From: Serpens gallinarum
GTDB lineage: Bacteria; Pseudomonadota; Gammaproteobacteria; Pseudomonadales; Pseudomonadaceae
DNA length: 64,000 bases
Reading direction: 5' to 3'
Assembly (NCBI RefSeq): GCF_014836765.1
Contig: NZ_JACSQG010000002.1
Coordinates: forward strand, 248,001-312,000
Shown piece after piece: positions 1 through 64,000 of this stretch (position 1 is the first letter of the stretch; each line of letters starts with the position of its first letter). The notes beneath the pieces are model-generated. The model saw nothing but the letters and a program-made list of their open reading frames with translations, searched no databases and was not told the DNA's origin. The translations under genes and the position numbers were made by a program.

Positions 1-46
1 GAATTCGGCGGTGTTGTTTGACCGGGCGTTATTAAGAGTGATCGTG

Positions 47-337
47 ATGCAAGAGCCAACTCGGCTGCATGCCGAAATCGTTTGTGATGTGTGTGGCAGC
101 CATACCCAAGTACTGGGCTTCGGCCAACAGTTCGGTACCTTGCAGGCAAGTTGGGGGTATGGATCACAACACGATGGCGAAGTCTACCGAGTGCACCTGT
201 GCGAGCCATGCTTTTTCTGCACGCTAGCTAATCTGCGGCGAGAGCAACGTATTCACACTATGTTTGATGACGACCAGCCGGCCGATGAGCATGAGTTTGG
301 GCGGATTGCCCGCGATAACTTCTTTGGCGACGTGTAA
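47..337 (+). CDS. Small Cys-rich protein of unknown function
   Basis: This is a 96-residue soluble protein I do not recognise by name. It has a CDVC pair near residue 13 and a CEPC pair near residue 56, which together could hold one metal ion in a zinc-ribbon-like fold; the C-terminal third is acidic. I chose the ATG at 47 because an AGAG ribosome site lies eight bases upstream; an earlier in-frame GTG at 11 has no such site. It stands alone at the left edge of the window in the same island as the Wadjet operon but on the opposite strand, about 800 bases from it. The metal site is inferred from Cys spacing only, and nothing links the protein to Wadjet function. Confidence 0.6.
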   Translation: MQEPTRLHAEIVCDVCGSHTQVLGFGQQFGTLQASWGYGSQHDGEVYRVHLCEPCFFCTLANLRREQRIHTMFDDDQPADEHEFGRIARDNFFGDV

Positions 338-1156
338 TTGATCGTAATGAGCCGAACATCCGCTCGATGATGTTGCGTTGCGGATGCGTAGGGCCATCGA
401 AGAGCTGGGATTGTACTGGCCGTTTTTTTCACGGCTTGAGCCTGCTTATGTATGCGTGGAACATCAGATCAGTAGCATATGCTTACCTATGCGTAACTCG
501 GGCTACGCTTGGTAAACCATCTACTCCAAAGCGGTATCATGCCGTCTAGAAAATAAGCAAATTACTTCGTGCGTTGTGCTTACAAGAGGTTTGAATGCCA
601 TGACATTTGTACACGTTTTCGCTGTGATCCTCGGTTTCATCGTCATCGTCGGAGTTACTGGTTATGTTTTGGCCGAGCATCTGGACAAAAAATACGGCAC
701 GGGGTGACCGAACAGCTAAGCGCATCACTCTGCAGCACAGACAGAGCACTGGCGTTTCCCTAGGGTCGACTACTGGGGGCCCTGCTGTACACAACATCAC
801 TACGCAAAGGTGCAGAGATATTGCTTGAGCTCGATGTCAGGGAGCTATGGGAGCAAGTTCAAGCGTGCGTTGAACCATTTGTGTCCAGCGCGCCGCACGC
901 TGCCGGCTGCCACGCAACGGATGGCATTACTTGGAAGTCCATGCTGGCGCAACCAGCGCTGTGACATTCAGACATTTACAAGCTGCGCGTCCAAGCCTAA
1001 GCGCTCTGTTATCACCTGGGGCGGGATCTCACCACGAATGGCACAGATGGCAGCTTGCTTAGTAGCCGTCATATTTCTGCTCCCTTATGTCTACCTAAGT
1101 TAGATCCCTTGTCTCAGGATCGCAGGGCTATTGAGGCGAACACCCCGCCAGCAGTT
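338..1156. other. Gene-poor island DNA
   Basis: About 820 bases between the Cys-rich gene and the end of jetD hold no convincing full-length gene. Open frames on both strands lack family resemblance and sensible start sites. The only candidate is a 35-residue membrane peptide at 600-707. A short unstarted frame around 790-964 could be a gene remnant. Base composition looks lower in GC than the core genes, in keeping with island DNA. Confidence 0.5.
600..707 (+). CDS. Possible 35-residue single-span membrane peptide
   Basis: ATG at 600 opens a 35-codon frame ending in TGA at 705-707. The product has one strongly hydrophobic stretch (about residues 4-25, rich in Val, Ile and Gly) followed by a charged tail with Asp, Lys, Lys and Tyr, the layout of a small inner-membrane peptide. 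An AAGAGG ribosome site lies ten bases before the ATG, slightly far but usable. It could be the toxin-like or accessory peptide of an island, or a chance frame. No family is recognised. Confidence 0.4.
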   Translation: MTFVHVFAVILGFIVIVGVTGYVLAEHLDKKYGTG

Positions 1157-2314
1157 TTATACAGGGACCTTTCGAGCCCACTGCCTGATGGCTCGGTCCA
1201 CTTGTGCCTTTGGCAGATACTCCTGCTCAAGGCGTCCTCGCTCCTGCGCTAACAGATACCGATAGAAATCCGCTTCGTCAGCCGGCAAACCAGGTGGGGC
1301 CGACTCCAGAGCTTTGGTCGGCTCGACGACTGCGCTCACCGGTGAGTGCTGTTCAAACAGCTCCCGTTCCATCAATAGGGCTTGGACTGCTGGTTGATGG
1401 AGTCTCGCTCGCGCCAGCATCAGCAAGCCCCAGGTATCCATGTCGCCCCAGTATGCGATCTGTTTCCCGGCCAGGTGCTCAGACGCTAACCACTGCAAAT
1501 CGAGTCCTGAGCCCAGCACAGCCAGGGTGTCCGGCAAGGTTTCTGGCAGCAAGTGAATGCATTGCTCATTTTCCACCACGAGCAACCGCGAACCGGGAAG
1601 TGGGGATTCGGCCAGTTCCGAAGTCGCGAGCCTGAGCCGCTTGAAGGGCAGCAACTCAGGCTGAAGAGGAACGACTAGAACCCAATGACTGCTCTCTTCA
1701 AAGGCATCTAGAAACGTCGTCAGGCCTTGCTCGGACGCCGCACCTTCGAAGCGCTCATCGAGGAGCTTCGTCAGCAAGGTAGCGTTGCGCTCGAAAAACT
1801 TGGTGTCCACTCCGTGCTCTGCAAGCAGGCGCAGTGGGCGGCCTTGAGCACAGCCTGGAGACAACAGGGTAGCGAGTTGCGCTGTAGCGACGACTTCTTC
1901 AGACGGCTTCGTCAACCACAAGCTCCGTTGTGCCACCAGCAGCGCATGAAAGGCACTGTCTACCTGCTCGACCAGATACTCGAGTTGAGCGTATTCCTGG
2001 CTGACCCTTGGATCATCGCTCGCGGCAATCCATTCGGAGGGGCTACGCAAATGCCAACGCATCGGCAAGGAAATGGGGGCCAGCCCTGCTCGGTAGCTGA
2101 CGGGTTCCCAGTCGACTTTACCCACGTTTACGCTCCGCCAGTTCTCCACATGCCGGAGCACCGCCTGGATGTTGTCAGTGAATAGACGTGCCGAAGGCTT
2201 GCCGATGTTGAGGCTTTGCGGCCAACTACCGGGATTGAGCAAGCGCTCCAAGCGCACGCTGGAGCGCTGCCATTGTCTCGCGAGGTTGCGGCCGATGTCA
2301 GTGGGCGACTTCAT
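1157..2314 (-). CDS. jetD: Wadjet component JetD (Toprim-like nuclease subunit)
   Basis: JetD is the nuclease subunit of type I Wadjet, which recognises and cleaves circular plasmid DNA extruded by the JetABC SMC complex. The 385-residue protein shows the family's Toprim-like C-terminal half: a Glu in LVVENEQ, a DxD in YWGDMDTWG and a closing RLEQE signature. The N-terminal half fits the DUF3322 arm and the C-terminal half DUF2220. I chose the ATG at 2314, with AAGG six bases upstream, giving a 17-base overlap with jetC; a start at 2347 is also open. It is the last gene of the jetABCD operon. The catalytic acidic residues appear intact, so the system should be functional. Family placement is firm; the activity is from knowledge of the family. 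Confidence 0.9.
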   Translation of the reverse strand: MKSPTDIGRNLARQWQRSSVRLERLLNPGSWPQSLNIGKPSARLFTDNIQAVLRHVENWRSVNVGKVDWEPVSYRAGLAPISLPMRWHLRSPSEWIAASDDPRVSQEYAQLEYLVEQVDSAFHALLVAQRSLWLTKPSEEVVATAQLATLLSPGCAQGRPLRLLAEHGVDTKFFERNATLLTKLLDERFEGAASEQGLTTFLDAFEESSHWVLVVPLQPELLPFKRLRLATSELAESPLPGSRLLVVENEQCIHLLPETLPDTLAVLGSGLDLQWLASEHLAGKQIAYWGDMDTWGLLMLARARLHQPAVQALLMERELFEQHSPVSAVVEPTKALESAPPGLPADEADFYRYLLAQERGRLEQEYLPKAQVDRAIRQWARKVPV

Positions 2315-5300
2315 GCATGGCCTTGATGCGCTGTTGATGATGCTCATCCAACGCTTCCCAGCTCAGGGAAACCAGACTGGATTCCACGCCGCGCCGATGA
2401 ACAACGACTGCCGAACGCGTATGGTGGCGCAACAGGCGCATTTCCTTGTTGGGGGTGATGAAGACAGCGTGCAGGCCGAACTCCCTCAGCGCTGCGATGA
2501 TGCGACCGGCAACCGCATGGGAACTGCGCGAGAACGCCTCGTCTAGCACAATGGTGCCGAACAACGGCCGGTTGCTACCGTCGGGACATAGCGCATAGCT
2601 GAGGGAAGCGGTCAGCACATAGGAGGCTATGATTTCCTTCTCGCCACCACTACCGCCCTGAGAACCTGTTCGGGTTTCGATGACACTCTTGCTTTCTCGA
2701 TCGATCACCGAGACCGCGAACTCCAGGCGGAAGCGCGGATCCAGAAGCGCCTTGGCGCCCTGATTCCTGCTGTGCTCGCAGGCATCTTTGAGCAGTCCAA
2801 CGAGCTCCTGTAATGCCTTGTAATGGCTCTCGCCTTCATCATCGATGAAACGCGCCGAGTTCAGTTGGCGCTGAGCCTGTTGCAAGGTGCGCAGGCTTTC
2901 ATGGATGACCTTTTTCGCAACCAAGCGCAGATAGCGTCCTGGCTGAAAGTCGACACGCTGCATCGTACTGTTGAGGTCATCCAGGCGCTCCTCGATCATC
3001 GAGACTTCATGGTCGATATAGCTGAGCAGCTGGGTGACGCCGTCATCCGAGGAACGATTGAGGTATTCCAAGAAGCGCTTGAGTTTCTCGGGCAGGGCTT
3101 CCTCGGTCAGCACACGTAGACGCTCCAGATAACTGGGTACGTCCCTCAGCTCTCGCCCGACCTCTGCAAGCGCCCCGGTGTCCACCTTCAGGGCGTCAGA
3201 CATACGTTTGGCAAGCTCTGATTTCTGGTCGCCCAGTTTCTCGCCGAGCGTTTTGAGTTGCCCTTGAAGCTCACGCGTATGCTTGCGCTCCAGCTCGTCA
3301 ATATCGCCGAGGTTATCCGCGGTCAGGGTCGGGAAATGCGCTTGCGCCAGTTCATGCTGTGTATCGTTCAGCCCCTTTTCGGCGCCGCGATAGGCCTTAC
3401 GGGTAGCGGATGCGGCCTGGTCAAACTGAGTTTTCAACTGCGCACACTGCTCGATCAGCCGTTGCAGCTGGTGATCCAGAGACTCTCGCAGGGCCTCGGC
3501 TTGATCCAGCTCGGCCTTGATCACGGCAAGGTCAGAATCGGGACGGGTCAGGGTGTCCAGCTGAGTACGCAGCGACTGCAGCTGACGCTCGGCGCCCGGC
3601 CGATCAATCTCCTCGAACTGTAGTTCTTCGACGCGTTGCAGCAACGAAGCTTGACTCTCCAACTGACCGACATCGCCCTGGGCAACATCCAGGGCCTGCT
3701 TGGCGGTCACGAGCTGTTCATTGACCTCGCGAATCTGTTCAGTCAGGAAGGCCAGACGATCGCGGTTGTCAAAGCCGGTCAGCCAGTCTTCATCCAGGCG
3801 CTTTTGATCCTGCTTGTCGAAGAAGCGTTCTTTGCCCGACATCATACCCTGCGCCGTCATGGCATGAGGGGTATGACGCAATTGCTCCGGACTTTCGACG
3901 CAATGTCTGTCATTGTCCGCCAGTAGTGCCTTTATGGCTTCTCGGTACGGATGCTCCTTGAAGGTCAGTTTGCGGGTAAAACCATCATCGAAGAACACGG
4001 GGCGCGACGATGGCTCCTTGACCTCCAACATGCGCACATGCAGACGGTTGTGCCGTTGGTTTACCCAACGCAGTGCCGCCTGGGATGAGCCCTGCGGGAC
4101 CAGGATACGGAGCCGGTGGCTGCCGATTGCCCGCTCAATGGCACCTCGCCAGGTCAGCTCCTCGGGCTTGACCTGCACCAATTCGGCAACGAAAGGTAGG
4201 GCCGACTCATCGACGCCAAGCACCTGCGCCAGATCGCTTCGAAAAGCATGAAACTGCCCGGGCAGGTTAGAACCTGGCCGTCTCGCAACCTCAGCACGCT
4301 CCTGCTGTAAGGTCTGCAGGCGACCATTGAGTTCCTGCTGGACGAGACCTGCATCGAACGCCTTCTGGCGCGCGACCGTGGTTTGCTGGGCCAGTATTTC
4401 CAGGCGTGCCGTGATCTGCTGCTGATTTTCCTCGAGAGCAGCGGCCGATAACTCATCCGCTAGTCCAAGCCCTTTGGCCAAGCGTTGGTATTGCTCGGCT
4501 TTCAGGCTGCGCTTATCGCACTCCCTGACCCAATCAGCGATGCGCTCGCGTAATTGATCTATCCCTGCGCCCCCTACTCGCAGGTAGCGCTGACGATGTT
4601 GATCGACCACACCCTTCTGGACCTGAAGCTGACTCCTGCATTGTTCCTGATCCAGCTCGGCCTGCTTGTGCTCCCTCTCAAGCCTGTTGGTTTCAGCCAA
4701 CCACAGGCAATAACCCTGCTCGGCGAACCAGACCGGAAGAATGCCTTCGAGAGTCTGTTTATCCTGCAACTGTTCTTGCAAGGCCCTATAACGCTCCCAG
4801 CCATCGGCGACCGGTTGCAACGAGCGCTGCTGCTTTCTAGCGGTTTCTAGCTCTCGGTGGATGTCAGTTAGATCATCGAAGCTGCTGGCGACCTCAGCAG
4901 CCCTCTCGAAGGCGGAGCGGTCATCCAGCACCAACTCTCGAAAGATCTCATCAATACTATTGAGCTGCTTCAGGCCGGCAGCGCGGTTGAGCAAGGTGAA
5001 TGCGTTTTCACCGACCTCGAAGTAATCCCTCAGTCTGGCTAAGAAAGCTTTCTTGCTGGAATAAGGCCAGATACCCGTCCCATCCTTCTCCATCTGACGC
5101 AGAGCCCGCATGCCGCCTGAGTGATGCTGGCTGAGCCAATGCTCCAGAGTCTGCTCGGGGGACTCGCTTAACAGCCAAAGTTTTTTCAGATCGGACGCCG
5201 AGGAACTTGTGCCCTCGAACCAGAGCACGGCGCCCAGTCGAACCTGCGTACCGTCACGCTCGAGCGTGGCTGCAATTGCGGTTACTGTCTTACCCTGGCG

Positions 5301-5603
5301 AGCGATATGAGATTGCTCTACACCTCCGTCCCCAGGGCCGGTAACTCCCCGCACATAAGACACCAGATCCCGGTCACTTTCATGTCCACCCGTGGATGCC
5401 AAGTTGTAGCGCGGATTGGCGCACAGCAAGGTCATCAGTGCGTCCACCAGCGTCGTTTTACCGCTCCCCGTTGGGCCGATCACCGCGGTACCTGCGGGAT
5501 CGATCTCGGCACGGTGATAGCCCTGAAAACCACCCCAGTTATAGAGCTCAATGCTGGTAAGAATGAAGGTCTCGCTGTCACGCCAGCGGAGTGCCTGCTT
5601 CAT
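2298..5603 (-). CDS. jetC: Wadjet component JetC (SMC-like ATPase)
   Basis: JetC is the SMC-type motor of Wadjet, which loops DNA with JetA (kleisin) and JetB. The 1101-residue protein has a Walker A motif GPTGSGKT at residues 43-50, long Gln/Leu/Glu-rich coiled coils on both sides of a central hinge (around residues 470-580), an ABC signature in GSQGGSGGEKE near residue 1000 and a Walker B ending in IVLDEAF. These are the COG4913 (SbcC-like) hallmarks of type I systems. The ATG overlaps the jetB stop as ATGA, with GAGGAGG just upstream, so translation is probably coupled. No frameshift or missing motif is seen. Confidence 0.93.
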   Translation of the reverse strand: MKQALRWRDSETFILTSIELYNWGGFQGYHRAEIDPAGTAVIGPTGSGKTTLVDALMTLLCANPRYNLASTGGHESDRDLVSYVRGVTGPGDGGVEQSHIARQGKTVTAIAATLERDGTQVRLGAVLWFEGTSSSASDLKKLWLLSESPEQTLEHWLSQHHSGGMRALRQMEKDGTGIWPYSSKKAFLARLRDYFEVGENAFTLLNRAAGLKQLNSIDEIFRELVLDDRSAFERAAEVASSFDDLTDIHRELETARKQQRSLQPVADGWERYRALQEQLQDKQTLEGILPVWFAEQGYCLWLAETNRLEREHKQAELDQEQCRSQLQVQKGVVDQHRQRYLRVGGAGIDQLRERIADWVRECDKRSLKAEQYQRLAKGLGLADELSAAALEENQQQITARLEILAQQTTVARQKAFDAGLVQQELNGRLQTLQQERAEVARRPGSNLPGQFHAFRSDLAQVLGVDESALPFVAELVQVKPEELTWRGAIERAIGSHRLRILVPQGSSQAALRWVNQRHNRLHVRMLEVKEPSSRPVFFDDGFTRKLTFKEHPYREAIKALLADNDRHCVESPEQLRHTPHAMTAQGMMSGKERFFDKQDQKRLDEDWLTGFDNRDRLAFLTEQIREVNEQLVTAKQALDVAQGDVGQLESQASLLQRVEELQFEEIDRPGAERQLQSLRTQLDTLTRPDSDLAVIKAELDQAEALRESLDHQLQRLIEQCAQLKTQFDQAASATRKAYRGAEKGLNDTQHELAQAHFPTLTADNLGDIDELERKHTRELQGQLKTLGEKLGDQKSELAKRMSDALKVDTGALAEVGRELRDVPSYLERLRVLTEEALPEKLKRFLEYLNRSSDDGVTQLLSYIDHEVSMIEERLDDLNSTMQRVDFQPGRYLRLVAKKVIHESLRTLQQAQRQLNSARFIDDEGESHYKALQELVGLLKDACEHSRNQGAKALLDPRFRLEFAVSVIDRESKSVIETRTGSQGGSGGEKEIIASYVLTASLSYALCPDGSNRPLFGTIVLDEAFSRSSHAVAGRIIAALREFGLHAVFITPNKEMRLLRHHTRSAVVVHRRGVESSLVSLSWEALDEHHQQRIKAMHEVAH

Positions 5604-6364
5604 GCCATGCCCTCCTCGCCATCAGCAGCCGGCGTCGCGGCGCTCTCCAGTTGCTGTCGCAGCCATACCACCAGTGCCTGCAGGTTCTCCGGGTTCGCCA
5701 AGTGGGTAATGATGGGGCGAATGATGACGCGATCATGTGCGTCCAGAGCCGACACCAGACCATGTCCCTTGAGCTGATCCAGCAGCGTGATGATGCGATT
5801 GCGCTCCTTCGCTTCACTGCCCAGCTCGCCCAGGTAAACCTGCAATTGGGGAATCAGCTCATCAACCGCCACCAGCGCTAGACTGGCGCCTGTACCGCTT
5901 TCCTGTTCGTACGCGATGAAATGCTGTCGCAGGATGGCTATCAGCAGGGACTGCTCCAGATTCAGCCTTTGCCGACGTACAAGGGGGTGCGACCAGTCAT
6001 CCTGCTCGGCCACCTCGCCCTGGCGAACGGTGACGAACACCAGCCCCCGAACCTCGTCGACCCCCATGGCAAGGTCGAGGGGTTCCAGGATTCTGTCGAC
6101 CGCCTCGATATTGGAAAGCGCTGAGCGATACAGGTTGGGCTTGTGACTTTCTTCCAGCAGCCCGTACTTCAGCATTTCCTGTACGGCCTCACGTACCCGT
6201 TGCGGCGTCCGGCGCTCATCGACCTGTACAGCGGCGCTCATAAGAGGCTGTTCATCATCCATGCCGTCATCCAACGCCATGGGCTCCACCGTCAGCTCCG
6301 TTTCGTCGGCGCCAGAGGCGCCTGCAATTCGATCGAATATCCCTGCCATGCTCACAACTCCCAA
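5600..6364 (-). CDS. jetB: Wadjet component JetB (DUF4194, KITE-like)
   Basis: JetB is the small accessory (MukE/KITE-like) subunit of the Wadjet condensin, bridging kleisin JetA and the JetC heads. The 254-residue frame has an acidic N-terminus followed by a helical winged-helix-like body with the DUF4194 pattern (LKYGLLEES, then an arginine-rich RRQRLNLEQSLL segment). It overlaps jetA by 13 bases and jetC by four. The start is ambiguous: ATG at 6364 has AAGGA five bases upstream, and ATG at 6349 (249 residues) has GGGAG eight bases upstream. Its position between JetA and JetC is the standard operon order. Confidence 0.88.
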   Translation of the reverse strand: MGVVSMAGIFDRIAGASGADETELTVEPMALDDGMDDEQPLMSAAVQVDERRTPQRVREAVQEMLKYGLLEESHKPNLYRSALSNIEAVDRILEPLDLAMGVDEVRGLVFVTVRQGEVAEQDDWSHPLVRRQRLNLEQSLLIAILRQHFIAYEQESGTGASLALVAVDELIPQLQVYLGELGSEAKERNRIITLLDQLKGHGLVSALDAHDRVIIRPIITHLANPENLQALVVWLRQQLESAATPAADGEEGMA

Positions 6365-7860
6365 TCGATGTCCTTGAGTGCCTCGTGCTCGAGTCCGACA
6401 TAAGGCAGATTGAAGCGCCAGCGTTGCTCATCCTCGTTAACTAGCTCCATGAGCTGACGCTCCTCTGTCAGCACCTCGATACCTGCCTCGCGCGCCATCG
6501 CCAGCCAGAGCGCAAAGGTTTCCAGGTCGTGAACAGGTGGAAGCAAAGACGCAAGCTCCACAAGACTCACAGGGCGACCCTGCTCCACCAGCACGGCCAG
6601 GGTGTCATGAATCAGCGCTTCACGATCCAGCCCGTCGAAGGCATCCCAGAAGTCATCATCAATCTGCTCCAACCCCGCGGGCTTCAAACTCAGATCCAGC
6701 TCGCCCGTATCATCGTCATCCAGAGTCTTGAAGCGAAGACGCTCGATTGCCGGGACACCGGTAATGGCTACACCAACCGGTGGTAAACATGCAGGCGTAC
6801 GGCGTTCTGACTGGCGTTGCCAGTCGACGCTGAGCGCTAGATTGAAGAAGTCGTTGAGTAACTGTCCGACGCGATGATGCTCGGCGGCCAGGCCCGTCTT
6901 CATGAAGCCGCGGACATCGCGCTCGCTTCGGGCGCGTGCTTGGAGAACAGCCTGCGACTCCCGAACCAGGCGTAACGCCAGCCAACGCAGCTCACGTTGC
7001 TGGGGACGATTCAGCGCCTTTGGAGCCGCTGGATGACGAAGGATGGTGCGCAAGCGCTCACGCATGGTTTCCAGTTCAGCGGACTGCCTCAGTTGCTGCT
7101 GGAAGCTTTCGAACACACGCCCTTCCGGTGTGTTGAGTAGCGCATCCTGACCGTCCAGCAATCGATCGACGATTTGTCCACGGTGAGACTGCTCGCTGAT
7201 GATGGAGTGTCGAAGGGCGCGATCAGCCTCGCGCCAAGAGTCTTCAACTCGTCGAAAGTCAGCGCGCAGGCTGGTGGCGAGGTTATATATCTCGCGTATG
7301 CCCTCTATCGCCTGCGCTTCATCCAGCACAACAACGTGGCCAGCTTCTACCTGCGCTAGCTCGTGCTCCAAATCCTGGATTCGGCGGCGCAGGCTGGCAA
7401 TACGGCCAGTTGGGCTGGGGTTCAGACCTGTTTCCAGGTTTTCGATCTCGCGCTGGACCACCGAAAGCCGAGATGCCGTGGAGGTCATGATCCGACTATC
7501 CAGCGAGTCGACGAACTGGATGGCAGACTCCAATGCGTCGGTTGCGTAGATCCGTCCCTCCCGCTCTACTACAAGGCGCCGCTTGATCCATTCGCGAAGT
7601 TCGCGACCTGCTTGGAGATGCGTTGCATCTGGATTGATCCCATAGAGCTCCTGGCTGGCGTAAGCAGCCAGCATTTCAGATAGCGCTTGCAGCGTATCCT
7701 CCATGAGAATCCCATCGTGCGCCCGCTCGAAAAGTGTCCGCAGGCAACCCAATACGAGCGGGGCACGACACGAGGCGAGCAAAAGCCAAGCCGGGTGTTG
7801 GCTGCGGGTGGATACATAGCGTTCTGAACGCTGTTGTGCGCTTTCTTCCATGATGGCCAC
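6352..7860 (-). CDS. jetA: Wadjet component JetA (DUF3375, kleisin-like)
   Basis: JetA is the kleisin/MukF-like subunit that closes the JetC ring. The 502-residue protein is almost wholly helical. Its N-terminal region (about 1-130) fits a winged-helix dimer domain with the phrase LREWIKRRLV, coiled coils follow at about 140-300, and a C-terminal domain carries the LPYVGLEHEALKDI ending. It is the first gene of the operon. The frame can start at GTG 7860 or ATG 7851; neither has a strong ribosome site, which is odd for the lead gene and may mean weak basal translation. The upstream 460 bases are gene-free and must hold the operon promoter. Confidence 0.88.
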   Translation of the reverse strand: MAIMEESAQQRSERYVSTRSQHPAWLLLASCRAPLVLGCLRTLFERAHDGILMEDTLQALSEMLAAYASQELYGINPDATHLQAGRELREWIKRRLVVEREGRIYATDALESAIQFVDSLDSRIMTSTASRLSVVQREIENLETGLNPSPTGRIASLRRRIQDLEHELAQVEAGHVVVLDEAQAIEGIREIYNLATSLRADFRRVEDSWREADRALRHSIISEQSHRGQIVDRLLDGQDALLNTPEGRVFESFQQQLRQSAELETMRERLRTILRHPAAPKALNRPQQRELRWLALRLVRESQAVLQARARSERDVRGFMKTGLAAEHHRVGQLLNDFFNLALSVDWQRQSERRTPACLPPVGVAITGVPAIERLRFKTLDDDDTGELDLSLKPAGLEQIDDDFWDAFDGLDREALIHDTLAVLVEQGRPVSLVELASLLPPVHDLETFALWLAMAREAGIEVLTEERQLMELVNEDEQRWRFNLPYVGLEHEALKDIDWEL

Positions 7861-8323
7861 ATTGACAAAGGTTGTCTGAGCACGAGGTTATCGAGGTAAC
7901 CCGCTGTCTCATGATACGTATTTGTCCTAGCAGGTGATCCATTAATAGCACCAACCCCGTGCGCCTTTCACTTAGGGGTGCGTCCAAGGCTTTAACCCCT
8001 GCCTGGGTGTGCTCGGCGATGCTGGCTGGCCTCGCCATCAGCTACAGTTTAGGCAGCATGCAGAGGTGATAGGGCGTGAAGGGCCTTCTTGCAAAAGCTG
8101 GTCGATAGAGGTGAGACCTCGTACCACAGCTGTCGTCTGGCATGCTTGTAGCTAGTGGTCCAAAAGCGTATCGGCAGATTTCGTTTTTGTGCCCAGGATT
8201 TCGGAACTTAATTGACGGCAGATGACGTGAAGCCACATTACTGAGGAACGCTACAATCCTTACACCGCGTGGATTACAGTCACTTTAGGGTGCTTTTCGT
8301 TAGCTGAGATTCCTGTACCGCAT
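7861..8323. other. Gene-free stretch between jetA and the tRNA remnant
   Basis: This stretch holds no supported gene. Reading frames here are short and lack ribosome sites. The jetABCD promoter must lie here on the minus strand, but I cannot pick a clear -35/-10 pair. The right edge meets the tRNA-derived sequence, so part of this DNA is probably the terminal region of the mobile element. Confidence 0.5.
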
Positions 8324-8370
8324 TGGCCTCCGAAGGGGGGTCGTGGGTTCGAATCCCGCCTGGTGCGCCA
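8324..8370 (+). tRNA. 3' part of a tRNA-Arg(CCG) gene, likely island attachment site
   Basis: From the anticodon loop (CTCCGAA, anticodon CCG) to the encoded CCA end, the sequence reads as the 3' half of a tRNA: variable loop, T-arm with GGGTTCGAATCCC, and acceptor strand ending GCGCCA. The 5' half is missing. No matching acceptor strand (GCACCAG expected) or D-arm occurs upstream, and the anticodon stem is mismatched (TTGGC against GGGGG). A rho-independent terminator follows at once, as for a native tRNA gene. This is best read as the displaced 3' end left when an island integrated into tRNA-Arg; the intact gene would lie beyond the left edge of the window. Confidence 0.7.
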
Positions 8371-8405
8371 CATATTCGTTCGCGGTTGTCTCCTGTGAAC
8401 ATCTG

Positions 8406-8431
8406 AAAAACCCGCCTCGGCGGGTTTTTTT
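8406..8431 (+). terminator. Rho-independent terminator after the tRNA remnant
   Basis: CCCGC-CTCG-GCGGG forms a 5-bp stem extended by A:T pairs (AAAAA before, TTTTTTT after). It follows the tRNA CCA end by about 40 bases, as expected for the original tRNA transcription unit. Confidence 0.85.
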
Positions 8432-8477
8432 ATGCCCGGCGTAAAACCGGCATATCAGGCGTAGGCCAGATGCCTTC

Positions 8478-8639
8478 TTATGGCTGGCACAGATCGCGCC
8501 CGGTCAGCTTCGCCGCTACGCCATCGAGCATGAAGGTTTCGACCTTGGAGCCGTCTGCGCAATCTTGGGTGTAGCCCAGGGCGAAGCCGAAGGTGAAGAG
8601 CACGAACAGGGCCAGGCCGATATGTTGCAGTTGAGTCAT
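8478..8639 (-). CDS. Small exported or membrane-anchored protein, unknown
   Basis: This is a 53-residue protein with a hydrophobic N-terminal segment (about residues 6-24, ending near Ala-Leu-Gly-Tyr) followed by a short polar tail with two Cys residues, which may form a disulphide in the periplasm. The ATG at 8639 has AGAGG four bases upstream; the upstream in-frame start at 8666 has none. It lies 60 bases downstream of the iron permease gene on the same strand and may be its last operon member. No function is known to me. Confidence 0.6.
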   Translation of the reverse strand: MTQLQHIGLALFVLFTFGFALGYTQDCADGSKVETFMLDGVAAKLTGRDLCQP

Positions 8640-8698
8640 GGTTCCTCTCGATATCACCGCCTGCATGAAGGCACGCGGTGACGTTCAGGTGTGAAGGG

Positions 8699-10309
8699 TT
8701 AGCGCCGTGCCGAGCGGCGGATCAGCAGGATCACCGGCAGCAGGCCGACCAGCACCAGGGTTAGCGAGGGCAGCGCGGCGCGTGCCCATTCGCCTTCACT
8801 GGTCATCTCGAAGACGCGCACGGCCAAGGTGTCCCAGCCGAAGGGGCGCATCAGCAGGGTCGCCGGCATCTCCTTGAGGACGTCGACGAACACCAACAAG
8901 GCGGCGCTCAGCACGCCGGGCAGCAGCAACGGCAGGTAGACCTTGAAAAACAGCGCCGGCCCACCAACGCCGAGGCTGCGCGAGGCTTCCGGCAAAGACG
9001 GACGAATGCGCGCCAGGCTGCTTTCCAGAGGGCCATAGGCCACGGTGAGAAAGCGGATCAGGTAGGCGACCAGCAGTGCGGCAAGGCTACCCAGCAGGAT
9101 CGGCTTGCCAGCGCCGCCCAGCCAGCCCGACAGCGGCACGACCAGATGACGGTCCAGGTAGCTGAAGGCGAGCATGATCGACACCGCCAATACCGCGCCG
9201 GGCAGGGCGTAGCCGACGTTGGCCAGGCCCACCGCCGAACGAATCGCACCGGTGGGCGCCTGGCGGCGGGCGAAGGCCAGCAGCAGCGCCACGGCGACGC
9301 AAATCAGTGCGGCCATGCCGCCCAAATACAAGGTGTGCAGGATCAAGTCAGCGTAGCGCTCATCCAGATCGAAACGCCCGCGCTGCCAGAACCACACCAG
9401 CAGCTGCAGCAGGGGAATCACGAAGGCGCAGAGCAGCACCAAACCGCACCAGCCAGTGGCCAGTACGGCCTTCCAGCCACGCAATTCATAAAGCGCCTTT
9501 CCCCGTGGGCGCTCGTTGGCGGGTCGGCTGGCGCCGCGGGCGCGGCGTTCGCCGAACAACACCAGCAGCACCGCCAGCAGCAACAAGCTGGCCAGTTGGG
9601 TGGCGCCGGTCAGGCTGTAGAAGCCGTACCAGGTCTTGTAGATGGCGGTGGTGAAGGTGTCGAAATTGAACACCGAGACGGCGCCGAAATCGGCCAGGGT
9701 TTCCATGATCGCCAGCGCCAGCCCTGCGCCGATGGCCGGCCAGGCCATCGGCAGGGCAACGCGCCAAAAGGCCTGCCAGGGCGTCTGACCCAGTACGCGC
9801 GCAGCCTCCATCAGGCCCTTGCCCTGGGCGAGAAATGCCGAGCGGGCCAGCAGATAAACGTAGGGATAGAACACCAGCACCAGCACCACGATGACCCCGC
9901 CGGTGGAACGCACGGGTGGAAAGCGAATGCCGCTGCCGAACCAGTCGCGGGCCAGGCTCTGGATCGGTCCGGAAAAATCGAACAGGCCGATGAATACGAA
10001 GGCCAGCACGTAGGCGGGAATCGCGAAGGGCAGCATCAGCGCCCAGTCCAACCACTTGCGTCCAGGGAATTCGCACAGCGAAGTCAGCCAGGCCAGGCTG
10101 ACACCCAGCACGGTGACGCCAAGGCCGACGCCCAGCACCAGGATCAGGGTATTGCCGATCAGGCGGGTCATCTGGGTTTCCCACAGGTGCGACCAGATCT
10201 CGGCGTCGATGTCATGCCAGCTGAACAGCAGCACGCTCAAGGGCAGCAACACCAGCGCTGCGACACCAAAGGCAATGGGGTACCAGCGGCGCTGAATCGG
10301 GTGGGCCAC
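8699..10309 (-). CDS. hitB: Iron(III) ABC transporter permease (FbpB/HitB type)
   Basis: This is the inner-membrane permease of a ferric-iron ABC importer. The 536-residue protein holds two fused binding-protein-dependent transport domains, about six membrane spans each, as in FbpB/HitB. Each half has an EAA-like loop (for example EAARVLGQTPWQAFWRVALP and EASRSLGVGGPALFFKVYLP). Translation starts at GTG 10309, with AAGGAG five bases before it. The binding-protein gene lies just upstream on the same strand, with a 9-bp hairpin in the 120-base gap that may lower expression of the permease relative to the binding protein. No ATPase gene is adjacent, so the ATP-binding subunit must come from elsewhere. 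Substrate is inferred from the partner and the Fur-like site upstream. Confidence 0.85.
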   Translation of the reverse strand: MAHPIQRRWYPIAFGVAALVLLPLSVLLFSWHDIDAEIWSHLWETQMTRLIGNTLILVLGVGLGVTVLGVSLAWLTSLCEFPGRKWLDWALMLPFAIPAYVLAFVFIGLFDFSGPIQSLARDWFGSGIRFPPVRSTGGVIVVLVLVFYPYVYLLARSAFLAQGKGLMEAARVLGQTPWQAFWRVALPMAWPAIGAGLALAIMETLADFGAVSVFNFDTFTTAIYKTWYGFYSLTGATQLASLLLLAVLLVLFGERRARGASRPANERPRGKALYELRGWKAVLATGWCGLVLLCAFVIPLLQLLVWFWQRGRFDLDERYADLILHTLYLGGMAALICVAVALLLAFARRQAPTGAIRSAVGLANVGYALPGAVLAVSIMLAFSYLDRHLVVPLSGWLGGAGKPILLGSLAALLVAYLIRFLTVAYGPLESSLARIRPSLPEASRSLGVGGPALFFKVYLPLLLPGVLSAALLVFVDVLKEMPATLLMRPFGWDTLAVRVFEMTSEGEWARAALPSLTLVLVGLLPVILLIRRSARR

Positions 10310-10349
10310 GCAAACTCCTTACTGCGGGAAAGGGTCCGTCGAAATGCAG

Positions 10350-10373
10350 GCGCCCCGGACGATGCCGGGGCGC
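10350..10373 (-). terminator. Intra-operon hairpin between hitA and hitB
   Basis: GCGCCCCGG and CCGGGGCGC form a perfect 9-bp stem with a 6-base loop and no U-run. It lies between the binding-protein and permease genes and probably acts as an mRNA-stabilising or partly terminating hairpin, which would give more binding protein than permease. Confidence 0.5.
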
Positions 10374-10430
10374 GCAGTATAAAGCAGCTAGAGGTGGCTG
10401 GCGGCTGTGTTTAGCCCGACAGCCTGGCGC

Positions 10431-11432
10431 TTAATTCCAGCCTACCCGGTCCATCAACTTGATGGCTTCGGCCTGGCGCTTGCCGGCCACTTCGACTGGA
10501 ATGCTGTCAGCCTTGAACGAGCCCCAGGCGGCCACTTCCTCGGAAACCGGAGCCTTGGGGTTGGCCGGGAATTCCTGGTTGGCGCCGGCGAAAATCGCCT
10601 GGGCTTCTTCGCCGGTCATCCATTCCACCAGCTTCTGCGCAGCTTGCGGGTTGGGCGCGTACTTGGTCAGGCCGATGCCGGAAAGGTTGACGTGCACACC
10701 GCGGTCAGCCTGGTTTGGCCAGAACAGCTTGACCTTGAGATCAGGGTTCTGCCTATGCAAGCGCCCGAAATAGTAGGTGTTGACGATACCCACATCGCAC
10801 TGGCCGGCGTTTACCGCATTGATGACCGAGTTGTCGTCGGCAAACACATCGGTGGCCAGATTATTGACCCAGCCTTTGAGGACTTCTTCGGTTTTCTGGG
10901 GACCGTGGGTTTCCAGCAGAGTGGCGGTCAGCGACTGGTTGTACACCTTCTTGCTGGTCCGCAGGCAGAGGCGGCCTTCCCAATTCTTGTCAGCCAGTGC
11001 CTCGTAGGTGCTGAGCTCTTCTGGTTGGACCCGCTCGGTGGAGTAGACGATGGTGCGCGCGCGCAGCGACAGACCAGTCCAGGCACCGGTTGAAGAGCGG
11101 TATTGCGAAGGAATATTGGCGTCGACCACAGCGGATTTCATGGGCTGAAGAATGCCCATCTGCTCGGCTTGCCAGAGATTGCCGGCGTCCACGGTGAGCA
11201 GCAGGTCAGCCGGGGTATTGTCGCCCTCGGCCTTGATGCGTGCCATCAGTGGCGCTTCCTTGTCGGTGATGAACTTGACCTTGACCCCGGTCTTGGCGGT
11301 ATAGGCATCAAACACCGGCTTGATCAATTCGTCGATCCGCGAGGAGTAGACGACCACTTCATCGGCGGCCTGGGCCTGCCCGGCGCAGACACCGAGCGCC
11401 AGGGCGGCGAGCAACATTTTGCTGACCTGCAT
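10431..11432 (-). CDS. hitA: Iron(III) periplasmic binding protein (FbpA/HitA type)
   Basis: This is a periplasmic ferric-iron-binding protein that delivers Fe(III) to the adjacent permease. The 333-residue product has a Sec signal peptide ([18 protein letters not shown], cleavage after AQA) followed by the family's opening [12 protein letters not shown]-terminal pair of Tyr residues in VNTYYFGR matches the tyrosine iron ligands of FbpA-like proteins. The ATG at 11432 has AGAGG about nine bases upstream; the longer frame to 11486 runs through the Fur-like palindrome and would spoil the signal peptide. Expression is probably iron-repressed through the site at 11471-11485. Confidence 0.88.
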
Positions 11433-11470
11433 GAAAAACTGCCTCTTGCTGGGGAAGTTGGGAAAGCAAA

Positions 11471-11485
11471 TGATAGTGACTATCA
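11471..11485 (-). promoter_or_regulatory. Putative Fur box upstream of hitA
   Basis: TGATAG-TGA-CTATCA is a perfect inverted repeat and resembles the core of the Pseudomonas Fur consensus (GATAATGATAATC type). It lies about 40 bases before the start codon of the iron-binding protein gene, where repressor binding would block transcription. Confidence 0.7.
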
Positions 11486-11638
11486 CTTGAGTTCACAACG
11501 CAGCATTTAGCCGCAGGCTTTTGTGCGGTGGAGCAGCGCAACATGTTGTTTTGCATGGGACGCAACTGCGCGTTAAGGTGCGCGCCCTCGCGCTTGTCTA
11601 CATCCGCCGAGGTTGCATCGCTCAATTCCGCTTTAGAG

Positions 11639-12139
11639 ATGGTATTTTCCGTGAACGCTTTCCAGCCGCTAATTGCCTGCGCCTGCGCACTGGTCTGTAG
11701 CCTGACCTTTGCCTCCAGCCAGCCAACGACACATACCTTGGCGATTCAATACGCGCCCTACGTTTATCACTGGCAACACAATCCAGAGCATAACAACACG
11801 CCGCACCTGATTGGCCTGGAGTACCGAGCGCCTTCGGAATGGGTGTTTGGTGGCGTTCGGTTCGACAATTCATTCGACCAGCCCAGCCAGTATTACTACG
11901 CCGGCAGGCAATGGACGTTCGACACGGTCAGCCCCAACCTGTACGGCAAGCTGACCGCCGGTCCACTGCTGGGGTACACCGGTGAGTACGAAAACAAAAT
12001 TCCGGTTAACCGCAAAGGTGTAGGGTTGGGCGCCATCCCTGCGTTGGGCTATCAGATGATGGGTGCTAATGCGCAGGTCGCCTTGCTTGGCACGGCGGGG
12101 TTCATGTTCACCTTTGGTGCCGATCTGCTCAGCTGGTAG
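11639..12139 (+). CDS. Exported beta-rich protein, probable outer-membrane barrel
   Basis: This is a 166-residue protein with an N-terminal signal segment (hydrophobic from about residue 9 to 25, rich in Ala and Cys) and a body of alternating aromatic residues (YAPYVYHWQ, YYYAGRQW) ending in a C-terminal strand with Phe and Trp. That is the pattern of a small outer-membrane beta barrel. Similar Pseudomonas proteins are sometimes annotated as glycerol-3-phosphate transporters, which the sequence does not support. The ATG at 11639 gives a good signal peptide although its ribosome site is weak. It is a single gene, convergent with ubiI. The function is unknown. Confidence 0.6.
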   Translation: MVFSVNAFQPLIACACALVCSLTFASSQPTTHTLAIQYAPYVYHWQHNPEHNNTPHLIGLEYRAPSEWVFGGVRFDNSFDQPSQYYYAGRQWTFDTVSPNLYGKLTAGPLLGYTGEYENKIPVNRKGVGLGAIPALGYQMMGANAQVALLGTAGFMFTFGADLLSW

Positions 12140-12154
12140 CTCCGCGCGCAGGCT

Positions 12155-13372
12155 TCAGGGTCTGGCCAGCTCCGGCAGATCCCCGCTCAGCCCCAGCGCC
12201 TGGCGCACGAACAGTGCCTTGGCCTGCTCATGATGATCGACCAGGCGTAACCCGACATTGCGCAGCCAGCGCAGGGTCGGCTGGTCGGCCTGGAATAGCC
12301 GCTCAAAGCCTTCCATGGACGCCATCATCGCCAGGTTATAGGGCATGCGGCGGCGCTCGAAACGGCTGAGCACGCGCTTGTCGGCCAGGGTTTCGCCGCG
12401 TTGTTGGGCATGCAGCAGCACTTCAGCCAGCACAGCGGCGTCAAGGAAGCCGAGGTTGACACCTTGGCCGGCCAGCGGATGGATGACGTGCGCCGCATCG
12501 CCAATCAGTGCCAGGCCCGGTTCGATGTAGCGCTTGGCGTGGCGCTGGCGCAGCGGAATGCACACCCGTGGGTCGGCTTCCAGCACTGTGCCCAGCTGGT
12601 GCTCAAAGGCAGCGCCGAGGGTGGCGCGAAACGCCTCGTCATCCAGCCCCATCACGCGGCCGGCTTCGCTTGGCGTGCAGGACCAGACGATCGAGCACCA
12701 GTGTTTGTCGCCCTGGCGATCCAGTGGCAGGAAAGCCAGCGGACCGTCGTCGGTGAAGCGTTGCCAGGCGGTCAGGTCATGGACTTTGCTGCAGCGCACG
12801 CTGGTGACGACGGCATGGTGCAGGTAATCCCATTCGCGGGTTTCACAGCCGGCCAGGCGGCGCACTGCGGAATTGGCGCCATCGGCGGCAATCAACAAGG
12901 GCGTGCGCAGCTCGCGACCATCGCCCAGGGTCAGCAGCCAGCCGTGTTCGGTACGCCGCAGCTGCTCAACGCGCGCGTCGCCCAGTAGCTGAACATCGCT
13001 GCTGTGCAGTTGCTCAAGCAGCGCGTCCTGCACCACGCGGTTTTCGACGATATGGCCGAGCACCTCGGCATGCACGCTGGCAGCGGAAAAGTGGATCTGC
13101 CCGGTGCCGGAGGCATCCCACACCCGCATGTCGCGATAGGGGCTGCAGCGCCGCGCACGAATCCCTTCCCAGGCACCCAGGCGTTCCAGCAAACGCTGAC
13201 TGGCCATCGATAGCGCGCTGACCCGTGGCTCGAAGGGTGCATCGGTTGCGAAGGGTTTGACCTGCAGCGGCCCGCCGTCAACCAGCAAGGTATTCAAGCC
13301 GCTGTCGCGCAGCGCCAAGGCCAGGGCGCTGCCAACCATACCGGCGCCCACAATGATCAGATCCGCTTGCAT
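12155..13372 (-). CDS. ubiI: FAD-dependent ubiquinone-biosynthesis hydroxylase (UbiI/VisC type)
   Basis: This is a flavin monooxygenase of the UbiH/UbiI/Coq6 family, probably the C5 hydroxylase of aerobic ubiquinone synthesis. The 405-residue protein has the N-terminal FAD dinucleotide motif GAGMVGSALA (near residue 8), the central DG motif IAADGANS (near residue 164) and the C-terminal GD motif ALIGDAAHVIHPLAGQGVN (near residue 287). The ATG at 13372 has AAGGA six bases upstream. It is the last gene of a minus-strand run ygfB-pepP-ubiH-thioesterase-ubiI. UbiI is preferred to UbiF from operon position; activity on a specific ring carbon is inference. Confidence 0.8.
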   Translation of the reverse strand: MQADLIIVGAGMVGSALALALRDSGLNTLLVDGGPLQVKPFATDAPFEPRVSALSMASQRLLERLGAWEGIRARRCSPYRDMRVWDASGTGQIHFSAASVHAEVLGHIVENRVVQDALLEQLHSSDVQLLGDARVEQLRRTEHGWLLTLGDGRELRTPLLIAADGANSAVRRLAGCETREWDYLHHAVVTSVRCSKVHDLTAWQRFTDDGPLAFLPLDRQGDKHWCSIVWSCTPSEAGRVMGLDDEAFRATLGAAFEHQLGTVLEADPRVCIPLRQRHAKRYIEPGLALIGDAAHVIHPLAGQGVNLGFLDAAVLAEVLLHAQQRGETLADKRVLSRFERRRMPYNLAMMASMEGFERLFQADQPTLRWLRNVGLRLVDHHEQAKALFVRQALGLSGDLPELARP

Positions 13373-13381
13373 GTCCATTCC

Positions 13382-13864
13382 TTAGGCGGCCGGCCGCAAC
13401 TGCGGCTTGAGCCGGATATAAAGCGTCTTGTGAACGCGCGCGACGAGCGTTCCCTGCGCGTCACGCACCTCGACCTGCAACTCGGGCAGGTATTTGTCAC
13501 CACCAGCGGTGCGCTGGCGTACTTCGTCGAGCAATGTCTCGTCGATGCTGAAGTCCGCGTACACCGTGCCCTTGCCCGGTGCAATGAAGTCGATGTGCGC
13601 GGCCTTGTCCCAGACAATGTAGTCGCGGCCGAGACATTCCATGATCAGCAGCATGTAGAACGGGTCGGTCATGCTATACAGCGAGCCGCCGAACTGGGTG
13701 CGCACATAGTTGCGGTTGTACCAACTCAGGCCCATCTTTACCCGCGCCTGGCGAAAGTCTGCGCTGAGCTGCCAGACGCGAATACCTGCACCTAGGTAGG
13801 GCGGGTAACAGTTAAGCAGCCAGCGCAGCAGGCGCGCCTTGCGGGCCAGTTTTTTTGCATTCAT
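13382..13864 (-). CDS. DUF4442 hotdog-fold thioesterase-like protein
   Basis: This is a 160-residue protein of the DUF4442 (hotdog thioesterase-like) family. Recognisable parts are a basic N-terminus, the segment NRNYVRTQFGGSLYSMTDP typical of the hotdog helix, and a C-terminal strand with VARVHKTLYIR. The substrate is unknown; the family is related to acyl-CoA thioesterases. It is inserted between ubiH and ubiI, nine bases before ubiI and 17 after ubiH, so it is almost surely co-transcribed with quinone-biosynthesis genes. The ribosome site is weak, so translation may be coupled to ubiH. Confidence 0.75.
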   Translation of the reverse strand: MNAKKLARKARLLRWLLNCYPPYLGAGIRVWQLSADFRQARVKMGLSWYNRNYVRTQFGGSLYSMTDPFYMLLIMECLGRDYIVWDKAAHIDFIAPGKGTVYADFSIDETLLDEVRQRTAGGDKYLPELQVEVRDAQGTLVARVHKTLYIRLKPQLRPAA

Positions 13865-13881
13865 TGCGTTTTAATCCGAAA

Positions 13882-15065
13882 TCACAGCGAGCGGGTACCC
13901 AAGCCCATGGCCTGGCGGGCAAACCAACTCTTGACCGGCGGCAGCAGGTCGAGTCCCAGCAGGCCGAGGTGCCGGGTGTGGCCGAGCAGAGTGGAATTCT
14001 TGACGAACAGGCGAGTCAACTTGTCGGAAAAGCCAATGGTCATGTCCTGGTCTGGGCGCTGGCGTTCGCGGTAGGTTTGCAGCGTGGCCAGGTCGCCCAG
14101 CGGAGCGTCGCTTTCCTGCAAGCATTCAGCCAGGGCCAGGGCATCGCGCAGCGACAGGTTGAAACCCTGGCCGGCAATCGGATGCAGGCTGTGCACGGCA
14201 TTGCCGAGCACAGCAAGGTTGGCGCGCACCTGCTCCTGGGCCTCGATCAGCGCCAGCGGGTACAGATGCCGTGCGCCAACCTGACGCAACGCCCCCAGGC
14301 GATAACCGAAGGCATCCTGCAACTCGGCGAGAAAGTGCCCATCCGGCAGGCTTTGCAGACGTTCGGCGTGCTCACCGGTACGCGTCCAGATCAGCGCGCA
14401 ACGGTTTTCGGACATCGGCAACAGGGCCATGGGGCCTTGCGCGGTAAAGCGCTCAAAGGCTTCGCCGCCATGGGGCAGGCTCGGGGTGATGTTGGTGATC
14501 AGCGCGCTCTGCCCGTACGGGCGGCGGTTGACCTGGATGCCCAGGCGCTCACGCAATCCGGAGCGGCCGCCATCGGCGAGCACCGCCAGGTCGCAGTCCA
14601 AAGTGGTGTCGTCATCAAGAATGAGCCGATAGCCGTCGGTCAGCGGCTGCAGGTCGCGCACCTCCGCGGGGCAACGCCATTTCACGACGTCATGGTCCAG
14701 CGCCTGCCACAGGCATTGGCCGAGCCAGGCGTTCTCCACGACATAACCCAATGCCGGCACGCCCTCATCGCGGGCATGCATGCGCGTAGCGCCAAAGCGG
14801 CCTTGTTCGGAGACGTGGATATGCAGAATCGGCTCGGCCCGCGGAGCAATGCTCGCCCAGACGCCGAGCCGCTCATAGATCAGCCGGCTGCCATACGCCA
14901 GCGCCGAGCTGCGGGCGTCATAACTGGGCTGGTAGGGGTTGCCGGGGGCGAAGGGCTCGATCAGTACGATGTCCCAGCCGCGCGCCCTGGCGCGGTCTTG
15001 CAAGGCCAGCGCCAGGCTGGCGCCCACCAGGCCGCCGCCGATGATCGCCAGCTGCGTGCGGGCCA

Positions 15066-15066
<1 letters not shown>
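13882..15066 (-). CDS. ubiH: 2-octaprenyl-6-methoxyphenol hydroxylase UbiH
   Basis: UbiH is a flavin-dependent hydroxylase of ubiquinone synthesis acting at the inner-membrane face. The 394-residue protein shows the FAD motif GGGLVGASLALAL near the N-terminus, an LADGGRSGLRERLGI DG motif in the middle, and the GD-motif region AVLGNAVHSLHPIAGQGFNL, where Asn replaces the usual Asp as is common in UbiH. Its ATG overlaps the pepP stop (TGATG), pointing to translational coupling. Assignment as UbiH rather than UbiI rests on this order directly after pepP, as in other gammaproteobacteria. Confidence 0.88.
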
Positions 15067-16400
<1,334 letters not shown>

Positions 16401-16413
16401 GGCGGCGTTCCGG

Positions 16414-16971
16414 TCAGTGCAAAGAAGGCTTCGGGGAGGGGGCGACGGGAGCCTTGGCGCATTCGCCGTACAGCAGCAAGGGCGCCACGCGCAGGTACTC
16501 CATGACTTCCATGTAGTCGCTTTCGCCGTCTTCGGAATCCTCAAGCGCGCTTTGCACCTGGGCAATGGCAGCCAAGTCCTGCAGCACCTCGGTGGCTTCG
16601 GTGGACAGCGCGCTGTCGCGCACGGTCAGGCCGAAGCCGGAGAGAAAGCCCTGGCACCACTGCCCGAGAGCCAAGGCGCGCTCTTCCAGAGGCGCCTCGT
16701 CGCCAGGCAGCAACAGCACCACGGTGAAGTCGCCACTGGATAGCTCGGCCTTGACCATCTCCTGCAGGCCGATCAGCGCCTGGCGCACGTTGTCCTGCGG
16801 AACATCGCCCAGCACTTCCTGGGCATCGGCCAGCCAGGGCTCCGGATCGAAGCCGGCACCGGCGCAGCTGCGGCCAAGTAGCACGCCGTGCAGCTCAGCG
16901 GGGGAGACAGGATGCCCGGCGTTGGCCAGCAAGGCAGCGAAAGCGTAATACGGAGAATTGGAACTGGGCAT
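16414..16971 (-). CDS. ygfB: UPF0149 family protein YgfB
   Basis: This is a 185-residue all-helical protein of the UPF0149/YecA family. It shows the characteristic [16 protein letters not shown] segment near residue 24, [11 protein letters not shown] near residue 127 and a C-terminal [14 protein letters not shown]. In Pseudomonas the homologue has been linked to control of gene expression, but nothing here proves a role. It is first in the run ygfB-pepP-ubiH-ubiI and diverges from the zapB-like gene, sharing a 170-base promoter region. Confidence 0.85.
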
Positions 16972-17085
16972 GGTCTGCTAGGCGCAAGGCAGCGCAATCA
17001 CTAGAATGAAGGACTCGTATCCTAGCAGCCTGACGGGGGCAGACCAATAACGCGACCGTCATCACTGATTCGGAGCCAAGCAGGT

Positions 17086-17116
17086 TTGACCCTTAGTAGG
17101 GACAATCCCTTATAGT
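17086..17116 (+). promoter_or_regulatory. Putative sigma-70 promoter of the zapB-like/zapA operon
   Basis: TTGACC at 17086 and TATAGT at 17111 are separated by 19 bases (18 if the -10 is read as TTATAG). They sit about 30 bases before the start codon of the zapB-like gene. Motif quality is good but the spacing is long. Confidence 0.5.
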
Positions 17117-17144
17117 CCAGAACCCAGGTTTTTCTCGAGAGCCC

Positions 17145-17354
17145 ATGGAAAACGCCGAATTACACGCGCTGGCGGCCAAGCTGGAAGTGTTGCTGCGACA
17201 GCATGAGCAGCTCAAGGCGCACAACCGCCAGTTGCGGGCGAGTGAAAAGGCCTGGCGCGAAGAGCGTGCCCAGTTGGTCGAGAAGAACGAAATGGCCCGG
17301 GTAAAGGTCGAAGCGATGATTTCACGCCTCAAAGCCCTGGAGCAGGACTCATGA
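17145..17354 (+). CDS. Small coiled-coil cell-division protein (ZapB-like, TIGR02449)
   Basis: This 69-residue protein is one continuous coiled coil with heptad Leu spacing (LAAKLEVLLRQHEQLKAHN) and many Glu, Arg and Lys residues. It matches the TIGR02449 family found just before zapA and likely plays a ZapB-like role at the Z ring. GAGAG precedes the ATG. Its stop codon overlaps the zapA start (ATGA), so the two are co-translated. Confidence 0.82.
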   Translation: MENAELHALAAKLEVLLRQHEQLKAHNRQLRASEKAWREERAQLVEKNEMARVKVEAMISRLKALEQDS

Positions 17355-17653
17355 CTCAGTCAACCACCGTCACCGTGATGATTCTCGACAAGGAGTACTG
17401 CATTGCCTGTCCCGCGGAAGCACGCAGCAACCTGGAAAACTCCGCGCGTTACCTGGACAGCAAAATGCGCGAGATCCGCGCCACCGGCAAGGTGATCGGA
17501 TCTGAGCGGGTCGCCGTGATGGCCGCGCTGAACATTACCCATGAGCTGCTGCAGAAACAGCAATTCTTCGATCAGCAAACCGGCGCCAGTCGCGAACAGA
17601 TACGCGACATGCTGGAGCGGGTCGATCAGGCGCTGGGCAGCAACCCGGACTAG
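17351..17653 (+). CDS. zapA: Cell division protein ZapA
   Basis: ZapA binds and cross-links FtsZ filaments at midcell. The 100-residue protein has the N-terminal globular part (VTVMILDKEYCIACP, then an arginine-rich YLDSKMREIRATGKV) and the C-terminal coiled coil that forms the tetramer. The length is normal for the family. It overlaps the ZapB-like gene by four bases and lies 40 bases before 6S RNA, the standard gammaproteobacterial order. Confidence 0.92.
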   Translation: MTQSTTVTVMILDKEYCIACPAEARSNLENSARYLDSKMREIRATGKVIGSERVAVMAALNITHELLQKQQFFDQQTGASREQIRDMLERVDQALGSNPD

Positions 17654-17692
17654 TGACAGTCGCCAACAGAATTGATTGGGGTATACTGCCTC

Positions 17693-17875
17693 CCAGCTCC
17701 CTGGGGTGTTTGCCGGTAGGCCATGTCCCTCTCCCGATAAGCAAAACCTTGGAGGCTGTACGTGTGGCCCGTGTGCATGTCCGCTCGACGGAAAGCCTTA
17801 AGGTCGCCTGCAGTCGCCACCTTGAACTCTCGGGTTCAAGGGCCAAAGCCGAAAGCGGCACTTTGGGGAGTTCCA
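17693..17875 (+). ncRNA. ssrS: 6S RNA (ssrS)
   Basis: 6S RNA mimics an open promoter and binds the sigma-70 RNA polymerase holoenzyme in stationary phase. The identification rests on position between zapA and ygfA, on a -10-like TATACT at 17682-17687, and on recognisable conserved parts: the closing stem between AGCTCCC at the 5' end and GGGGAGTTCC at the 3' end, GAAAGCCTTAAGG in the middle, and the hairpin CACCTTGAACTCTCGGGTTCAAGGG. Ends are estimated to within a few bases. The reading frame that crosses it is not a gene. Confidence 0.88.
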
Positions 17876-17939
17876 CTTCTAACCGCCAGCCGAGTTACCC
17901 GCACTGGCGTTTTATCGTTCTGCCTATGGCCGGTTCGCG

Positions 17940-18608
17940 ATGATTCATGGCGACGACCTGTCCCGCCCCCAGCTGCGCCGCCTGCTACGCCAGTGCCGCC
18001 GGCAATTGAGTCCCGTAGAACAGCGACGCGCGGCTCGTGACCTGTACTGCCAGCTTGCCCAGCATCCGATGTTCCGCCGTGCCCGACACATCGCGCTGTA
18101 TTTACCCAATGATGGGGAAATAGACCCGCGCGCCCTCATGGTCGAAGCTCAGCGGCGAGGCAAAAGCATCTACTTGCCGGTGCTCAACAGCTGGCCACGC
18201 ACCCAGATGGCGTTTCAGCGGATTGATCCTGGCGAGCCGTTGCGCCGCAATCGCTTTGGCATACCCGAGCCTCGGGTCAATCGTGCCCGACAGCGCAAGG
18301 CCTGGGCATTGGACCTGATTCTCATGCCGTTGGTCGGTTTTGATGCGTATGGCGGTCGCCTGGGTATGGGCGGCGGTTTTTACGACCGTGGCCTGGCGTT
18401 TCGCAACTTGCGCAAAAAATGGCACAAGCCGACATTGTTGGGCTTGGCTCATGAGTGTCAGAAGGTTGACCGGCTGACATTGGCCCGTTGGGATATCCCC
18501 ATGCGGGCCACCGTGACTGATCGGGGCTGGTACGGCGTCAGAAACGCTCAACAGACCGTTGAAACACAGTCTGTTGAGAGCGCTATGGCGGCATCAGCGG
18601 CCGGTTAA
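17940..18608 (+). CDS. ygfA: 5-formyltetrahydrofolate cyclo-ligase
   Basis: This enzyme converts 5-formyl-THF to 5,10-methenyl-THF with ATP, recycling a folate storage form. The 222-residue protein has the N-terminal RRLLRQCRRQLSP arginine-rich helix, the substrate region YLPNDGEIDPR near residue 55, and the nucleotide/Mg loop MPLVGFDAYGGRLGMGGGFYDR near residues 137-158. The C-terminus runs about 20 residues beyond the usual length. It follows 6S RNA by about 65 bases and is probably expressed from the same transcript, as in E. coli. Its last 15 bases overlap a convergent small gene. Confidence 0.9.
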   Translation: MIHGDDLSRPQLRRLLRQCRRQLSPVEQRRAARDLYCQLAQHPMFRRARHIALYLPNDGEIDPRALMVEAQRRGKSIYLPVLNSWPRTQMAFQRIDPGEPLRRNRFGIPEPRVNRARQRKAWALDLILMPLVGFDAYGGRLGMGGGFYDRGLAFRNLRKKWHKPTLLGLAHECQKVDRLTLARWDIPMRATVTDRGWYGVRNAQQTVETQSVESAMAASAAG

Positions 18609-18722
18609 AGCTGCAGAGTTGTCGTTTTGACGGTCCCAAAGGCCTTGTGTATAGCCCGTGGTGACCATGCCCAGGCTGAACAAAATCACCAGTACTAATA
18701 AAATATCCGGCTTGCGTTTCAT
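18594..18722 (-). CDS. Small 42-residue membrane protein
   Basis: The minus-strand frame begins MKRKPDILLVLVILFSLGM and continues to a polar tail with WDRQNDN. It has a positively charged start, one 15-20 residue hydrophobic span and a short C-terminal part predicted outside the cytoplasm. GGAAAG lies seven bases before the ATG. The frame overlaps the 3' end of ygfA by 15 bases in the convergent direction. I have no functional name for it, but the sequence has the look of a real small membrane protein rather than a chance frame. Confidence 0.6.
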   Translation of the reverse strand: MKRKPDILLVLVILFSLGMVTTGYTQGLWDRQNDNSAALTGR

Positions 18723-18901
18723 CGTTTGTCTTTCCCCAAATAGACAACTACATGAAAACCCTGGCGTTTCTTATGTCTCGCATCTGCAAGCCATTCAAAA
18801 AAACGAGCGATGGTCTGCCGTAACTGAACGAGTGTTGCGACGCGACGCCTAGGGCTCCTAAATGTCCGGGAACATCGGACCCACGACTAAAGGCAAAGTT
18901 C

Positions 18902-19351
18902 ATGCCGTATTGGTTAATGAAGTCGGAACCCGACGAGCTGTCAATAGAGTCGCTACAGCATCTGGGCCAAGCGCGCTGGGATGGAGTCCGCAATTATCAA
19001 GCGCGAAACTATCTGCGGGCCATGCAGCCGGGAGATTTGTTCTTTTTCTATCATTCCAGCTGCCCCAAACCGGGTATTGCCGGCGTGGGCAAAATTCTCA
19101 CTTCCAGTTATCCCGACCCAACCGCTCTCGATCCGGATAGCCACTATTTTGACATCATGTCGACGCCCGACAAGAATCGTTGGAGTGCCGTGGACGTCGG
19201 TTTCGTCGATGTCTTTGCTGCTGTGATTCCCTTGTCGCAACTCAAGGCCCTCCCCCAGCTCGCTGAACTTGCCCTTGTAAAAAAGGGCAGCCGGTTGTCG
19301 GTGATGCCGGTATCGCCCGTCGCGTGGCAAAGTATTCTTTCCTTGGTGTGA
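18902..19351 (+). CDS. EVE domain protein
   Basis: This is a 149-residue single-domain EVE (PUA/YTH-like superfamily) protein. The family opening YWLMKSEPDELSIESL, the WDGVRNYQARNYLR segment and the aromatic FFFYHSS loop are all present. EVE domains are thought to bind modified bases in nucleic acid, and in core genomes the role is unsettled. The length equals that of stand-alone EVE proteins. It lies between ygfA and the diguanylate cyclase, transcribed alone. Confidence 0.88.
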   Translation: MPYWLMKSEPDELSIESLQHLGQARWDGVRNYQARNYLRAMQPGDLFFFYHSSCPKPGIAGVGKILTSSYPDPTALDPDSHYFDIMSTPDKNRWSAVDVGFVDVFAAVIPLSQLKALPQLAELALVKKGSRLSVMPVSPVAWQSILSLV

Positions 19352-19402
19352 GGCACTCTGAAGAGGCTGTGCTACATATTCAGCACACAAGGGAGTGTGT
19401 CC

Positions 19403-21280
19403 ATGATCCGAGCCCCGGTATCTTTACTCAATCTGCTGCTCGGCGGTTTGCTCGTGGCACTGTTCGTATTGAGCGGGTTGTTCTGGCAAAAACTTGAAAC
19501 CGACCAGCGCAATTTTGTCGGCGAGCGTGTCGCTGTACAGGCCCGAACACTGGCCCGCCAGCTCGAAAACCGGCTGGCTGACCAGGAGCTTGACTTGCGC
19601 CGTCTGGCCGAGCGTTGGCTGCATGAGGGAGGGTTGTCGCGCGCGGACTGGGAGCGCGAAGCCGAATTTCTGTTACGCAGCTTTCCCGGCTATCAATCCA
19701 TCCAATGGCTAGGTGCGGATTTACGTATGCGCTGGCTTTTGCCGAGCGAGGGCAATCAGGCGGCGCAAGATTTTCAACTGACTCCTGAACACCCCAACTA
19801 TAAAGTGGCGGAGCGCGCTCGCGTCAGTGCGCGTAGCCAACTGAGTGGCAGTTTCGAGCTGCTGCAAGGTGGACGTGGATTAATCCTCTATGTCCCGCTG
19901 TATGTACCCGACGCCCAGTCGGAGCGGCGTTTCGATGGATACCTGCAAGCCATCTTTCGCGTTACACCGCTGCTCGACGAATTGCTTTCCTCGATTGCCG
20001 ACCAGCGCTTCGGCATAGAGTTGCTGGAGGATGGTCTTCGGCGCTATCCCGATGAGGTTTCGCCCACCAGTCCGGATGATCTGCAGCGTGTCGTGCCGCT
20101 GGACCTGATCGACAACACGACTTTCAGCCTGCGCCTGAGTCCGACTTCAACGTTGAAGGCTCGCATCAATCGGCCCTGGACACGTGCCGTGCTGGTGGCC
20201 AGCCTGGGGCTTAGCCTGTTGTTGGTCGCTGCGCTGTACCTGGCCTTTGAAAACTCGCGACGTGCTCGCGCATTGCTGGCTGCCAACCTGCGCTTGCAGA
20301 GCGAAATGGCGCGACGCGAACAGGTCGAGCAAGCGCTGCGCGACAGCCGTGAGCAGCAACAGTTGATCCTCGATCTGACCGATTTTTGTCGCGACGGCCT
20401 GTTTATCGTCGATTCGCACAGCCGAAAGATGCTGTACATGAACCGTGCAATCCATCTGGGTCTTGGATATGACCGGCGAACCTTCATCGAGCTGTTTGAG
20501 CAGGCTCCGCAAAAGTTGATACCCGGTTACGAACAATGGCTGGAGGAAGTTCGCCAGTTGCATCGCGCTGGCTTGCCGCGCTTCTTGCAGCGAGAATTGC
20601 TGCGCCGCGATGGCAGCCTGCAGCCGGCGGAGATCAGTGCCCAGTTGGTGAGTCGCAATGGGCGTGAATATCTGATTGGCGTGGCCCGTGATAACAGCGA
20701 GCGCTTACAGCTTGAGGCGCGTCTACAACGATTGTCGCAACAGGATGGCCTGACCGGACTGCACAACCGCAGGCATTTCGACCAGCAACTTCAGGCGGAA
20801 TGGCGCCGCCTGCGCCGGATTGGTGCGCCGCTGTCTTTGCTGATGCTGGATATCGATCACTTCAAATCCTACAACGACACCTTGGGCCATCTGGCCGGGG
20901 ACGATGCGCTACGCAAGGTAGCCCAGTTGCTGGTGGAGTGCTTGCAGCGTGAAGGCGATATCGCCTGTCGCTACGGTGGCGAAGAGTTCGCCATCATCCT
21001 GACCAATACCCGACTCAAGGGCGCCGAGCACTTGGCCGCGCGTGTGCATCAGCGCCTGGCCGAGCTGGCAATTCCCCACCCCGGCAGCCCATTGAGGCGC
21101 TTGACCCTCAGTATCGGCGTAGCCACCTCCGACCTTAATCTCCAGGAGCATCCCCAGACCCTGATAGCCCACAGTGACCAGGCCTTGTACCGGGCCAAGC
21201 GCAATGGGCGTAACCAAACCTGCGTCTGGGCGGGATTTGGTGTCAATCAGGATGCGGCGCCATCCTTGCCTGAGCAATAA
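19403..21280 (+). CDS. Membrane diguanylate cyclase with PAS and GGDEF domains
   Basis: This protein makes cyclic di-GMP. The 625-residue protein has an N-terminal membrane span (about residues 5-27), a periplasmic sensor region to about 255 (CHASE/Cache-like), a second span around 260-285, a short coiled coil, a PAS domain (about 310-430) and a GGDEF domain (about 445-610). The active site is intact (RYGGEEF) and an inhibitory I-site REGD sits five residues before it, so product feedback is expected. The ATG at 19403 has GGGAG seven bases upstream. The signal sensed is unknown. It is single-gene, convergent with the FliL-like gene, and 15 kb from the flagellar cluster. Confidence 0.88.
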   Translation: MIRAPVSLLNLLLGGLLVALFVLSGLFWQKLETDQRNFVGERVAVQARTLARQLENRLADQELDLRRLAERWLHEGGLSRADWEREAEFLLRSFPGYQSIQWLGADLRMRWLLPSEGNQAAQDFQLTPEHPNYKVAERARVSARSQLSGSFELLQGGRGLILYVPLYVPDAQSERRFDGYLQAIFRVTPLLDELLSSIADQRFGIELLEDGLRRYPDEVSPTSPDDLQRVVPLDLIDNTTFSLRLSPTSTLKARINRPWTRAVLVASLGLSLLLVAALYLAFENSRRARALLAANLRLQSEMARREQVEQALRDSREQQQLILDLTDFCRDGLFIVDSHSRKMLYMNRAIHLGLGYDRRTFIELFEQAPQKLIPGYEQWLEEVRQLHRAGLPRFLQRELLRRDGSLQPAEISAQLVSRNGREYLIGVARDNSERLQLEARLQRLSQQDGLTGLHNRRHFDQQLQAEWRRLRRIGAPLSLLMLDIDHFKSYNDTLGHLAGDDALRKVAQLLVECLQREGDIACRYGGEEFAIILTNTRLKGAEHLAARVHQRLAELAIPHPGSPLRRLTLSIGVATSDLNLQEHPQTLIAHSDQALYRAKRNGRNQTCVWAGFGVNQDAAPSLPEQ

Positions 21281-21292
21281 ACCAGGCGCAGT

Positions 21293-21694
21293 TCAGGGTT
21301 GAGCAATCAGATTGTTGAACAGCAAGTCTTCCACCAAGGGACGGCCTTCCTCTTCCTCAATGACCTTGCGCACGCGCTCCAGCGCTTGCTGTCGCAGGGC
21401 TTCCTTGTCTTCTACGGTGGTCATGCTGTCATTGCCCAGCTCGGCAAACATCATGATCAATTCGTTGCGAATCAATGGCTGATGGTGTTCCAGACGCTCC
21501 AGATTTTGGGTTCCGATGACGCGCAGGGCAACGTCCGCCTTGAAGAATTTGGGCCGGGCGCCTTCGCCATAATTACCCACCAGTGCGGGGCGCAGTTCCA
21601 GATAACCGACCTTGGTCGGATCATTTTCCCTGGCGGCCTGGGCGATGCCCAGTGGCAGGCCAAGCAGCAACAACAATGCAATGCAACGCTTCAC
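21293..21694 (-). CDS. FliL-like exported protein (orphan)
   Basis: This is a 133-residue protein with a cleavable signal peptide (KRCIALLLLLGLPLG, cleavage after AQA) followed by a FliL-type domain: YLELRPALVGNYG, then a C-terminal ERVRKVIEEEEGRPLVEDLLFNNLI. A GTG start at 21694 is chosen because AGGAG lies exactly seven bases upstream, while the longer ATG starts have none and would bury the signal peptide. Unlike true FliL it has a signal peptide rather than a retained anchor. It is away from any flagellar operon. Many Pseudomonas genomes carry such an orphan; the function is unclear. Confidence 0.75.
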   Translation of the reverse strand: MKRCIALLLLLGLPLGIAQAARENDPTKVGYLELRPALVGNYGEGARPKFFKADVALRVIGTQNLERLEHHQPLIRNELIMMFAELGNDSMTTVEDKEALRQQALERVRKVIEEEEGRPLVEDLLFNNLIAQP

Positions 21695-21854
21695 GATCTG
21701 ACTCCTGCTGAGAATGCGGCCTAGCATAGCTATTACTTCGCCATCCCCCAACACCAACCATCCGGTTATGACCCGTTATCACCGGCTGGGATACGGATTG
21801 ACCGACGGTTGCGCCCTTCTACACTGGCAGTTCTTCTTGCTAAGGACGTGCTCC

Positions 21855-22832
21855 ATGAAAGCTCTGCTGTGCAATGCCTACGGCCCTGCTTCCAGCCTGG
21901 TGCTGGCAGACATCATGGCCCCTGAGATCAAGCCGGGCGAGGTTCTGCTCAACGTGCATGCTGCCGGGGTCAATTTTCCCGACAGTCTAATCATCGAGGG
22001 CAAATACCAGTTCCAGCCGCCGCTACCTTTTGCTCCCGGTGGGGAGGTTGCCGGCATTGTTGCCGCGGTGGGCGAGCAAGTTCGCAACTTCAAGCCCGGC
22101 GACCGCGCCATGGCCCTGACCGGCTGGGGCGGCTTTGCCGAACAGGTAGCGGTTTCGGCCCAGCAGGTAATACCGATGCCCGCAGGCATGGATTTCAATA
22201 CGGCGGCAGGGTTTGGAATGGCCTATGGCACCGCAATGCATGCGCTTAAACAGCGCGCCAACCTGCAGCCGGGGGAAACCCTGCTCGTGCTGGGCGCGGC
22301 AGGCGGTACCGGGCTGGCCGCCGTGGAAATCGGCAAGGCGATGGGCGCGCGGGTGATCGCCGCGGCGAGCAGCGAGGAAAAGCTGGAGGTGGCCAAGGTT
22401 GCCGGCGCTGATGCTCTAATCAATTATTCCAAGGGCAACCTCAGGGACACCCTCAAGGCGCAGACCAACGGTCAGGGTGTCGATGTTGTTTTCGATCCGG
22501 TTGGCGGCGAGCTGTTCGAGCAGGCCCTGCGCGCCATGGCCTGGAACGGTCGGTTGCTGGTGGTCGGCTTCGCCAGCGGGCAGATACCTCAGGTGCCGGC
22601 CAACTTGGCGTTGCTAAAGGGCGCCGCGATCATCGGCGTGTTCTGGGGCAGCTTTGCCCAGCGCCAGGCGCAAGACAATGCCGTCAACTTTCAGCAACTG
22701 TTCGCCTGGCATGCCCAGGGCAAGCTGCAACCACGCGTATCGCAGATCTTCCCGTTGGCCCAGGGCGGGCTGGCAATCGATACCCTGGCGCGGCGCAAGG
22801 CGCTGGGCAAGGTGGTAGTCAAGGTTCGTTAA
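21855..22832 (+). CDS. Zinc-free NADPH:quinone oxidoreductase family protein
   Basis: This is a medium-chain dehydrogenase/reductase of the quinone-oxidoreductase branch (QOR-like). The 325-residue protein has the GroES-like N-terminal domain with GVNFPDSLIIEGKYQ, the nucleotide motif VLGAAGGTGLAAVEIG near residue 145 and the C-terminal dimer part. The Cys and His residues of the catalytic zinc site of alcohol dehydrogenases are absent. The ATG at 21855 has AAGGA eight bases upstream. It is likely to reduce quinones or enones with NADPH; the physiological substrate is unknown. Confidence 0.87.
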   Translation: MKALLCNAYGPASSLVLADIMAPEIKPGEVLLNVHAAGVNFPDSLIIEGKYQFQPPLPFAPGGEVAGIVAAVGEQVRNFKPGDRAMALTGWGGFAEQVAVSAQQVIPMPAGMDFNTAAGFGMAYGTAMHALKQRANLQPGETLLVLGAAGGTGLAAVEIGKAMGARVIAAASSEEKLEVAKVAGADALINYSKGNLRDTLKAQTNGQGVDVVFDPVGGELFEQALRAMAWNGRLLVVGFASGQIPQVPANLALLKGAAIIGVFWGSFAQRQAQDNAVNFQQLFAWHAQGKLQPRVSQIFPLAQGGLAIDTLARRKALGKVVVKVR

Positions 22833-22844
22833 GGCGTTCCGCCT

Positions 22845-23813
22845 TCACTCTCGAGGCGCGTAGGCGAACACATCGGCGCGCATTTGATGGGCGTCCAGAC
22901 CGGCCTCGAGCAGTGCATCCAGGGTGCCATAGACCATTGCTGGCGAGCCGCTGGCAAAGACATGCAGCGAGCTGAGCTCGGCAAAATCTTCTCGAATCGC
23001 CTCGTAGAGCATGCCGCACCGGCCATCCCAGCCGCAGACCTCGCTGACCACTTGATGCAGGAACAGGTTGGGCAGCTGTCGCCATTCCTGCCAGTGAGGC
23101 AAGTCGTAGAAATCTTCGGGGGTGCGTGCGCCCCAGTACAGATGCACCGGGTGGGCAAAGCCACTGAAGCGGCAATGCTCGATGAGGCTGTGCATCTGTG
23201 CCATGCCGGTTCCGGCGGCGATCAGCACCAGCGGCCCGTCCGGCAATTCGGCCAGATGGGTATCACCGAATGGCAGCTGCATACGAGCGAACCCTTGGCG
23301 ATTGATGAATTCCAGCAGCTCTCGTGGCTGCGCTTCACGGGCGAGGATATGCAGCTCCAGCTCACGCCCCATCGCCGGCGCCGAGGCCAGCGAGAAGGCC
23401 GACCATTCGCCATCCTCCCGCTGCAGCAGCGCATATTGACCGGCATGGTAGCGTGGCGGATTGCCGGCCGGTGCACGCAGGCGCAGACGATATACATCGC
23501 CACCGACCGCCTCGCATGCGATGAGCTGACAGCTAAGCTGGCGCACGGGCAGTTCGCCGGGCATCAGTACGCTCTCCCAATGCAGTTGACACGCCTCAAG
23601 CGGTTCGGCCAGGCAGGGGAACAGTTCGCCAGGGCCCTGTTCCATGCCCCGTTGGCGCACACGACCTTCCAGCAGCTGTGCCGTACAGATATGGCAATTG
23701 CCGTTGCGACAACTTTGGGGGCAGTCATAACCCAGGCGCCGTGCGGCGTCGAGAATGGTTTCTCCAGGGCGAACGTCAAGAACGGCGCCACTGGGCTGCA
23801 AGGTAACTTTCAT
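22845..23813 (-). CDS. 2Fe-2S/FAD oxidoreductase (CDP-6-deoxyglucoseen reductase-like)
   Basis: This is an NAD(P)H-dependent flavin reductase with a plant-type ferredoxin module at the N-terminus. The cluster ligands CPQSC-RNGNC-HIC lie near residues 35-47, with the fourth Cys in LFPC. An FAD domain follows with YHAGQYALL, then an NAD domain with AAGTGMAQM. The length of 322 residues fits the AscD/RfbI-like group often found beside ubiD in Pseudomonas. It could serve as an electron donor to an oxygenase or to UbiD-linked steps; the sugar-reductase name is inherited and should not be taken literally, since no deoxysugar genes are near. Confidence 0.82.
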   Translation of the reverse strand: MKVTLQPSGAVLDVRPGETILDAARRLGYDCPQSCRNGNCHICTAQLLEGRVRQRGMEQGPGELFPCLAEPLEACQLHWESVLMPGELPVRQLSCQLIACEAVGGDVYRLRLRAPAGNPPRYHAGQYALLQREDGEWSAFSLASAPAMGRELELHILAREAQPRELLEFINRQGFARMQLPFGDTHLAELPDGPLVLIAAGTGMAQMHSLIEHCRFSGFAHPVHLYWGARTPEDFYDLPHWQEWRQLPNLFLHQVVSEVCGWDGRCGMLYEAIREDFAELSSLHVFASGSPAMVYGTLDALLEAGLDAHQMRADVFAYAPRE

Positions 23814-23896
23814 GTGCACGTCTTTTAGTGGGCGGGCGTGAAAGGCCCGCCAAGGCCAGGTGGGCGGGGTCGATGCCCTGCCTCTTGTGTCATTTA

Positions 23897-25363
23897 TCAG
23901 TCGATGCCCAGTTGCGACCAGAGTTCGTCGACGCGCTTGACCACCGCCTCATCCTTGACGATGACGCGGCCCCACTCGCGGCTGGTTTCACCTGGCCATT
24001 TGTGGGTGGCGTCCAGGCCCATTTTCGAACCCAGGCCAGACACTGGCGAGGCGAAATCCAGGTAGTCGATCGGCGTGTTGTCGATCAGTACCGTGTCGCG
24101 CTTGGGGTCCATGCGCGTGGTGATCGCCCAGATCACGTCGTTCCAGTCACGGGCATTGATGTCATCGTCGGTAACGATGACGAACTTGGTATACATGAAC
24201 TGGCGCAGAAAGCTCCACACGCCAAGCATCACCCGTTTGGCATGGCCCGGGTACTGCTTTTTGATGGTCACCACCGCCATGCGATACGAGCAGCCTTCGG
24301 GCGGCAAGTAGAAGTCGATGATTTCCGGAAACTGCTTCTGCAGGATCGGCACGAACACTTCGTTGAGTGCCACGCCGAGCACCGCCGGCTCATCCGGCGG
24401 CCGGCCGGTGTAGGTGCTGTGGTAGATCGCATCGCGGCGTTTGGTAATGCGCTCGACGGTAAACACCGGAAAGCGGTCCACTTCGTTGTAGTAACCGGTG
24501 TGATCGCCATACGGGCCTTCATCGGCCATTTCGCCGGGATAAATATGCCCTTCGAGAATAATTTCCGCGCCCGCCGGGACCTGCAGTTCGCTGCCGATGC
24601 ACTTGACCAATTCGGTGCGCGAGCCGCGCAGCAGGCCGGCAAAGGCATATTCGGACAGGGTATCGGGTACTGGCGTGACCGCGCCGAGAATGGTCGCCGG
24701 ATCGGCTCCCAGCGCCACAGCCACAGGGTACGGGCGGTCCGGGTATTTTTCGCACCACTCGCGGTAATCCAGCGCACCGCCGCGATGGCTGAGCCAGCGC
24801 ATGATCAGCTTGTTGCGACCAATGACCTGCTGGCGATAGATACCCAGATTCTGGCGTTCCTTGTTCGGCCCCTTGGTGACGGTAAGACCCCAGGTGATCA
24901 GCGGCGCCGCGTCGCCCGGCCAGCAATGCTGGATAGGCAGCGTGCCCAGATCCACATCATCGCCTTCAAGGATCACTTCCTGGCAGATGGCGTCCTTGCG
25001 CACCTTGGGCGCCATGCTGACGACTTTCTTGAGCAGCGGTAGCTTGCTCCAGGCATCTTTCAGGCCTTTGGGCGGATCCGGCTCCTTGAGGTAGGCGAGC
25101 AGTTTGCCGATCTCGCGCAGTTCGGAAATATCCTCAGCGCCCATGCCCAGTGCGACACGCTCGGGCGTGCCGAACAGGTTGCCGAGTACCGGCATGTCGA
25201 ACCCTGTGGGGTTTTCAAACAGCAACGCCGGGCCCTTCTTGCGCAGGGTCCGGTCACAGATTTCGGTCATTTCCAGGATGGGTGAGACAGGCGTCTGAAT
25301 GCGCTTCAGCTCGCCGCGCTGTTCAAGGGCGCGGATAAAATCGCGCAAGTCGGAGTATTTCAT
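23897..25363 (-). CDS. ubiD: 4-hydroxy-3-polyprenylbenzoate decarboxylase UbiD
   Basis: UbiD decarboxylates the polyprenyl-hydroxybenzoate intermediate of ubiquinone synthesis using prenylated FMN supplied by UbiX. The 488-residue protein has the full UbiD architecture. Visible marks include the N-terminal [10 protein letters not shown], the cofactor region with [14 protein letters not shown], and the catalytic E-R-E part around [21 protein letters not shown] near residue 280. It is followed by the flavin reductase gene and preceded by rho on the same strand, with 97 bases carrying an inverted repeat between rho and ubiD. Confidence 0.94.
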
Positions 25364-25387
25364 CAGGCTTCTCGATTGAAACGCGGA

Positions 25388-25436
25388 AGGCTGGAAGCTG
25401 GACGAAAAGCATAACGTCCCACCTCCAGCCTTCAGC
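25388..25436. repeat. Imperfect inverted repeat between rho and ubiD
   Basis: GGCTGGAAGCTGG and CCAGCCTTCAGCC form an almost perfect 13-base inverted repeat around a central spacer, followed by a second small hairpin (GGCGGCTCGCCGCC). It lies just downstream of the rho stop codon on the minus strand and resembles REP-type palindromes that end or stabilise transcripts. Confidence 0.55.
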
Positions 25437-25460
25437 CCCAGGCGGCTCGCCGCCTGTCGA

Positions 25461-26720
25461 TCACTTACGCTTCATGGACATGAAGAATTCGTCGTTGGTC
25501 TTGGTGTCTTTGAGCTTGTCGAGCAGGAATTCGATGGCGGCGATTTCATCCATCGGGTGCAGCAGCTTGCGCAGAATCCACATGCGCTGCAGCTCGTCAT
25601 CGGCGGTCAACAACTCTTCGCGGCGGGTGCCGGAACGGTTGATGTTGATGGCCGGGAACACGCGCTTCTCGGCGATGCGCCGTTCCAGCTGCAGTTCCAG
25701 GTTGCCGGTGCCCTTGAATTCCTCGTAGATCACCTCGTCCATCTTCGAGCCGGTTTCCACCAGCGCGGTGGCGATGATGGTCAGCGAACCGCCTTCCTCG
25801 ATGTTGCGCGCAGCACCGAAAAAGCGCTTGGGCTTCTCCAGGGCGTGGGCATCGACACCACCGGTGAGCACTTTGCCGGAACTGGGGATCACGGTGTTGT
25901 AGGCGCGTGCCAGGCGCGTGATGGAGTCAAGCAGGATGACCACATCCTTCTTGTGCTCGACCAAACGCTTGGCCTTCTCGATGACCATTTCAGCGACCTG
26001 TACGTGGCGGGTCGGCGGCTCATCGAAGGTCGAGGCGACCACTTCGCCGCGCACGGTGCGCTGCATTTCGGTCACTTCTTCCGGGCGCTCGTCGATCAAC
26101 AGGACGATCAGGTGGCACTCAGGGTTGTTACGGGTGATGTTCGCCGCGATGTTCTGCAGCATGATCGTTTTACCCGCTTTCGGCGGGGCGACGATCAAAC
26201 CGCGCTGACCCTTGCCGATCGGGGCGGTCAAGTCGATAACGCGGCCGATCAGGTCTTCCGTGGAGCCGTTGCCCGCTTCCATCTTCAAACGCTGGGTGGG
26301 GAACAGCGGGGTCAGGTTCTCGAAGAGAATCTTGTTTTTGGCGTTTTCCGGTCGGTCGTAGTTGATCGAGTCAACCTTGAGCAGGGCGAAATAGCGCTCG
26401 CCTTCCTTGGGAGGACGGATCTTGCCAATGATGGTGTCGCCGGTCCGCAGATTGAAGCGGCGGATCTGGCTGGGGGAGACGTAAATGTCGTCAGGGCCGG
26501 CCAGGTAGGAGGCATCGGCGGAGCGCAGAAAGCCGAAGCCATCTTGCAGAATTTCGAGAACGCCGTCGCCAGAAATTTCCTCGCCGCTTTTCGCGTGTTT
26601 TTTCAGCAGGGAGAAAATCACGTCCTGCTTGCGCGAACGGGCCATGTTCTCGATGCCCATTTGTTCGGCCAGGTCGAGGAGTTCGGCAATCGGCTTTTGC
26701 TTGAGTTCGGTCAGATTCAT
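25461..26720 (-). CDS. rho: Transcription termination factor Rho
   Basis: Rho is the hexameric RNA helicase that ends transcription at rut sites. The 419-residue protein begins [18 protein letters not shown] and has the RNA-binding cold-shock-like domain (to about 130, with GFGFLRS), Walker A PPKAGKT near residue 181, a Walker B with [16 protein letters not shown] near 262, and the Q- and R-loops near 285-310. The length equals that of E. coli Rho. The 190-base leader upstream separates it from trxA; Rho usually controls its own synthesis by attenuation there. Confidence 0.97.
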
Positions 26721-26913
26721 AAGGAATGACGAATAGATATGCAATAGGAGTGGGCAAGCGTTGAGCTTGAAGGCCGCGCCGCGAAGAGGCGACTGGATCG
26801 CTGTACTGATACGAATGTAGGAGTGCGTCGGCGACGGCTTGCGGGGGGCTGCGAAAGAAGCAGCGAGGCCGAATCTACCACCGGGGGATTACCAGCGTCT
26901 AGCCCCGGATATG

Positions 26914-26941
26914 AAAAACCCCACCGACTGATGGGGTTTTT
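26914..26941 (-). terminator. Bidirectional rho-independent terminator after trxA
   Basis: AAAAACCCCA and TGGGGTTTTT pair perfectly around an 8-base loop. On the minus strand it lies about 20 bases after the trxA stop codon and ends in a U-run, so it should stop trxA transcription before rho; on the plus strand it has the same form. Confidence 0.85.
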
Positions 26942-26963
26942 CAATAGAAAATCGATGCGCGGA

Positions 26964-27290
26964 TCAGATATTCGCGTCGAGGAAGGCCGCCAGTTGCGAT
27001 TTGGACAGGGCGCCGACCTTCGTGGCTTCGACATTACCGTTCTTGAACAGCATCAGGGTCGGGATGCCGCGCACGCCGTATTTGGGTGGGGTGGCCTGAT
27101 TTTCGTCGATGTTCAGCTTGCAGACCTTCAGTTTGCCTTGGTAAGTCTGTGCAATCTCGTCCAACACCGGGGCGATCATTTTGCAGGGGCCGCACCATTC
27201 GGCCCAGTAGTCGACCAGCACCGGGCTTTCTGCCTGGAGCACGTCCTGATCGAAACTGGCGTCGCTGACGTTAGTGATGAACTCGCTCAT
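26964..27290 (-). CDS. trxA: Thioredoxin TrxA
   Basis: TrxA is the general cytosolic disulphide reductase, reduced by thioredoxin reductase. The 108-residue protein has the active-site WCGPC near residues 32-36 and the cis-proline loop GIPTLMLF near 75. CAGGAG lies six bases before the ATG. It sits between ppx (divergent) and rho, the usual Pseudomonas arrangement, with a perfect terminator after it. Confidence 0.97.
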
Positions 27291-27559
27291 GGAGATCTCC
27301 TGGTCGGAAGCAAAAAAAGTGGCGGTATCATATCCCGCAATGGTCGTAATCGGAAGGTGGCGCTGATTGCCACTGGCTATCGACCCTGGCTGTAAAGTCT
27401 ATCGGAACTGCACGTTAGGCGCGGTGCATGTAGACAAGGTGCCAACCATTCGTCGCTGGTTTTTTGAAAAGACCTGCGACAAGCGTGACAGGGGTAAAAC
27501 GTTGGCGCTCACCGACTATCGTGGCAGGATGTCGCGATTTTCCAAGAGACGCTTCGCTC

Positions 27560-29062
27560 ATGCCAGCCATTCCTCCCGATCCCTTTCCGCTGATCGCTGC
27601 CATTGACCTGGGCTCCAACAGTTTTCACATGGTCTTGGCGCGGGTCGATCAGGGCGAGATTCGTATTCTCGAGCGCTTGGGCGAAAAGGTGCAGTTGGCT
27701 GCGGGGATTGATGAGCAGCGACTGTTGAGCGAAGAAGCGATGCAGCGTGGCCTGGATTGCCTGGGGCGCTTTGCCCAGCTGATCAATGGCCTGCCCCAGG
27801 GTGCAGTGCGCATTGTCGGCACCAATGCGCTGCGCATTGCTCGCAACCGCAAAGAGTTTATCCGGCGTGCCGAGGCGCTCCTAGGGCACCCCGTGGATGT
27901 CGTGGCTGGCCTCGAAGAGGCGCGCCTCATTTATCTTGGCGTTTCACACACCTTCCCGGATATGCCCGGCAAGCGTCTGGTCGTCGATATTGGCGGTGGC
28001 AGCACGGAATTCATCATCGGCCAACGTTTCGAGCCGTTGCTGCGCGAAAGTCTGCAGATGGGCTGTGTGAGCTTTACCCAGCGTTTCTTTGCCGATGGCA
28101 AGATCAGCGCCGCACGTTATGCCCAGGCCTATACCGCCGCACGTCTGGAATTGATGAGTCGGGAACAGGGCATGCGCCGACAGGGCTGGCAGGAGGCCAT
28201 TGGGGCTTCGGGCACCATTCGTTCCGTGGGGCTGGCGATTCAAGCCGGTGGGCGGGGCAGTGGCGAGGTCAACGCCCAGGGGCTGGTCTGGCTGAAGCGC
28301 AAATTACTCAAGTGCAGCGATGTAGATAAAGTCGACTTTGAAGGTGTGAAGCCTGAGCGGCGGGGTATTTTCCCGGCTGGTCTGGCCATTCTTGAAGCGA
28401 TTTTCGATGCGCTGGGGCTGGAAACCATGACGCATTCCGAAGGTGCCTTGCGCGAAGGCGTGCTCTACGACCTGATCGGTCGCCATCAGCATGAGGATGT
28501 ACGCCAACGTACCTTGTCAGCGCTGATGGAGCGTTATCACGTCGACCTTGAGCAGGCTGCCCGGGTCGAGGCCAAGGCGCTGTCGGCACTCGATCAGGTG
28601 GCGGCTGCCTGGAATCTGCAGGAAGACTGGCATCGCGAGCTGCTCAGCTGGGCTGCGCGTGTTCACGAAGTGGGCCTGGATATCGCCCACTACCATTATC
28701 ACAAGCATGGTGCTTACCTGATCGAACACTGCGATCTGGCGGGTTTTTCACGCCAGGATCAGCAGGTCCTCGCCTTGCTGGTGCGAGGCCATCGACGCAA
28801 TATCCCGCTGGACAAGTTCAGGGATGCCGAGGCGGACACCGAAAGCCTGGTGCGCCTGTGCATCCTGCTGCGCTTCGCTATTCTGTTCCACCATATCCGC
28901 GGCACCCAGGAAATGCCCAAGGTGCGCCTCGAAGTCGGCGAGCGCAGTCTGGAGCTGATTTTCCCGGAAGGCTGGCTGGCCGCCAACCCGCTGACCCAGG
29001 CGGATTTCGCCCAGGAGGCCGAGTGGCTCCAGCGCATCGAGTATCGCCTGACTGCTCGCTGA
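27560..29062 (+). CDS. ppx: Exopolyphosphatase Ppx
   Basis: Ppx releases phosphate from the ends of long polyphosphate chains and may hydrolyse pppGpp. The 500-residue protein has the ASKHA-fold phosphate-1 motif [13 protein letters not shown] near the N-terminus, phosphate-2 [11 protein letters not shown] near residue 142 and a C-terminal HD-like domain with [19 protein letters not shown] near residue 376. The ATG at 27560 fits the family start; the upstream extension has no similarity. It is divergent from trxA and convergent with the TRAP-type gene; ppk lies 1.5 kb further on the opposite strand. Confidence 0.94.
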
Positions 29063-29086
29063 CGGATGCCGTGTTGAACTGTCGGC

Positions 29087-30082
29087 TCAGCGCTTGCGAT
29101 TGACGGCCAGCGCTGCACGAATCACGTCAGTGCCGATTTCGTCTTCATAGCGCTTCCAGACCGGCAGCATGGCCTGGCGCCAGGCTTCACGCTCCGCATC
29201 GCTGAGATCGATCACCTTGACCCGTCCGGCGGCCAGAACCTTCTGGCGGTCACGCGCATTCAGCGCTTCCGCCTCGGCATTCACCACATGGGTCACTTCA
29301 AGAATGATGTTGTCCAGCTCGCTGCGGATCGCATAAGGCAGGCTGTGCCAGAACGAGGTATTGGTGATCAGCATGTAGTGCAGCACGCCGTGGTTACTCT
29401 CGATGATATGAGACTGCACGGTATCGACCTTCTGGCTGACGATGTTCGACCAGGGGTTTTCCGCGCCTTGTACCTCGCCGCTTTCCAGTCCCTTGAACAT
29501 CTGTCCGAAGGCCAGGCGCACTGCCTGGGCGCCGATCGATTCGAATTGGCTTTCCAGCACGGCCGAGTTCTGGATGCGGAACTTTAATCCCTGGGCGTCC
29601 TTGGGGAGCCGTAAGGCGCGATTGGCCGACAATTGCTTGAGGCCGTTGCTCCAATAGGCCAGCCCGGTGATCCCGTGACTGGTCATGGAACGCAGCAGTT
29701 CCTGGCTTTTCTCGCGCTTGCCGAAACGCTTGACCGCTTCGGCGTCATCGAACAGGAACGGCAAGTCGAAGACCTGCAGCTGCTTGGTGTAACGGTCGAA
29801 TTTGGACAAGGACGGCGCGAGCAGCTCGACCTGGCCATTGAGCAATGCCTGCATCTCGTCGGCATCGCCGTAACGGGTCGAGTTGGGATACACCTCGACC
29901 CTGACCTTGCCGGCCAGGCGTTCTTCCGCGAGTTGCTTGAATAGCAGCGCGCCTTTGCCCTTGGGGGTGTCATCGGCCACCACATGGGCGAAACGGATCA
30001 GGATCGGCTGGCTCTCCTGAGCGTGCAGGGGGGTAATGATGGAGAGCGCCAGCAACGCGGCCACGAGACATGATGGGAGCAT
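29087..30082 (-). CDS. TRAP transporter periplasmic binding protein (DctP family)
   Basis: This is a periplasmic binding protein of the DctP/TAXI-unrelated TRAP class, usually specific for C4-dicarboxylates or sugar acids. The 331-residue product has a signal peptide (LVAALLALSIITPLHA) and the family features RFAHVVADDTPKGKGA, VEVYPNSTRYGD and the conserved arginine-containing KFRIQNSAVLESQF. I chose the ATG at 30082 for the signal peptide, with GGAAAA upstream. No DctQ or DctM gene is adjacent, so it must work with membrane subunits encoded elsewhere or in sensing. It lies between ppx and ppk. Confidence 0.85.
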   Translation of the reverse strand: MLPSCLVAALLALSIITPLHAQESQPILIRFAHVVADDTPKGKGALLFKQLAEERLAGKVRVEVYPNSTRYGDADEMQALLNGQVELLAPSLSKFDRYTKQLQVFDLPFLFDDAEAVKRFGKREKSQELLRSMTSHGITGLAYWSNGLKQLSANRALRLPKDAQGLKFRIQNSAVLESQFESIGAQAVRLAFGQMFKGLESGEVQGAENPWSNIVSQKVDTVQSHIIESNHGVLHYMLITNTSFWHSLPYAIRSELDNIILEVTHVVNAEAEALNARDRQKVLAAGRVKVIDLSDAEREAWRQAMLPVWKRYEDEIGTDVIRAALAVNRKR

Positions 30083-30559
30083 CTGGATTTTCCAGCCTAC
30101 ACAGTGACCAAGCCGGCAACGATCCGATAGCCGGCTTGCATCAAAAAATACGCGGATCGCGCGCACGCTGGCGTCCTGCTGGTGGACGTCGCTGATCCGG
30201 GAATGAGGCCGTTGCACCTGTGTGCAACGGCCGACTGCTGCCTGGCTTGTGGCCACGCAAGGTGGAGTTTTGGCCATTGGCCCAAAACGTGCCGTCTACT
30301 CGGTCACAGGTATGAGAAATGGCGCGCAAAACGGGCGGGATGACTTGAGCTAACCCGGCTTAGGGCGGGCTGTGGATTGCTGCGGCGAGCGGGCTTCATC
30401 ACGGGTTTCCAACCCTCGTCGTGGATAGTCCCGGCAGCGCAAGCCGCGGGATCCCTTTATGTGCCGGGCATCGAACCCGGCTGCTGCGGCCTTTACGTCA
30501 TCCCAGGGCTGAGGCGCGCTTAACCAGCCAAGGGCGCGACTTACGTCGCGCCCTGACGG
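30083..30559. other. Intergenic region between ppk and the TRAP protein gene
   Basis: No gene is supported in these 477 bases. They contain the promoter region of the TRAP binding-protein gene and several GC-rich palindromes. The clearest is GGGCGCGAC-TTAC-GTCGCGCCC at 30532-30553, just after the ppk stop codon on the minus strand; it lacks a U-run, so it is more likely an mRNA-end hairpin than a strong terminator. Confidence 0.5.
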
Positions 30560-32755
30560 TTAGCGTACTGTTAGCAGCGGCGTGCCAAGGCGATCCAGCA
30601 AAATGGCTTGGCTGTTGCGCGGGTGGGCATTGCCCGTCGGGCTGTTGCGCACGTAGCGGCCATCGGACTGCAGAATCCAGCTCTGGGTGTTGTCGGCGAG
30701 GTAGGTTTCCAGCTCCTTCTTGACCCGCAGGGTGAGCTTTTTACCTTCTACCGGGAAGCAAGTCTCGACGCGCTTGTCGAGGTTGCGCTCCATCCAGTCG
30801 GCACTGGCCAGGTAGATCAGCTCCTCGCCACCGTTGAGGAAGTAATACACTCGGCTGTGTTCCAGGAAGCGACCGATGATCGAGCGCACGTGAATGTTGT
30901 GCGACACCCCAGGAATGCCCGGGCGCAGGCAGCACATGCCACGCACGATCAGGTCGATCTTCACCCCGGTCTGGCTGGCCTTGTACAGCGCCTTGATCAT
31001 CTTCGGATCGGTCAGCGAGTTGACCTTGACGATAATGTGCGCGGGTTTACCCTCGCTGGCGTTCTGGGTTTCGCGCGTGATCAGGTCCAGCAAAGTTTTT
31101 TTCAGCGTGAAAGGCGCGTGCAGCAGTTTTTTCATGCGCAGCGTCTTGCCCATGCCGATCAACTGACTGAACAGCTTGGACACGTCCTCGCCGAGCGCCA
31201 CGTCGGCGGTCAGCAGGCTGTAGTCGGTGTACAGGCGGGCATTGCCGGCATGGTAGTTGCCGGTGCCCAGGTGTGCGTAACGGCGCAGTTCGCCGTTCTC
31301 GCGGCGCAGAATCAGCATCATCTTGGCGTGGGTCTTGAAGCCGACCACGCCATAGATCACCACCGCCCCGGCGGCTTGCAGGCGACTGGCCAACTGCAGG
31401 TTGGATTCCTCGTCGAACCGCGCGCGCAACTCGATCACCACGGTGACCTCCTTGCCGCTGCGCGCCGCATCGACCAGTGCGTCAACGATTTCCGAGTTGG
31501 CTCCCGAGCGGTACAGCGTCTGCTTGATCGCCAGCACGTTGGGGTCTTTGGCGGCCTGGCGCAGCAGGTCGATCACCGGCGTGAAAGACTCGTAAGGATG
31601 CAGCAGCAGGATGTCCTGCTTGGCGATCACGCTGAAAATGTTCTCGCTGTTCTGCAACAACTTGGGAATGGTTGGGGTGAACGGCGTGTACTGCAGGTTC
31701 GGCTGGCTGTCCAGGCAGGTGATGCTGAACAGGCGGGTCAGGTTGACCGGGCCGTTGACGCGGTACAGCTCGTTTTCCGCCAGGTTGAACTGCTTGAGCA
31801 GGTAGTCGGCCAGATGACTCGGGCAGGTGTCGGCCACTTCCAGGCGCACCGCATCGCCGTAACGACGCGACAACAGTTCGCCGCGCAAGGCGCGGGCCAG
31901 GTCTTCCACGTCCTCCGCATCCACCGACAGGTCGGCGTTGCGGGTCAGGCGAAACTGGTAGCAGCCCTTGACGCTCATGCCGTGGAACAGATCGTCGGCA
32001 TGGGCATGGATCATAGAGGAGAGGAACACGAAATTGTCACCCGCGCCGCCCACCTCTTCAGGAATGCGGATCACCCGTGGCAGCATGCGCGGCGCCGGCA
32101 GGATCGCCAGGCCTGAGTCGCGGCCGAAGGCATCGATGCCCTCCAGCTCGACGATGAAGTTCAGGCTCTTGTTGACCAGCAGCGGAAACGGATGGGTGGG
32201 ATCCAGGCCAATCGGCGTGATGATAGGCGCAATCTCGTTGCGAAAATAACGCCGCACCCAGGTTTTGATCTTGGGCGTCCAGTGCCGGCGGCGAATGAAA
32301 CGCACCTGCTGCTTGGCCAGCTCGGGAAGCAGCACATCGTTGAGAATCGCGTATTGCCGCTCGACTTGCCCGTGTACCACTTCCGCAATGAGCGCCAGTG
32401 CCTGATGGGGTTGCAGTCCATCGGCACCGGCCAGTTCGCGGGCAAAGGTGATCTGCTTCTTCAGCCCGGCGACGCGGATCTCGAAAAACTCGTCGAGGTT
32501 GCTGGAGAAGATCAGCAGGAATTTCAGACGTTCAAGCAGCGGCGTGGATTCATCCAGCGCCTGTTCCAGCACGCGGATGTTGAATTGCAACTGTGACAGC
32601 TCTCGGTGGATGTACAGGCTGCTGTCGTCCAGATTGGGAATCACCGGCGGCGCCTCGACCACGGCCGGCAGGTTGTCGGTGATCGTGACCGTTTCGACCA
32701 TCACCGCGGAGGCTGTGTCGAGTGGGATGCTGTCGGTGAGTCCTTCGCTGCTCAT
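30560..32755 (-). CDS. ppk: Polyphosphate kinase 1
   Basis: PPK1 polymerises the gamma phosphate of ATP into polyphosphate. The 731-residue protein shows the N-terminal [14 protein letters not shown] region near residue 47, the head and body domains and two phospholipase-D-like domains. The autophosphorylated His lies in [20 protein letters not shown] near residue 480, and the second active-site His near 640 in SRVYYF upstream context. Length is normal, with about 40 extra N-terminal residues. AGGAA precedes the ATG. It is 25 bases downstream of hemB on the same strand and may share its transcript. Confidence 0.95.
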
Positions 32756-32780
32756 TTAGGTTCCTGTGTTACTGCTGTTA

Positions 32781-34194
<1,414 letters not shown>

Positions 34195-34854
34195 ATGCAC
34201 AAGAAAGTCGCTGTGATTCTGTCTGGCTGCGGTGTTTATGATGGCGCCGAGATCCATGAAAGCGTACTCACCCTGCTGCGCCTTGATCAGCGTGGCGCCC
34301 AGGTACAGTGCTTCGCACCGAATATTGCGCAGTTGCATGTCGTCGATCATCTCAGCGGCGACGAAATGTCCGAAAGCCGCAACGTCCTGGTGGAATCCGC
34401 ACGCATTGCTCGCGGCAAGATCAAAGATCTGCGCGAAGCCAAGATTGATGACTTCGATGCCCTGATTGTGCCGGGCGGCTTCGGCGCGGCGAAGAACCTC
34501 AGCGATTTTGCCGTCAGCGGTGCGCAGTGCACGGTGAATCCTGAGGTGCTGAGAGTTGCCCAGGGCTTCGCCAGCGCGGGCAAACCGGTGGGACTGATCT
34601 GCATCGCTCCGGCCATGGCGGCAAAGATCTATGGCGCTGGGGTGGTTTGCACCATTGGTACCGATGCGGATACGGCCACAGCGCTGGGCCAGATGGGCGC
34701 CGAGCACCAGGATTGTCCGGTCGAGGACATCATCGTCGACGAGCAACGCAAGCTGGTCACCACACCGGCCTACATGTTGGCCGAATCGATTAGCCAGGCT
34801 GCGTCCGGTATCAACAAGCTGGTGGATCGGGTCCTGGAGCTCAGCGAAGGTTGA
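34195..34854 (+). CDS. elbB: Isoprenoid biosynthesis glyoxalase ElbB
   Basis: This is a DJ-1/PfpI-superfamily protein with reported glyoxalase activity, linked in E. coli to isoprenoid yield. The 219-residue protein has the opening KKVAVILSGCGVYDGAEIHE, the nucleophile elbow with Cys in GLICIAPAMAAKIYG near residue 139 and an active-site Glu near the N-terminus. GGAG precedes the ATG. It is a single gene next to hemB, as in other Pseudomonas. The real substrate is uncertain. Confidence 0.9.
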   Translation: MHKKVAVILSGCGVYDGAEIHESVLTLLRLDQRGAQVQCFAPNIAQLHVVDHLSGDEMSESRNVLVESARIARGKIKDLREAKIDDFDALIVPGGFGAAKNLSDFAVSGAQCTVNPEVLRVAQGFASAGKPVGLICIAPAMAAKIYGAGVVCTIGTDADTATALGQMGAEHQDCPVEDIIVDEQRKLVTTPAYMLAESISQAASGINKLVDRVLELSEG

Positions 34855-34878
34855 TGGTGAACGCTGCGTCTGAAGAGC

Positions 34879-34900
34879 GACGGCCCTTGCGAGGGCCGTC
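34879..34900 (+). terminator. Hairpin after elbB
   Basis: GACGGCCCT-TGCG-AGGGCCGTC is a perfect 9-bp stem about 25 bases after the elbB stop codon. It lacks a U-run, so it may protect the mRNA end rather than stop transcription by itself. Confidence 0.5.
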
Positions 34901-35001
34901 AGCTGCAGGCCATTCCGGACAAACTGCCGGCTTGCTCTGCCGCGCCTCTTTTCAGTCGCGAGCCGTTAGGTGAACGTGGCGGCCTACTGTCGGAGCCGCC
35001 C

Positions 35002-35472
35002 ATGATCAGTCCATCCTGTGAACTCACACCCGAACTGCGCGAGGCCATCGGCCATTTTTTCGCGCGCATTCCGTTCAATCAGGTCCTGGGCATCGAAATT
35101 GACGAGTTGTCGTCAGCGCGGGTGACCATGCACCTGCCGATGCGCCCCGAGCTAATTGGTAATTTCGTGCAGGGCATCCTGCACGGCGGGGTGATCGCCA
35201 CCTTACTGGACGTGGCCGGCGGTGCCATGGCGTTGATCGGTGCCTGCGAGCGCCACGCCGGCCTGCCGGCGCAAGAACGCATGGCGCGGCTGTCGCGCTT
35301 GGGCACCATCGACCTGCGTATCGATTACCTGCGCCCCGGCCGCGGCCAGCTTTTTACCGCTCATGCCGTGCCGCTGCGCGCGGGTAACAAGGTTGCGGTG
35401 GTACGCAGCGAGTTGCATAACGAAGACGGCGTGCTAGTGGCGGTGGGTACTGGCACCTATTTGTGCGGGTAG
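35002..35472 (+). CDS. PaaI/YigI-family hotdog thioesterase
   Basis: This is a 156-residue single-domain hotdog protein. Typical features are HGGVIATLLDVAGGAMAL near residue 60, where the His and Gly lie at the start of the long helix and an Asp is the usual catalytic residue, and the strand TIDLRIDYLRPGRG near 104. The family hydrolyses medium-chain or aromatic acyl-CoAs; the substrate is unknown here. GGAG lies six bases before the ATG. It is the last core gene before the repeat-rich boundary of the flagellar block. Confidence 0.83.
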   Translation: MISPSCELTPELREAIGHFFARIPFNQVLGIEIDELSSARVTMHLPMRPELIGNFVQGILHGGVIATLLDVAGGAMALIGACERHAGLPAQERMARLSRLGTIDLRIDYLRPGRGQLFTAHAVPLRAGNKVAVVRSELHNEDGVLVAVGTGTYLCG

Positions 35473-35617
35473 GGTGCTATTTGGCCCCGCACAAACGTAC
35501 GGCGGCCTCGCCCGTTGCTGGATATTGGGGAAAGAAACACGGAGATCACCGGGCAGCCCGCATTCGCGGCGAGGGCGCGACTCCCACACCGAAAAGCCGT
35601 GCCCGGCACAGGTTCCG

Positions 35618-35759
35618 GTAGGGGCGAATTCATTCGCCTGGCATCGAGCGTTCCGGCACCTGCGGGGATGCGACGAACTACGCGGCTGATGCCTTTGTGC
35701 ATGTCGCAGCGGATGCGTGGGCTGAAGGTCATGCGCCAGGCGAATGAATTCGCCCCTAC
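35618..35759. repeat. 142-bp MITE-like element, copy A
   Basis: The element begins GTAGGGGCGAATTCATTCGC and ends with the exact reverse complement; the terminal inverted repeats are 25 bp and perfect. It has no coding capacity, though frames reading through it give a spurious peptide. A second copy of exactly 142 bp, about 88% identical by eye and in the same orientation, lies at 58120-58261. The two bracket the flagellar cluster. Confidence 0.85.
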
Positions 35760-35858
35760 AAAATCGCGTCATGCAGCGCCGAGTGGAAGGCGCGGCGCAG
35801 GCGTTGCGCCCGCCCTTGGGCTAGCAACGTTTAACGCAGACACAGCCGAACCGAACAC

Positions 35859-35924
35859 GGGACGCTCCGCGTCCCTTCTGAGGCGCACAGCGCCTCGGGC
35901 TGCATTCCCACGCGGAGCGTGGGA
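35859..35924. repeat. Cluster of three REP-like hairpins
   Basis: Three palindromes follow each other: GGGACGC-TCC-GCGTCCC, GAGGCGC-ACA-GCGCCTC and TCCCACGC-GGA-GCGTGGGA. This is the style of Pseudomonas REP sequences. The stretch 35473-35986 as a whole has no gene: it holds the MITE-like copy and these repeats, and forms the left boundary of the flagellar block. Confidence 0.7.
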
Positions 35925-35986
35925 GTGATCGACCTGGCCTTCTGGATTCCCGCCTTCGCGGAAGTAACGACTTATACAGCGCTTCC

Positions 35987-36718
35987 TTAGCGGAACGTGC
36001 TAGTCACTACGCCTTCGCCCGTCACTTGCGTCTCGATGATTTTTTCGCTGCTCTGATTACGCACCCTGATGAGGTCACCGGCGCTGCCGTTGCTCAAGGC
36101 CTCGCCTTGCGTCGCGGCTTCGATGCCGTCATGGGTGGCGACAATGGTTACCATCTGGCCACGCCGCACCAGCAAGGGCGCGCCGAGCAACCGCGGGCTG
36201 AGTACCTGGCCGGTGCGAATACGCCGCTTGGCGCTGAGGCCTTCGATGTCGGCAACTCGACCATAGAACCCTTGGCGATTCTTGCTGACACTTTGCCGGC
36301 GGGCGAGTACATCGTCGGCGCTGAGCGACTGGTCGCGTTCCAGAGTATGGCGGGCGACCAGCAGCCGTACGCTGATGTCGGCCTGGCTGGTCACGTTCAC
36401 GCTCCAGGCGGGCGCGGCGCACTCGATTCGGTAGCGTTGCCGACTGAGGAGTGCCGGGCGGGGTGACAGGTTATTGACCTGTAAGTCCTGCGTACAGACC
36501 GGCAATTTTTGCGTGCTGCTGGGCAGTGTGTTGTCCAGATGCAGGCGTGGCTGCTGCCAGCCATGCTGGCGGATCTCGTGATGCAGGAGCGGCTGTAAAT
36601 GATTGCGCAGCGCCTGATCAATCTGTTCGCTGACGCCGCCAGCCTGGCTTTGCGAAGCAAGCAACATGACCAGGCAGGCGGAAGCAACACTTCCGCTGCG
36701 GCGTCCTTTTGCCGTCAA
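35987..36718 (-). CDS. flgA: Flagellar P-ring assembly chaperone FlgA (lateral type)
   Basis: FlgA is a periplasmic chaperone that helps FlgI build the P ring. The product has a signal peptide (hydrophobic SVASACLVMLLASQSQA) and a C-terminal SAF domain with LLVRRGQMVTIVATHDGI and SAGDLIRVRNQSS. The start is uncertain: a TTG at 36718 gives a 243-residue protein with a proper signal peptide, while another TTG at 36778 gives 263 residues with a poor one; neither has a strong ribosome site. It diverges from flgB, and unlike the polar locus of Pseudomonas it has no flgM or flgN after it. Confidence 0.82.
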   Translation of the reverse strand: MTAKGRRSGSVASACLVMLLASQSQAGGVSEQIDQALRNHLQPLLHHEIRQHGWQQPRLHLDNTLPSSTQKLPVCTQDLQVNNLSPRPALLSRQRYRIECAAPAWSVNVTSQADISVRLLVARHTLERDQSLSADDVLARRQSVSKNRQGFYGRVADIEGLSAKRRIRTGQVLSPRLLGAPLLVRRGQMVTIVATHDGIEAATQGEALSNGSAGDLIRVRNQSSEKIIETQVTGEGVVTSTFR

Positions 36719-36801
36719 AGACGGAAATCCGCGTCCCCGACGATCGTCTGTAACGCTGATAAAGCCTAACAAAATCAATTACCTGCTAAATGATAGCGGA
36801 A

Positions 36802-36817
36802 TGGCATGAAAGCTGCT
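36802..36817 (+). promoter_or_regulatory. Putative sigma-54 promoter of the flgB operon
   Basis: TGGCATGAAAGCTGCT matches the -24/-12 consensus TGGCACG-N4-TTGCW closely, with the key GG and GC dinucleotides correctly spaced. The -12 element is about 36 bases before the flgB start codon. Sigma-54 control of the hook genes is usual for both polar and lateral systems; the activator (LafK or FleQ type) is not in this window. Confidence 0.65.
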
Positions 36818-36851
36818 GTCCACTCCCCAGTGACGGTTTTTTGGGGGAAGC

Positions 36852-37211
36852 ATGAGTATACGGATTGATGACGTGGTTGGGCTGCATGCCCATGCGCTCG
36901 AAGTGCGCATGCAGCGCAGCGAAATTATTGCCGCCAACCTGGCCAACGTAGACACCCCGGGCTTTCAAGCCCGCGATATTGACTTCGCCCGGGAAATGAG
37001 CCGCCTGGAAAGCAGTGCCGAACTGTCTCAGTCCAGCCTCGCTTCGCCGTTGCAGTACCGGGTGCCGTTCCAGGCGTCTCTGGATGGCAATACCGTGGAG
37101 CTGGGTGTCGAACAGGCCGAGTTCTCGCGTAACGCCATGGACTTCCAGACCAGCCTGACCTTCCTAACCATGAAATTTCGCGGCCTCAAGCAGGCCATTG
37201 AAGGACGTTGA
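36852..37211 (+). CDS. flgB: Flagellar proximal rod protein FlgB (lateral type)
   Basis: FlgB is a rod component joining the MS ring to the distal rod. The 119-residue protein has the axial-protein N-terminal signature EIIAANLANVDTPGFQARDIDF near residue 26 and the C-terminal helix FLTMKFRGLKQAIEGR. GGGGAAGC lies just before the ATG. It is the first gene of flgBCDEFGHIJKL; flgC follows two bases after the stop. Confidence 0.93.
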   Translation: MSIRIDDVVGLHAHALEVRMQRSEIIAANLANVDTPGFQARDIDFAREMSRLESSAELSQSSLASPLQYRVPFQASLDGNTVELGVEQAEFSRNAMDFQTSLTFLTMKFRGLKQAIEGR

Positions 37212-37213
37212 CG

Positions 37214-37642
37214 ATGGCCTTTGAATCCATTTACCGCATCGCCGGCTCAGCGATGAATGCCCAGACGGTACGCCTGAACACCGTGGCCAGTAACCTGGCC
37301 AACATCGATTCGGCGGCCACGTCCGCCGAGGATGTCTATCAGGCGCGCCGGCCACTGTTCGCCGCCGTGTACAACAACGATGAGCTGACGCGAGGCGTCG
37401 GCATGGGCGGTGCCCATGTACAGGTGCTCGATGTGGTCGCCGACCAGCGTGAGGCGGTGAAGCGTTACGAGCCCGGCAACCCCTTGGCGGGCGCCGATGG
37501 CTACGTCTTTTACCCGGCGGTCAATCAGATCGAGGAAATGACCGACATGATGTCGGCGACCCGCAGCTTCGAGACCAGCGTCGAAGTCCTCAATCGCCTC
37601 AAAAGCATGCAGCAGGGTCTGCTGCGTCTCGGAGAAGCCTGA
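37214..37642 (+). CDS. flgC: Flagellar rod protein FlgC (lateral type)
   Basis: FlgC is a proximal rod protein. The 142-residue product has the NTVASNLANIDSAATSAEDVYQ N-terminal motif and the C-terminal axial motif SATRSFETSVEVLNRLKSM. The ATG at 37214 has AAGGA eight bases upstream, within the flgB end. Its stop overlaps the flgD start (TGATG). Confidence 0.93.
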   Translation: MAFESIYRIAGSAMNAQTVRLNTVASNLANIDSAATSAEDVYQARRPLFAAVYNNDELTRGVGMGGAHVQVLDVVADQREAVKRYEPGNPLAGADGYVFYPAVNQIEEMTDMMSATRSFETSVEVLNRLKSMQQGLLRLGEA

Positions 37643-38307
37643 TGAGCGTTGATTCGATCAACTACTCGCGCAGTAGCGCGCTGACCAATGAAAACGCGCT
37701 GCCCAGTGCAGCAGTGGACCTCAGCGAATTGGGCGTGATGGAGAACAACTTCATCTCTCTGATGGTTGCGCAGATCCAGAACCAGGATCCGACCAACCCG
37801 GTGGACAGCAGCCAGTTCCTCCAGCAGTACGCCAGCATGTCGCAGGTCAAGAGCATGGAGAACATGGCCACCCTGCAGCAGAGCAGCCTGGTGCTGGCCG
37901 ACAATCTGCAGACCCTGACTGCTGCGGGACTGGTAGGTCAGGAAGTGTCGGTGAACGTAGAGAGCCTCGAGCTGAATGATCAGCCGGTCAACGGTCAGTT
38001 CACTCTGGATAACTACTCGGGCAAGACCAGCCTGCTGCTGACCGACTCCAATGGCACTGAAACCGTCATTCAGCTGGGTGAGCAGGCTGCCGGCAAGGTC
38101 GCCTATACCGTCGATCCTGTGGCGCTGGGCCTCAAGCCCGGCCAATACAGCATTCAGGCATTCAACGCCGACGATCAGCGCCTGACCGTCGAGGTCAACG
38201 GCCTGGTCAAGGATGTGCGCGTCAGCAACACCGGGCCGGTCCTCAACATCGCCGGCGCCGGCAGCGTGCCGTTCTACAACATCGTCGAGTTCGGCCAGCG
38301 CAGCTGA
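37642..38307 (+). CDS. flgD: Flagellar hook scaffold protein FlgD (lateral type)
   Basis: FlgD caps the growing hook and is discarded later. The 221-residue protein has the conserved N-terminal block FISLMVAQIQNQDPTNPVDSSQFLQQYA near residue 35, needed for cap function, and C-terminal tudor/FnIII-like domains. Its start overlaps the flgC stop by one base. Length is normal. Confidence 0.93.
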   Translation: MSVDSINYSRSSALTNENALPSAAVDLSELGVMENNFISLMVAQIQNQDPTNPVDSSQFLQQYASMSQVKSMENMATLQQSSLVLADNLQTLTAAGLVGQEVSVNVESLELNDQPVNGQFTLDNYSGKTSLLLTDSNGTETVIQLGEQAAGKVAYTVDPVALGLKPGQYSIQAFNADDQRLTVEVNGLVKDVRVSNTGPVLNIAGAGSVPFYNIVEFGQRS

Positions 38308-38336
38308 GCCTGATCCTATTCCGAGGAAAGATCGTC

Positions 38337-39533
38337 ATGAGCTTCAACATTGCCCTGACCGGCCTCAACGCCGTCACCGAACAACTGAATACTGTCAGTA
38401 ACAACATCGCCAATACCGGCACCACCGGCTTCAAGTCCTCGCGCACCGAGTTTGGCAGCGTCTATGCCGACACCCAGGCCATGGGCGTGGAGGTACTCGG
38501 CAACACCCAGAGCATCAGCCTCGGCGGCGCGCTGGTGAACACCGGCCGTACCCTGGATATGGCCATCTCCGGTGGCGGCTTCTTCGTGGTCAAGGGCACC
38601 AGTGGCGAGACTCAGTACACCCGTGCCGGGGTATTCGGCACTGATGCGGCCAACTACATCGTCAATGCCGCCGGGCAAAAGCTGCAGGGCTACCCCACCG
38701 ACGCCGACGGCAACCTGCTGACGGGTAGCTTGGGCGATCTGCGCATCAAGGCATCCACTCTGCCGGCCAAGGCGACCGACAGCTTGGAGTTCGTCGCCAA
38801 CTTGGATGCAAACGAGGTTCCACCAGCAGTGGCCTTCGATCCGGCTAATCCAGGCGATCCCAATGGGTACAACCACACCTATACAACCAAGGTGTACGAC
38901 TCGTTGGGTAAGGAGCATACCCTGACCCAGTACTTTGTTAATACTGGGGCCAATACATGGGACGCTCATTACTACCTCAATGGAGCTGCGATGACTCCGG
39001 CTTCGCAGGCGATAACCTTTAATACGGACGGCAGCCTTGATACGGGTGGGGCTGTAACCCTTGACGGTATTACGCCTCCCGGCGCTACTCCCTTGGAAAT
39101 CGTTATCGACTACACCGGCACCAGCCAGTATGGCACCGACTTCGGTGTCTCCACCAACCTGGCATCGGGCTACACCTCCGGTGAACAGACCGGCGTGGGC
39201 ATCGACAGCAAGGGCAATGTGTTCGTCAACTACAGCAACGGCCAGAGCCAGCAGCAGGGCCAGGTCGTGCTGGCCAGCTTTATCAACGCCGAAGGGCTGA
39301 AGAACGTCAGCGGCACCTCCTGGGTGGAAACCATCGACTCCGGCGCTGCGCTGATCGGCACTGCGGGCGTTGCCCAGTTCGGCAAGATCAACGCCGGGAC
39401 CCTGGAAAACTCCAACGTCGACCTGACTGAGGAACTGGTGACCTTGATGCAGGGCCAGCGCAACTACCAGGCCAACACCAAGGTGATCTCCACCCAGAAG
39501 GATCTCGACCAGATCCTGTTCAGCGCGATGTAA
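38337..39533 (+). CDS. flgE: Flagellar hook protein FlgE (lateral type)
   Basis: FlgE polymerises into the hook. The 398-residue product has the axial N-terminal motif TVSNNIANTGTTGFKSSRTEF near residue 23 and the C-terminal YQANTKVISTQKDLDQILFSAM. At 398 residues it is close to the lateral and enteric size and shorter than many polar Pseudomonas FlgE proteins. AGGAAAG precedes the ATG. It has a large Thr/Ala/Gly-rich middle, as expected for surface-exposed domains. Confidence 0.93.
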   Translation: MSFNIALTGLNAVTEQLNTVSNNIANTGTTGFKSSRTEFGSVYADTQAMGVEVLGNTQSISLGGALVNTGRTLDMAISGGGFFVVKGTSGETQYTRAGVFGTDAANYIVNAAGQKLQGYPTDADGNLLTGSLGDLRIKASTLPAKATDSLEFVANLDANEVPPAVAFDPANPGDPNGYNHTYTTKVYDSLGKEHTLTQYFVNTGANTWDAHYYLNGAAMTPASQAITFNTDGSLDTGGAVTLDGITPPGATPLEIVIDYTGTSQYGTDFGVSTNLASGYTSGEQTGVGIDSKGNVFVNYSNGQSQQQGQVVLASFINAEGLKNVSGTSWVETIDSGAALIGTAGVAQFGKINAGTLENSNVDLTEELVTLMQGQRNYQANTKVISTQKDLDQILFSAM

Positions 39534-39546
39534 GGCGGAATCATCC

Positions 39547-40275
39547 ATGGATCGTTTGGGTTATACCGCGATGACTGCGGCCAATCGCAGCATGCAGGCA
39601 CTGCAGATTCACGCCAACAACCTGGCGAACGTGAACACCGCCGGCTTTCGCGCCGACATGGAACGTGCCGCCGCCGTCGAGGTGGAAGGCTACGGTTACG
39701 ACAGCCGTCATATGGCGCGGGTGGAGAACAACGGCGTCGACCTTACCCCGGGCCCGGTGAATTTCACCGGCCGGGCGCTGGACGTGGCGGTCAAGGGCCA
39801 AGGCCTGCTGACCGTGCAAAATGGCGCCGGCGCCGAGGCGTATACCCGCAACGGCAGCTTGCAGGTAGACGCCGAAGGGCAACTGACTGTCGGTGGTCGC
39901 CTGCTGCTGGGTGAGGATGGCCCGCTGGTGCTGCCGGAGTACGATCAACTGCATATCGGCACAGACGGCACGGTGTCGGTGGTGCCGCGTGGCGATTTCC
40001 TGATGGTCGAGGTGGGCCGTATCCGCCTGGTCGACAGTCAGGGCGCAGACCTGATGAAGAATGCCCAAGGGCTACTGATCCCGCGCGACAACCAGCCCTT
40101 GGCAGCCAACGAAGACATCACGCTAGCCAGCGGTTATCTGGAATCGAGCAACGTCTCGTCCATCGACCAGTTGGTATCGACCATGAGCCTGAGCCGCCTG
40201 TTCGAAACCCAGGTGAAGATGATGAAAGCCGCCGAAAACCTCTCCGAGGCAGGCAATCGGCTGATTCGCGGCTAA
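39547..40275 (+). CDS. flgF: Flagellar rod protein FlgF (lateral type)
   Basis: FlgF is a proximal rod protein. The 242-residue protein has the HANNLANVNTAGFRADMER motif near residue 22, the FTGRALDVAVKGQGLLTVQ segment near 73, and the C-terminal rod motif STMSLSRLFETQVKMMKAAE. It follows flgE by 13 bases. A 207-base gap with palindromes separates it from flgG, an unusual break in this operon. Confidence 0.92.
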   Translation: MDRLGYTAMTAANRSMQALQIHANNLANVNTAGFRADMERAAAVEVEGYGYDSRHMARVENNGVDLTPGPVNFTGRALDVAVKGQGLLTVQNGAGAEAYTRNGSLQVDAEGQLTVGGRLLLGEDGPLVLPEYDQLHIGTDGTVSVVPRGDFLMVEVGRIRLVDSQGADLMKNAQGLLIPRDNQPLAANEDITLASGYLESSNVSSIDQLVSTMSLSRLFETQVKMMKAAENLSEAGNRLIRG

Positions 40276-40315
40276 GCAAAACGAAGCCGTTGCGTTGCAA
40301 GGGCGCGCTAAGTGT

Positions 40316-40402
40316 GTGGGGCCGATTTCATATCGGCAGCGGTGTTCGGGTGGTGATCGGGTCATGTTGTGACTTCGCAGCCGAAGTAAATTCGGCCCCA
40401 CC
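40316..40402. repeat. Palindromic element in the flgF-flgG gap
   Basis: GTGGGGCCGATTT near 40317 and AAATTCGGCCCCAC near 40388 are inverted ends of an 85-base element with no coding capacity. A second perfect hairpin, GCCCCTGGC-ATT-GCCAGGGGC, follows at 40438-40458. Either could end or process the upstream transcript between the proximal-rod and distal-rod genes. Confidence 0.6.
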
Positions 40403-40482
40403 CCAAGAGCACTGCGCCGAAGCAATCACTATTATCCGCCCCTGGCATTGCCAGGGGCAGGCACTGAAAAGAGGATTAACCG

Positions 40483-41265
40483 ATGAGTTCGGCACTTTGG
40501 GTCAGCAAGACCGGTCTGGTCGCCCAGGATATGGCAATGACCACCGTGGCCAACAACCTGGCCAACGTGAATACCGTCGGCTTCAAGAGCGACCGCGCAG
40601 TATTCGAGGACCTGTTTTACGCCATCGAGGTGCAGCCCGGCGCCCAGGCCGATCAGGTCAACACCGTGCCGTCCGGCCTGCAGATGGGCAATGGCGTGCG
40701 CGTGGTCGGTACCCAGAAGGTCTTTACCGAAGGCAACATCCAGACTACTGGCCAGCCGATGGACCTGGCGATCATCGGCCAGGGCTTCTTTCGTGTGCAA
40801 GGCCCCAATGGCGAGGACTATTACACCGAGAACGGCCAGTTCCAGCTTAATGCCGAAGGCATGATGGTCAATTCCCAGGGGCTGCCGCTGGCCGATGAGA
40901 TTCTCGTGCCGGAAGGCAGCAGCGGTTTCACTGTGGGCAGCGACGGCACCGTGACCGTGGTCAATGCCCAAGGGGTGACCGAAGACCTGGGTCAGATCCA
41001 GTTGGTCAACTTCCTCAACCCGGCTGGTCTGGAGGCCCTGGGCGGCAACCTGTACCGCGAAACCGTGGCCAGTGGCGAACCGGTTGAGGGTACTGCGGGT
41101 GAGGATGGCCTTGGACAACTCAAGCAGCGCGTGCTGGAAGGTTCCAACGTGCAGGTGGTCGAGGCCATGGTGCAGATGATCGCCATCCAGCGCGCCTACG
41201 AGGCCAACGCCAAGGTGCTCGACGCCAGCTCCGGCATGCAGCAATTCCTCAACCAGACCGTTTGA
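40483..41265 (+). CDS. flgG: Flagellar distal rod protein FlgG (lateral type)
   Basis: FlgG forms the distal rod. The 260-residue protein begins MSSALWVSKTGLVAQDM, with the motif VANNLANVNTVGFKSDRAVFEDL near residue 22, DLAIIGQGFFRV near 91 and the C-terminal MVQMIAIQRAYEANAKVLDASSGM. AGAGGATT precedes the ATG. Length equals that of E. coli FlgG. Confidence 0.94.
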   Translation: MSSALWVSKTGLVAQDMAMTTVANNLANVNTVGFKSDRAVFEDLFYAIEVQPGAQADQVNTVPSGLQMGNGVRVVGTQKVFTEGNIQTTGQPMDLAIIGQGFFRVQGPNGEDYYTENGQFQLNAEGMMVNSQGLPLADEILVPEGSSGFTVGSDGTVTVVNAQGVTEDLGQIQLVNFLNPAGLEALGGNLYRETVASGEPVEGTAGEDGLGQLKQRVLEGSNVQVVEAMVQMIAIQRAYEANAKVLDASSGMQQFLNQTV

Positions 41266-41933
41266 TGACCATGATGCGCACGCTTTGTCTGTGGATTGCT
41301 GTGCTAATGCTCGGTGGGTGCGCCAGCTTCCACGAGCTGCGCGAAGACGCCGATACCACCGATTATGCTCCGCCGGAACTGGACTACGAGCAGTCGACGA
41401 CGGTGGCGGGAGGGTTGTACCGGGGCTTTGGCAGCTCGTTGATCAACGACAACCGCGCTTTCCGGGTTGGCGACATCCTCACTGTGGTGCTCAACGAATC
41501 GACCCAATCGAGCAAGAGCGCCGGTACCAGCTTTGGCAAAGAGTCCTCCATCGGTATCGGCGTGCCCAATGTCTTCGGTCGCGAGTACGACCGCCTCGGG
41601 GCGTCCGCCGATGCCCAGCGCGACTTCTCCGGTTCGGCGAAAAGCTCGCAGCAGAACACCCTGCTCGGCTCCATCGCGGTCACCGTGCACAAGGTGCTGC
41701 CCAGTGGCGTGCTGCTTGTGCGCGGCGAGAAGTCGTTGCGCCTCAACCAGGGCGATGAATTCATCCGCCTGAGCGGTCTGGTACGTCCCGACGATATCAA
41801 CCGCTTCAACCAGGTGTCCTCGCAGAGCATCGCCGATGCGCGGATCTCTTATGCCGGGCGCGGCGTGCTCAACGACAGCAACTCGGCCGGCTGGCTGACG
41901 CGCTTCTTTACCAGCCCCTGGTTCCCCTTCTAA
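41265..41933 (+). CDS. flgH: Flagellar L-ring lipoprotein FlgH (lateral type)
   Basis: FlgH is the outer-membrane L-ring subunit. The 222-residue product has a lipoprotein signal with lipobox LGGC near residue 20, so the mature protein starts with an acylated Cys. Conserved segments include NRAFRVGDILTVVLNES and a C-terminal GVLNDSNSAGWLTRFFTSPWFPF. Start codons at 41265, 41271 and 41274 are all possible; the first overlaps the flgG stop (TGATG). Confidence 0.92.
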   Translation: MTMMRTLCLWIAVLMLGGCASFHELREDADTTDYAPPELDYEQSTTVAGGLYRGFGSSLINDNRAFRVGDILTVVLNESTQSSKSAGTSFGKESSIGIGVPNVFGREYDRLGASADAQRDFSGSAKSSQQNTLLGSIAVTVHKVLPSGVLLVRGEKSLRLNQGDEFIRLSGLVRPDDINRFNQVSSQSIADARISYAGRGVLNDSNSAGWLTRFFTSPWFPF

Positions 41934-41945
41934 GCGGATACTGAC

Positions 41946-43037
41946 ATGCGCAAGCTTCTCCCCCTTCTGTTGCTGCTGGCCCTGCCCTGCGCCCGGGCCG
42001 TGCCGCTGATGGACCTGGTGGATGTCGAAGGCATCCGCGACAACCAATTGATCGGCTATGGCCTGGTGGTCGGCCTGGATGGCTCGGGTGACAAGAACCA
42101 GGTACGTTTCACCAACCAGGCGATGGCCAACCTGGTCAAGCAGTTCGGCGTCAACCTGCCGGCCAACGTCGATCCCAAACTGAAGAACGTCGCCTCGGTG
42201 ACGGTCACCGCCAGCGTGCCACCGTCCTACAGCCCAGGGCAGAGCATTGACGTCACGGTGTCGTCATTGGGCGATGCCAAGAGTTTGCGCGGCGGCCAGC
42301 TGCTGCTCACCCCACTGCATGGCGTGGACGGCGAAATCTACGCCCTGGCCCAAGGCAGCCTGGTGGTGGGCGGCCTGAAGGCTGAAGGCAGCAGCGGCTC
42401 CAGCGTGTCGATCAACAGCGCGACCACGGGCCGGATCGCCAACGGCGCTACTGTCGAGCGCATGATCCCCAGCGATTTCGCCAAGCGCCCGGACATCATG
42501 CTCAATTTGCGCAACCCCAGCTTCCAGACCGTCACCCGTGTGGTGGATGCGATCAATGAGCGCATCGGTCCCGGCACGGCGACGGCGCTGAACGCCACCA
42601 AAGTGTCGGTGCGCGCACCGGTCACCAGCACCCAGCGTATGAGCTTCATGGCCATGCTGGAAATGGTGGATGTGCGCGAGGGTCGCGAGCGACCCAAGGT
42701 GGTGTTCAACAGCCGCACCGGCACCGTGGTGATTGGCGAGGGCGTACGCGTCAAGGCCGCGGCCGTGTCCCACGGCAACCTGACCGTGACCATCAGCGAA
42801 AACCCGCAGGTCAGCCAGCCCGCGCCGTTCAGCCAGGGCCAGACGGCCGTGGTGCCCCGTTCGGAGCTGGAAGTCACCCAGGACCGCAACGCCATGTTCC
42901 GCTGGCCGGAAGGCGCCAATCTGGAAAGCATTATCAATACCGTGAACAGCCTGGGCGCCACGCCGGATGACGTAATGAGCATTCTCCAGGCCCTGGAGCG
43001 CGCTGGCGCCCTCAACGCCGAACTGATTGTGATCTGA
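41946..43037 (+). CDS. flgI: Flagellar P-ring protein FlgI (lateral type)
   Basis: FlgI forms the periplasmic P ring around the rod, with FlgA as its chaperone. The 363-residue protein has a signal peptide ([15 protein letters not shown]) followed by the family's [28 protein letters not shown] and [31 protein letters not shown] ending. The length is standard. It lies 12 bases after flgH and two before flgJ. Confidence 0.95.
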
Positions 43038-43039
43038 CC

Positions 43040-43540
43040 ATGAGTATTCTCAACCTTCCGAATACGCTGCAGTCCTGGCGCAACGCCCCGGAGCACACCG
43101 GCATCTCGCGCAACGACCAGTTGCAGGCCGCCGCCGAGCAGTTCGAAGCGATGTTCCTGCAACAGATCCTCAAACAGATGCGCAAGGCCAGCGATGTGCT
43201 GTCCGAAGGCAGCTCGATGCGCAGTCGCGAGTTGGACACCATGCGCGACTTTTACGACGACGTGCTCGCCGAAAAACTGGCCGGCCAGCGCAACACCGGC
43301 ATCGCCGACATGCTGGTCGAGCAACTGGGCGGCGAGCCGGTGGCCGCGCTGCCCAGCCAGGCGTTGCAAGCGCCGCTGACCGGTAGCTGGGCGCAATCGC
43401 ATGCGGCATTTAAGCCGGCAGGCGAAACGGTCGCCTTGAATCAGCAACTGGCGTCGAATACCTCCACGCCCCCTCATCAAGCGCTGTCGGCGGCTTTTGC
43501 CCAGCCGATTCGTCCTGACACCAAGGAGAATCGCTCGTGA
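43040..43540 (+). CDS. flgJ: Short FlgJ, rod cap without peptidoglycan hydrolase domain
   Basis: This 166-residue protein has only the N-terminal rod-cap part of FlgJ: AAEQFEAMFLQQILKQMRKASDVL near residue 31 and MRDFYDDVLAEKLAGQ near 71. Polar FlgJ of gammaproteobacteria is about twice as long and carries a C-terminal glucosaminidase; that domain is absent here, and no frameshift explains it because flgK follows at once with overlap. Short FlgJ is typical of lateral flagellar systems, so a separate enzyme must open the cell wall. Confidence 0.88.
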   Translation: MSILNLPNTLQSWRNAPEHTGISRNDQLQAAAEQFEAMFLQQILKQMRKASDVLSEGSSMRSRELDTMRDFYDDVLAEKLAGQRNTGIADMLVEQLGGEPVAALPSQALQAPLTGSWAQSHAAFKPAGETVALNQQLASNTSTPPHQALSAAFAQPIRPDTKENRS

Positions 43541-44910
43541 GTCTTATGAGCCAGATTGGCATGAGCGGCGTACGCGCCTCGCAGACTGCCTTGACCACCA
43601 CCAGCCAGAACGTCGCCAACGTCAATACCCCGGGCTTCAGCCGCCTGCGTACCGAGCAGATGTCTCTTTCCGGGCATACCACCTTGAGTGGCGGTCGTGG
43701 GGTAGAAATAACGACGATTCGGCGTATTGCCGACGATTACGTTAATCGTCAGCTGTGGCGTTCGACCAGCGAGCAGGGGATCAACTCAAGTCGTCAGCAG
43801 TATCTGGTTGCGCTGGAGCAGATGATGGCCAGCGAAGGCTCGAATATCAGCGGCGGCCTGGACGACCTTTATGCGGCGCTTAACGCCACGACTTCAACGC
43901 CTGATTCCATTGCCCTTCGTCAGCAGATACTCAATGAAGCTGGGGCTCTGACCCAACGCTTTAACGGCCTGAGTAACAATATCGAGCTGCAGCTGAAGGC
44001 CGTACGCGGCCAACGCGAGGCGATGGTCACCGAGTTAAATGGTCTGACCGGCAACATTGCCGAGTTGAACAAGCGCATTGGTTACGCCGATGCCACCAAC
44101 GGTGACAGCAAGGCCCTACGCGATCAGCGCGACAGCCTGGTACAGAGCTTGGCCGAACTGGCCGATATCCGTGTGGGCGAAGCCGCTGATGGCAGTTTCA
44201 GTGTTTCCTTGGCTAACGGACAGCCGCTGGTGGCTGGAGCCACCGCTGCAACCGTCAGCCTAAGCGCCGGAGCCGATAACGAGCAGGATTTCAAGCTGTC
44301 CTTCGCCGGCACCGAGTTTCCTATGGCTCGCGATGGCTGGGGCGGCAAGCTGGGTGGGTTGCACGACGCTGAATACAATTCACTGCGCTCTATTCAGGGC
44401 AGCATCAACCAGATGGCCGGTGAACTGGCGACTCAGTTCAACACTGTCCTGGCCAGCGGTACGGATCTGGATGGTAATCCCGGCAAGCCGCTGTTCGTGT
44501 ATGACCCCACCAGCATTTCGCAAGTGCTGACGGTCGCCAGCTTGTCCCCCAGGGAGCTGGCCTTCTCCGCTTCCGGTGCCAACGCCGCGCAGGGTAACAA
44601 CGAGACGTTGCTGGAGCTGATCCAGCTTAAAAACGCCACTGTGACCGTTGATGGCAACACCAGCACTCTCAACGATGCCTATGCCTCTCTGCTGGGTAAA
44701 GTGGCCAGTCAGAGTCGCCAGGGTCAGGCGGACCTGGAAACCGCCACGTCGGTGCTGGCTCAGGTCCAGGCCCAGCGCGACAGTATCAGCGCGGTGAGCC
44801 TCGATGAGGAAGGTGTGAATTTGATGAATTTCCAGCAGGCCTATCAGGCCAACCTGAAAGTCATCAGCACCGCCCGCGACCTGTTCGACAGCATGCTGGC
44901 CGTATTCTGA
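43537..44910 (+). CDS. flgK: Hook-filament junction protein FlgK (HAP1, lateral type)
   Basis: FlgK joins hook and filament. The 457-residue product has the N-terminal SQNVANVNTPGFSRLRTEQ motif near residue 28 and the C-terminal NLMNFQQAYQANLKVISTARDLFDSMLAVF. It is much shorter than polar Pseudomonas FlgK (over 600), close to lateral types. A GTG start at 43537 overlaps the flgJ stop (GTGA) and has AAGGAG eight bases upstream. Confidence 0.93.
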   Translation: MSLMSQIGMSGVRASQTALTTTSQNVANVNTPGFSRLRTEQMSLSGHTTLSGGRGVEITTIRRIADDYVNRQLWRSTSEQGINSSRQQYLVALEQMMASEGSNISGGLDDLYAALNATTSTPDSIALRQQILNEAGALTQRFNGLSNNIELQLKAVRGQREAMVTELNGLTGNIAELNKRIGYADATNGDSKALRDQRDSLVQSLAELADIRVGEAADGSFSVSLANGQPLVAGATAATVSLSAGADNEQDFKLSFAGTEFPMARDGWGGKLGGLHDAEYNSLRSIQGSINQMAGELATQFNTVLASGTDLDGNPGKPLFVYDPTSISQVLTVASLSPRELAFSASGANAAQGNNETLLELIQLKNATVTVDGNTSTLNDAYASLLGKVASQSRQGQADLETATSVLAQVQAQRDSISAVSLDEEGVNLMNFQQAYQANLKVISTARDLFDSMLAVF

Positions 44911-44963
44911 CGACTGCGCGCCGGCGTGCTGCCGGCCCCGACGATTTAACGAAGGATAGCGAT

Positions 44964-45866
44964 ATGCGCATCACCAACGCCCAGATCAACGCCATCATGC
45001 ATGGCTCGCTGAGCAACAACGCAGCGAAAACCGGCAAGCTGATGCAGCAGATGGCCACAGGCGACCGTATCATCCTGCCATCGGATGACCCGATTTCCAG
45101 CGTGCGGTTGCTGCGCATCGCCCGGGAAGAGTCCAGTCTGGCCCAATACCAGACCAATATAGCCAACCTGTCCGGGCGCCTGTCGGCGGCCGAGACCAAC
45201 CTCACTGCGGCATCCGACACCATACTTAGCGTGCGCGACTTGTTGCTCTGGGCAGCCAACGGCACCAATGACCAGGCTGCACTGGAGAGCATGGCCGGCG
45301 AGCTGGAAAGCTTGGAAGAAACCATTTACAGCTATTTCAACTCGCGCGACGAGGAAGGACGCTTTTTGTTTTCCGGCACCGCCACCAACCAGGAGGCTGT
45401 GAAGTTCGATGGCACCGTTTATACGTTGGGCGGTAACAACGACACCCGCAAGGTCGCCGTGGCCAATGGCGTGCTGCTCGATGATAATGTCACCGCCGAA
45501 ACGGTGTTGGGCACCAATGTGGATCTGCTCAACAAGCTGCACGAGGCCGTGGCTTCCATGAAGGATGCCACGCTCGATCCAGCGGTAGTTCGCACCAGCA
45601 TTACCGACGCAATCGTGGCGCTGGATAGCAGCCATGATGCTCTACTGATGAATGTCACCGAACTCGGTGGCCGGCAAAACACGCTGACTCTGCTTGCCAA
45701 CAGCCAGGCGGATATTTCCCTGGTCAATGAGAAAATCGAAGGTGAATTGTCGCGCTTCGATTATTCTCTCGGTTCGCTAGAGCTGGCCAATTACCAGATG
45801 GCCATACAGGCCACGCAAAAAACCTATGCCAAGCTCACTGGAATGTCGCTGTTCGACCTGCTTTAA
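44964..45866 (+). CDS. flgL: Hook-filament junction protein FlgL (HAP3, lateral type)
   Basis: FlgL is the second junction protein. The 300-residue protein has the flagellin-like N-terminal domain (KTGKLMQQMATGDRIILPSDDPISSVRLL near residue 21) and the C-terminal YQMAIQATQKTYAKLTGMSLFDLL. GAAGGA lies about six bases before the ATG. It follows flgK by 53 bases and precedes the LafW-like gene by 16. Confidence 0.93.
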   Translation: MRITNAQINAIMHGSLSNNAAKTGKLMQQMATGDRIILPSDDPISSVRLLRIAREESSLAQYQTNIANLSGRLSAAETNLTAASDTILSVRDLLLWAANGTNDQAALESMAGELESLEETIYSYFNSRDEEGRFLFSGTATNQEAVKFDGTVYTLGGNNDTRKVAVANGVLLDDNVTAETVLGTNVDLLNKLHEAVASMKDATLDPAVVRTSITDAIVALDSSHDALLMNVTELGGRQNTLTLLANSQADISLVNEKIEGELSRFDYSLGSLELANYQMAIQATQKTYAKLTGMSLFDLL

Positions 45867-45882
45867 GGAATAAGGGGACACT

Positions 45883-46929
45883 ATGAAGGTTGTCGATAAA
45901 CAACTGCCAGCCGTCACGCCGTTCGACCTGGATCGTCGCACGGCGGACCTCAAGGGTGTCCCCGTACAACGTCAGAGCCGCGCGCAGCCTGTCCAGCGCG
46001 AAACTCGCACCAGCGAGCGGGCGCCACGCCAGAGCAGCACCTACAGCCTGCAACTCAACCAGCAGTTGTCTTCCATCCAGTCGGCCAACAGCTACCTGAA
46101 TGAAGTGCAGAGCCGGCTCAGTCAGCTCAAGCTCAAGTTGAGCGCCGAGGTCAGCGCGGCCTCCAGCCAGTCAGTTAGCCGTCAGCAAGCGCGCGAAGCG
46201 CTGCAGAAGGTTAACGCAATCCTCGACCAGCGCAGCCGTAACACCGGCAATGTGCTCGATGCCAGTTTCCAGCTGAAACTGAATGAGCCGGTGCGCATTC
46301 GCTTCAGCCTGCAGGGGCTGGAAAACATCGAGCAGGTGCGCGCCTCGGGCCAGGAAACCCTAGTATTCAGCGCCGGGCGCCAGCTCAGCGAACCTTTGGC
46401 GGTGGTCCTCGATGACGGTATGAGCGTCGAGCAAACCTTGCGCCGTTTCAACTTGCCCCTCAACCAGGCGGGACTGCGCGCGGAAATCGATCCGGACGGC
46501 TCGCTGAAATTCTCCGCCCGTGAAAGCGACTGGACTGCGCTGCGCGACGAGCTGGCGGTGCAGGGTGAGGGCAAGCTGTTTGCCAAGGGCCACTATGCGC
46601 GAGTGGAAAGCGCCGAAGATGGTCTGCTCGGTCTGCCAAGCGAATCTGCCCTGGAGTCAGTGCGCGAAATGCGCCAGATCCTCGACAGCGTGGTCAGTGC
46701 CTTGGACCGGGTCACCCAACTGCGTGAACAGATCCGCGAGCGGGAGTCGGATATACGCCTATTCCTAGCCGAACACCTGCAAGATGATGAGCGCCAGTGG
46801 GCGCAAACCTACGTCGAAGCACTGAACAAGGTCATGCATCGTGGGCCGGTCAATTATGTCAGCCAGGCCCAGGTCGTCGTCAGCCAAGCCAACCTGACCC
46901 GTTACAGTGTGGTCAGCCTGCTGTCCTGA
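45883..46929 (+). CDS. lafW: Putative lateral hook-associated protein LafW-like
   Basis: This 348-residue protein follows flgL by 16 bases, in the place of the lafW gene in the E. coli Flag-2 system, whose product is described as hook-associated. It has a basic, disordered N-terminus (about 1-45), a helical NQQLSSIQSANSYLNEVQSRLSQLKLKL region, a mixed middle and a helical end. The last 20 residues (VVVSQANLTRYSVVSLLS) closely resemble the C-terminal D0 end of flagellins and hook-associated proteins (SQAN...VLSLL), which supports export and insertion at the hook-filament junction. Naming rests on position and this ending; no family domain is recognised in the middle. Confidence 0.55.
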   Translation: MKVVDKQLPAVTPFDLDRRTADLKGVPVQRQSRAQPVQRETRTSERAPRQSSTYSLQLNQQLSSIQSANSYLNEVQSRLSQLKLKLSAEVSAASSQSVSRQQAREALQKVNAILDQRSRNTGNVLDASFQLKLNEPVRIRFSLQGLENIEQVRASGQETLVFSAGRQLSEPLAVVLDDGMSVEQTLRRFNLPLNQAGLRAEIDPDGSLKFSARESDWTALRDELAVQGEGKLFAKGHYARVESAEDGLLGLPSESALESVREMRQILDSVVSALDRVTQLREQIRERESDIRLFLAEHLQDDERQWAQTYVEALNKVMHRGPVNYVSQAQVVVSQANLTRYSVVSLLS

Positions 46930-46973
46930 TCCAGCAGGCGCCATAGCCTGGCGCCCTCGCTTATGAATGCTCT

Positions 46974-48080
46974 CTACTGATTCTGCGGCGCCGGCTGCTG
47001 CTGGGTGATGCAATGGATATTGCCCCCGCCGAGTAGGATTTCCCGCCCAGGCACCATCACCACTCGGCGCTCAGGGAATAAGCGCTGCAGGATGGTTTCA
47101 GCTTGCACATCCATTGGGTCATCAAAGCTTGGAGCGATGATCCCACCGTTGACGATCAGAAAGTTCACATAGGAACCGGCCAGGCGGATCGACGGGTCGC
47201 GCGGCTGGCTGCCCGTAACCGTCTGGACACCGGCGCATTCCTCTTCAGTGGCATAAATGGGGCCGGGGATCGGTATCTTGTGGACCGTCAGTGCACGTCC
47301 TTGGGCATCAAGCGTGTCTTTGAGTACATCCCAGGCGGTGCGACAGCGTGGATAGTTAGGATCCTGCGCATCGTCGGTCCAGGCCAGCAGCACCTCGCCG
47401 GGGCGCACGAAGCAGCAAAAATTGTCGACGTGCCCATCGGTTTCGTCGTTGTACAGGCCTTCCGGCAACCAGATGATCTTGTCGACTGCCAGATGCTCGC
47501 TGAGCAGCGTCTCGATCTGAGTACGGTTCAGGTGAGGGTTGCGGTTCGGGTTGAGCAGGCATTCTTCGGTGGTGATCAGTGTGCCCTGACCATCAACGTG
47601 AATGGCGCCACCTTCCAGCACGAAGTCGCCAGTGCGGTAACGGTCCTGGCGCTCAATCTGCAAAATCTTCTTGGCGACCTGTTGGTCGCGGTCCCAGGGT
47701 GCATACAGACCGCCATTGAAGCCGCCCCAGGCGTTGAAATCCCAATGCACACCGCGCACGTCGCCTTGGGCATTGCACACGAACGTTGGCCCAGTATCGC
47801 GTACCCAGGCATCGTCACTGCTGAGTTCTACAACGCGGATGTTGGCGTGTTCCAGCTGCAGGCGGGCATTGGCGTATTGGCCGGCAGAAACACCTACACT
47901 GACCGGCTCGAATTCGGCAATGGCACGTGCCACGGCTGCGAACGCGGCCTGTGCTGGCTGGCCGCCGAGGCGCCAATTGTCGGGGCGCTCGGGCCAGATC
48001 ATCCACGTCTGCTGGTGTGTTTCCCATTCGGCGGGCATGCGAAAGCCGTCGGCGCGAGGGCTGGTGGTCAGAGTGATCAT
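46974..48080 (-). CDS. aguA: Agmatine deiminase AguA
   Basis: AguA converts agmatine to N-carbamoylputrescine, the first step of agmatine use as carbon, nitrogen and polyamine source. The 368-residue protein has the Porphyromonas-type peptidyl-arginine-deiminase fold: [10 protein letters not shown]-like [13 protein letters not shown] near residue 152, the substrate [12 protein letters not shown] region near 207 and the catalytic Cys in [13 protein letters not shown] near the end. The ATG at 48080 has AAGGA upstream. No aguB (carbamoylputrescine amidohydrolase) is beside it, unlike P. aeruginosa. It sits inside the flagellar block on the opposite strand. Confidence 0.9.
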
Positions 48081-48259
48081 CGGTCTTCCTTCCGTAGGGT
48101 GGGTTAACCCACCGATGCGGTCTTTGTAGCGGGCAGCAGCCCATCCGTGGAGATACTCGGATGGGATCTCGCCGTCGGCGATAACAGTGTGGCCCACTTG
48201 GGCTTATGCGGATGTATAGCCGATATAAATCGATAAATGAAGCGCGCTAACGCAAGATC

Positions 48260-48937
48260 CTAGGGCGTGTTCTCGAGAGCTGCCGATATGAATCCGTTTT
48301 CGAGGGGTTCAGTCCGCTTGATCAAGCAGGGTGGTAGGTACAGACCCAGGTAGGCGACAAAGACTCGGGCGCCTTCTTCCCGCCAGCGGGGGATGACTTC
48401 GCCGTGTTGTTGTACCGAGCGGGCATAAACGCGATCGGCCAGTTCCATGGCCAGCGCGAAGACATCCAGGTCCTCGGGCAGCGGTGGTAGGGCAAAGTGC
48501 CGGTCGAACAGCGCGTGCATCAACCGGCCCAATTCTAGGTCGTGCTGCAGGTCGGCCTGGGTCACTTCTGCCTGACCATGCTGGGCCAGTATCAGTTGGC
48601 GGGCGGCGGGGTCGTCGGCATAGATGCACAGCATGCGCTGTTCAACCAGACGCGCTAAATCCTGCCAAGTCAGCAGCGATGCATGCTCAACCGGCACGGT
48701 CAGTGTGGCGCGAAAGGCTGCATGGACTTGACCTGCCAGCGACTGCAGCAATGCCGGTACGCTGGGAAAGAAGTGGTACACCGAAGAAGGCGGAATCTGG
48801 GCGCGCTCGGCCACCCCATAGATCGTCAATCCGCTCACGCCGCAATCGGCCAGTTGGGCCCGGGCGGCGTTGTGAATGGCAGCGATGCGCGCCTGACTGC
48901 TGGCGCGGGGTTTGCGAACGTTAACGGATGGCGGCAT
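48260..48937 (-). CDS. aguR: TetR-family regulator, possibly AguR
   Basis: This is a 225-residue TetR-type repressor. The N-terminal helix-turn-helix covers roughly residues 18-60 (GLTIYGVAERAQIPPSSVYHFFPS). The C-terminal part is a helical ligand-binding domain. It lies 179 bases upstream of aguA on the same strand, the place of aguR in P. aeruginosa, where AguR represses the agu genes until agmatine binds. The match is by position and length, not by any ligand residue I can read. GGAG precedes the ATG. It could instead control nearby flagellar genes. Confidence 0.6.
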   Translation of the reverse strand: MPPSVNVRKPRASSQARIAAIHNAARAQLADCGVSGLTIYGVAERAQIPPSSVYHFFPSVPALLQSLAGQVHAAFRATLTVPVEHASLLTWQDLARLVEQRMLCIYADDPAARQLILAQHGQAEVTQADLQHDLELGRLMHALFDRHFALPPLPEDLDVFALAMELADRVYARSVQQHGEVIPRWREEGARVFVAYLGLYLPPCLIKRTEPLENGFISAALENTP

Positions 48938-49427
48938 GCCGGAGCTCCAGGTTCGGGTGAAAGTCGGCCGAGGGGCTGGCGCAAGCGCGCTGGCGGCGTA
49001 TGGGACGTTGCGTATTTTCGCTGCAAGACGCCGCGAGCGCCTTGATGGGGTTCGCAGGCTGCTGAGTCTATGTCGATCGGGTTGTCCTGGCCGTATCGGG
49101 CACGATTCCAGGGCTGTGGCCGATAAAGCTTTGGTGTGCGCCTCCTTGCGGGTTGTACTCGAGCACTGTCTCTAGAGGCTGCGGTCCCCTCATTTATTAG
49201 CGTCAGAACCTTGGCGCTTAAGCCCTAAGGCGTTTCGGTCGCCTGTGTCTATCAAATCCACCGCCAGCTGGAATGCGGAAGCGGTGTTTCCGCATCGAGC
49301 GCGCGCCGGGGTATTAGGTGCTCCGCGCGGAAGCGGAGTTTCAGCTGCGAACGGCGCTACGGCCAATTTTATACAGCATGGCGTTTTGGCATCGGAATTG
49401 CCTCCCATCTATCAAGGGGTACCAGAC
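48938..49427. other. Divergent promoter region and long leader of fliD
   Basis: These 490 bases have no supported gene. They hold the promoter of the TetR gene, a variant sigma-28-like motif at 49219-49243 reading toward fliD, and a roughly 180-base untranslated leader. The leader contains a nested structure at 49265-49347: outer CAGCTG/CAGCTG ends enclose the hairpins ATGCGGAA/TTCCGCAT and CTCCGC/GCGGAG. Confidence 0.6.
49219..49243 (+). promoter_or_regulatory. Variant sigma-28-like promoter of fliD (lafB)
   Basis: TAAG (49219-49222), then 15 bases, then GTCGCC (49238-49243). The flagellin gene has the same two blocks with the same 15-base spacing. The -35 part matches the sigma-28 TAAA block at three of four bases; the -10 part (GTCGCC) departs from GCCGATAA. 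It may be the site of the sigma factor encoded in this cluster. Confidence 0.5.
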
Positions 49428-50810
49428 ATGACGACTTTTGACAGTAACTACGCGTACAACATGGCCACTCAGCTGGCGGGTTTCGATACCCAGACCAGCT
49501 ACAGCCGCCTGGACCGCAATAAAAAGAACTACCAGGCCCAGCAGACGGCGCTCAATACCTTGAGTTCCGCCCTGAGCACCTTTCAAACCAAGCTCAGTGG
49601 CTTGAAAGGCGCCGGCAGCACCAGTTCGATGATGCAAAACAAGGCCACGCTGAGCAGCTCGGATTACGCTACGGCCACCGTGGGCGGCAAGGCGCAGGCC
49701 GGCAGCTATCAGTTTTACGTCGATAAGCTCGCAAGTGCACACCAGCTGGCATTTGAAAATGTCAGCGGCAGTGATTTCGGTAATGCGGGCACATTCCTCG
49801 TCAAACAAGGTGGCAACAGCATTGAGGTCGACCTTTCCACTCTAGGAATCGCGGCAGACGGTAGCGATGCGCTGGAGAAGATAGCCAAGGCCATCAATGA
49901 CTCCGACCAGAACAAAGGCGTTCGTGCCTCGTTGGTAACGGCGAACGGGGTCAAGACATTGATGCTGAGCAGCGAAGAGACCGGGGCTGCCAACAAAATC
50001 ACATTTGAAGAGGTCGGAGCGCCGACGGACCTCACTATCAAGGCTCTCTCAAAGACCAAAGAGCTGTCCAAAGCACAAGACGCTGAAATTTATCTGGGCG
50101 CCGATGCCAGCGGCATCAAACTGACCAACAGTAGCAATACCTTCACGAACATTGCCGACGATGTCAGTCTGACTTTTACCAAGGCACACACAACCGGCGA
50201 TGCGCCGCTGACTGTCGACATCGCTCAAGACCCAAGCGCCACCAAGGCCAAGGTTCAGGAGTTCGTCGATGCCTACAATAGCCTGATGTCCACCATTAAG
50301 AGCCTGACTGCCAGCGGTTCGGAAGAATCCGAACGCGGGGTGCTGGCCGCCGACGGTATGACCCGCGGCCTCAAGAGCATGGTGGACAACCTGATTCGCA
50401 AGGATTTCGGCGGCGAGTCACTGGTGTCGCTGGGTATCACCGGCAAGCGCGACGGCAGTCTCGAACTGAATGGCGAGCGCTTCGACAAGATGCTGGCCAG
50501 CAAGCCTGAAGCCCTGGACGCCATTTTCAAGGGCGATGGAGCCACAAAAGGCTTGCTCGACTCCTTGCTGGATACCAAAAGCGGCCTGGCGGTTTACACC
50601 AGCAGCGTCAACGGCATCTTGAAAACGCGCAAGGACAGCATCAGCGACTCCATGAAACGAGCCGATGTCGAGTACGAGCGGGTCGATACCCAGTACGAAA
50701 ATCTCTATCAACGCTATCTCAAGCAGTACACCAGCATGATGCAGATCATGTCGACGCTGGAGCAGACCTCCAGCCTGTACTTCGACTTCGCCAGCGCCGA
50801 GAAGAAATGA
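49428..50810 (+). CDS. fliD: Filament cap protein FliD (LafB)
   Basis: FliD (HAP2) caps the filament and guides flagellin folding. The 460-residue product has the FliD N-terminal domain (NMATQLAGFDTQTSYSRLDRNKKNYQAQQ near residue 11) and the C-terminal ERVDTQYENLYQRYLKQYTSMMQIMSTL coiled part. The ATG at 49428 has AAGGGG eight bases upstream; the open frame extends 61 codons further up, but that part is the structured leader. It starts the run fliD-fliS-fliT-fliK-fliL-fliA-motA-motB. Confidence 0.92.
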   Translation: MTTFDSNYAYNMATQLAGFDTQTSYSRLDRNKKNYQAQQTALNTLSSALSTFQTKLSGLKGAGSTSSMMQNKATLSSSDYATATVGGKAQAGSYQFYVDKLASAHQLAFENVSGSDFGNAGTFLVKQGGNSIEVDLSTLGIAADGSDALEKIAKAINDSDQNKGVRASLVTANGVKTLMLSSEETGAANKITFEEVGAPTDLTIKALSKTKELSKAQDAEIYLGADASGIKLTNSSNTFTNIADDVSLTFTKAHTTGDAPLTVDIAQDPSATKAKVQEFVDAYNSLMSTIKSLTASGSEESERGVLAADGMTRGLKSMVDNLIRKDFGGESLVSLGITGKRDGSLELNGERFDKMLASKPEALDAIFKGDGATKGLLDSLLDTKSGLAVYTSSVNGILKTRKDSISDSMKRADVEYERVDTQYENLYQRYLKQYTSMMQIMSTLEQTSSLYFDFASAEKK

Positions 50811-50829
50811 TCCTAACGATTGAGGCCCC

Positions 50830-51225
50830 ATGACCTACCACTACGAAGACAGCTACAACAGTTATCGCATGGTCGATCTCGAGTCGAAGGCCGCTGCGGC
50901 TTCGCCCTACGAACTGGTGCTGGTGCTGTTCGACGGTCTGCTCGACGAGCTGGCACGCACCCGTGGTCACATCGAAGGTAAGCGCTACCAAGAGAAAGGC
51001 CGCTCGATCGAGAAGAGCATCAATATTCTCAACGGGCTGTCCAGTTCCCTGGACTATGAAAACGGCGGCGAACTGGTTGCCGGTCTGGCGCGGTTGTACG
51101 ACTACTGCATCTACCGCCTGGCCGATGTCAGCGTGACGTTGTCGCTGGAAGGTCTGGACGAAGTGGTAAACCTGCTCGGCACGTTGCGCGAAGGGTGGGA
51201 GGGCGTGCGTGCCGCCCGCCAATGA
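50830..51225 (+). CDS. fliS: Flagellin export chaperone FliS (LafC)
   Basis: FliS binds the C-terminus of flagellin and prevents early polymerisation. The 131-residue helical protein has the family pattern YNSYRMVDLESKAAAASPYELVLVLFDGLLDELARTRGHIE and SLDYENGGELVAGLARLYDYCIYRLADVSV. It follows fliD by 19 bases and overlaps the next gene by 17. Confidence 0.92.
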   Translation: MTYHYEDSYNSYRMVDLESKAAAASPYELVLVLFDGLLDELARTRGHIEGKRYQEKGRSIEKSINILNGLSSSLDYENGGELVAGLARLYDYCIYRLADVSVTLSLEGLDEVVNLLGTLREGWEGVRAARQ

Positions 51226-51520
51226 GCTGCAGCGTCTGCACAATCTCAAGGTGCAACTCGAGCGGGTGCTGCATCTCGATGACTGGGACGCTATCCGCGA
51301 AATTGATCGCTCGCTGCGCGACATCCTGCTGAGCCTGCGCAAGCAGGGTGACGAGCCCAGCGCCGAACTGCTGGCCGCGTGCCGGGATGTTCAGCACTTG
51401 CACGGTCTGGCGCGCCAGCGCTGCCAGGAAGAATGTCAGCGCCTGCGGGTGCTGTTGGACAGTCACGAACAACCCGCAGATGGCCGAAGTGCTTATGCCT
51501 GGGTGGAGAGTCTGCGGTGA
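51209..51520 (+). CDS. FliT-like flagellar chaperone (LafX position)
   Basis: This is a 103-residue all-helical protein with many Leu, Arg and Glu residues, located between fliS and fliK where lateral clusters have lafX or lafD and other systems have fliT. FliT proteins are export chaperones for FliD. A GTG start at 51209 has GGGAGG six bases upstream inside fliS. Sequence similarity to FliT is weak by eye; the role is inferred from position, size and helical character. Its stop overlaps the fliK start. Confidence 0.65.
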   Translation: MPPANELQRLHNLKVQLERVLHLDDWDAIREIDRSLRDILLSLRKQGDEPSAELLAACRDVQHLHGLARQRCQEECQRLRVLLDSHEQPADGRSAYAWVESLR

Positions 51521-52581
51521 ATACAGCTGTGAGTATTAATCTGGCCGGACCTGTCCAGCAGGCGAACTCTGCCATCTTGCCCGCCGCTGCCGAGTCCGCA
51601 TCTGCCGCAGTTGTAGGAACCGCATCGCAGGATGTAGCCAACAACGCCCCTGAATTTGCGACGGAGCTGCATGCCAGCGCTGAGCTTCTGCCTGAATTAG
51701 TGGATGTACCGGCCGAGCTGGAGCCGGTCGAGTCTGGCGCAGTGGAGCCGACTTTGGTGGCCCCTGAAGGTGAAGCTGGCCTCGAGCAGATCGAAGCCCT
51801 GCTGGGCAGCCTGCTGGCCCAGCAACAGCAACAGGTTCAGGCCCAGCCAGCGACAAGCCAGAGCGCTGTGTTGGCGGATCGCGCGGCGCAATCCCTGCCA
51901 GGGCTGCCGGGTGATCGCCTGACGCAGCCACATATCGTCGACGGCAAGGCACCCGTCTTGCCAGCCCCGGTTGAAGTGCGCAGTGAAACACTCGCCGGCG
52001 CTGCGCGCGCCGAGGCCGCACCGCTCAATACCGGCAATGCTATCGGCACGACCGTGGATATGGCCGGGGGCAAAGCGGCCGAGGGCGAGACGTCAGCGGT
52101 GCTCTCCGGTCAGGCCAGTCAGCTACCGGCAGCGGTTAGCGCACTGCCGGAGCGAACCCTCAAACTACAAGGCTCGGACGCCCAGCGTGGCGAGCAGATG
52201 CTGCATGCACTGCGTGACAGCGTCGATATGCAGATACAACAAAAGGCGCAACGCGCCACCATTCGCCTGGACCCGCCGGAGCTGGGCAAGCTGGAAATCG
52301 TGGTCAGTCAAGAGGTGGGCCGCATCACCATTCAAATCAATGCGGGACAGGCCGATACCCTTAGATTGCTGCAGCAAACCAGTGACCGTCTGCGCCAGGA
52401 GCTGCTCACGCAGCATTTTGTTCAGGTCAACGTCCAGGTCGGTGCCGACAGTCAGTCGGGTCAGCAGTCACGCCAGGAGCCACTGCGCTACGCGGAGAAC
52501 GCGGTACGGGACAACGTCCTGGAGCCAAGCGGGGACGACACCCGCCAGCGTGATACCTCCGATGTGCTGGTTACGGTCTGA
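51517..52581 (+). CDS. fliK: Hook-length control protein FliK (LafE)
   Basis: FliK measures hook length and switches export specificity. The 354-residue product has a long low-complexity Ala/Glu/Pro/Gln-rich N-terminal ruler (to about 210) and a C-terminal Flg_hook domain with the conserved RLDPPELGKLEIVVSQEVGRITIQI near residue 250 and QELLTQHFVQVNVQV near 292. The GTG start at 51517 overlaps the previous stop (GTGA) and has GGAGAG eight bases upstream. Confidence 0.9.
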   Translation: MNTAVSINLAGPVQQANSAILPAAAESASAAVVGTASQDVANNAPEFATELHASAELLPELVDVPAELEPVESGAVEPTLVAPEGEAGLEQIEALLGSLLAQQQQQVQAQPATSQSAVLADRAAQSLPGLPGDRLTQPHIVDGKAPVLPAPVEVRSETLAGAARAEAAPLNTGNAIGTTVDMAGGKAAEGETSAVLSGQASQLPAAVSALPERTLKLQGSDAQRGEQMLHALRDSVDMQIQQKAQRATIRLDPPELGKLEIVVSQEVGRITIQINAGQADTLRLLQQTSDRLRQELLTQHFVQVNVQVGADSQSGQQSRQEPLRYAENAVRDNVLEPSGDDTRQRDTSDVLVTV

Positions 52582-52613
52582 CGCGCACTCCAGAAATTCG
52601 TAAGAGAGAAAGT

Positions 52614-53087
52614 ATGAGGTCATCCCGCGTTATCGTCGTGCTGCTGGTACTCAACATCATTGTGGTGGGTACAGCGTTGGCGGCTTTTTTTATGACTCAG
52701 CGCCCGTTTACGGGTGAGCTGCACGCGGCCGATGGTGATTCCGCCCAACAGTTGCGGGAGCTGAGCGAGCTGTCGGCCTACCAGTTTCTGCCCATCGAGA
52801 AAATCATCATTGGTGTGCGCGGGGCCAAACGTGAACATTACGTGGTGATTGACCTGGCGTTGCAGATCAGCGCCAAGGTCGACAGCAAGCTTCTGCCACC
52901 GTTGGTGCCGGTGGTGCGCAATTCGGTGGTCGCCGAATTGTCAGGCATGCGTTACGAGACACTGCGCAAGATGTCCATTATCGAACTGCAGGCGCTGATC
53001 GAGCAGACCCTGTTTGATGATTTTGCCGCACGCCAGCTCAAGGCACCGTTCGAGCACGTGTTGGTCAGCAAGATGCTCGCGCAATAA
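52614..53087 (+). CDS. fliL: Flagellar basal-body protein FliL (LafF)
   Basis: FliL is a single-span membrane protein that stabilises stators. The 157-residue protein has an N-terminal membrane span (VIVVLLVLNIIVVGTALAAFFM) and the FliL periplasmic domain with YQFLPIEKIIIGVRGAKREHYVVIDLALQI and a C-terminal LIEQTLFDDFAARQLKAPFEHVLVSKM. AGAGAGAA precedes the ATG. Its stop lies two bases before fliA. Confidence 0.88.
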   Translation: MRSSRVIVVLLVLNIIVVGTALAAFFMTQRPFTGELHAADGDSAQQLRELSELSAYQFLPIEKIIIGVRGAKREHYVVIDLALQISAKVDSKLLPPLVPVVRNSVVAELSGMRYETLRKMSIIELQALIEQTLFDDFAARQLKAPFEHVLVSKMLAQ

Positions 53088-53089
53088 TC

Positions 53090-53821
53090 ATGAACAGCCC
53101 CTGCGTCGTCGAGACAGCCTACCCTGGGCATAGCGCCCCGCCGCTGTTCGCTCCGCAGGACGAGCAGCGCTGGCTATTGCGTTATCTGCCGCTGGTCAAG
53201 CGCATTGTCAGCCAGCTGGCACTGCAGGCCAGTTCGACGCTGGATCGCGAAGACATGGAGCAGATCGGCCTGCTCGGCCTGCTCGACAGCCTGCGTCGTT
53301 ATGGCGAGCCGGATGAGGCATTTGGTCGCTTTGCCAGCCTGCGCATTCGCGGTGCGATCCTCGATGAGTTACGTCGCCAGGACTGGCGGCCACGGCAAGT
53401 GCGTCAGCAGAGCCACAAGATGCGCGATGGCGTGCGTGCCCTGGCGCGCCAGCTAGGGCGTGAGCCGAGCGATGAGGAAATCCGTACGCACCTCGGCGTG
53501 GATGAAGACGCCTACCACGCGTATTTGCTGGACCAGTCCGGCGAAGCGATCGAAAGCCTCGATGCGTTGCTGCAGGACGGCCATGAACCGAACGCCAATG
53601 TCACCGAGGGGTTCGAGCAGCGCGTGCATCAGGAACGCCTGTTGGCCCAGGTGCTGGGCCGGCTGTCCGAGCGCGAACAGTTGGTGTTGACCCTGTACTA
53701 CCAGCACGACCTCAGTCTCAAGGAGATCGCGCTGGTGCTGGACCTCAGCGATGCACGGATTTGCCAGCTGATCAAGCAGGCCGTCAAACGGGCCTGTGTC
53801 TTTTTAACCGAGCCTAATTAG
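53090..53821 (+). CDS. fliA: Sigma-28 family factor FliA (LafS)
   Basis: This is a flagellar sigma factor for late lateral genes. The 243-residue protein has region 2 with LPLVKRIVSQLALQASSTLDREDMEQIGLLGLLDSLRRYGEPDEAFGRFASLRIRGAILDELRRQDW compressed here to its landmark RIRGAILDELR, region 3 with REPSDEEIRTHLGVDE, and region 4 with LSLKEIALVLDLSDARICQLIKQAVKR. Its place next to fliL and motAB matches LafS. The anti-sigma factor FlgM is not in the window. Confidence 0.92.
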   Translation: MNSPCVVETAYPGHSAPPLFAPQDEQRWLLRYLPLVKRIVSQLALQASSTLDREDMEQIGLLGLLDSLRRYGEPDEAFGRFASLRIRGAILDELRRQDWRPRQVRQQSHKMRDGVRALARQLGREPSDEEIRTHLGVDEDAYHAYLLDQSGEAIESLDALLQDGHEPNANVTEGFEQRVHQERLLAQVLGRLSEREQLVLTLYYQHDLSLKEIALVLDLSDARICQLIKQAVKRACVFLTEPN

Positions 53822-53831
53822 TCGAGCCGTT

Positions 53832-54704
53832 ATGCAGAAAATTTTCGGATCTCTCCTCATTGTCGCGTGTGTACTGGGTGGTTATGCCCTGGCCAACGGC
53901 AACCTGGCCATGCTCTGGCAGCCTGCAGAATTGCTCATCATCGTCGGCGCCGCCCTGGGCAGCCTGATCGTGGGTAATCCCAAGGAAGTGCTGATCGAAA
54001 TGCTCAAGCAGATCAAGGGTGTGGTGGTCTACAAACGGCGCGGGGAAGAATTCCAGCGTCAACTGCTGATGCTCCTCTATGAGTTGCTGGAAATGGTCGA
54101 AATCGGCGGCCTCAAGGTGCTCGATGAGCACATCGAGGAGCCGGAGAAGAGCGAGCTGTTTGCCAAATACCCACTCATCCTCGCCGAACCCAACCTGATG
54201 GCCTTCATTGCCGACAACTTCCGCCTGATGGCGATGGGCAAGATCAGTGCCCACGAACTGGAAGGTTTTCTCGACCAGGAACTGGAAGCCATGGAGGAAA
54301 CCCTGCTGCTGCCGTCGCGCTCGCTCAATCAGGTCGGCGAAGCGATGCCCGGCTTCGGTATTCTCGCCGCAATCATGGGCATCATCATCACCATGGGTAA
54401 TATTGGCGGCTCGGTTGCGGAAATCGGTGCCAGTGTCGCTGCTGCGCTGGTCGGCACCTTCCTTGGCATCTTCTTCTGCTACTGCGTAATGCAGCCGCTG
54501 GCCACGGCCATGTCGCAACGCATCCGCACCGAATTGTCGGCTCTGGAATGTGTGCGCACCACGCTGGTCGCCCATGTGGCCGGTAAGCCGACGCTATTGT
54601 CGGTGGACGCCGGTCGCAAACTGATCGAGCAGGACGTCAAGCCGGCGTTCAGCCTGCTCGAATCCTGGGTCAACCGCTATGAGGAAGAGCGGGACGCAGC
54701 ATGA
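53832..54704 (+). CDS. motA: Stator protein MotA (LafT)
   Basis: MotA forms the ion channel of the stator with MotB. The 290-residue protein has four membrane spans (about 1-20, 33-53, 170-192 and 204-225) and a cytoplasmic loop with the conserved charged residues that face the rotor FliG. AEIGASVAAALVGTFLGIFFCYCVMQPLA marks the third and fourth spans. It starts 11 bases after fliA and overlaps motB by four. Confidence 0.92.
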   Translation: MQKIFGSLLIVACVLGGYALANGNLAMLWQPAELLIIVGAALGSLIVGNPKEVLIEMLKQIKGVVVYKRRGEEFQRQLLMLLYELLEMVEIGGLKVLDEHIEEPEKSELFAKYPLILAEPNLMAFIADNFRLMAMGKISAHELEGFLDQELEAMEETLLLPSRSLNQVGEAMPGFGILAAIMGIIITMGNIGGSVAEIGASVAAALVGTFLGIFFCYCVMQPLATAMSQRIRTELSALECVRTTLVAHVAGKPTLLSVDAGRKLIEQDVKPAFSLLESWVNRYEEERDAA

Positions 54705-55645
54705 GCAGCTTGAGAAGGAAGGGCGATAAGGATCGCGAGATTGTTATCAAGCGGCGTCGTAAGAAGGGTCACGAAGGCGCTCACAGTGGTGCCTGGAAGG
54801 TCGCCTTTGCTGACTTTACCCTGGCGATGATGGCGCTGTTCATGGTGTTGTGGATCATCAATCCAAGTAAGACGTCTTCGCCCCTCAGCGCCGACGACCC
54901 GGTCAGCAACCCGCTGATGGAAGGCATGGTCGGTGCCAATATGTTCGACAACATCAGCGAGCTGCCGATCGACCTGGACGGCAGCGTGCGCGAGATCCAG
55001 CCCGAGCCGCAAGATATCAGGCAGTACAACACCCGCGAAGATCTGGAGCAGTTGGCGGATCTGATCGAGGAGCTGTCTGGTGAAGTGGATGCGCTGTCCA
55101 ACCTCGAAGTCATCGTGGTGCCGCAAGGGCTGCGCATTCTGATCAAGGACGACCAGCAGCGCTTCATGTTCGAGCGCGGCAGCGCGCGGCTCAATCCGCA
55201 TTTCCAGCGTTTGCTGACCAGCCTGGCGCACATGCTGGCCAAGGTCGAAAACCGCCTGATCATCAGCGGCCACACCGACGCAACGCAGTACCGCAAGAGC
55301 GCTACCTACAACAACTGGAACCTGTCCGGGGATCGCGCGCTGCTGGCGCGAAACGTGATGGTCAATGCCGGCCTGCAGGCGACGCAGGTGCTGCAAGTCT
55401 CGGCCTTGGCCGACGTCATGCCGCTGCGCGCAGACAATCCGCGCGACGGCGCCAACCGACGCATTGAACTGTTGCTGCTGACGGAAAAATCCGAAGGGCT
55501 GTACCGCGACCTGTTCGGCGAAAGCTACCCGCAGCTGCATTACACCCAGGACGGCACGCGTTTGAAGGTGCCAGAGAAGGTTGTACAGCCCGCTCCTGTT
55601 AGCGTGCTGAACAAAAAAGAGGCTGACACGCTCTGGGTGGAGTAA
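54701..55645 (+). CDS. motB: Stator protein MotB (LafU)
   Basis: MotB couples ion flow to torque and anchors the stator in peptidoglycan. The 314-residue protein has a basic cytoplasmic start, one membrane span with the essential Asp in AFADFTLAMMALFMVLWII near residue 43, a plug region and an OmpA-like domain with SGHTDATQYRKSATYNNWNLSGDRALLARN near residue 190. Its ATG overlaps the motA stop (ATGA). It is the last gene of this plus-strand operon. Proton or sodium use cannot be told by eye. Confidence 0.92.
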   Translation: MSSLRRKGDKDREIVIKRRRKKGHEGAHSGAWKVAFADFTLAMMALFMVLWIINPSKTSSPLSADDPVSNPLMEGMVGANMFDNISELPIDLDGSVREIQPEPQDIRQYNTREDLEQLADLIEELSGEVDALSNLEVIVVPQGLRILIKDDQQRFMFERGSARLNPHFQRLLTSLAHMLAKVENRLIISGHTDATQYRKSATYNNWNLSGDRALLARNVMVNAGLQATQVLQVSALADVMPLRADNPRDGANRRIELLLLTEKSEGLYRDLFGESYPQLHYTQDGTRLKVPEKVVQPAPVSVLNKKEADTLWVE

Positions 55646-56162
55646 GTGATCGGGCTGCGCCTCAGAAGGGGCGCGGAGCGACACCAGCTCGATTCCCACG
55701 CCGGAGCGCAGGAGCCATCTGATACGCAGTTACCCGCGCAGCCCGCGGCAGGGAGAACTCCTGCCTTCCGCCCTTTTGTTTGGGTGGGCTTGCGTTTAAG
55801 CCGTGCCATCGTCTTCGTCGCGAGGTCGCAACTCCCACACTGAACCTCTGTGGGAGGCCGCCCTCGCCAAGCGGCTGTAAGGGCCCGACATCGTTAGGGG
55901 CGCAGGACTGCTGATGCAAGCTGCCAGAAACGTGCCTAAGCGGTGAGTTATGCGGGCATGAAATTCGTCGGGCGGCCACGCCCGGCGCAAGTTGCGGGAG
56001 GAACGTGCGCCATGACACAGCCAACCCGCCTGCAACGAGCGTCACCGCCTTACACCAGTTGTAAGGTCGGTGAATAGAACGCTTGGGTAACGCCCCTTGC
56101 AACAGCTGGACAAAGCCAATGAATTCGCCCGTCACAGCAATGGCATCGTACGGCTTAAGACG
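55646..56162. other. Repeat-rich region between motB and lafZ
   Basis: These 515 bases hold no supported gene. They contain degenerate REP-type pieces (for example gtgggagg near 55852 and the reversed match actcccacac near 55832) and a half-copy of the MITE-like terminal repeat (caatgaattcgccc) near 56117. They separate the convergent motB and lafZ genes. Confidence 0.5.
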
Positions 56163-56723
56163 TCACAGTCCTGGCAGATTGGCCGCACAGGTGGCGAGCA
56201 AGGGGGTGAAGCCAAGCAGTGCTACCAGTCGCCACCAGCTCGGCAGTTTGCGGCGGGTGTTGCTCGTGTTGCAGTCCAGTGAGGCCTGAACCGTAGCGGG
56301 CGTCTCGGCGGAAGAAGCCGGTAATACCTGCTCGACCTCGATATAGTCCGGGTTGAACAAATACCCCCGACGCGGCAGGGTCTGGATGATCTGCCGGCCT
56401 TTTTCGTCGCCGAGAATCTGCCGCAGCACATAGATCTGCTGGTTCAAACTGCCCTGGCTGACCACGCGGTCGGCCCAGGCGTAGCCGAGCAGCTCCTCGC
56501 GGGTTACCACCTCGCCGGGAGTCTGCAGCAGGCGCTCCAACACCCGGCTGCCGGCGAAACCCAGGTCGACACGTTCGGTGTCGCCTTGCTCGGGCTGCAG
56601 GCGCAACTGGTATTGCTGCGGCTGGAACAGGGCGCGGCAGGCGCTCCGGCCTGTGCGCAGCGTGAAGGAATCGGCAGACCAGGGGCTGTCGACTACGGCG
56701 TGCTGGAGGGCTTGACTGTTCAT
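56163..56723 (-). CDS. lafZ: Membrane-bound winged-helix regulator, LafZ-like
   Basis: This 186-residue protein has an N-terminal OmpR/ToxR-type winged-helix DNA-binding domain (about residues 30-125; landmarks VLERLLQTPGEVVTREELLGYAW and QQIYVLRQILGDEKGRQIIQTLPRRGYLF) and one membrane span near the C-terminus (WWRLVALLGFTPLLATCAA). That is the layout of CadC/ToxR regulators, but without a real periplasmic sensor domain. E. coli Flag-2 carries a membrane regulator, LafZ, beside its flagellin gene; here the gene is 440 bases downstream of the flagellin on the same strand. ATG at 56723 is used; the ribosome site is weak. Confidence 0.6.
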   Translation of the reverse strand: MNSQALQHAVVDSPWSADSFTLRTGRSACRALFQPQQYQLRLQPEQGDTERVDLGFAGSRVLERLLQTPGEVVTREELLGYAWADRVVSQGSLNQQIYVLRQILGDEKGRQIIQTLPRRGYLFNPDYIEVEQVLPASSAETPATVQASLDCNTSNTRRKLPSWWRLVALLGFTPLLATCAANLPGL

Positions 56724-57091
56724 GGGCAAAGGTCACTAAAGGTGTAATGGGACGTGCGTCAAAAAAGTGATGCCAAGGTGAAGGCATAGAGGTGATAGCA
56801 AGGATCGTTCCCATTTTCTGTCGCCACGGGAAGATCTATTTCCGCTGCCGATGGCAGGGGGCGAATTCATTGCTCGGTAACAGCTTCGGCCCGAGGTCGA
56901 GCCTCCCACACAAGATAGGTGGCCAGCACGGAGTTTCACTGTGGGAGCGGCGACCTCGCCGCGAAGACGGGTCATGGCCGGAACACGCGGCTGTGCTCGG
57001 TAACAGCTTCGGCCCGAGGGCGGGCCTCCCACACAAGATGGGTGTCAGTTTTTACGCCGGGGTACGGTGTTTATGTGTGTTTAAACAAAAC
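56724..57091. repeat. Repeat region with two 50-base direct repeats
   Basis: Two near-identical copies of TGCTCGGTAACAGCTTCGGC followed by CCGAG and GCCTCCCACACAAGAT lie at about 56871-56917 and 56995-57041. Between them is a REP-like gtgggagcggcgacctcgcc. No gene is supported here. A weaker relative of the repeat lies near 34057. Confidence 0.65.
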
Positions 57092-57117
57092 AAAAAACCC
57101 GCCGAAGCGGGTTTTTT
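57092..57117 (-). terminator. Rho-independent terminator of the flagellin gene
   Basis: AAAAAACCCGC-CGAA-GCGGGTTTTTT is a perfect 11-bp stem with a U-run on the minus strand, about 45 bases after the flagellin stop codon. A second perfect hairpin (TTTCACCCGGG...CCCGGGTGAAA) lies between it and the gene at 57124-57149. Confidence 0.88.
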
Positions 57118-57161
57118 GAGCGATTTCACCCGGGCGTCCCCGGGTGAAAAGGCGGCAGGGC

Positions 57162-57998
57162 TTAGCCCAGCAGAGACAGAGCCAGGCTCGGCATCTGGCT
57201 GGTCTGCTTGAGCATGGCGATGCCGGACTGCATGAGCATGTTGTTCTTGGCCATCGTCGCGCTTTCGGCGGCGAAGTCGGTGTCCATGATGCGGCCCTTG
57301 GCGGTGTTGGTGTTGTCCGCCATGTTGGCCAGGTTGTTGATGGTGTGGTTCAGGCGGTTGATGTTGGCACCCATGGCACCGCGTGCCGCGCCGACATCGG
57401 TCAGCAGAGTGTTCAGCTTATCAATCTCGCCCTTCGCGGCGCCAGAGGCGGTAATGTCGGTCGAGAGGGTAGTGACGTCAATAGCGTTAATATCACCACT
57501 GACGTCAATGTCCAGTGTTTCAGCGGAGGACGAGCCGATTTGCAGGGTCAGCGCTTGAACCAGTTTGCCGGTACCCGATGCGAACAGGTTGTTGTCAGCG
57601 CCGTAGCTGGTGTTAGCCAGGATGTTCGTCAGTTCAGCGCTCAGCTCGGTGTATTCAGCATCCAGGGCGGTGAGGTCGTCGGCGCTGTTCGTGCCGTTGG
57701 CGGCCTGGGTGGCCAGGTCCTTCATGCGCAGCACAACGTTGGTGAATTCGTTCAGCGCGCCTTCGGCGGTTTGCAGCAGGGAGATACCGTCCTGGGCGTT
57801 ACGCATGGCAACGGCCTGGCCACGGGCTTGGGCGTTCAGGCGGGTGGCGATTTGCAGGCCAGCGGCATCGTCAGCAGCGCTGTTCACGCGCAGACCGGTA
57901 CCCAGACGCTGCTGGTTGGTGCCCAGTGCGCTGTTGGTCTTGCTCATGTTGGTCTGGGTCAGCGATGCGGCGTAGTTGGTATGAATCGAGATGGCCAT
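57162..57998 (-). CDS. lafA: Short flagellin LafA
   Basis: This is the filament subunit. The 278-residue protein has the N-terminal D0/D1 region (NSALGTNQQRLGTGLRVNSAADDAAGLQIATRLNAQARGQ, landmark RVNSAADDAAGLQI near residue 36) and the C-terminal D1/D0 end (AKNNMLMQSGIAMLKQTSQMPSLALSLLG). The variable middle is very short, so the filament surface should be smooth, as in other lateral flagellins. The ATG at 57998 has GGAGG six bases upstream; a longer frame to 58277 runs through the MITE-like element and is spurious. No glycosylation gene is adjacent. Confidence 0.93.
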   Translation of the reverse strand: MAISIHTNYAASLTQTNMSKTNSALGTNQQRLGTGLRVNSAADDAAGLQIATRLNAQARGQAVAMRNAQDGISLLQTAEGALNEFTNVVLRMKDLATQAANGTNSADDLTALDAEYTELSAELTNILANTSYGADNNLFASGTGKLVQALTLQIGSSSAETLDIDVSGDINAIDVTTLSTDITASGAAKGEIDKLNTLLTDVGAARGAMGANINRLNHTINNLANMADNTNTAKGRIMDTDFAAESATMAKNNMLMQSGIAMLKQTSQMPSLALSLLG

Positions 57999-58059
57999 GT
58001 GGGCCTCCATCAAAAAATTGGCTTGGAAAGCTGGCTTCGATTGCCCGCTATACAGGTAG

Positions 58060-58084
58060 GGCGACGGACTTGAAGCAGGACTTA
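58060..58084 (-). promoter_or_regulatory. Variant sigma-28-like promoter of the flagellin gene
   Basis: On the minus strand TAAG (58084-58081) and GTCGCC (58065-58060) are separated by 15 bases, exactly as before fliD. The bases after TAAG also agree (TCCT here, CCCT at fliD). The motif ends about 60 bases before the flagellin start codon. Confidence 0.55.
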
Positions 58085-58119
58085 AATTATTTTGACGAAT
58101 TATTTTTGGCGGGGCATTT

Positions 58120-58261
58120 GTAGGGGCGAATTCATTCGCCTGGCATCGGGCTTTCCGGCACCTGCGGGGGTGCGACGAACGACCCAGCTGATGCCTTTGA
58201 GTTGGTCGCGGCGGCTGTGTGGCCTGGGAGTCATGCGCCAGGCGAATGAATTCGCCCCTAC
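58120..58261. repeat. 142-bp MITE-like element, copy B
   Basis: This copy has the same 25-bp perfect terminal inverted repeats and the same 142-bp length as copy A at 35618-35759, with about 17 internal differences by eye. It lies just upstream of the flagellin promoter and marks the right boundary of the flagellar block. It has no coding capacity. Confidence 0.85.
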
Positions 58262-58325
58262 AAAAGCGTTCGGCCATTGGTCACTTGGTGTTCCTTTGCC
58301 CCGTGTTGCGCAGGATCATGTGTCC

Positions 58326-58994
58326 ATGAAAGTTCACACTCTACTGGGCTCCATCCCCGACCTGTTTCCCGAATCCACTCTGACCACCGAATGGCTGGGG
58401 CCAAGCGCCTGTGTGTTGCGCGAATTCGCCTTGCCCTACGTCGGCGATTTGTTGTCAGCGCTGGCTGATATCGAGACAGCTGCGCCCTTTCGCCATATGC
58501 AGGCGCCGGGCGGCTACAGCATGTCGGTGGCAATGACCAATTGCGGCGCGTTGGGCTGGACGTCGGACCGCCACGGCTATCGCTATGCCCCCGTGGAGGC
58601 GCTGACCGGCTTGGCCTGGCCAGTAATGCCCGAGGTGTTCCGGCGCCTGGCGCAAGCCGCTGCGGCCGAGGGGGGCTTTGCCGGCTTTGAGCCCGATGCC
58701 TGCCTGATCAATCGCTATGCGCCGGGCAGCAAGCTCTCGCTGCATCAGGACAAGGACTAGCGGGATTTCAGCGCGCCGATCGTGTCCGTGTCGTTGGGCA
58801 TTCCCGCCGTGTTTCAGTTCGGCGGCCTAAAACGCAGCGACAAGACCCAGCGGGTGCCGGTGCTGCATGGGGATGTGGTGGTGTGGGGTGGCGTGGATCG
58901 CCTGCGTTACCACGGCGTGCTGACGGTGAAGGCCGCGAGTCACGCGGTGCTCGGCGCGCACCGCATCAACCTGACCTTTCGCAAGGCCGGCTAA
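58326..58994 (+). pseudogene. alkB: alkB interrupted by one in-frame amber codon
   Basis: AlkB is an Fe(II)/2-oxoglutarate dioxygenase that removes methyl groups from 1-methyladenine and 3-methylcytosine in DNA. The frame starts at ATG 58326 and would make about 221 residues, the usual length. After LSLHQDKD, which holds the first His and the Asp iron ligands, a TAG at 58758-58760 stops translation where Glu is normal; the frame then continues with RDFSAPIVSVSLGIPAVFQFGG, the second His ligand in RLRYHGV and the oxoglutarate-binding arginine in NLTFRKAG. No other defect is seen. A GAG-to-TAG change explains it. It may be a recent pseudogene, a suppressed codon or a sequencing error. Confidence 0.85.
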
Positions 58995-59128
58995 ACGCAT
59001 GGCTTTCTTGTAGGGTCGACTTCACATCGGCTGCTTTGTAGGGCGCACAACCCGTATTCGTGGCGTCACAATAACGGTGTCCGCTCCAAAATCTGTGGCG
59101 ACCGGTTACCCGCGCGGGCTGTGAAAAG

Positions 59129-59710
59129 TCAGGCGCGGCGCCGTGCCTGCTCGTCGATCTGTACCTGCAAGCGATACAGCCAGGCGAAGCCCTGCTCCCA
59201 GCGTTGGTGCCCGGATTTCACGTTGATATGCCCGACGCCACTGAGAATGCTCGCCTCGGCGCCCCAGTCGACGGCGAGCTGCAACGCACGTGCGGCAGTG
59301 GCTGCCGGATCGTTGTCCGAGCCAATCAACTGGCTAGGGAACGGCATCGTCTGGCGAGGCAGTGGAGCGAAATTGCGCAATGGCTCGGGGCAGTCGGGCC
59401 GTTCGACGTCCGCTGGCGCAACCAGCAAGGCACCGCGCACGCGACCGAGTAAATGTCGTGGTGCCTGTTCGGCCCAGTGCGCCACCGTTACGCAGCCCAG
59501 GCTGTGGGCGATCAGAATGGTTGGGCAGCCATCAGCAGCAATCGCAGCGTTGAGCCGGGCAACCCAGTCCTCGCGTCGCGGGGTCAGCCAATCGGCCTGT
59601 TCGACGCGAGCGCTGTTGGGCAAGGTGCGTTGCCAGTGGCTTTGCCAATGATCCACCGGTGAGCCATGCCAGCCGGGGACGATCAGGTAACGAATGAGGG
59701 AACTGGGCAT
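59129..59710 (-). CDS. RBBP9/YdeN-type alpha/beta hydrolase
   Basis: This is a 193-residue small serine hydrolase. It has the family opening VPGWHGSPVDHWQSHW, the nucleophile elbow AHSLGC near residue 69, the acid in SDNDP near 130 and the catalytic His in GVGHIN near 158. The natural substrate is unknown. In Pseudomonas such a gene often lies beside the oscA-sbp sulphur locus, as here, though on the opposite strand and 490 bases away. Confidence 0.82.
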   Translation of the reverse strand: MPSSLIRYLIVPGWHGSPVDHWQSHWQRTLPNSARVEQADWLTPRREDWVARLNAAIAADGCPTILIAHSLGCVTVAHWAEQAPRHLLGRVRGALLVAPADVERPDCPEPLRNFAPLPRQTMPFPSQLIGSDNDPAATAARALQLAVDWGAEASILSGVGHINVKSGHQRWEQGFAWLYRLQVQIDEQARRRA

Positions 59711-60198
59711 GAGCCACCTCCGTAAAGGAATGGGTGGCAGTGTAGGGACAGCTGGTATGTCGGTGAAGGAATAAAAAGTTATCTTCTTATGCCTGATTTC
59801 ATGCCGTCCCTATGGTCTGTGCTTCGGCGCCAAATCACGCGATGGATATCGCTGCGCTCCACCACCGTACGGCACCATACCGATTATCCCGGTCCCATGG
59901 GATCGTCCCGGAGTATCCCTCACGGCGGGCTTTCCGAGTATGCGCAAATCCATCCCAACAGCTCGCAGCGGGCGAGACTGCCTTACGCCACTCGCGCCAT
60001 AGGCTGTTCCAAATTACTTCACCTCTCAGTAGTTCACCCACGATGACTTATCCCCGCACACATCCCAAGCGGCCATTGATATATGCAATATAAGAATATA
60101 AAAATTCTTAAATGGTATTTTTCAGAATATCACGTGATCTCTATATTCCGCTCCACGCCCTGGCCCACTGGTCAGGGTGCCGACCTTTCGGAGCCATC
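59711..60198. other. Intergenic region upstream of oscA
   Basis: These 488 bases have no supported gene. They include a REP-like gatggatatcgctgcgctcc near 59839, a palindrome-rich stretch near 59880-59930, and an unusually AT-rich segment at about 60076-60145 that should hold the oscA promoter and its regulator site. Confidence 0.55.
60091..60110 (+). promoter_or_regulatory. AT-rich inverted repeat upstream of oscA
   Basis: TAAGAAT and ATTCTTA form a perfect inverted repeat around a 6-base spacer, about 90 bases before the oscA start codon in AT-rich DNA. Its position suits a CysB-type activator site for the sulphur genes. The binding protein is an inference. Confidence 0.45.
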
Positions 60199-60381
60199 AT
60201 GAGCGCAACCCTTCTCAGCCTCGACGGCCAGGACGATGCCACCCTGCTGCGTGAAATCCGCAGCGCCCTGCGTGATCTGCGCTTTGGCTCAGTGGAAATC
60301 ACCGTGCACAACGGCCAAGTCGTACAGATCGAGCGCAAGGAAAAATTCCGTTTGCAGCATCAACCGGGCAAGCCTGCCTAA
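60199..60381 (+). CDS. oscA: Sulphur-starvation protein OscA (DUF2292)
   Basis: This is a 60-residue protein of the YezD/DUF2292 family, called OscA in Pseudomonas where it is needed for use of organosulphur compounds and for chromate resistance under sulphur limitation. It shows EIRSALRDLRFGSVEITVHNGQVVQIERKEKFR, which is most of the domain. GGAG lies six bases before the ATG. It precedes sbp-cysTWA on the same strand, the usual arrangement. Confidence 0.85.
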   Translation: MSATLLSLDGQDDATLLREIRSALRDLRFGSVEITVHNGQVVQIERKEKFRLQHQPGKPA

Positions 60382-60424
60382 ACACCCCAACGCTGAAGCC
60401 CGACTGGACCACCGGAGGGCGTGT

Positions 60425-60490
60425 ATGAATCGAGACCATCAGATGACTACGCACCGGTACCGCAGCTGTCGCCCGCGAATGCGGAGCTGA
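60425..60490 (+). CDS. Possible 21-residue leader peptide between oscA and sbp
   Basis: ATG at 60425 opens a 21-codon frame with a very good ribosome site (GGAGG, six bases upstream). The peptide is basic, with seven Arg and one Cys (YRSCRPR), and ends 54 bases before the sbp start codon. It could be a translated leader that senses cysteine or arginine supply, or it could couple translation between oscA and sbp. No second structure with a U-run is obvious, so classical attenuation is not shown. Confidence 0.4.
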   Translation: MNRDHQMTTHRYRSCRPRMRS

Positions 60491-60544
60491 CACTCCTCCT
60501 CAAAAAATAGCCAAGACGTAAAAGAAAACTTCAGGAGCTGCACC

Positions 60545-61543
60545 ATGTCCATTCGCCGTTTCGCTGTCGCCGCCCTGGCCAGCGCCCTGTTCGCCGCCCC
60601 GAGTTTCGCTGCGGACAAATTGCTCAACGTGTCCTACGACCCGACCCGTGAGCTGTATCAGGAATTTAACGCCGCCTTCGCCCAACACTGGCAAGCCCAG
60701 GGCCATGACAAGGTCAGCATCCAGCAGTCCCATGGCGGCTCTGGCAAGCAGGCCCGCTCGGTGATCGACGGCCTGCGCGCCGACGTGGTGACCCTGGCCC
60801 TGGCTGGCGACATCGATGAGCTGCACCGCCTCGGCAAACTGATTCCGGAAGATTGGCAAGAACGTCTGCCGGACGCCAGCACACCCTACACCTCGACCAT
60901 TGTGTTCCTGGTGCGCAAGGGCAATCCGAAAGGCCTGAAGGACTGGGGCGACCTGGTCCAGCCTGGCGTGGAAGTCATCACCCCGAATCCGAAGACCTCC
61001 GGCGGTGCGCGCTGGAACTTCCTCGCCGCCTGGGCCTGGGCGAAGAAGCAGTACGGCAGCGACGAAAAGGCGCAGGAGTACGTGGCCCAGCTGTACAAGC
61101 AGGTGCCCGTGCTGGACACCGGCGCCCGTGGCTCGACCATCACCTTCGTCAACAACAAGATCGGCGATGTGCTGCTGGCCTGGGAAAACGAAGCCTTCCT
61201 GGCACTCAAGGAAGAAGGCGGCGATGCGCTGGAAATCGTCGTGCCGTCGCTGTCGATTCTTGCCGAGCCGCCGGTGACCGTGGTGGACAAGAACGTCGAG
61301 CGCAACGGCACCCGCGAACTGGCCAACGCCTACCTGAATTACCTGTACAGCGAGGAAGGTCAGCGCATAGCGGCGAAGAATTTCTACCGCCCGCGTAACG
61401 CCAAGGTGGCGGCCGAGTTCAGTCAGCAGTTCCCGGCCCTGGAGTTGGTCACTATCGACAAGGACTTCAACGGCTGGAAAGAAACTCAGCCCAAGTTCTT
61501 CAACGATGGCGGCGTGTTCGACCAGATCTACCAGGCGTACTAA
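60545..61543 (+). CDS. sbp: Sulphate-binding periplasmic protein Sbp
   Basis: Sbp captures sulphate (or thiosulphate) for the CysTWA importer. The 332-residue protein has a signal peptide ([20 protein letters not shown]) and the family signatures [35 protein letters not shown] and [16 protein letters not shown], whose backbone and Ser/Thr groups hold the anion. AGGAG lies six bases before the ATG. It is transcribed with cysT, cysW and cysA. Confidence 0.95.
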
Positions 61544-61651
61544 GCGCGCCGGCTGCAAGCGACAGGTTTCACGCGGCAAGAGCGAGCCCATCTGGTTCCT
61601 GTACTTGCCGCTTGTGGCTTGCTTGTAGCTCAACCAGAGCGAACGTTGACC

Positions 61652-62470
61652 ATGTCCATTCGAACGTCTCCCGTCATACCCGGCTTCGGGCTGACCCTGG
61701 GCTACACCCTGTTTTACCTGAGCTTCCTTGTGCTCATTCCACTGGGCGCCCTGTTCGTCAAAACCACCGAGCTAAGCTGGGACCAGTTCATCGCCATCAT
61801 CAGTTCCGCGCGCGTGCTCGCCGCCCTCAAGCTAAGCTTTCTCACCGCTTTAGGCGCCGCGCTGCTCAATGGCATCATCGGCACGCTGCTGGCCTGGGTG
61901 CTGGTGCGTTACAGCTTTACCGGACGCAAGCTGATCGAGGCGCTGATCGATTTGCCTTTTGCCCTGCCCACCGCGGTGGCCGGCATTGCGCTCACGGCGC
62001 TGTATGCGCCCAACGGCATGATCGGCCAGTTCGCCACCAGCCTGGGCTTCAAGATCGCCTACAGCCCGCTGGGCATCACCCTGGCGCTGACCTTTGTGAC
62101 CCTGCCGTTCGTGGTGCGCACTCTGCAGCCGGTGCTGGCCGACATTCCCAGGGAGGTTGAGGAGGCCGCCAGTTGCCTGGGCGCCAAACCCTTCCAGGTG
62201 TTCCGTCACGTGCTGGTGCCGGCGCTGGTTCCGGCCTGGCTGACCGGTTTCGCCCTGGCCTTCGCCCGTGGCGTCGGCGAGTACGGCTCGGTGATTTTCA
62301 TCGCCGGCAATATGCCGATGAAGACCGAGATCCTGCCGTTGCTGATCATGGTCAAGCTCGACCAGTACGACTATGCCGCCGCGACCGCCATTGGCGTGCT
62401 GATGCTGGTGGTGGCCTTCATCCTGCTGCTGCTGATCAATCTGCTGCAGCGCTACATTCGCGCCCATTGA
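61652..62470 (+). CDS. cysT: Sulphate ABC transporter permease CysT
   Basis: CysT (CysU) is one of two inner-membrane permeases of the sulphate/thiosulphate importer. The 272-residue protein has about six membrane spans and an EAA loop [26 protein letters not shown] near residue 170 that contacts the CysA ATPase. The ATG at 61652 is the family start. A REP-like inverted repeat (gcaagcgacagg...cttgtggcttgc) lies in the 108-base gap after sbp and probably reduces permease expression relative to the binding protein. Confidence 0.94.
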
Positions 62471-62480
62471 GGAGTCCGTC

Positions 62481-63353
62481 ATGAGCAGTCTTTCCGTGGC
62501 AGCGCCCCTTACCGTCTTGAACCGCCCGGCCCCGCGCCACTGGGGTCGCATCACGCTGATTGGCGCGGCCTGGGCAGTCTTCGTGCTGTTTTTGCTGCTG
62601 CCGCTGGTCATCGTGCTGAGCGAGGGCCTCAAGCACGGCTTGGGCACCTTCTTCAACGCCATCTTCGAGCCCGACGCCATCGCGGCACTGAAGCTGACGC
62701 TGATTGCCGTGGGCATTTCGGTGCCGCTCAACCTGGTGTTCGGCGTCGCCGCCGCCTGGTGCGTGAGCAAGTATGAGTTTCGCGGCAAGAGCATCCTGGT
62801 CACGCTGATCGACTTGCCGTTTTCGGTTTCGCCGGTGATTGCCGGCCTGATCTATGTCCTGCTGTTTGGCGCTCAAGGCGCGCTCGGCCCCTGGTTGCAG
62901 GACCACGACATCCAGATCGTCTTCGCCGTGCCAGGCATTGTCCTGGCCACGCTGTTCGTCACCGTGCCCTTCGTGGCCCGCGAGTTGATTCCGCTGATGC
63001 AGGAGCAGGGCACCCAGGAAGAAGAGGCCGCGCGTCTGCTTGGCGCCAGCGGCTGGCAGATGTTCTGGCACGTCACGGTGCCGAATATCCGCTGGGGGCT
63101 GATTTATGGCGTGGTACTCTGTACGGCGCGTGCGATGGGCGAGTTCGGCGCCGTGTCGGTGGTGTCCGGGCATATCCGCGGGGTTACCAACACCCTGCCG
63201 CTGCATGTCGAAATTCTCTACAACGAATACAACCACGTCGCGGCGTTCAGCGTGGCCAGCCTGCTGCTGGCCCTAGCCCTGATCATCCTGCTGCTCAAGC
63301 AGTGGAGCGAATCGCGAATCAACCGCCAACGCCACAGCGGCGCGGAGGAATAA
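62481..63353 (+). CDS. cysW: Sulphate ABC transporter permease CysW
   Basis: CysW is the second permease of the sulphate importer. The 290-residue protein has six membrane spans and an EAA loop [28 protein letters not shown] near residue 190, followed by [17 protein letters not shown], typical of CysW. GGAG precedes the ATG and cysT ends ten bases upstream. Confidence 0.94.
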
Positions 63354-63358
63354 AACCT

Positions 63359-64000
63359 GTGAGCATTGAAATCCGCAACGTCCACAAGCAGTTCGGCGCC
63401 TTCCGCGCATTGAACGACATCAACCTGGATATCCACAGCGGCGAGCTGGTTGCCCTGCTCGGCCCGTCCGGCTGCGGCAAGACCACCCTGCTGCGCATTA
63501 TCGCCGGCCTGGAAACCCCGGACACCGGCTCCATCGTGTTCCACGGCGAAGACGTGTCGACCCGCGACGTGCGCGACCGCAACGTTGGTTTCGTGTTCCA
63601 GCACTACGCGCTGTTCCGTCACATGACCATCTTCGACAATGTCGCCTTCGGCCTGCGCATGAAGCCCAAGCGCGAGCGCCCGGATGAGGCCACGATCGCC
63701 TCGCGGGTCAAGGAATTGCTGGAGATGGTGCAGCTGGACTGGCTCGGCGACCGTTACCCGGAGCAGCTGTCTGGCGGCCAGCGCCAGCGCATCGCCCTGG
63801 CCCGTGCCCTGGCGGTGCAGCCGAAGATCCTGCTGCTTGACGAGCCCTTCGGTGCGTTGGATGCCAAGGTACGCAAGGAGCTGCGTCGCTGGCTGGCGCG
63901 CCTGCATGAGGACATCAACTTGACCAGCGTTTTCGTCACCCACGATCAGGAGGAAGCCATGGAAGTGGCCGACCGCATCGTGGTGATGAACAAGGGCGTG
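63359..64000 (+). CDS. cysA: Sulphate ABC transporter ATPase CysA, cut by the window edge
   Basis: CysA hydrolyses ATP to drive sulphate uptake. The first 214 codons are present. Walker [10 protein letters not shown] lies near residue 35, the Q-loop [12 protein letters not shown] near 81, the ABC signature LSGGQRQR near 137 and Walker [17 protein letters not shown] near 158, with the H-loop in [14 protein letters not shown] near 192. The GTG start at 63359 follows GGAGGAA. The C-terminal regulatory domain is beyond the window. Confidence 0.95.

Follow-up and report, generated by a model that had tools for sequence, protein, structure and literature searches.

Flagella of the lateral kind are already known, and within the Enterobacterales LafK, LafZ and LafW are described as exclusive to flag-2 loci in the accessible part of PMC7526173. 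Pseudomonas is regarded as a polar-flagellum group, and its described second flagellum is of another type (PMC5031763, in the sections available to us). Serpens flexibilis is listed as 'bipolar and lateral' in a review table (the portion of PMC8191957 consulted), a listing for which the genes described below offer a basis. We analyzed a window of 64,000 nucleotides from Serpens gallinarum. A second flagellum of the lateral (Flag-2) type, apparently intact, is very probably encoded in this genome: its axial, late and flagellin genes are in the window, and a second block supplies the master regulator, the export gate and the MS and C rings. This reading of the sequence follows from the gene content, the open frames, a separate polar set, the trees and best matches, and recurrence in the family. 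What appears to be new is the split into relocated blocks and a putative docking peptide on FliN.

Gene content of the two blocks and the polar set

Family-profile searches recovered at 35987-57998 all the genes named in a preliminary description of this DNA, including the late genes lafB-C-X-E-F-S-T-U, among which the match for FliT/X was weak, and the flagellin gene lafA. The flanks were also as described, with hemB (ALAD) and elbB (DJ-1/PfpI) on one side and an oscA-like gene (DUF2292) and a solute-binding protein gene on the other.

35987..36778, minus: flgA (P-ring chaperone); TIGR03170, 123 bits
36852..37211, plus: flgB; profile match, 51% identical to Flag-2 LfgB
37208..37642, plus: flgC; profile match and comparison with E. 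coli Flag-2
37642..38307, plus: flgD; profile match and comparison with E. coli Flag-2
38337..39533, plus: flgE (hook); NF005286, 513 bits
39547..40275, plus: flgF; profile match
40483..41265, plus: flgG; profile match
41262..41933, plus: flgH (L-ring); profile match
41946..43037, plus: flgI (P-ring); profile match and tree
43040..43540, plus: flgJ, 166 aa, the rod-binding half alone, without the muramidase half
43537..44910, plus: flgK; profile match
44964..45866, plus: flgL; profile match
45883..46929, plus: lafW, axial hook-associated, flagellin/FlgL-like; 25.5% identical to E. coli Flag-2 LafW (E=2e-12), structure model and fold search
46974..48197, minus: aguA, agmatine deiminase, non-flagellar; TIGR03380, 586 bits
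48260..48937, minus: TetR-family regulator, non-flagellar; profile match
49245..50810, plus: lafB (fliD, filament cap); uncertain start codon, probably downstream of the listed one
50830..51225, plus: lafC (fliS); profile match and comparison with E. coli Flag-2
51209..51520, plus: FliT-like chaperone in the lafX position; Pfam FliT E=0.004, sub-threshold, 28% identical to an ORF of the genome's own polar region
51379..52581, plus: lafE (fliK); listed frame overlaps fliT and probably begins too early
52614..53087, plus: lafF (fliL); profile match
53090..53821, plus: lafS (sigma-28, fliA); profile match and comparison with E. coli Flag-2
53832..54704, plus: lafT (motA); TIGR03818, 64% identical to Flag-2 LafT versus 42% to the closest of the genome's remaining MotA proteins
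54701..55645, plus: lafU (motB); best NCBIfam match is the LafU model, below cut-off, 41% identical to Flag-2 LafU
56163..56729, minus: lafZ, winged-helix regulator with a C-terminal hydrophobic segment; Trans_reg_C 5e-14, 29.5% identical to Flag-2 LafZ (E=1e-13)
57162..57998, minus: lafA, lateral flagellin; NCBIfam NF038071 'lateral flagellin LafA', 368.5 bits (cut-off 365)

The aguA-tetR pair (46974-48937, both genes on the minus strand) had been missed. It lies between lafW and fliD and splits the window's flagellar genes into two blocks. No broken flagellar reading frame was seen in this lateral system. The cluster had been called complete, but the window holds one half of it; the export and C-ring half is located on the same contig about 155 kb upstream, outside the window (C2:112591-127550). 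That region encodes flgNM, fliJIHGFE, lafK, fliMNPQR, flhBA and a PilZ protein, the gene for which follows flhA on the opposite strand, and it contains the second laf set (lafK, fliE-J, fliM-R, flhAB) for which a search had been proposed. Once both blocks are counted the set is full, including the export gate, the MS ring and the C ring.

A distinct polar set is present besides the lateral genes. Contig C1 carries flhA, an FlhF-like SRP GTPase, a FleN-like MinD/ParA ATPase, fliA, CheY- and CheA-like genes and a MotA/B-type pair, and contig C8 carries fliC, flgB-L, a LafK/FleQ-like activator and fliM-fliP. The genome encodes two FlgI proteins that are 52% identical to each other, two FliM/FliN pairs and four Flagellin_N matches, two per system; the second FlhA is on the same contig as the window and the polar FlhA is elsewhere. 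With polar flhA, fliC, fliM and a MotA/B-type pair found, the claim of a second flagellum stands.

The roles in the lateral cascade of LafK, LafS/FlgM and LafT/LafU are taken from characterized relatives. By analogy, LafK, a sigma-54 activator, would switch on the early genes, and LafS, a sigma-28 factor held by FlgM, would switch on the flagellin and stator genes after hook completion. LafT and LafU would then drive rotation, perhaps with proton power, going by their similarity to the Flag-2 stator proteins, and the lateral filaments may serve movement in gels or on surfaces. Scans of the sequence for sigma-54 and sigma-28 promoters returned no sites above chance, as judged by the level in shuffled sequence.

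N-termini of the lateral FliM and FliN proteins

The EIDAL-type peptide on which CheY and FlhG dock was found in 0 of 28 lateral FliM rows, a count that includes two mis-called fragments (L183 and L186). An EIDAL-like peptide was instead present at the N-terminus of the lateral FliN in 30 of 32 rows, against a shuffle expectation of 0.0065 of 32. Both sets of rows were drawn from 36 loci and this genome, some of the loci not reaching these genes; L182, which has a mis-called start, was dropped before the FliN count, and L090 (Prevotella, a 46-residue match) was dropped from the locus tables. The genome's own polar FliM has the EIDAL-type peptide, and among 512 of its predicted genes that were examined, only two, those for the lateral FliN and the polar FliM, start with an EIDAL-like peptide. 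The N-terminus of the lateral FliN is predicted to form a helix at residues 7-15 followed by a disordered linker. Identity within the 12-residue motif is 63% over the 29 distinct rows that match it, a value raised by the picking of such rows, versus 25% in the next 20 residues.

A wider profile search for lateral FliM was also tried. It returned 71 of 369 genomes of the class at E<=0.001; apart from this genome only G571 scored better than 1e-8 (2.8e-11), and its lateral FliN is without the peptide. The remaining matches fell largely within the C-terminal domain and seem to be polar FliM.

The lateral motor thus appears, from these sequences, to carry its control-docking peptide on a protein other than the usual one. 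Since the peptide is absent from the lateral FliM and an EIDAL-like peptide opens the lateral FliN, the lateral C ring may take docking input through FliN. We tentatively propose, giving it somewhat less than an even chance, that in the lateral motor of Pseudomonadaceae the docking peptide shifted from FliM to FliN and that polar CheY or FleN (FlhG) could thereby set lateral direction, speed or number, unlike in the lateral motors of Vibrio campbellii and E. coli Flag-2, where neither FliN nor FliM has the peptide. Equally, there may be no relation of the FliN peptide to CheY/FlhG docking, the likeness arising by chance or from a structural or export contact, for example with FliH; we consider this explanation a toss-up. 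It is favored by the absence of the peptide from the FliN of the E. coli Flag-2 and V. campbellii lateral systems and by the statement that some FliN and FliY proteins carry an EIDAL motif, complete or degenerate, in a sporadic pattern (PMC6946799, as far as its accessible text goes). Furthermore, a profile of the FliN peptide retrieved no FliM from PDB sequences, the best match being a phycobilisome linker at the chance level of E=0.51. The conservation of the motif relative to the downstream residues, the shuffle expectation and the sharing of the peptide with polar FliM alone among the 512 genes argue in the other direction. The FleN-like and CheY-like genes of this genome are candidate partners. 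A 2025 review (PMC12826062, in the part consulted) regards as unclear both an action of FlhG on lateral systems and the protein that would mediate it, and the proposed shift from FliM to FliN names a candidate protein and a 12-residue site for that question.

Arrangement of the blocks and distribution in the family

In P. flexibilis, a close relative and sister species of this bacterium and the one listed as 'bipolar and lateral', the same flagellar genes occur in differently arranged blocks with about 41-92% identity by gene. There elbB and an RBBP9-like hydrolase gene, which flank the flagellar stretch in this genome, are separated by less than 1 kb that contains no flagellar genes, and the aguA-tetR pair, the fli block and the late block are found further along the same contig as elbB. 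The usually contiguous cluster is here broken into relocated blocks in an order unlike that of P. flexibilis, a case of a 40-gene machine split over the chromosome while apparently intact. Repeat elements were found at both ends of the flagellar stretch.

35618..35759, no strand assigned: REPIN-like element at the left end, two inverted REP copies with 92 nt between the arms
58120..58261, no strand assigned: REPIN-like element at the right end

Such elements occur at three of the four ends of the two lateral blocks, a pattern noticed after the fact, and a related REP is located at the left end of the fli block in P. flexibilis. These post hoc observations suggest, without proof, that recombination between REP-type repeats was a relocation route. 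Coincidence would account for them about as well, because each block end is an intergenic gap and REP-type elements favor such gaps. Two more elements occupy gaps in the polar flg region (flgI-flgH and flgF-flgE), weaker copies of the 18-base core with three mismatches are found inside the block at 56114 and 56858, and 45 of the 73 genome hits are concentrated on one other contig. Against coincidence, after grouping of the hits the elements away from that contig number about 18 in 3.9 Mb, yet three of four block ends bear one, and the P. flexibilis fli block has its own.

LafW was detected in 78 of 298 Pseudomonadaceae species genomes and in 8 of 19 genera; the lateral system is not rare, and its presence in about a quarter of the sampled species deserves notice. 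Lateral-type FlhA and lateral-type MotA accompany LafW in 76 and 75 of the 78 genomes, respectively, and in 51 of them the three marker genes are within 60 kb on one contig. Three other genomes with all three markers on one contig also have a split system, and we therefore do not treat contiguity as a defining trait of lateral systems.

This distribution bears on the suggestion that the stretch is a recently acquired, perhaps decaying island between elbB and alkB/oscA-sbp, which we judge improbable. The adjacency of elbB and the hydrolase gene in P. flexibilis and the REPIN-like elements on both sides are what such an island would lead one to expect. However, the system is present in 8 of 19 genera, no disrupted flagellar frame was seen here, and these genes also occur in P. 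flexibilis, distributed over other blocks. Moreover, the orientation of the hydrolase gene is reversed in that species, so one cannot speak of a simple empty site. Insertion at an empty site was rejected as too simple, and the earlier view that the cluster was inserted as one event into a Pseudomonas core genome gives way to two window blocks around aguA-tetR, a different order in the sister species and a system widespread in the family.

Family placement and comparison with known systems

In the FlgI tree the lateral Pseudomonadaceae proteins group with those of the Aeromonas and Photobacterium lateral systems (support 100/96), with the polar FlgI of this genome and of P. aeruginosa outside, and in the FlhA tree the lateral rows and an E. 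coli LfhA fragment group together (support 100/100). Scores against the whole E. coli Flag-2 locus were higher than those against the polar/flag-1 set for 37 of the 40 system proteins, although the polar counterpart was absent or partial in the comparison set for at least 10 of them (fliF-J, fliK, fliL, fliQ, fliR, flgM, flgN). LafK, 49% identical to E. coli Flag-2 LafK, scored slightly higher against the activator of its own polar region than against the shorter E. coli protein. FliT had no convincing match, and PilZ no match, in the E. coli Flag-2 locus. A plasmid origin was considered and rejected, since in a megablast search of plasmids with the 22-kb stretch the single match covered 2% and fell in the polar flgI region of a megaplasmid from P. 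aeruginosa, which served only as a polar reference.

The trees and best matches agree on the lateral (Flag-2-type) identity, and the use of the LafW- and LafZ-like genes as Flag-2 marks is borne out by their matches in E. coli. The preliminary description would have abandoned a second flagellum if the genome had no other filament or motor genes or if a tree placed these genes with Pseudomonas polar proteins; the polar set is present and the genes group with lateral systems. An alternative is that the cluster encodes the sole or principal flagellum of the organism, or a duplicate of polar type such as the FlhDC-type one of P. fluorescens F113. The number and order of its genes, which are those of an entire flagellum, and the other-type second flagella of a few Pseudomonas strains (PMC5031763, in the part consulted) would fit this, but it is very unlikely given the separate polar set, the FlgI and FlhA trees and best matches, the presence of LafK, LafW, LafZ and LafA, and the finding of LafK, with no FlhDC-like gene, among the genes identified in the two lateral blocks.

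Compared with E. coli Flag-2 (FORC_031), gene content and most local order are alike (flhA-B, fli, lafK, flg, lafW, lafZ, lafA-U), and flgJ is reduced to its rod-binding half there too. The E. coli locus is one stretch with flgMN beside flgA, whereas here there are two blocks 155 kb apart, one with aguA-tetR inside; lafZ and lafA are at the far end beyond lafU, and the EIDAL-like N-terminus is on the lateral FliN here and not on E. coli LfiN. In the V. campbellii lateral system the fli genes follow the same order and LafA is 56.6% identical. Where a lafA hit was found in Aeromonas and Photobacterium loci, the gene is downstream of flg on the plus strand, unlike the minus-strand lafA beyond lafU here. 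The PilZ protein matches Pfam PilZ, keeps an RxxxR and a DxSxxG motif and, like MotL of Shewanella putrefaciens (PMC8203827, accessible part), is a stand-alone PilZ protein encoded in the lateral set; MotL follows motB, whereas the gene here follows flhA on the opposite strand. The second flagellum of P. fluorescens F113 is likewise a second flagellar gene set in Pseudomonas, but it is FlhDC-controlled, Azotobacter-like and forms a polar tuft, and is not of the lateral type (PMC5031763, as described in the sections consulted). Other lateral clusters of Pseudomonadaceae (the Stutzerimonas, P. mendocina and P. nitroreducens groups and P. flexibilis) have the same genes, with lateral FlhA 74-88% and MotA 78-92% identical to those of this genome. 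Among the Pseudomonadaceae loci compared, FlgJ without the muramidase half is shared only with P. flexibilis, and among the named loci the placement of the late genes after lafW is shared only with P. thermotolerans and P. otitidis.

Two halves of a lateral-type flagellar gene set

The S. gallinarum genome comprises 3.91 Mb, and the window lies at positions 248001-312000 of its contig C2. Two species represent the genus (described in PMC10797017) among the compared genomes, the other being Pseudomonas (Serpens) flexibilis ATCC 29606 (G001), which has a contig stretch identical across 21,041 bases to the named locus L015. Family searches bore out the gene list of the preliminary description, from flgA through lafW and the late genes (fliD to motB, lafB to lafU) to a short flagellin, except that the list lacked two genes. 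The flagellin scores above cut-off in the NCBIfam entry "lateral flagellin LafA", and the family is therefore already publicly named. An AlkB-like (2OG-Fe(II) oxygenase) gene at 58327-58994 adjoins lafA and has an in-frame stop at 58758-58760; since its P. flexibilis homologue aligns in line to both parts, either the gene is broken or the stop is an error of sequencing.

The cluster had been proposed to serve a second flagellum. A separate polar set is indeed present on contigs C1 and C8, and the remaining laf genes (lafK, fliE-J, the fliM-R range and flhAB) form a block on C2. Genes in this block that had no family search of their own were named from comparison with the E. coli Flag-2 and polar sets.

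Window, minus strand, between lafW and fliD: aguA (agmatine deiminase) and TetR regulator genes, the two missing from the earlier list
C2:125040-127136: second-type FlhA
C2, minus strand, around the second FlhA: flgN-like, flgM, fliJ, fliI, fliH, fliG, fliF, fliE and lafK (sigma-54 activator)
C2, plus strand, lateral block: fliM, fliN, fliP, fliQ, fliR, flhB and flhA
C2, minus strand, after lateral flhA: PilZ gene
C1: polar flhA, FlhF-like SRP-type GTPase, FleN-like MinD/ParA-type ATPase and fliA
C1, with the polar set: CheY-like gene, CheA-like gene and MotA/B-type pair
C8: polar fliC, flgB-L, fliM, fliN, fliO-like and fliP
43040-43540: lateral flgJ, 166 amino acids, without the muramidase half

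The polar FlgJ of the same genome has 385 amino acids. Among 63 named Pseudomonadaceae loci FlgJ is 321-396 amino acids long in 62 and 167 in P. flexibilis, so that within these loci and the window the form without the muramidase half is confined to this genus. Another enzyme must open the cell wall for the lateral rods, perhaps the polar FlgJ.

Relationships and distribution

Phylogeny agreed with the proposed lateral, not Pseudomonas polar, placement. In the FlgI tree (39 proteins, E. coli K-12 being a long branch), the window protein joins other Pseudomonadaceae lateral FlgI and then Aeromonas and Photobacterium (100/96); its own polar FlgI and that of P. aeruginosa fall outside. The FlhA tree (24 proteins) has one side made up of the lateral rows together with the E. 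coli LfhA fragment (100/100), with a program warning on long E. coli branches. When the 40 proteins of the system were compared with the whole Flag-2 locus of E. coli FORC_031 and with a collection of polar and flag-1 proteins, 37 scored higher against Flag-2, although for at least ten the polar counterpart is absent or partial in the comparison set and their best matches say little. FliT and LafK scored higher against proteins of the genome's own polar region, and no match to PilZ was found in the FORC_031 locus. Within the Pseudomonadaceae lateral clade also stand the FlgI proteins of Parazoarcus (Zoogloeaceae), Alkalilimnicola and a Lysobacteraceae MAG, a placement suggestive of transfer or, in the case of the MAG, of faulty binning. 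Polar-type flgB-L, fliC, fliD and fleQ are present on a megaplasmid of P. aeruginosa (NZ_CP131792.1), which is typed as conjugative.

LafW is 25.5% identical to E. coli LafW. Its model (33 sequences, mean pLDDT 71) has long N- and C-terminal helices around a beta domain, and in a PDB fold search all 16 matches at E<=0.001 were flagellins, with HAP-3 at rank 17. The TM-scores are low (~0.3) and the kinship thus holds at class level only; at that level the model points to a hook-filament axial protein.

LafW occurs in 78 of the 298 species genomes of Pseudomonadaceae (8 of 19 genera), with lateral-type FlhA in 76 and lateral-type MotA in 75 of these. In 51 genomes a single contig carries all three genes within 60 kb, ordered flhA-motA-lafW in 49 and flhA-lafW-motA in two; they are wider spaced on one contig in four, including S. 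gallinarum, and on separate contigs, or with one missing, in 23. Two genomes (G197 and G238) retain lafW, in G238 with an internal stop, and neither yielded lateral-type flhA or motA; their lateral systems are likely decaying. No paper on a Pseudomonadaceae lateral gene cluster was among the matches listed from the open-licence literature. Microscopy long ago showed lateral flagella on P. stutzeri and P. mendocina; the kind is thus already known, and the window is a further example of it. A P. stutzeri lateral flagellin is mentioned in PMC5773237.

Block arrangement and REP elements

The late genes follow lafW in the window; among the 76 named loci (L014-L089), P. thermotolerans and P. otitidis alone share this order. 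In 31 of these loci lafA is on the minus strand upstream of flgA; in 36 it is absent from the examined stretch, mostly ~4 kb upstream of flgA; in nine the best match is downstream (seven Aeromonas or Photobacterium, and two weak matches of 26-27% at the flgL position). P. flexibilis differs, with flgA-lafW on one contig and aguA-tetR, the fli block, lafA-lafZ, the late genes and flgNM on another. The two genes flanking the stretch in the window, elbB and the RBBP9-like gene, adjoin each other there in flipped orientation. This arrangement implies several rearrangements between the two species, and the single insertion into the core genome that had been envisaged does not account for the window.

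REP elements stand at block ends, a post hoc observation that is suggestive only:

35618-35759: inverted REP copy pair, 142 bp
58120-58261: inverted REP copy pair, 142 bp
C2:112412: further REP element, adjoining the flgN end of the fli block

Within the window the 21-base REP core has no further matches at up to three mismatches; an 18-base core has two 3-mismatch matches, at 56114 and 56858. Genome-wide there are 73 matches, 45 of them on contig C10, and the other 28 were grouped into about 18 elements. In P. flexibilis the fli block has a related REP (two mismatches) at its left end, next to fliJ, and others lie between blocks. Three stretches of the 119.5-kb contig C10 (L163-L165) hold dense groups of the same element, in places 120-250 bp apart, and the polar flg region (L129) has REP elements at 5202-5337 and 7975-7992 of that stretch, between flgI/flgH and flgF/flgE.

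A putative docking peptide in lateral FliN

The polar FliM begins with LLSQDEIDALLHG, and no peptide of the EIDAL type was found in the polar FliN. Lateral FliM had such a peptide in none of 28 rows (two of them mis-called). Lateral FliN carries an EIDAL-like peptide at its start in 30 of 32 rows (LSNSEFESLIND in S. gallinarum), against an expectation of 0.0065 of 32 for the same segments shuffled; the misses are P. fluorescens PS910 (L017, a near match) and L142 (from G051, probably P. otitidis). Over the 12-residue motif, identity among the 29 distinct matching rows is 63%, a figure inflated by the selection of matching rows, versus 25% for the next 20 residues. In the analysed stretches of this genome, with 512 predicted genes, the motif occurs within the first 30 residues of just two products, lateral FliN and polar FliM. 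The FliN model places a helix at 7-15 ahead of a disordered linker (pLDDT averages 68 overall and is in the 50s in that region).

Judged from its sequence, the FliN peptide may serve in docking, and it is the part of the system that is possibly new. It is absent from the lateral FliN of E. coli Flag-2, V. campbellii and one further compared genome (G571). PMC6946799 describes the EIDAL motif of FliM as the CheY binding site and reports full or degenerate EIDAL motifs sporadically in FliN and FliY. PMC12826062, which terms the FlhG partners in lateral systems unclear, gives FliM as the partner in monotrichous species and FliY as that in B. subtilis.
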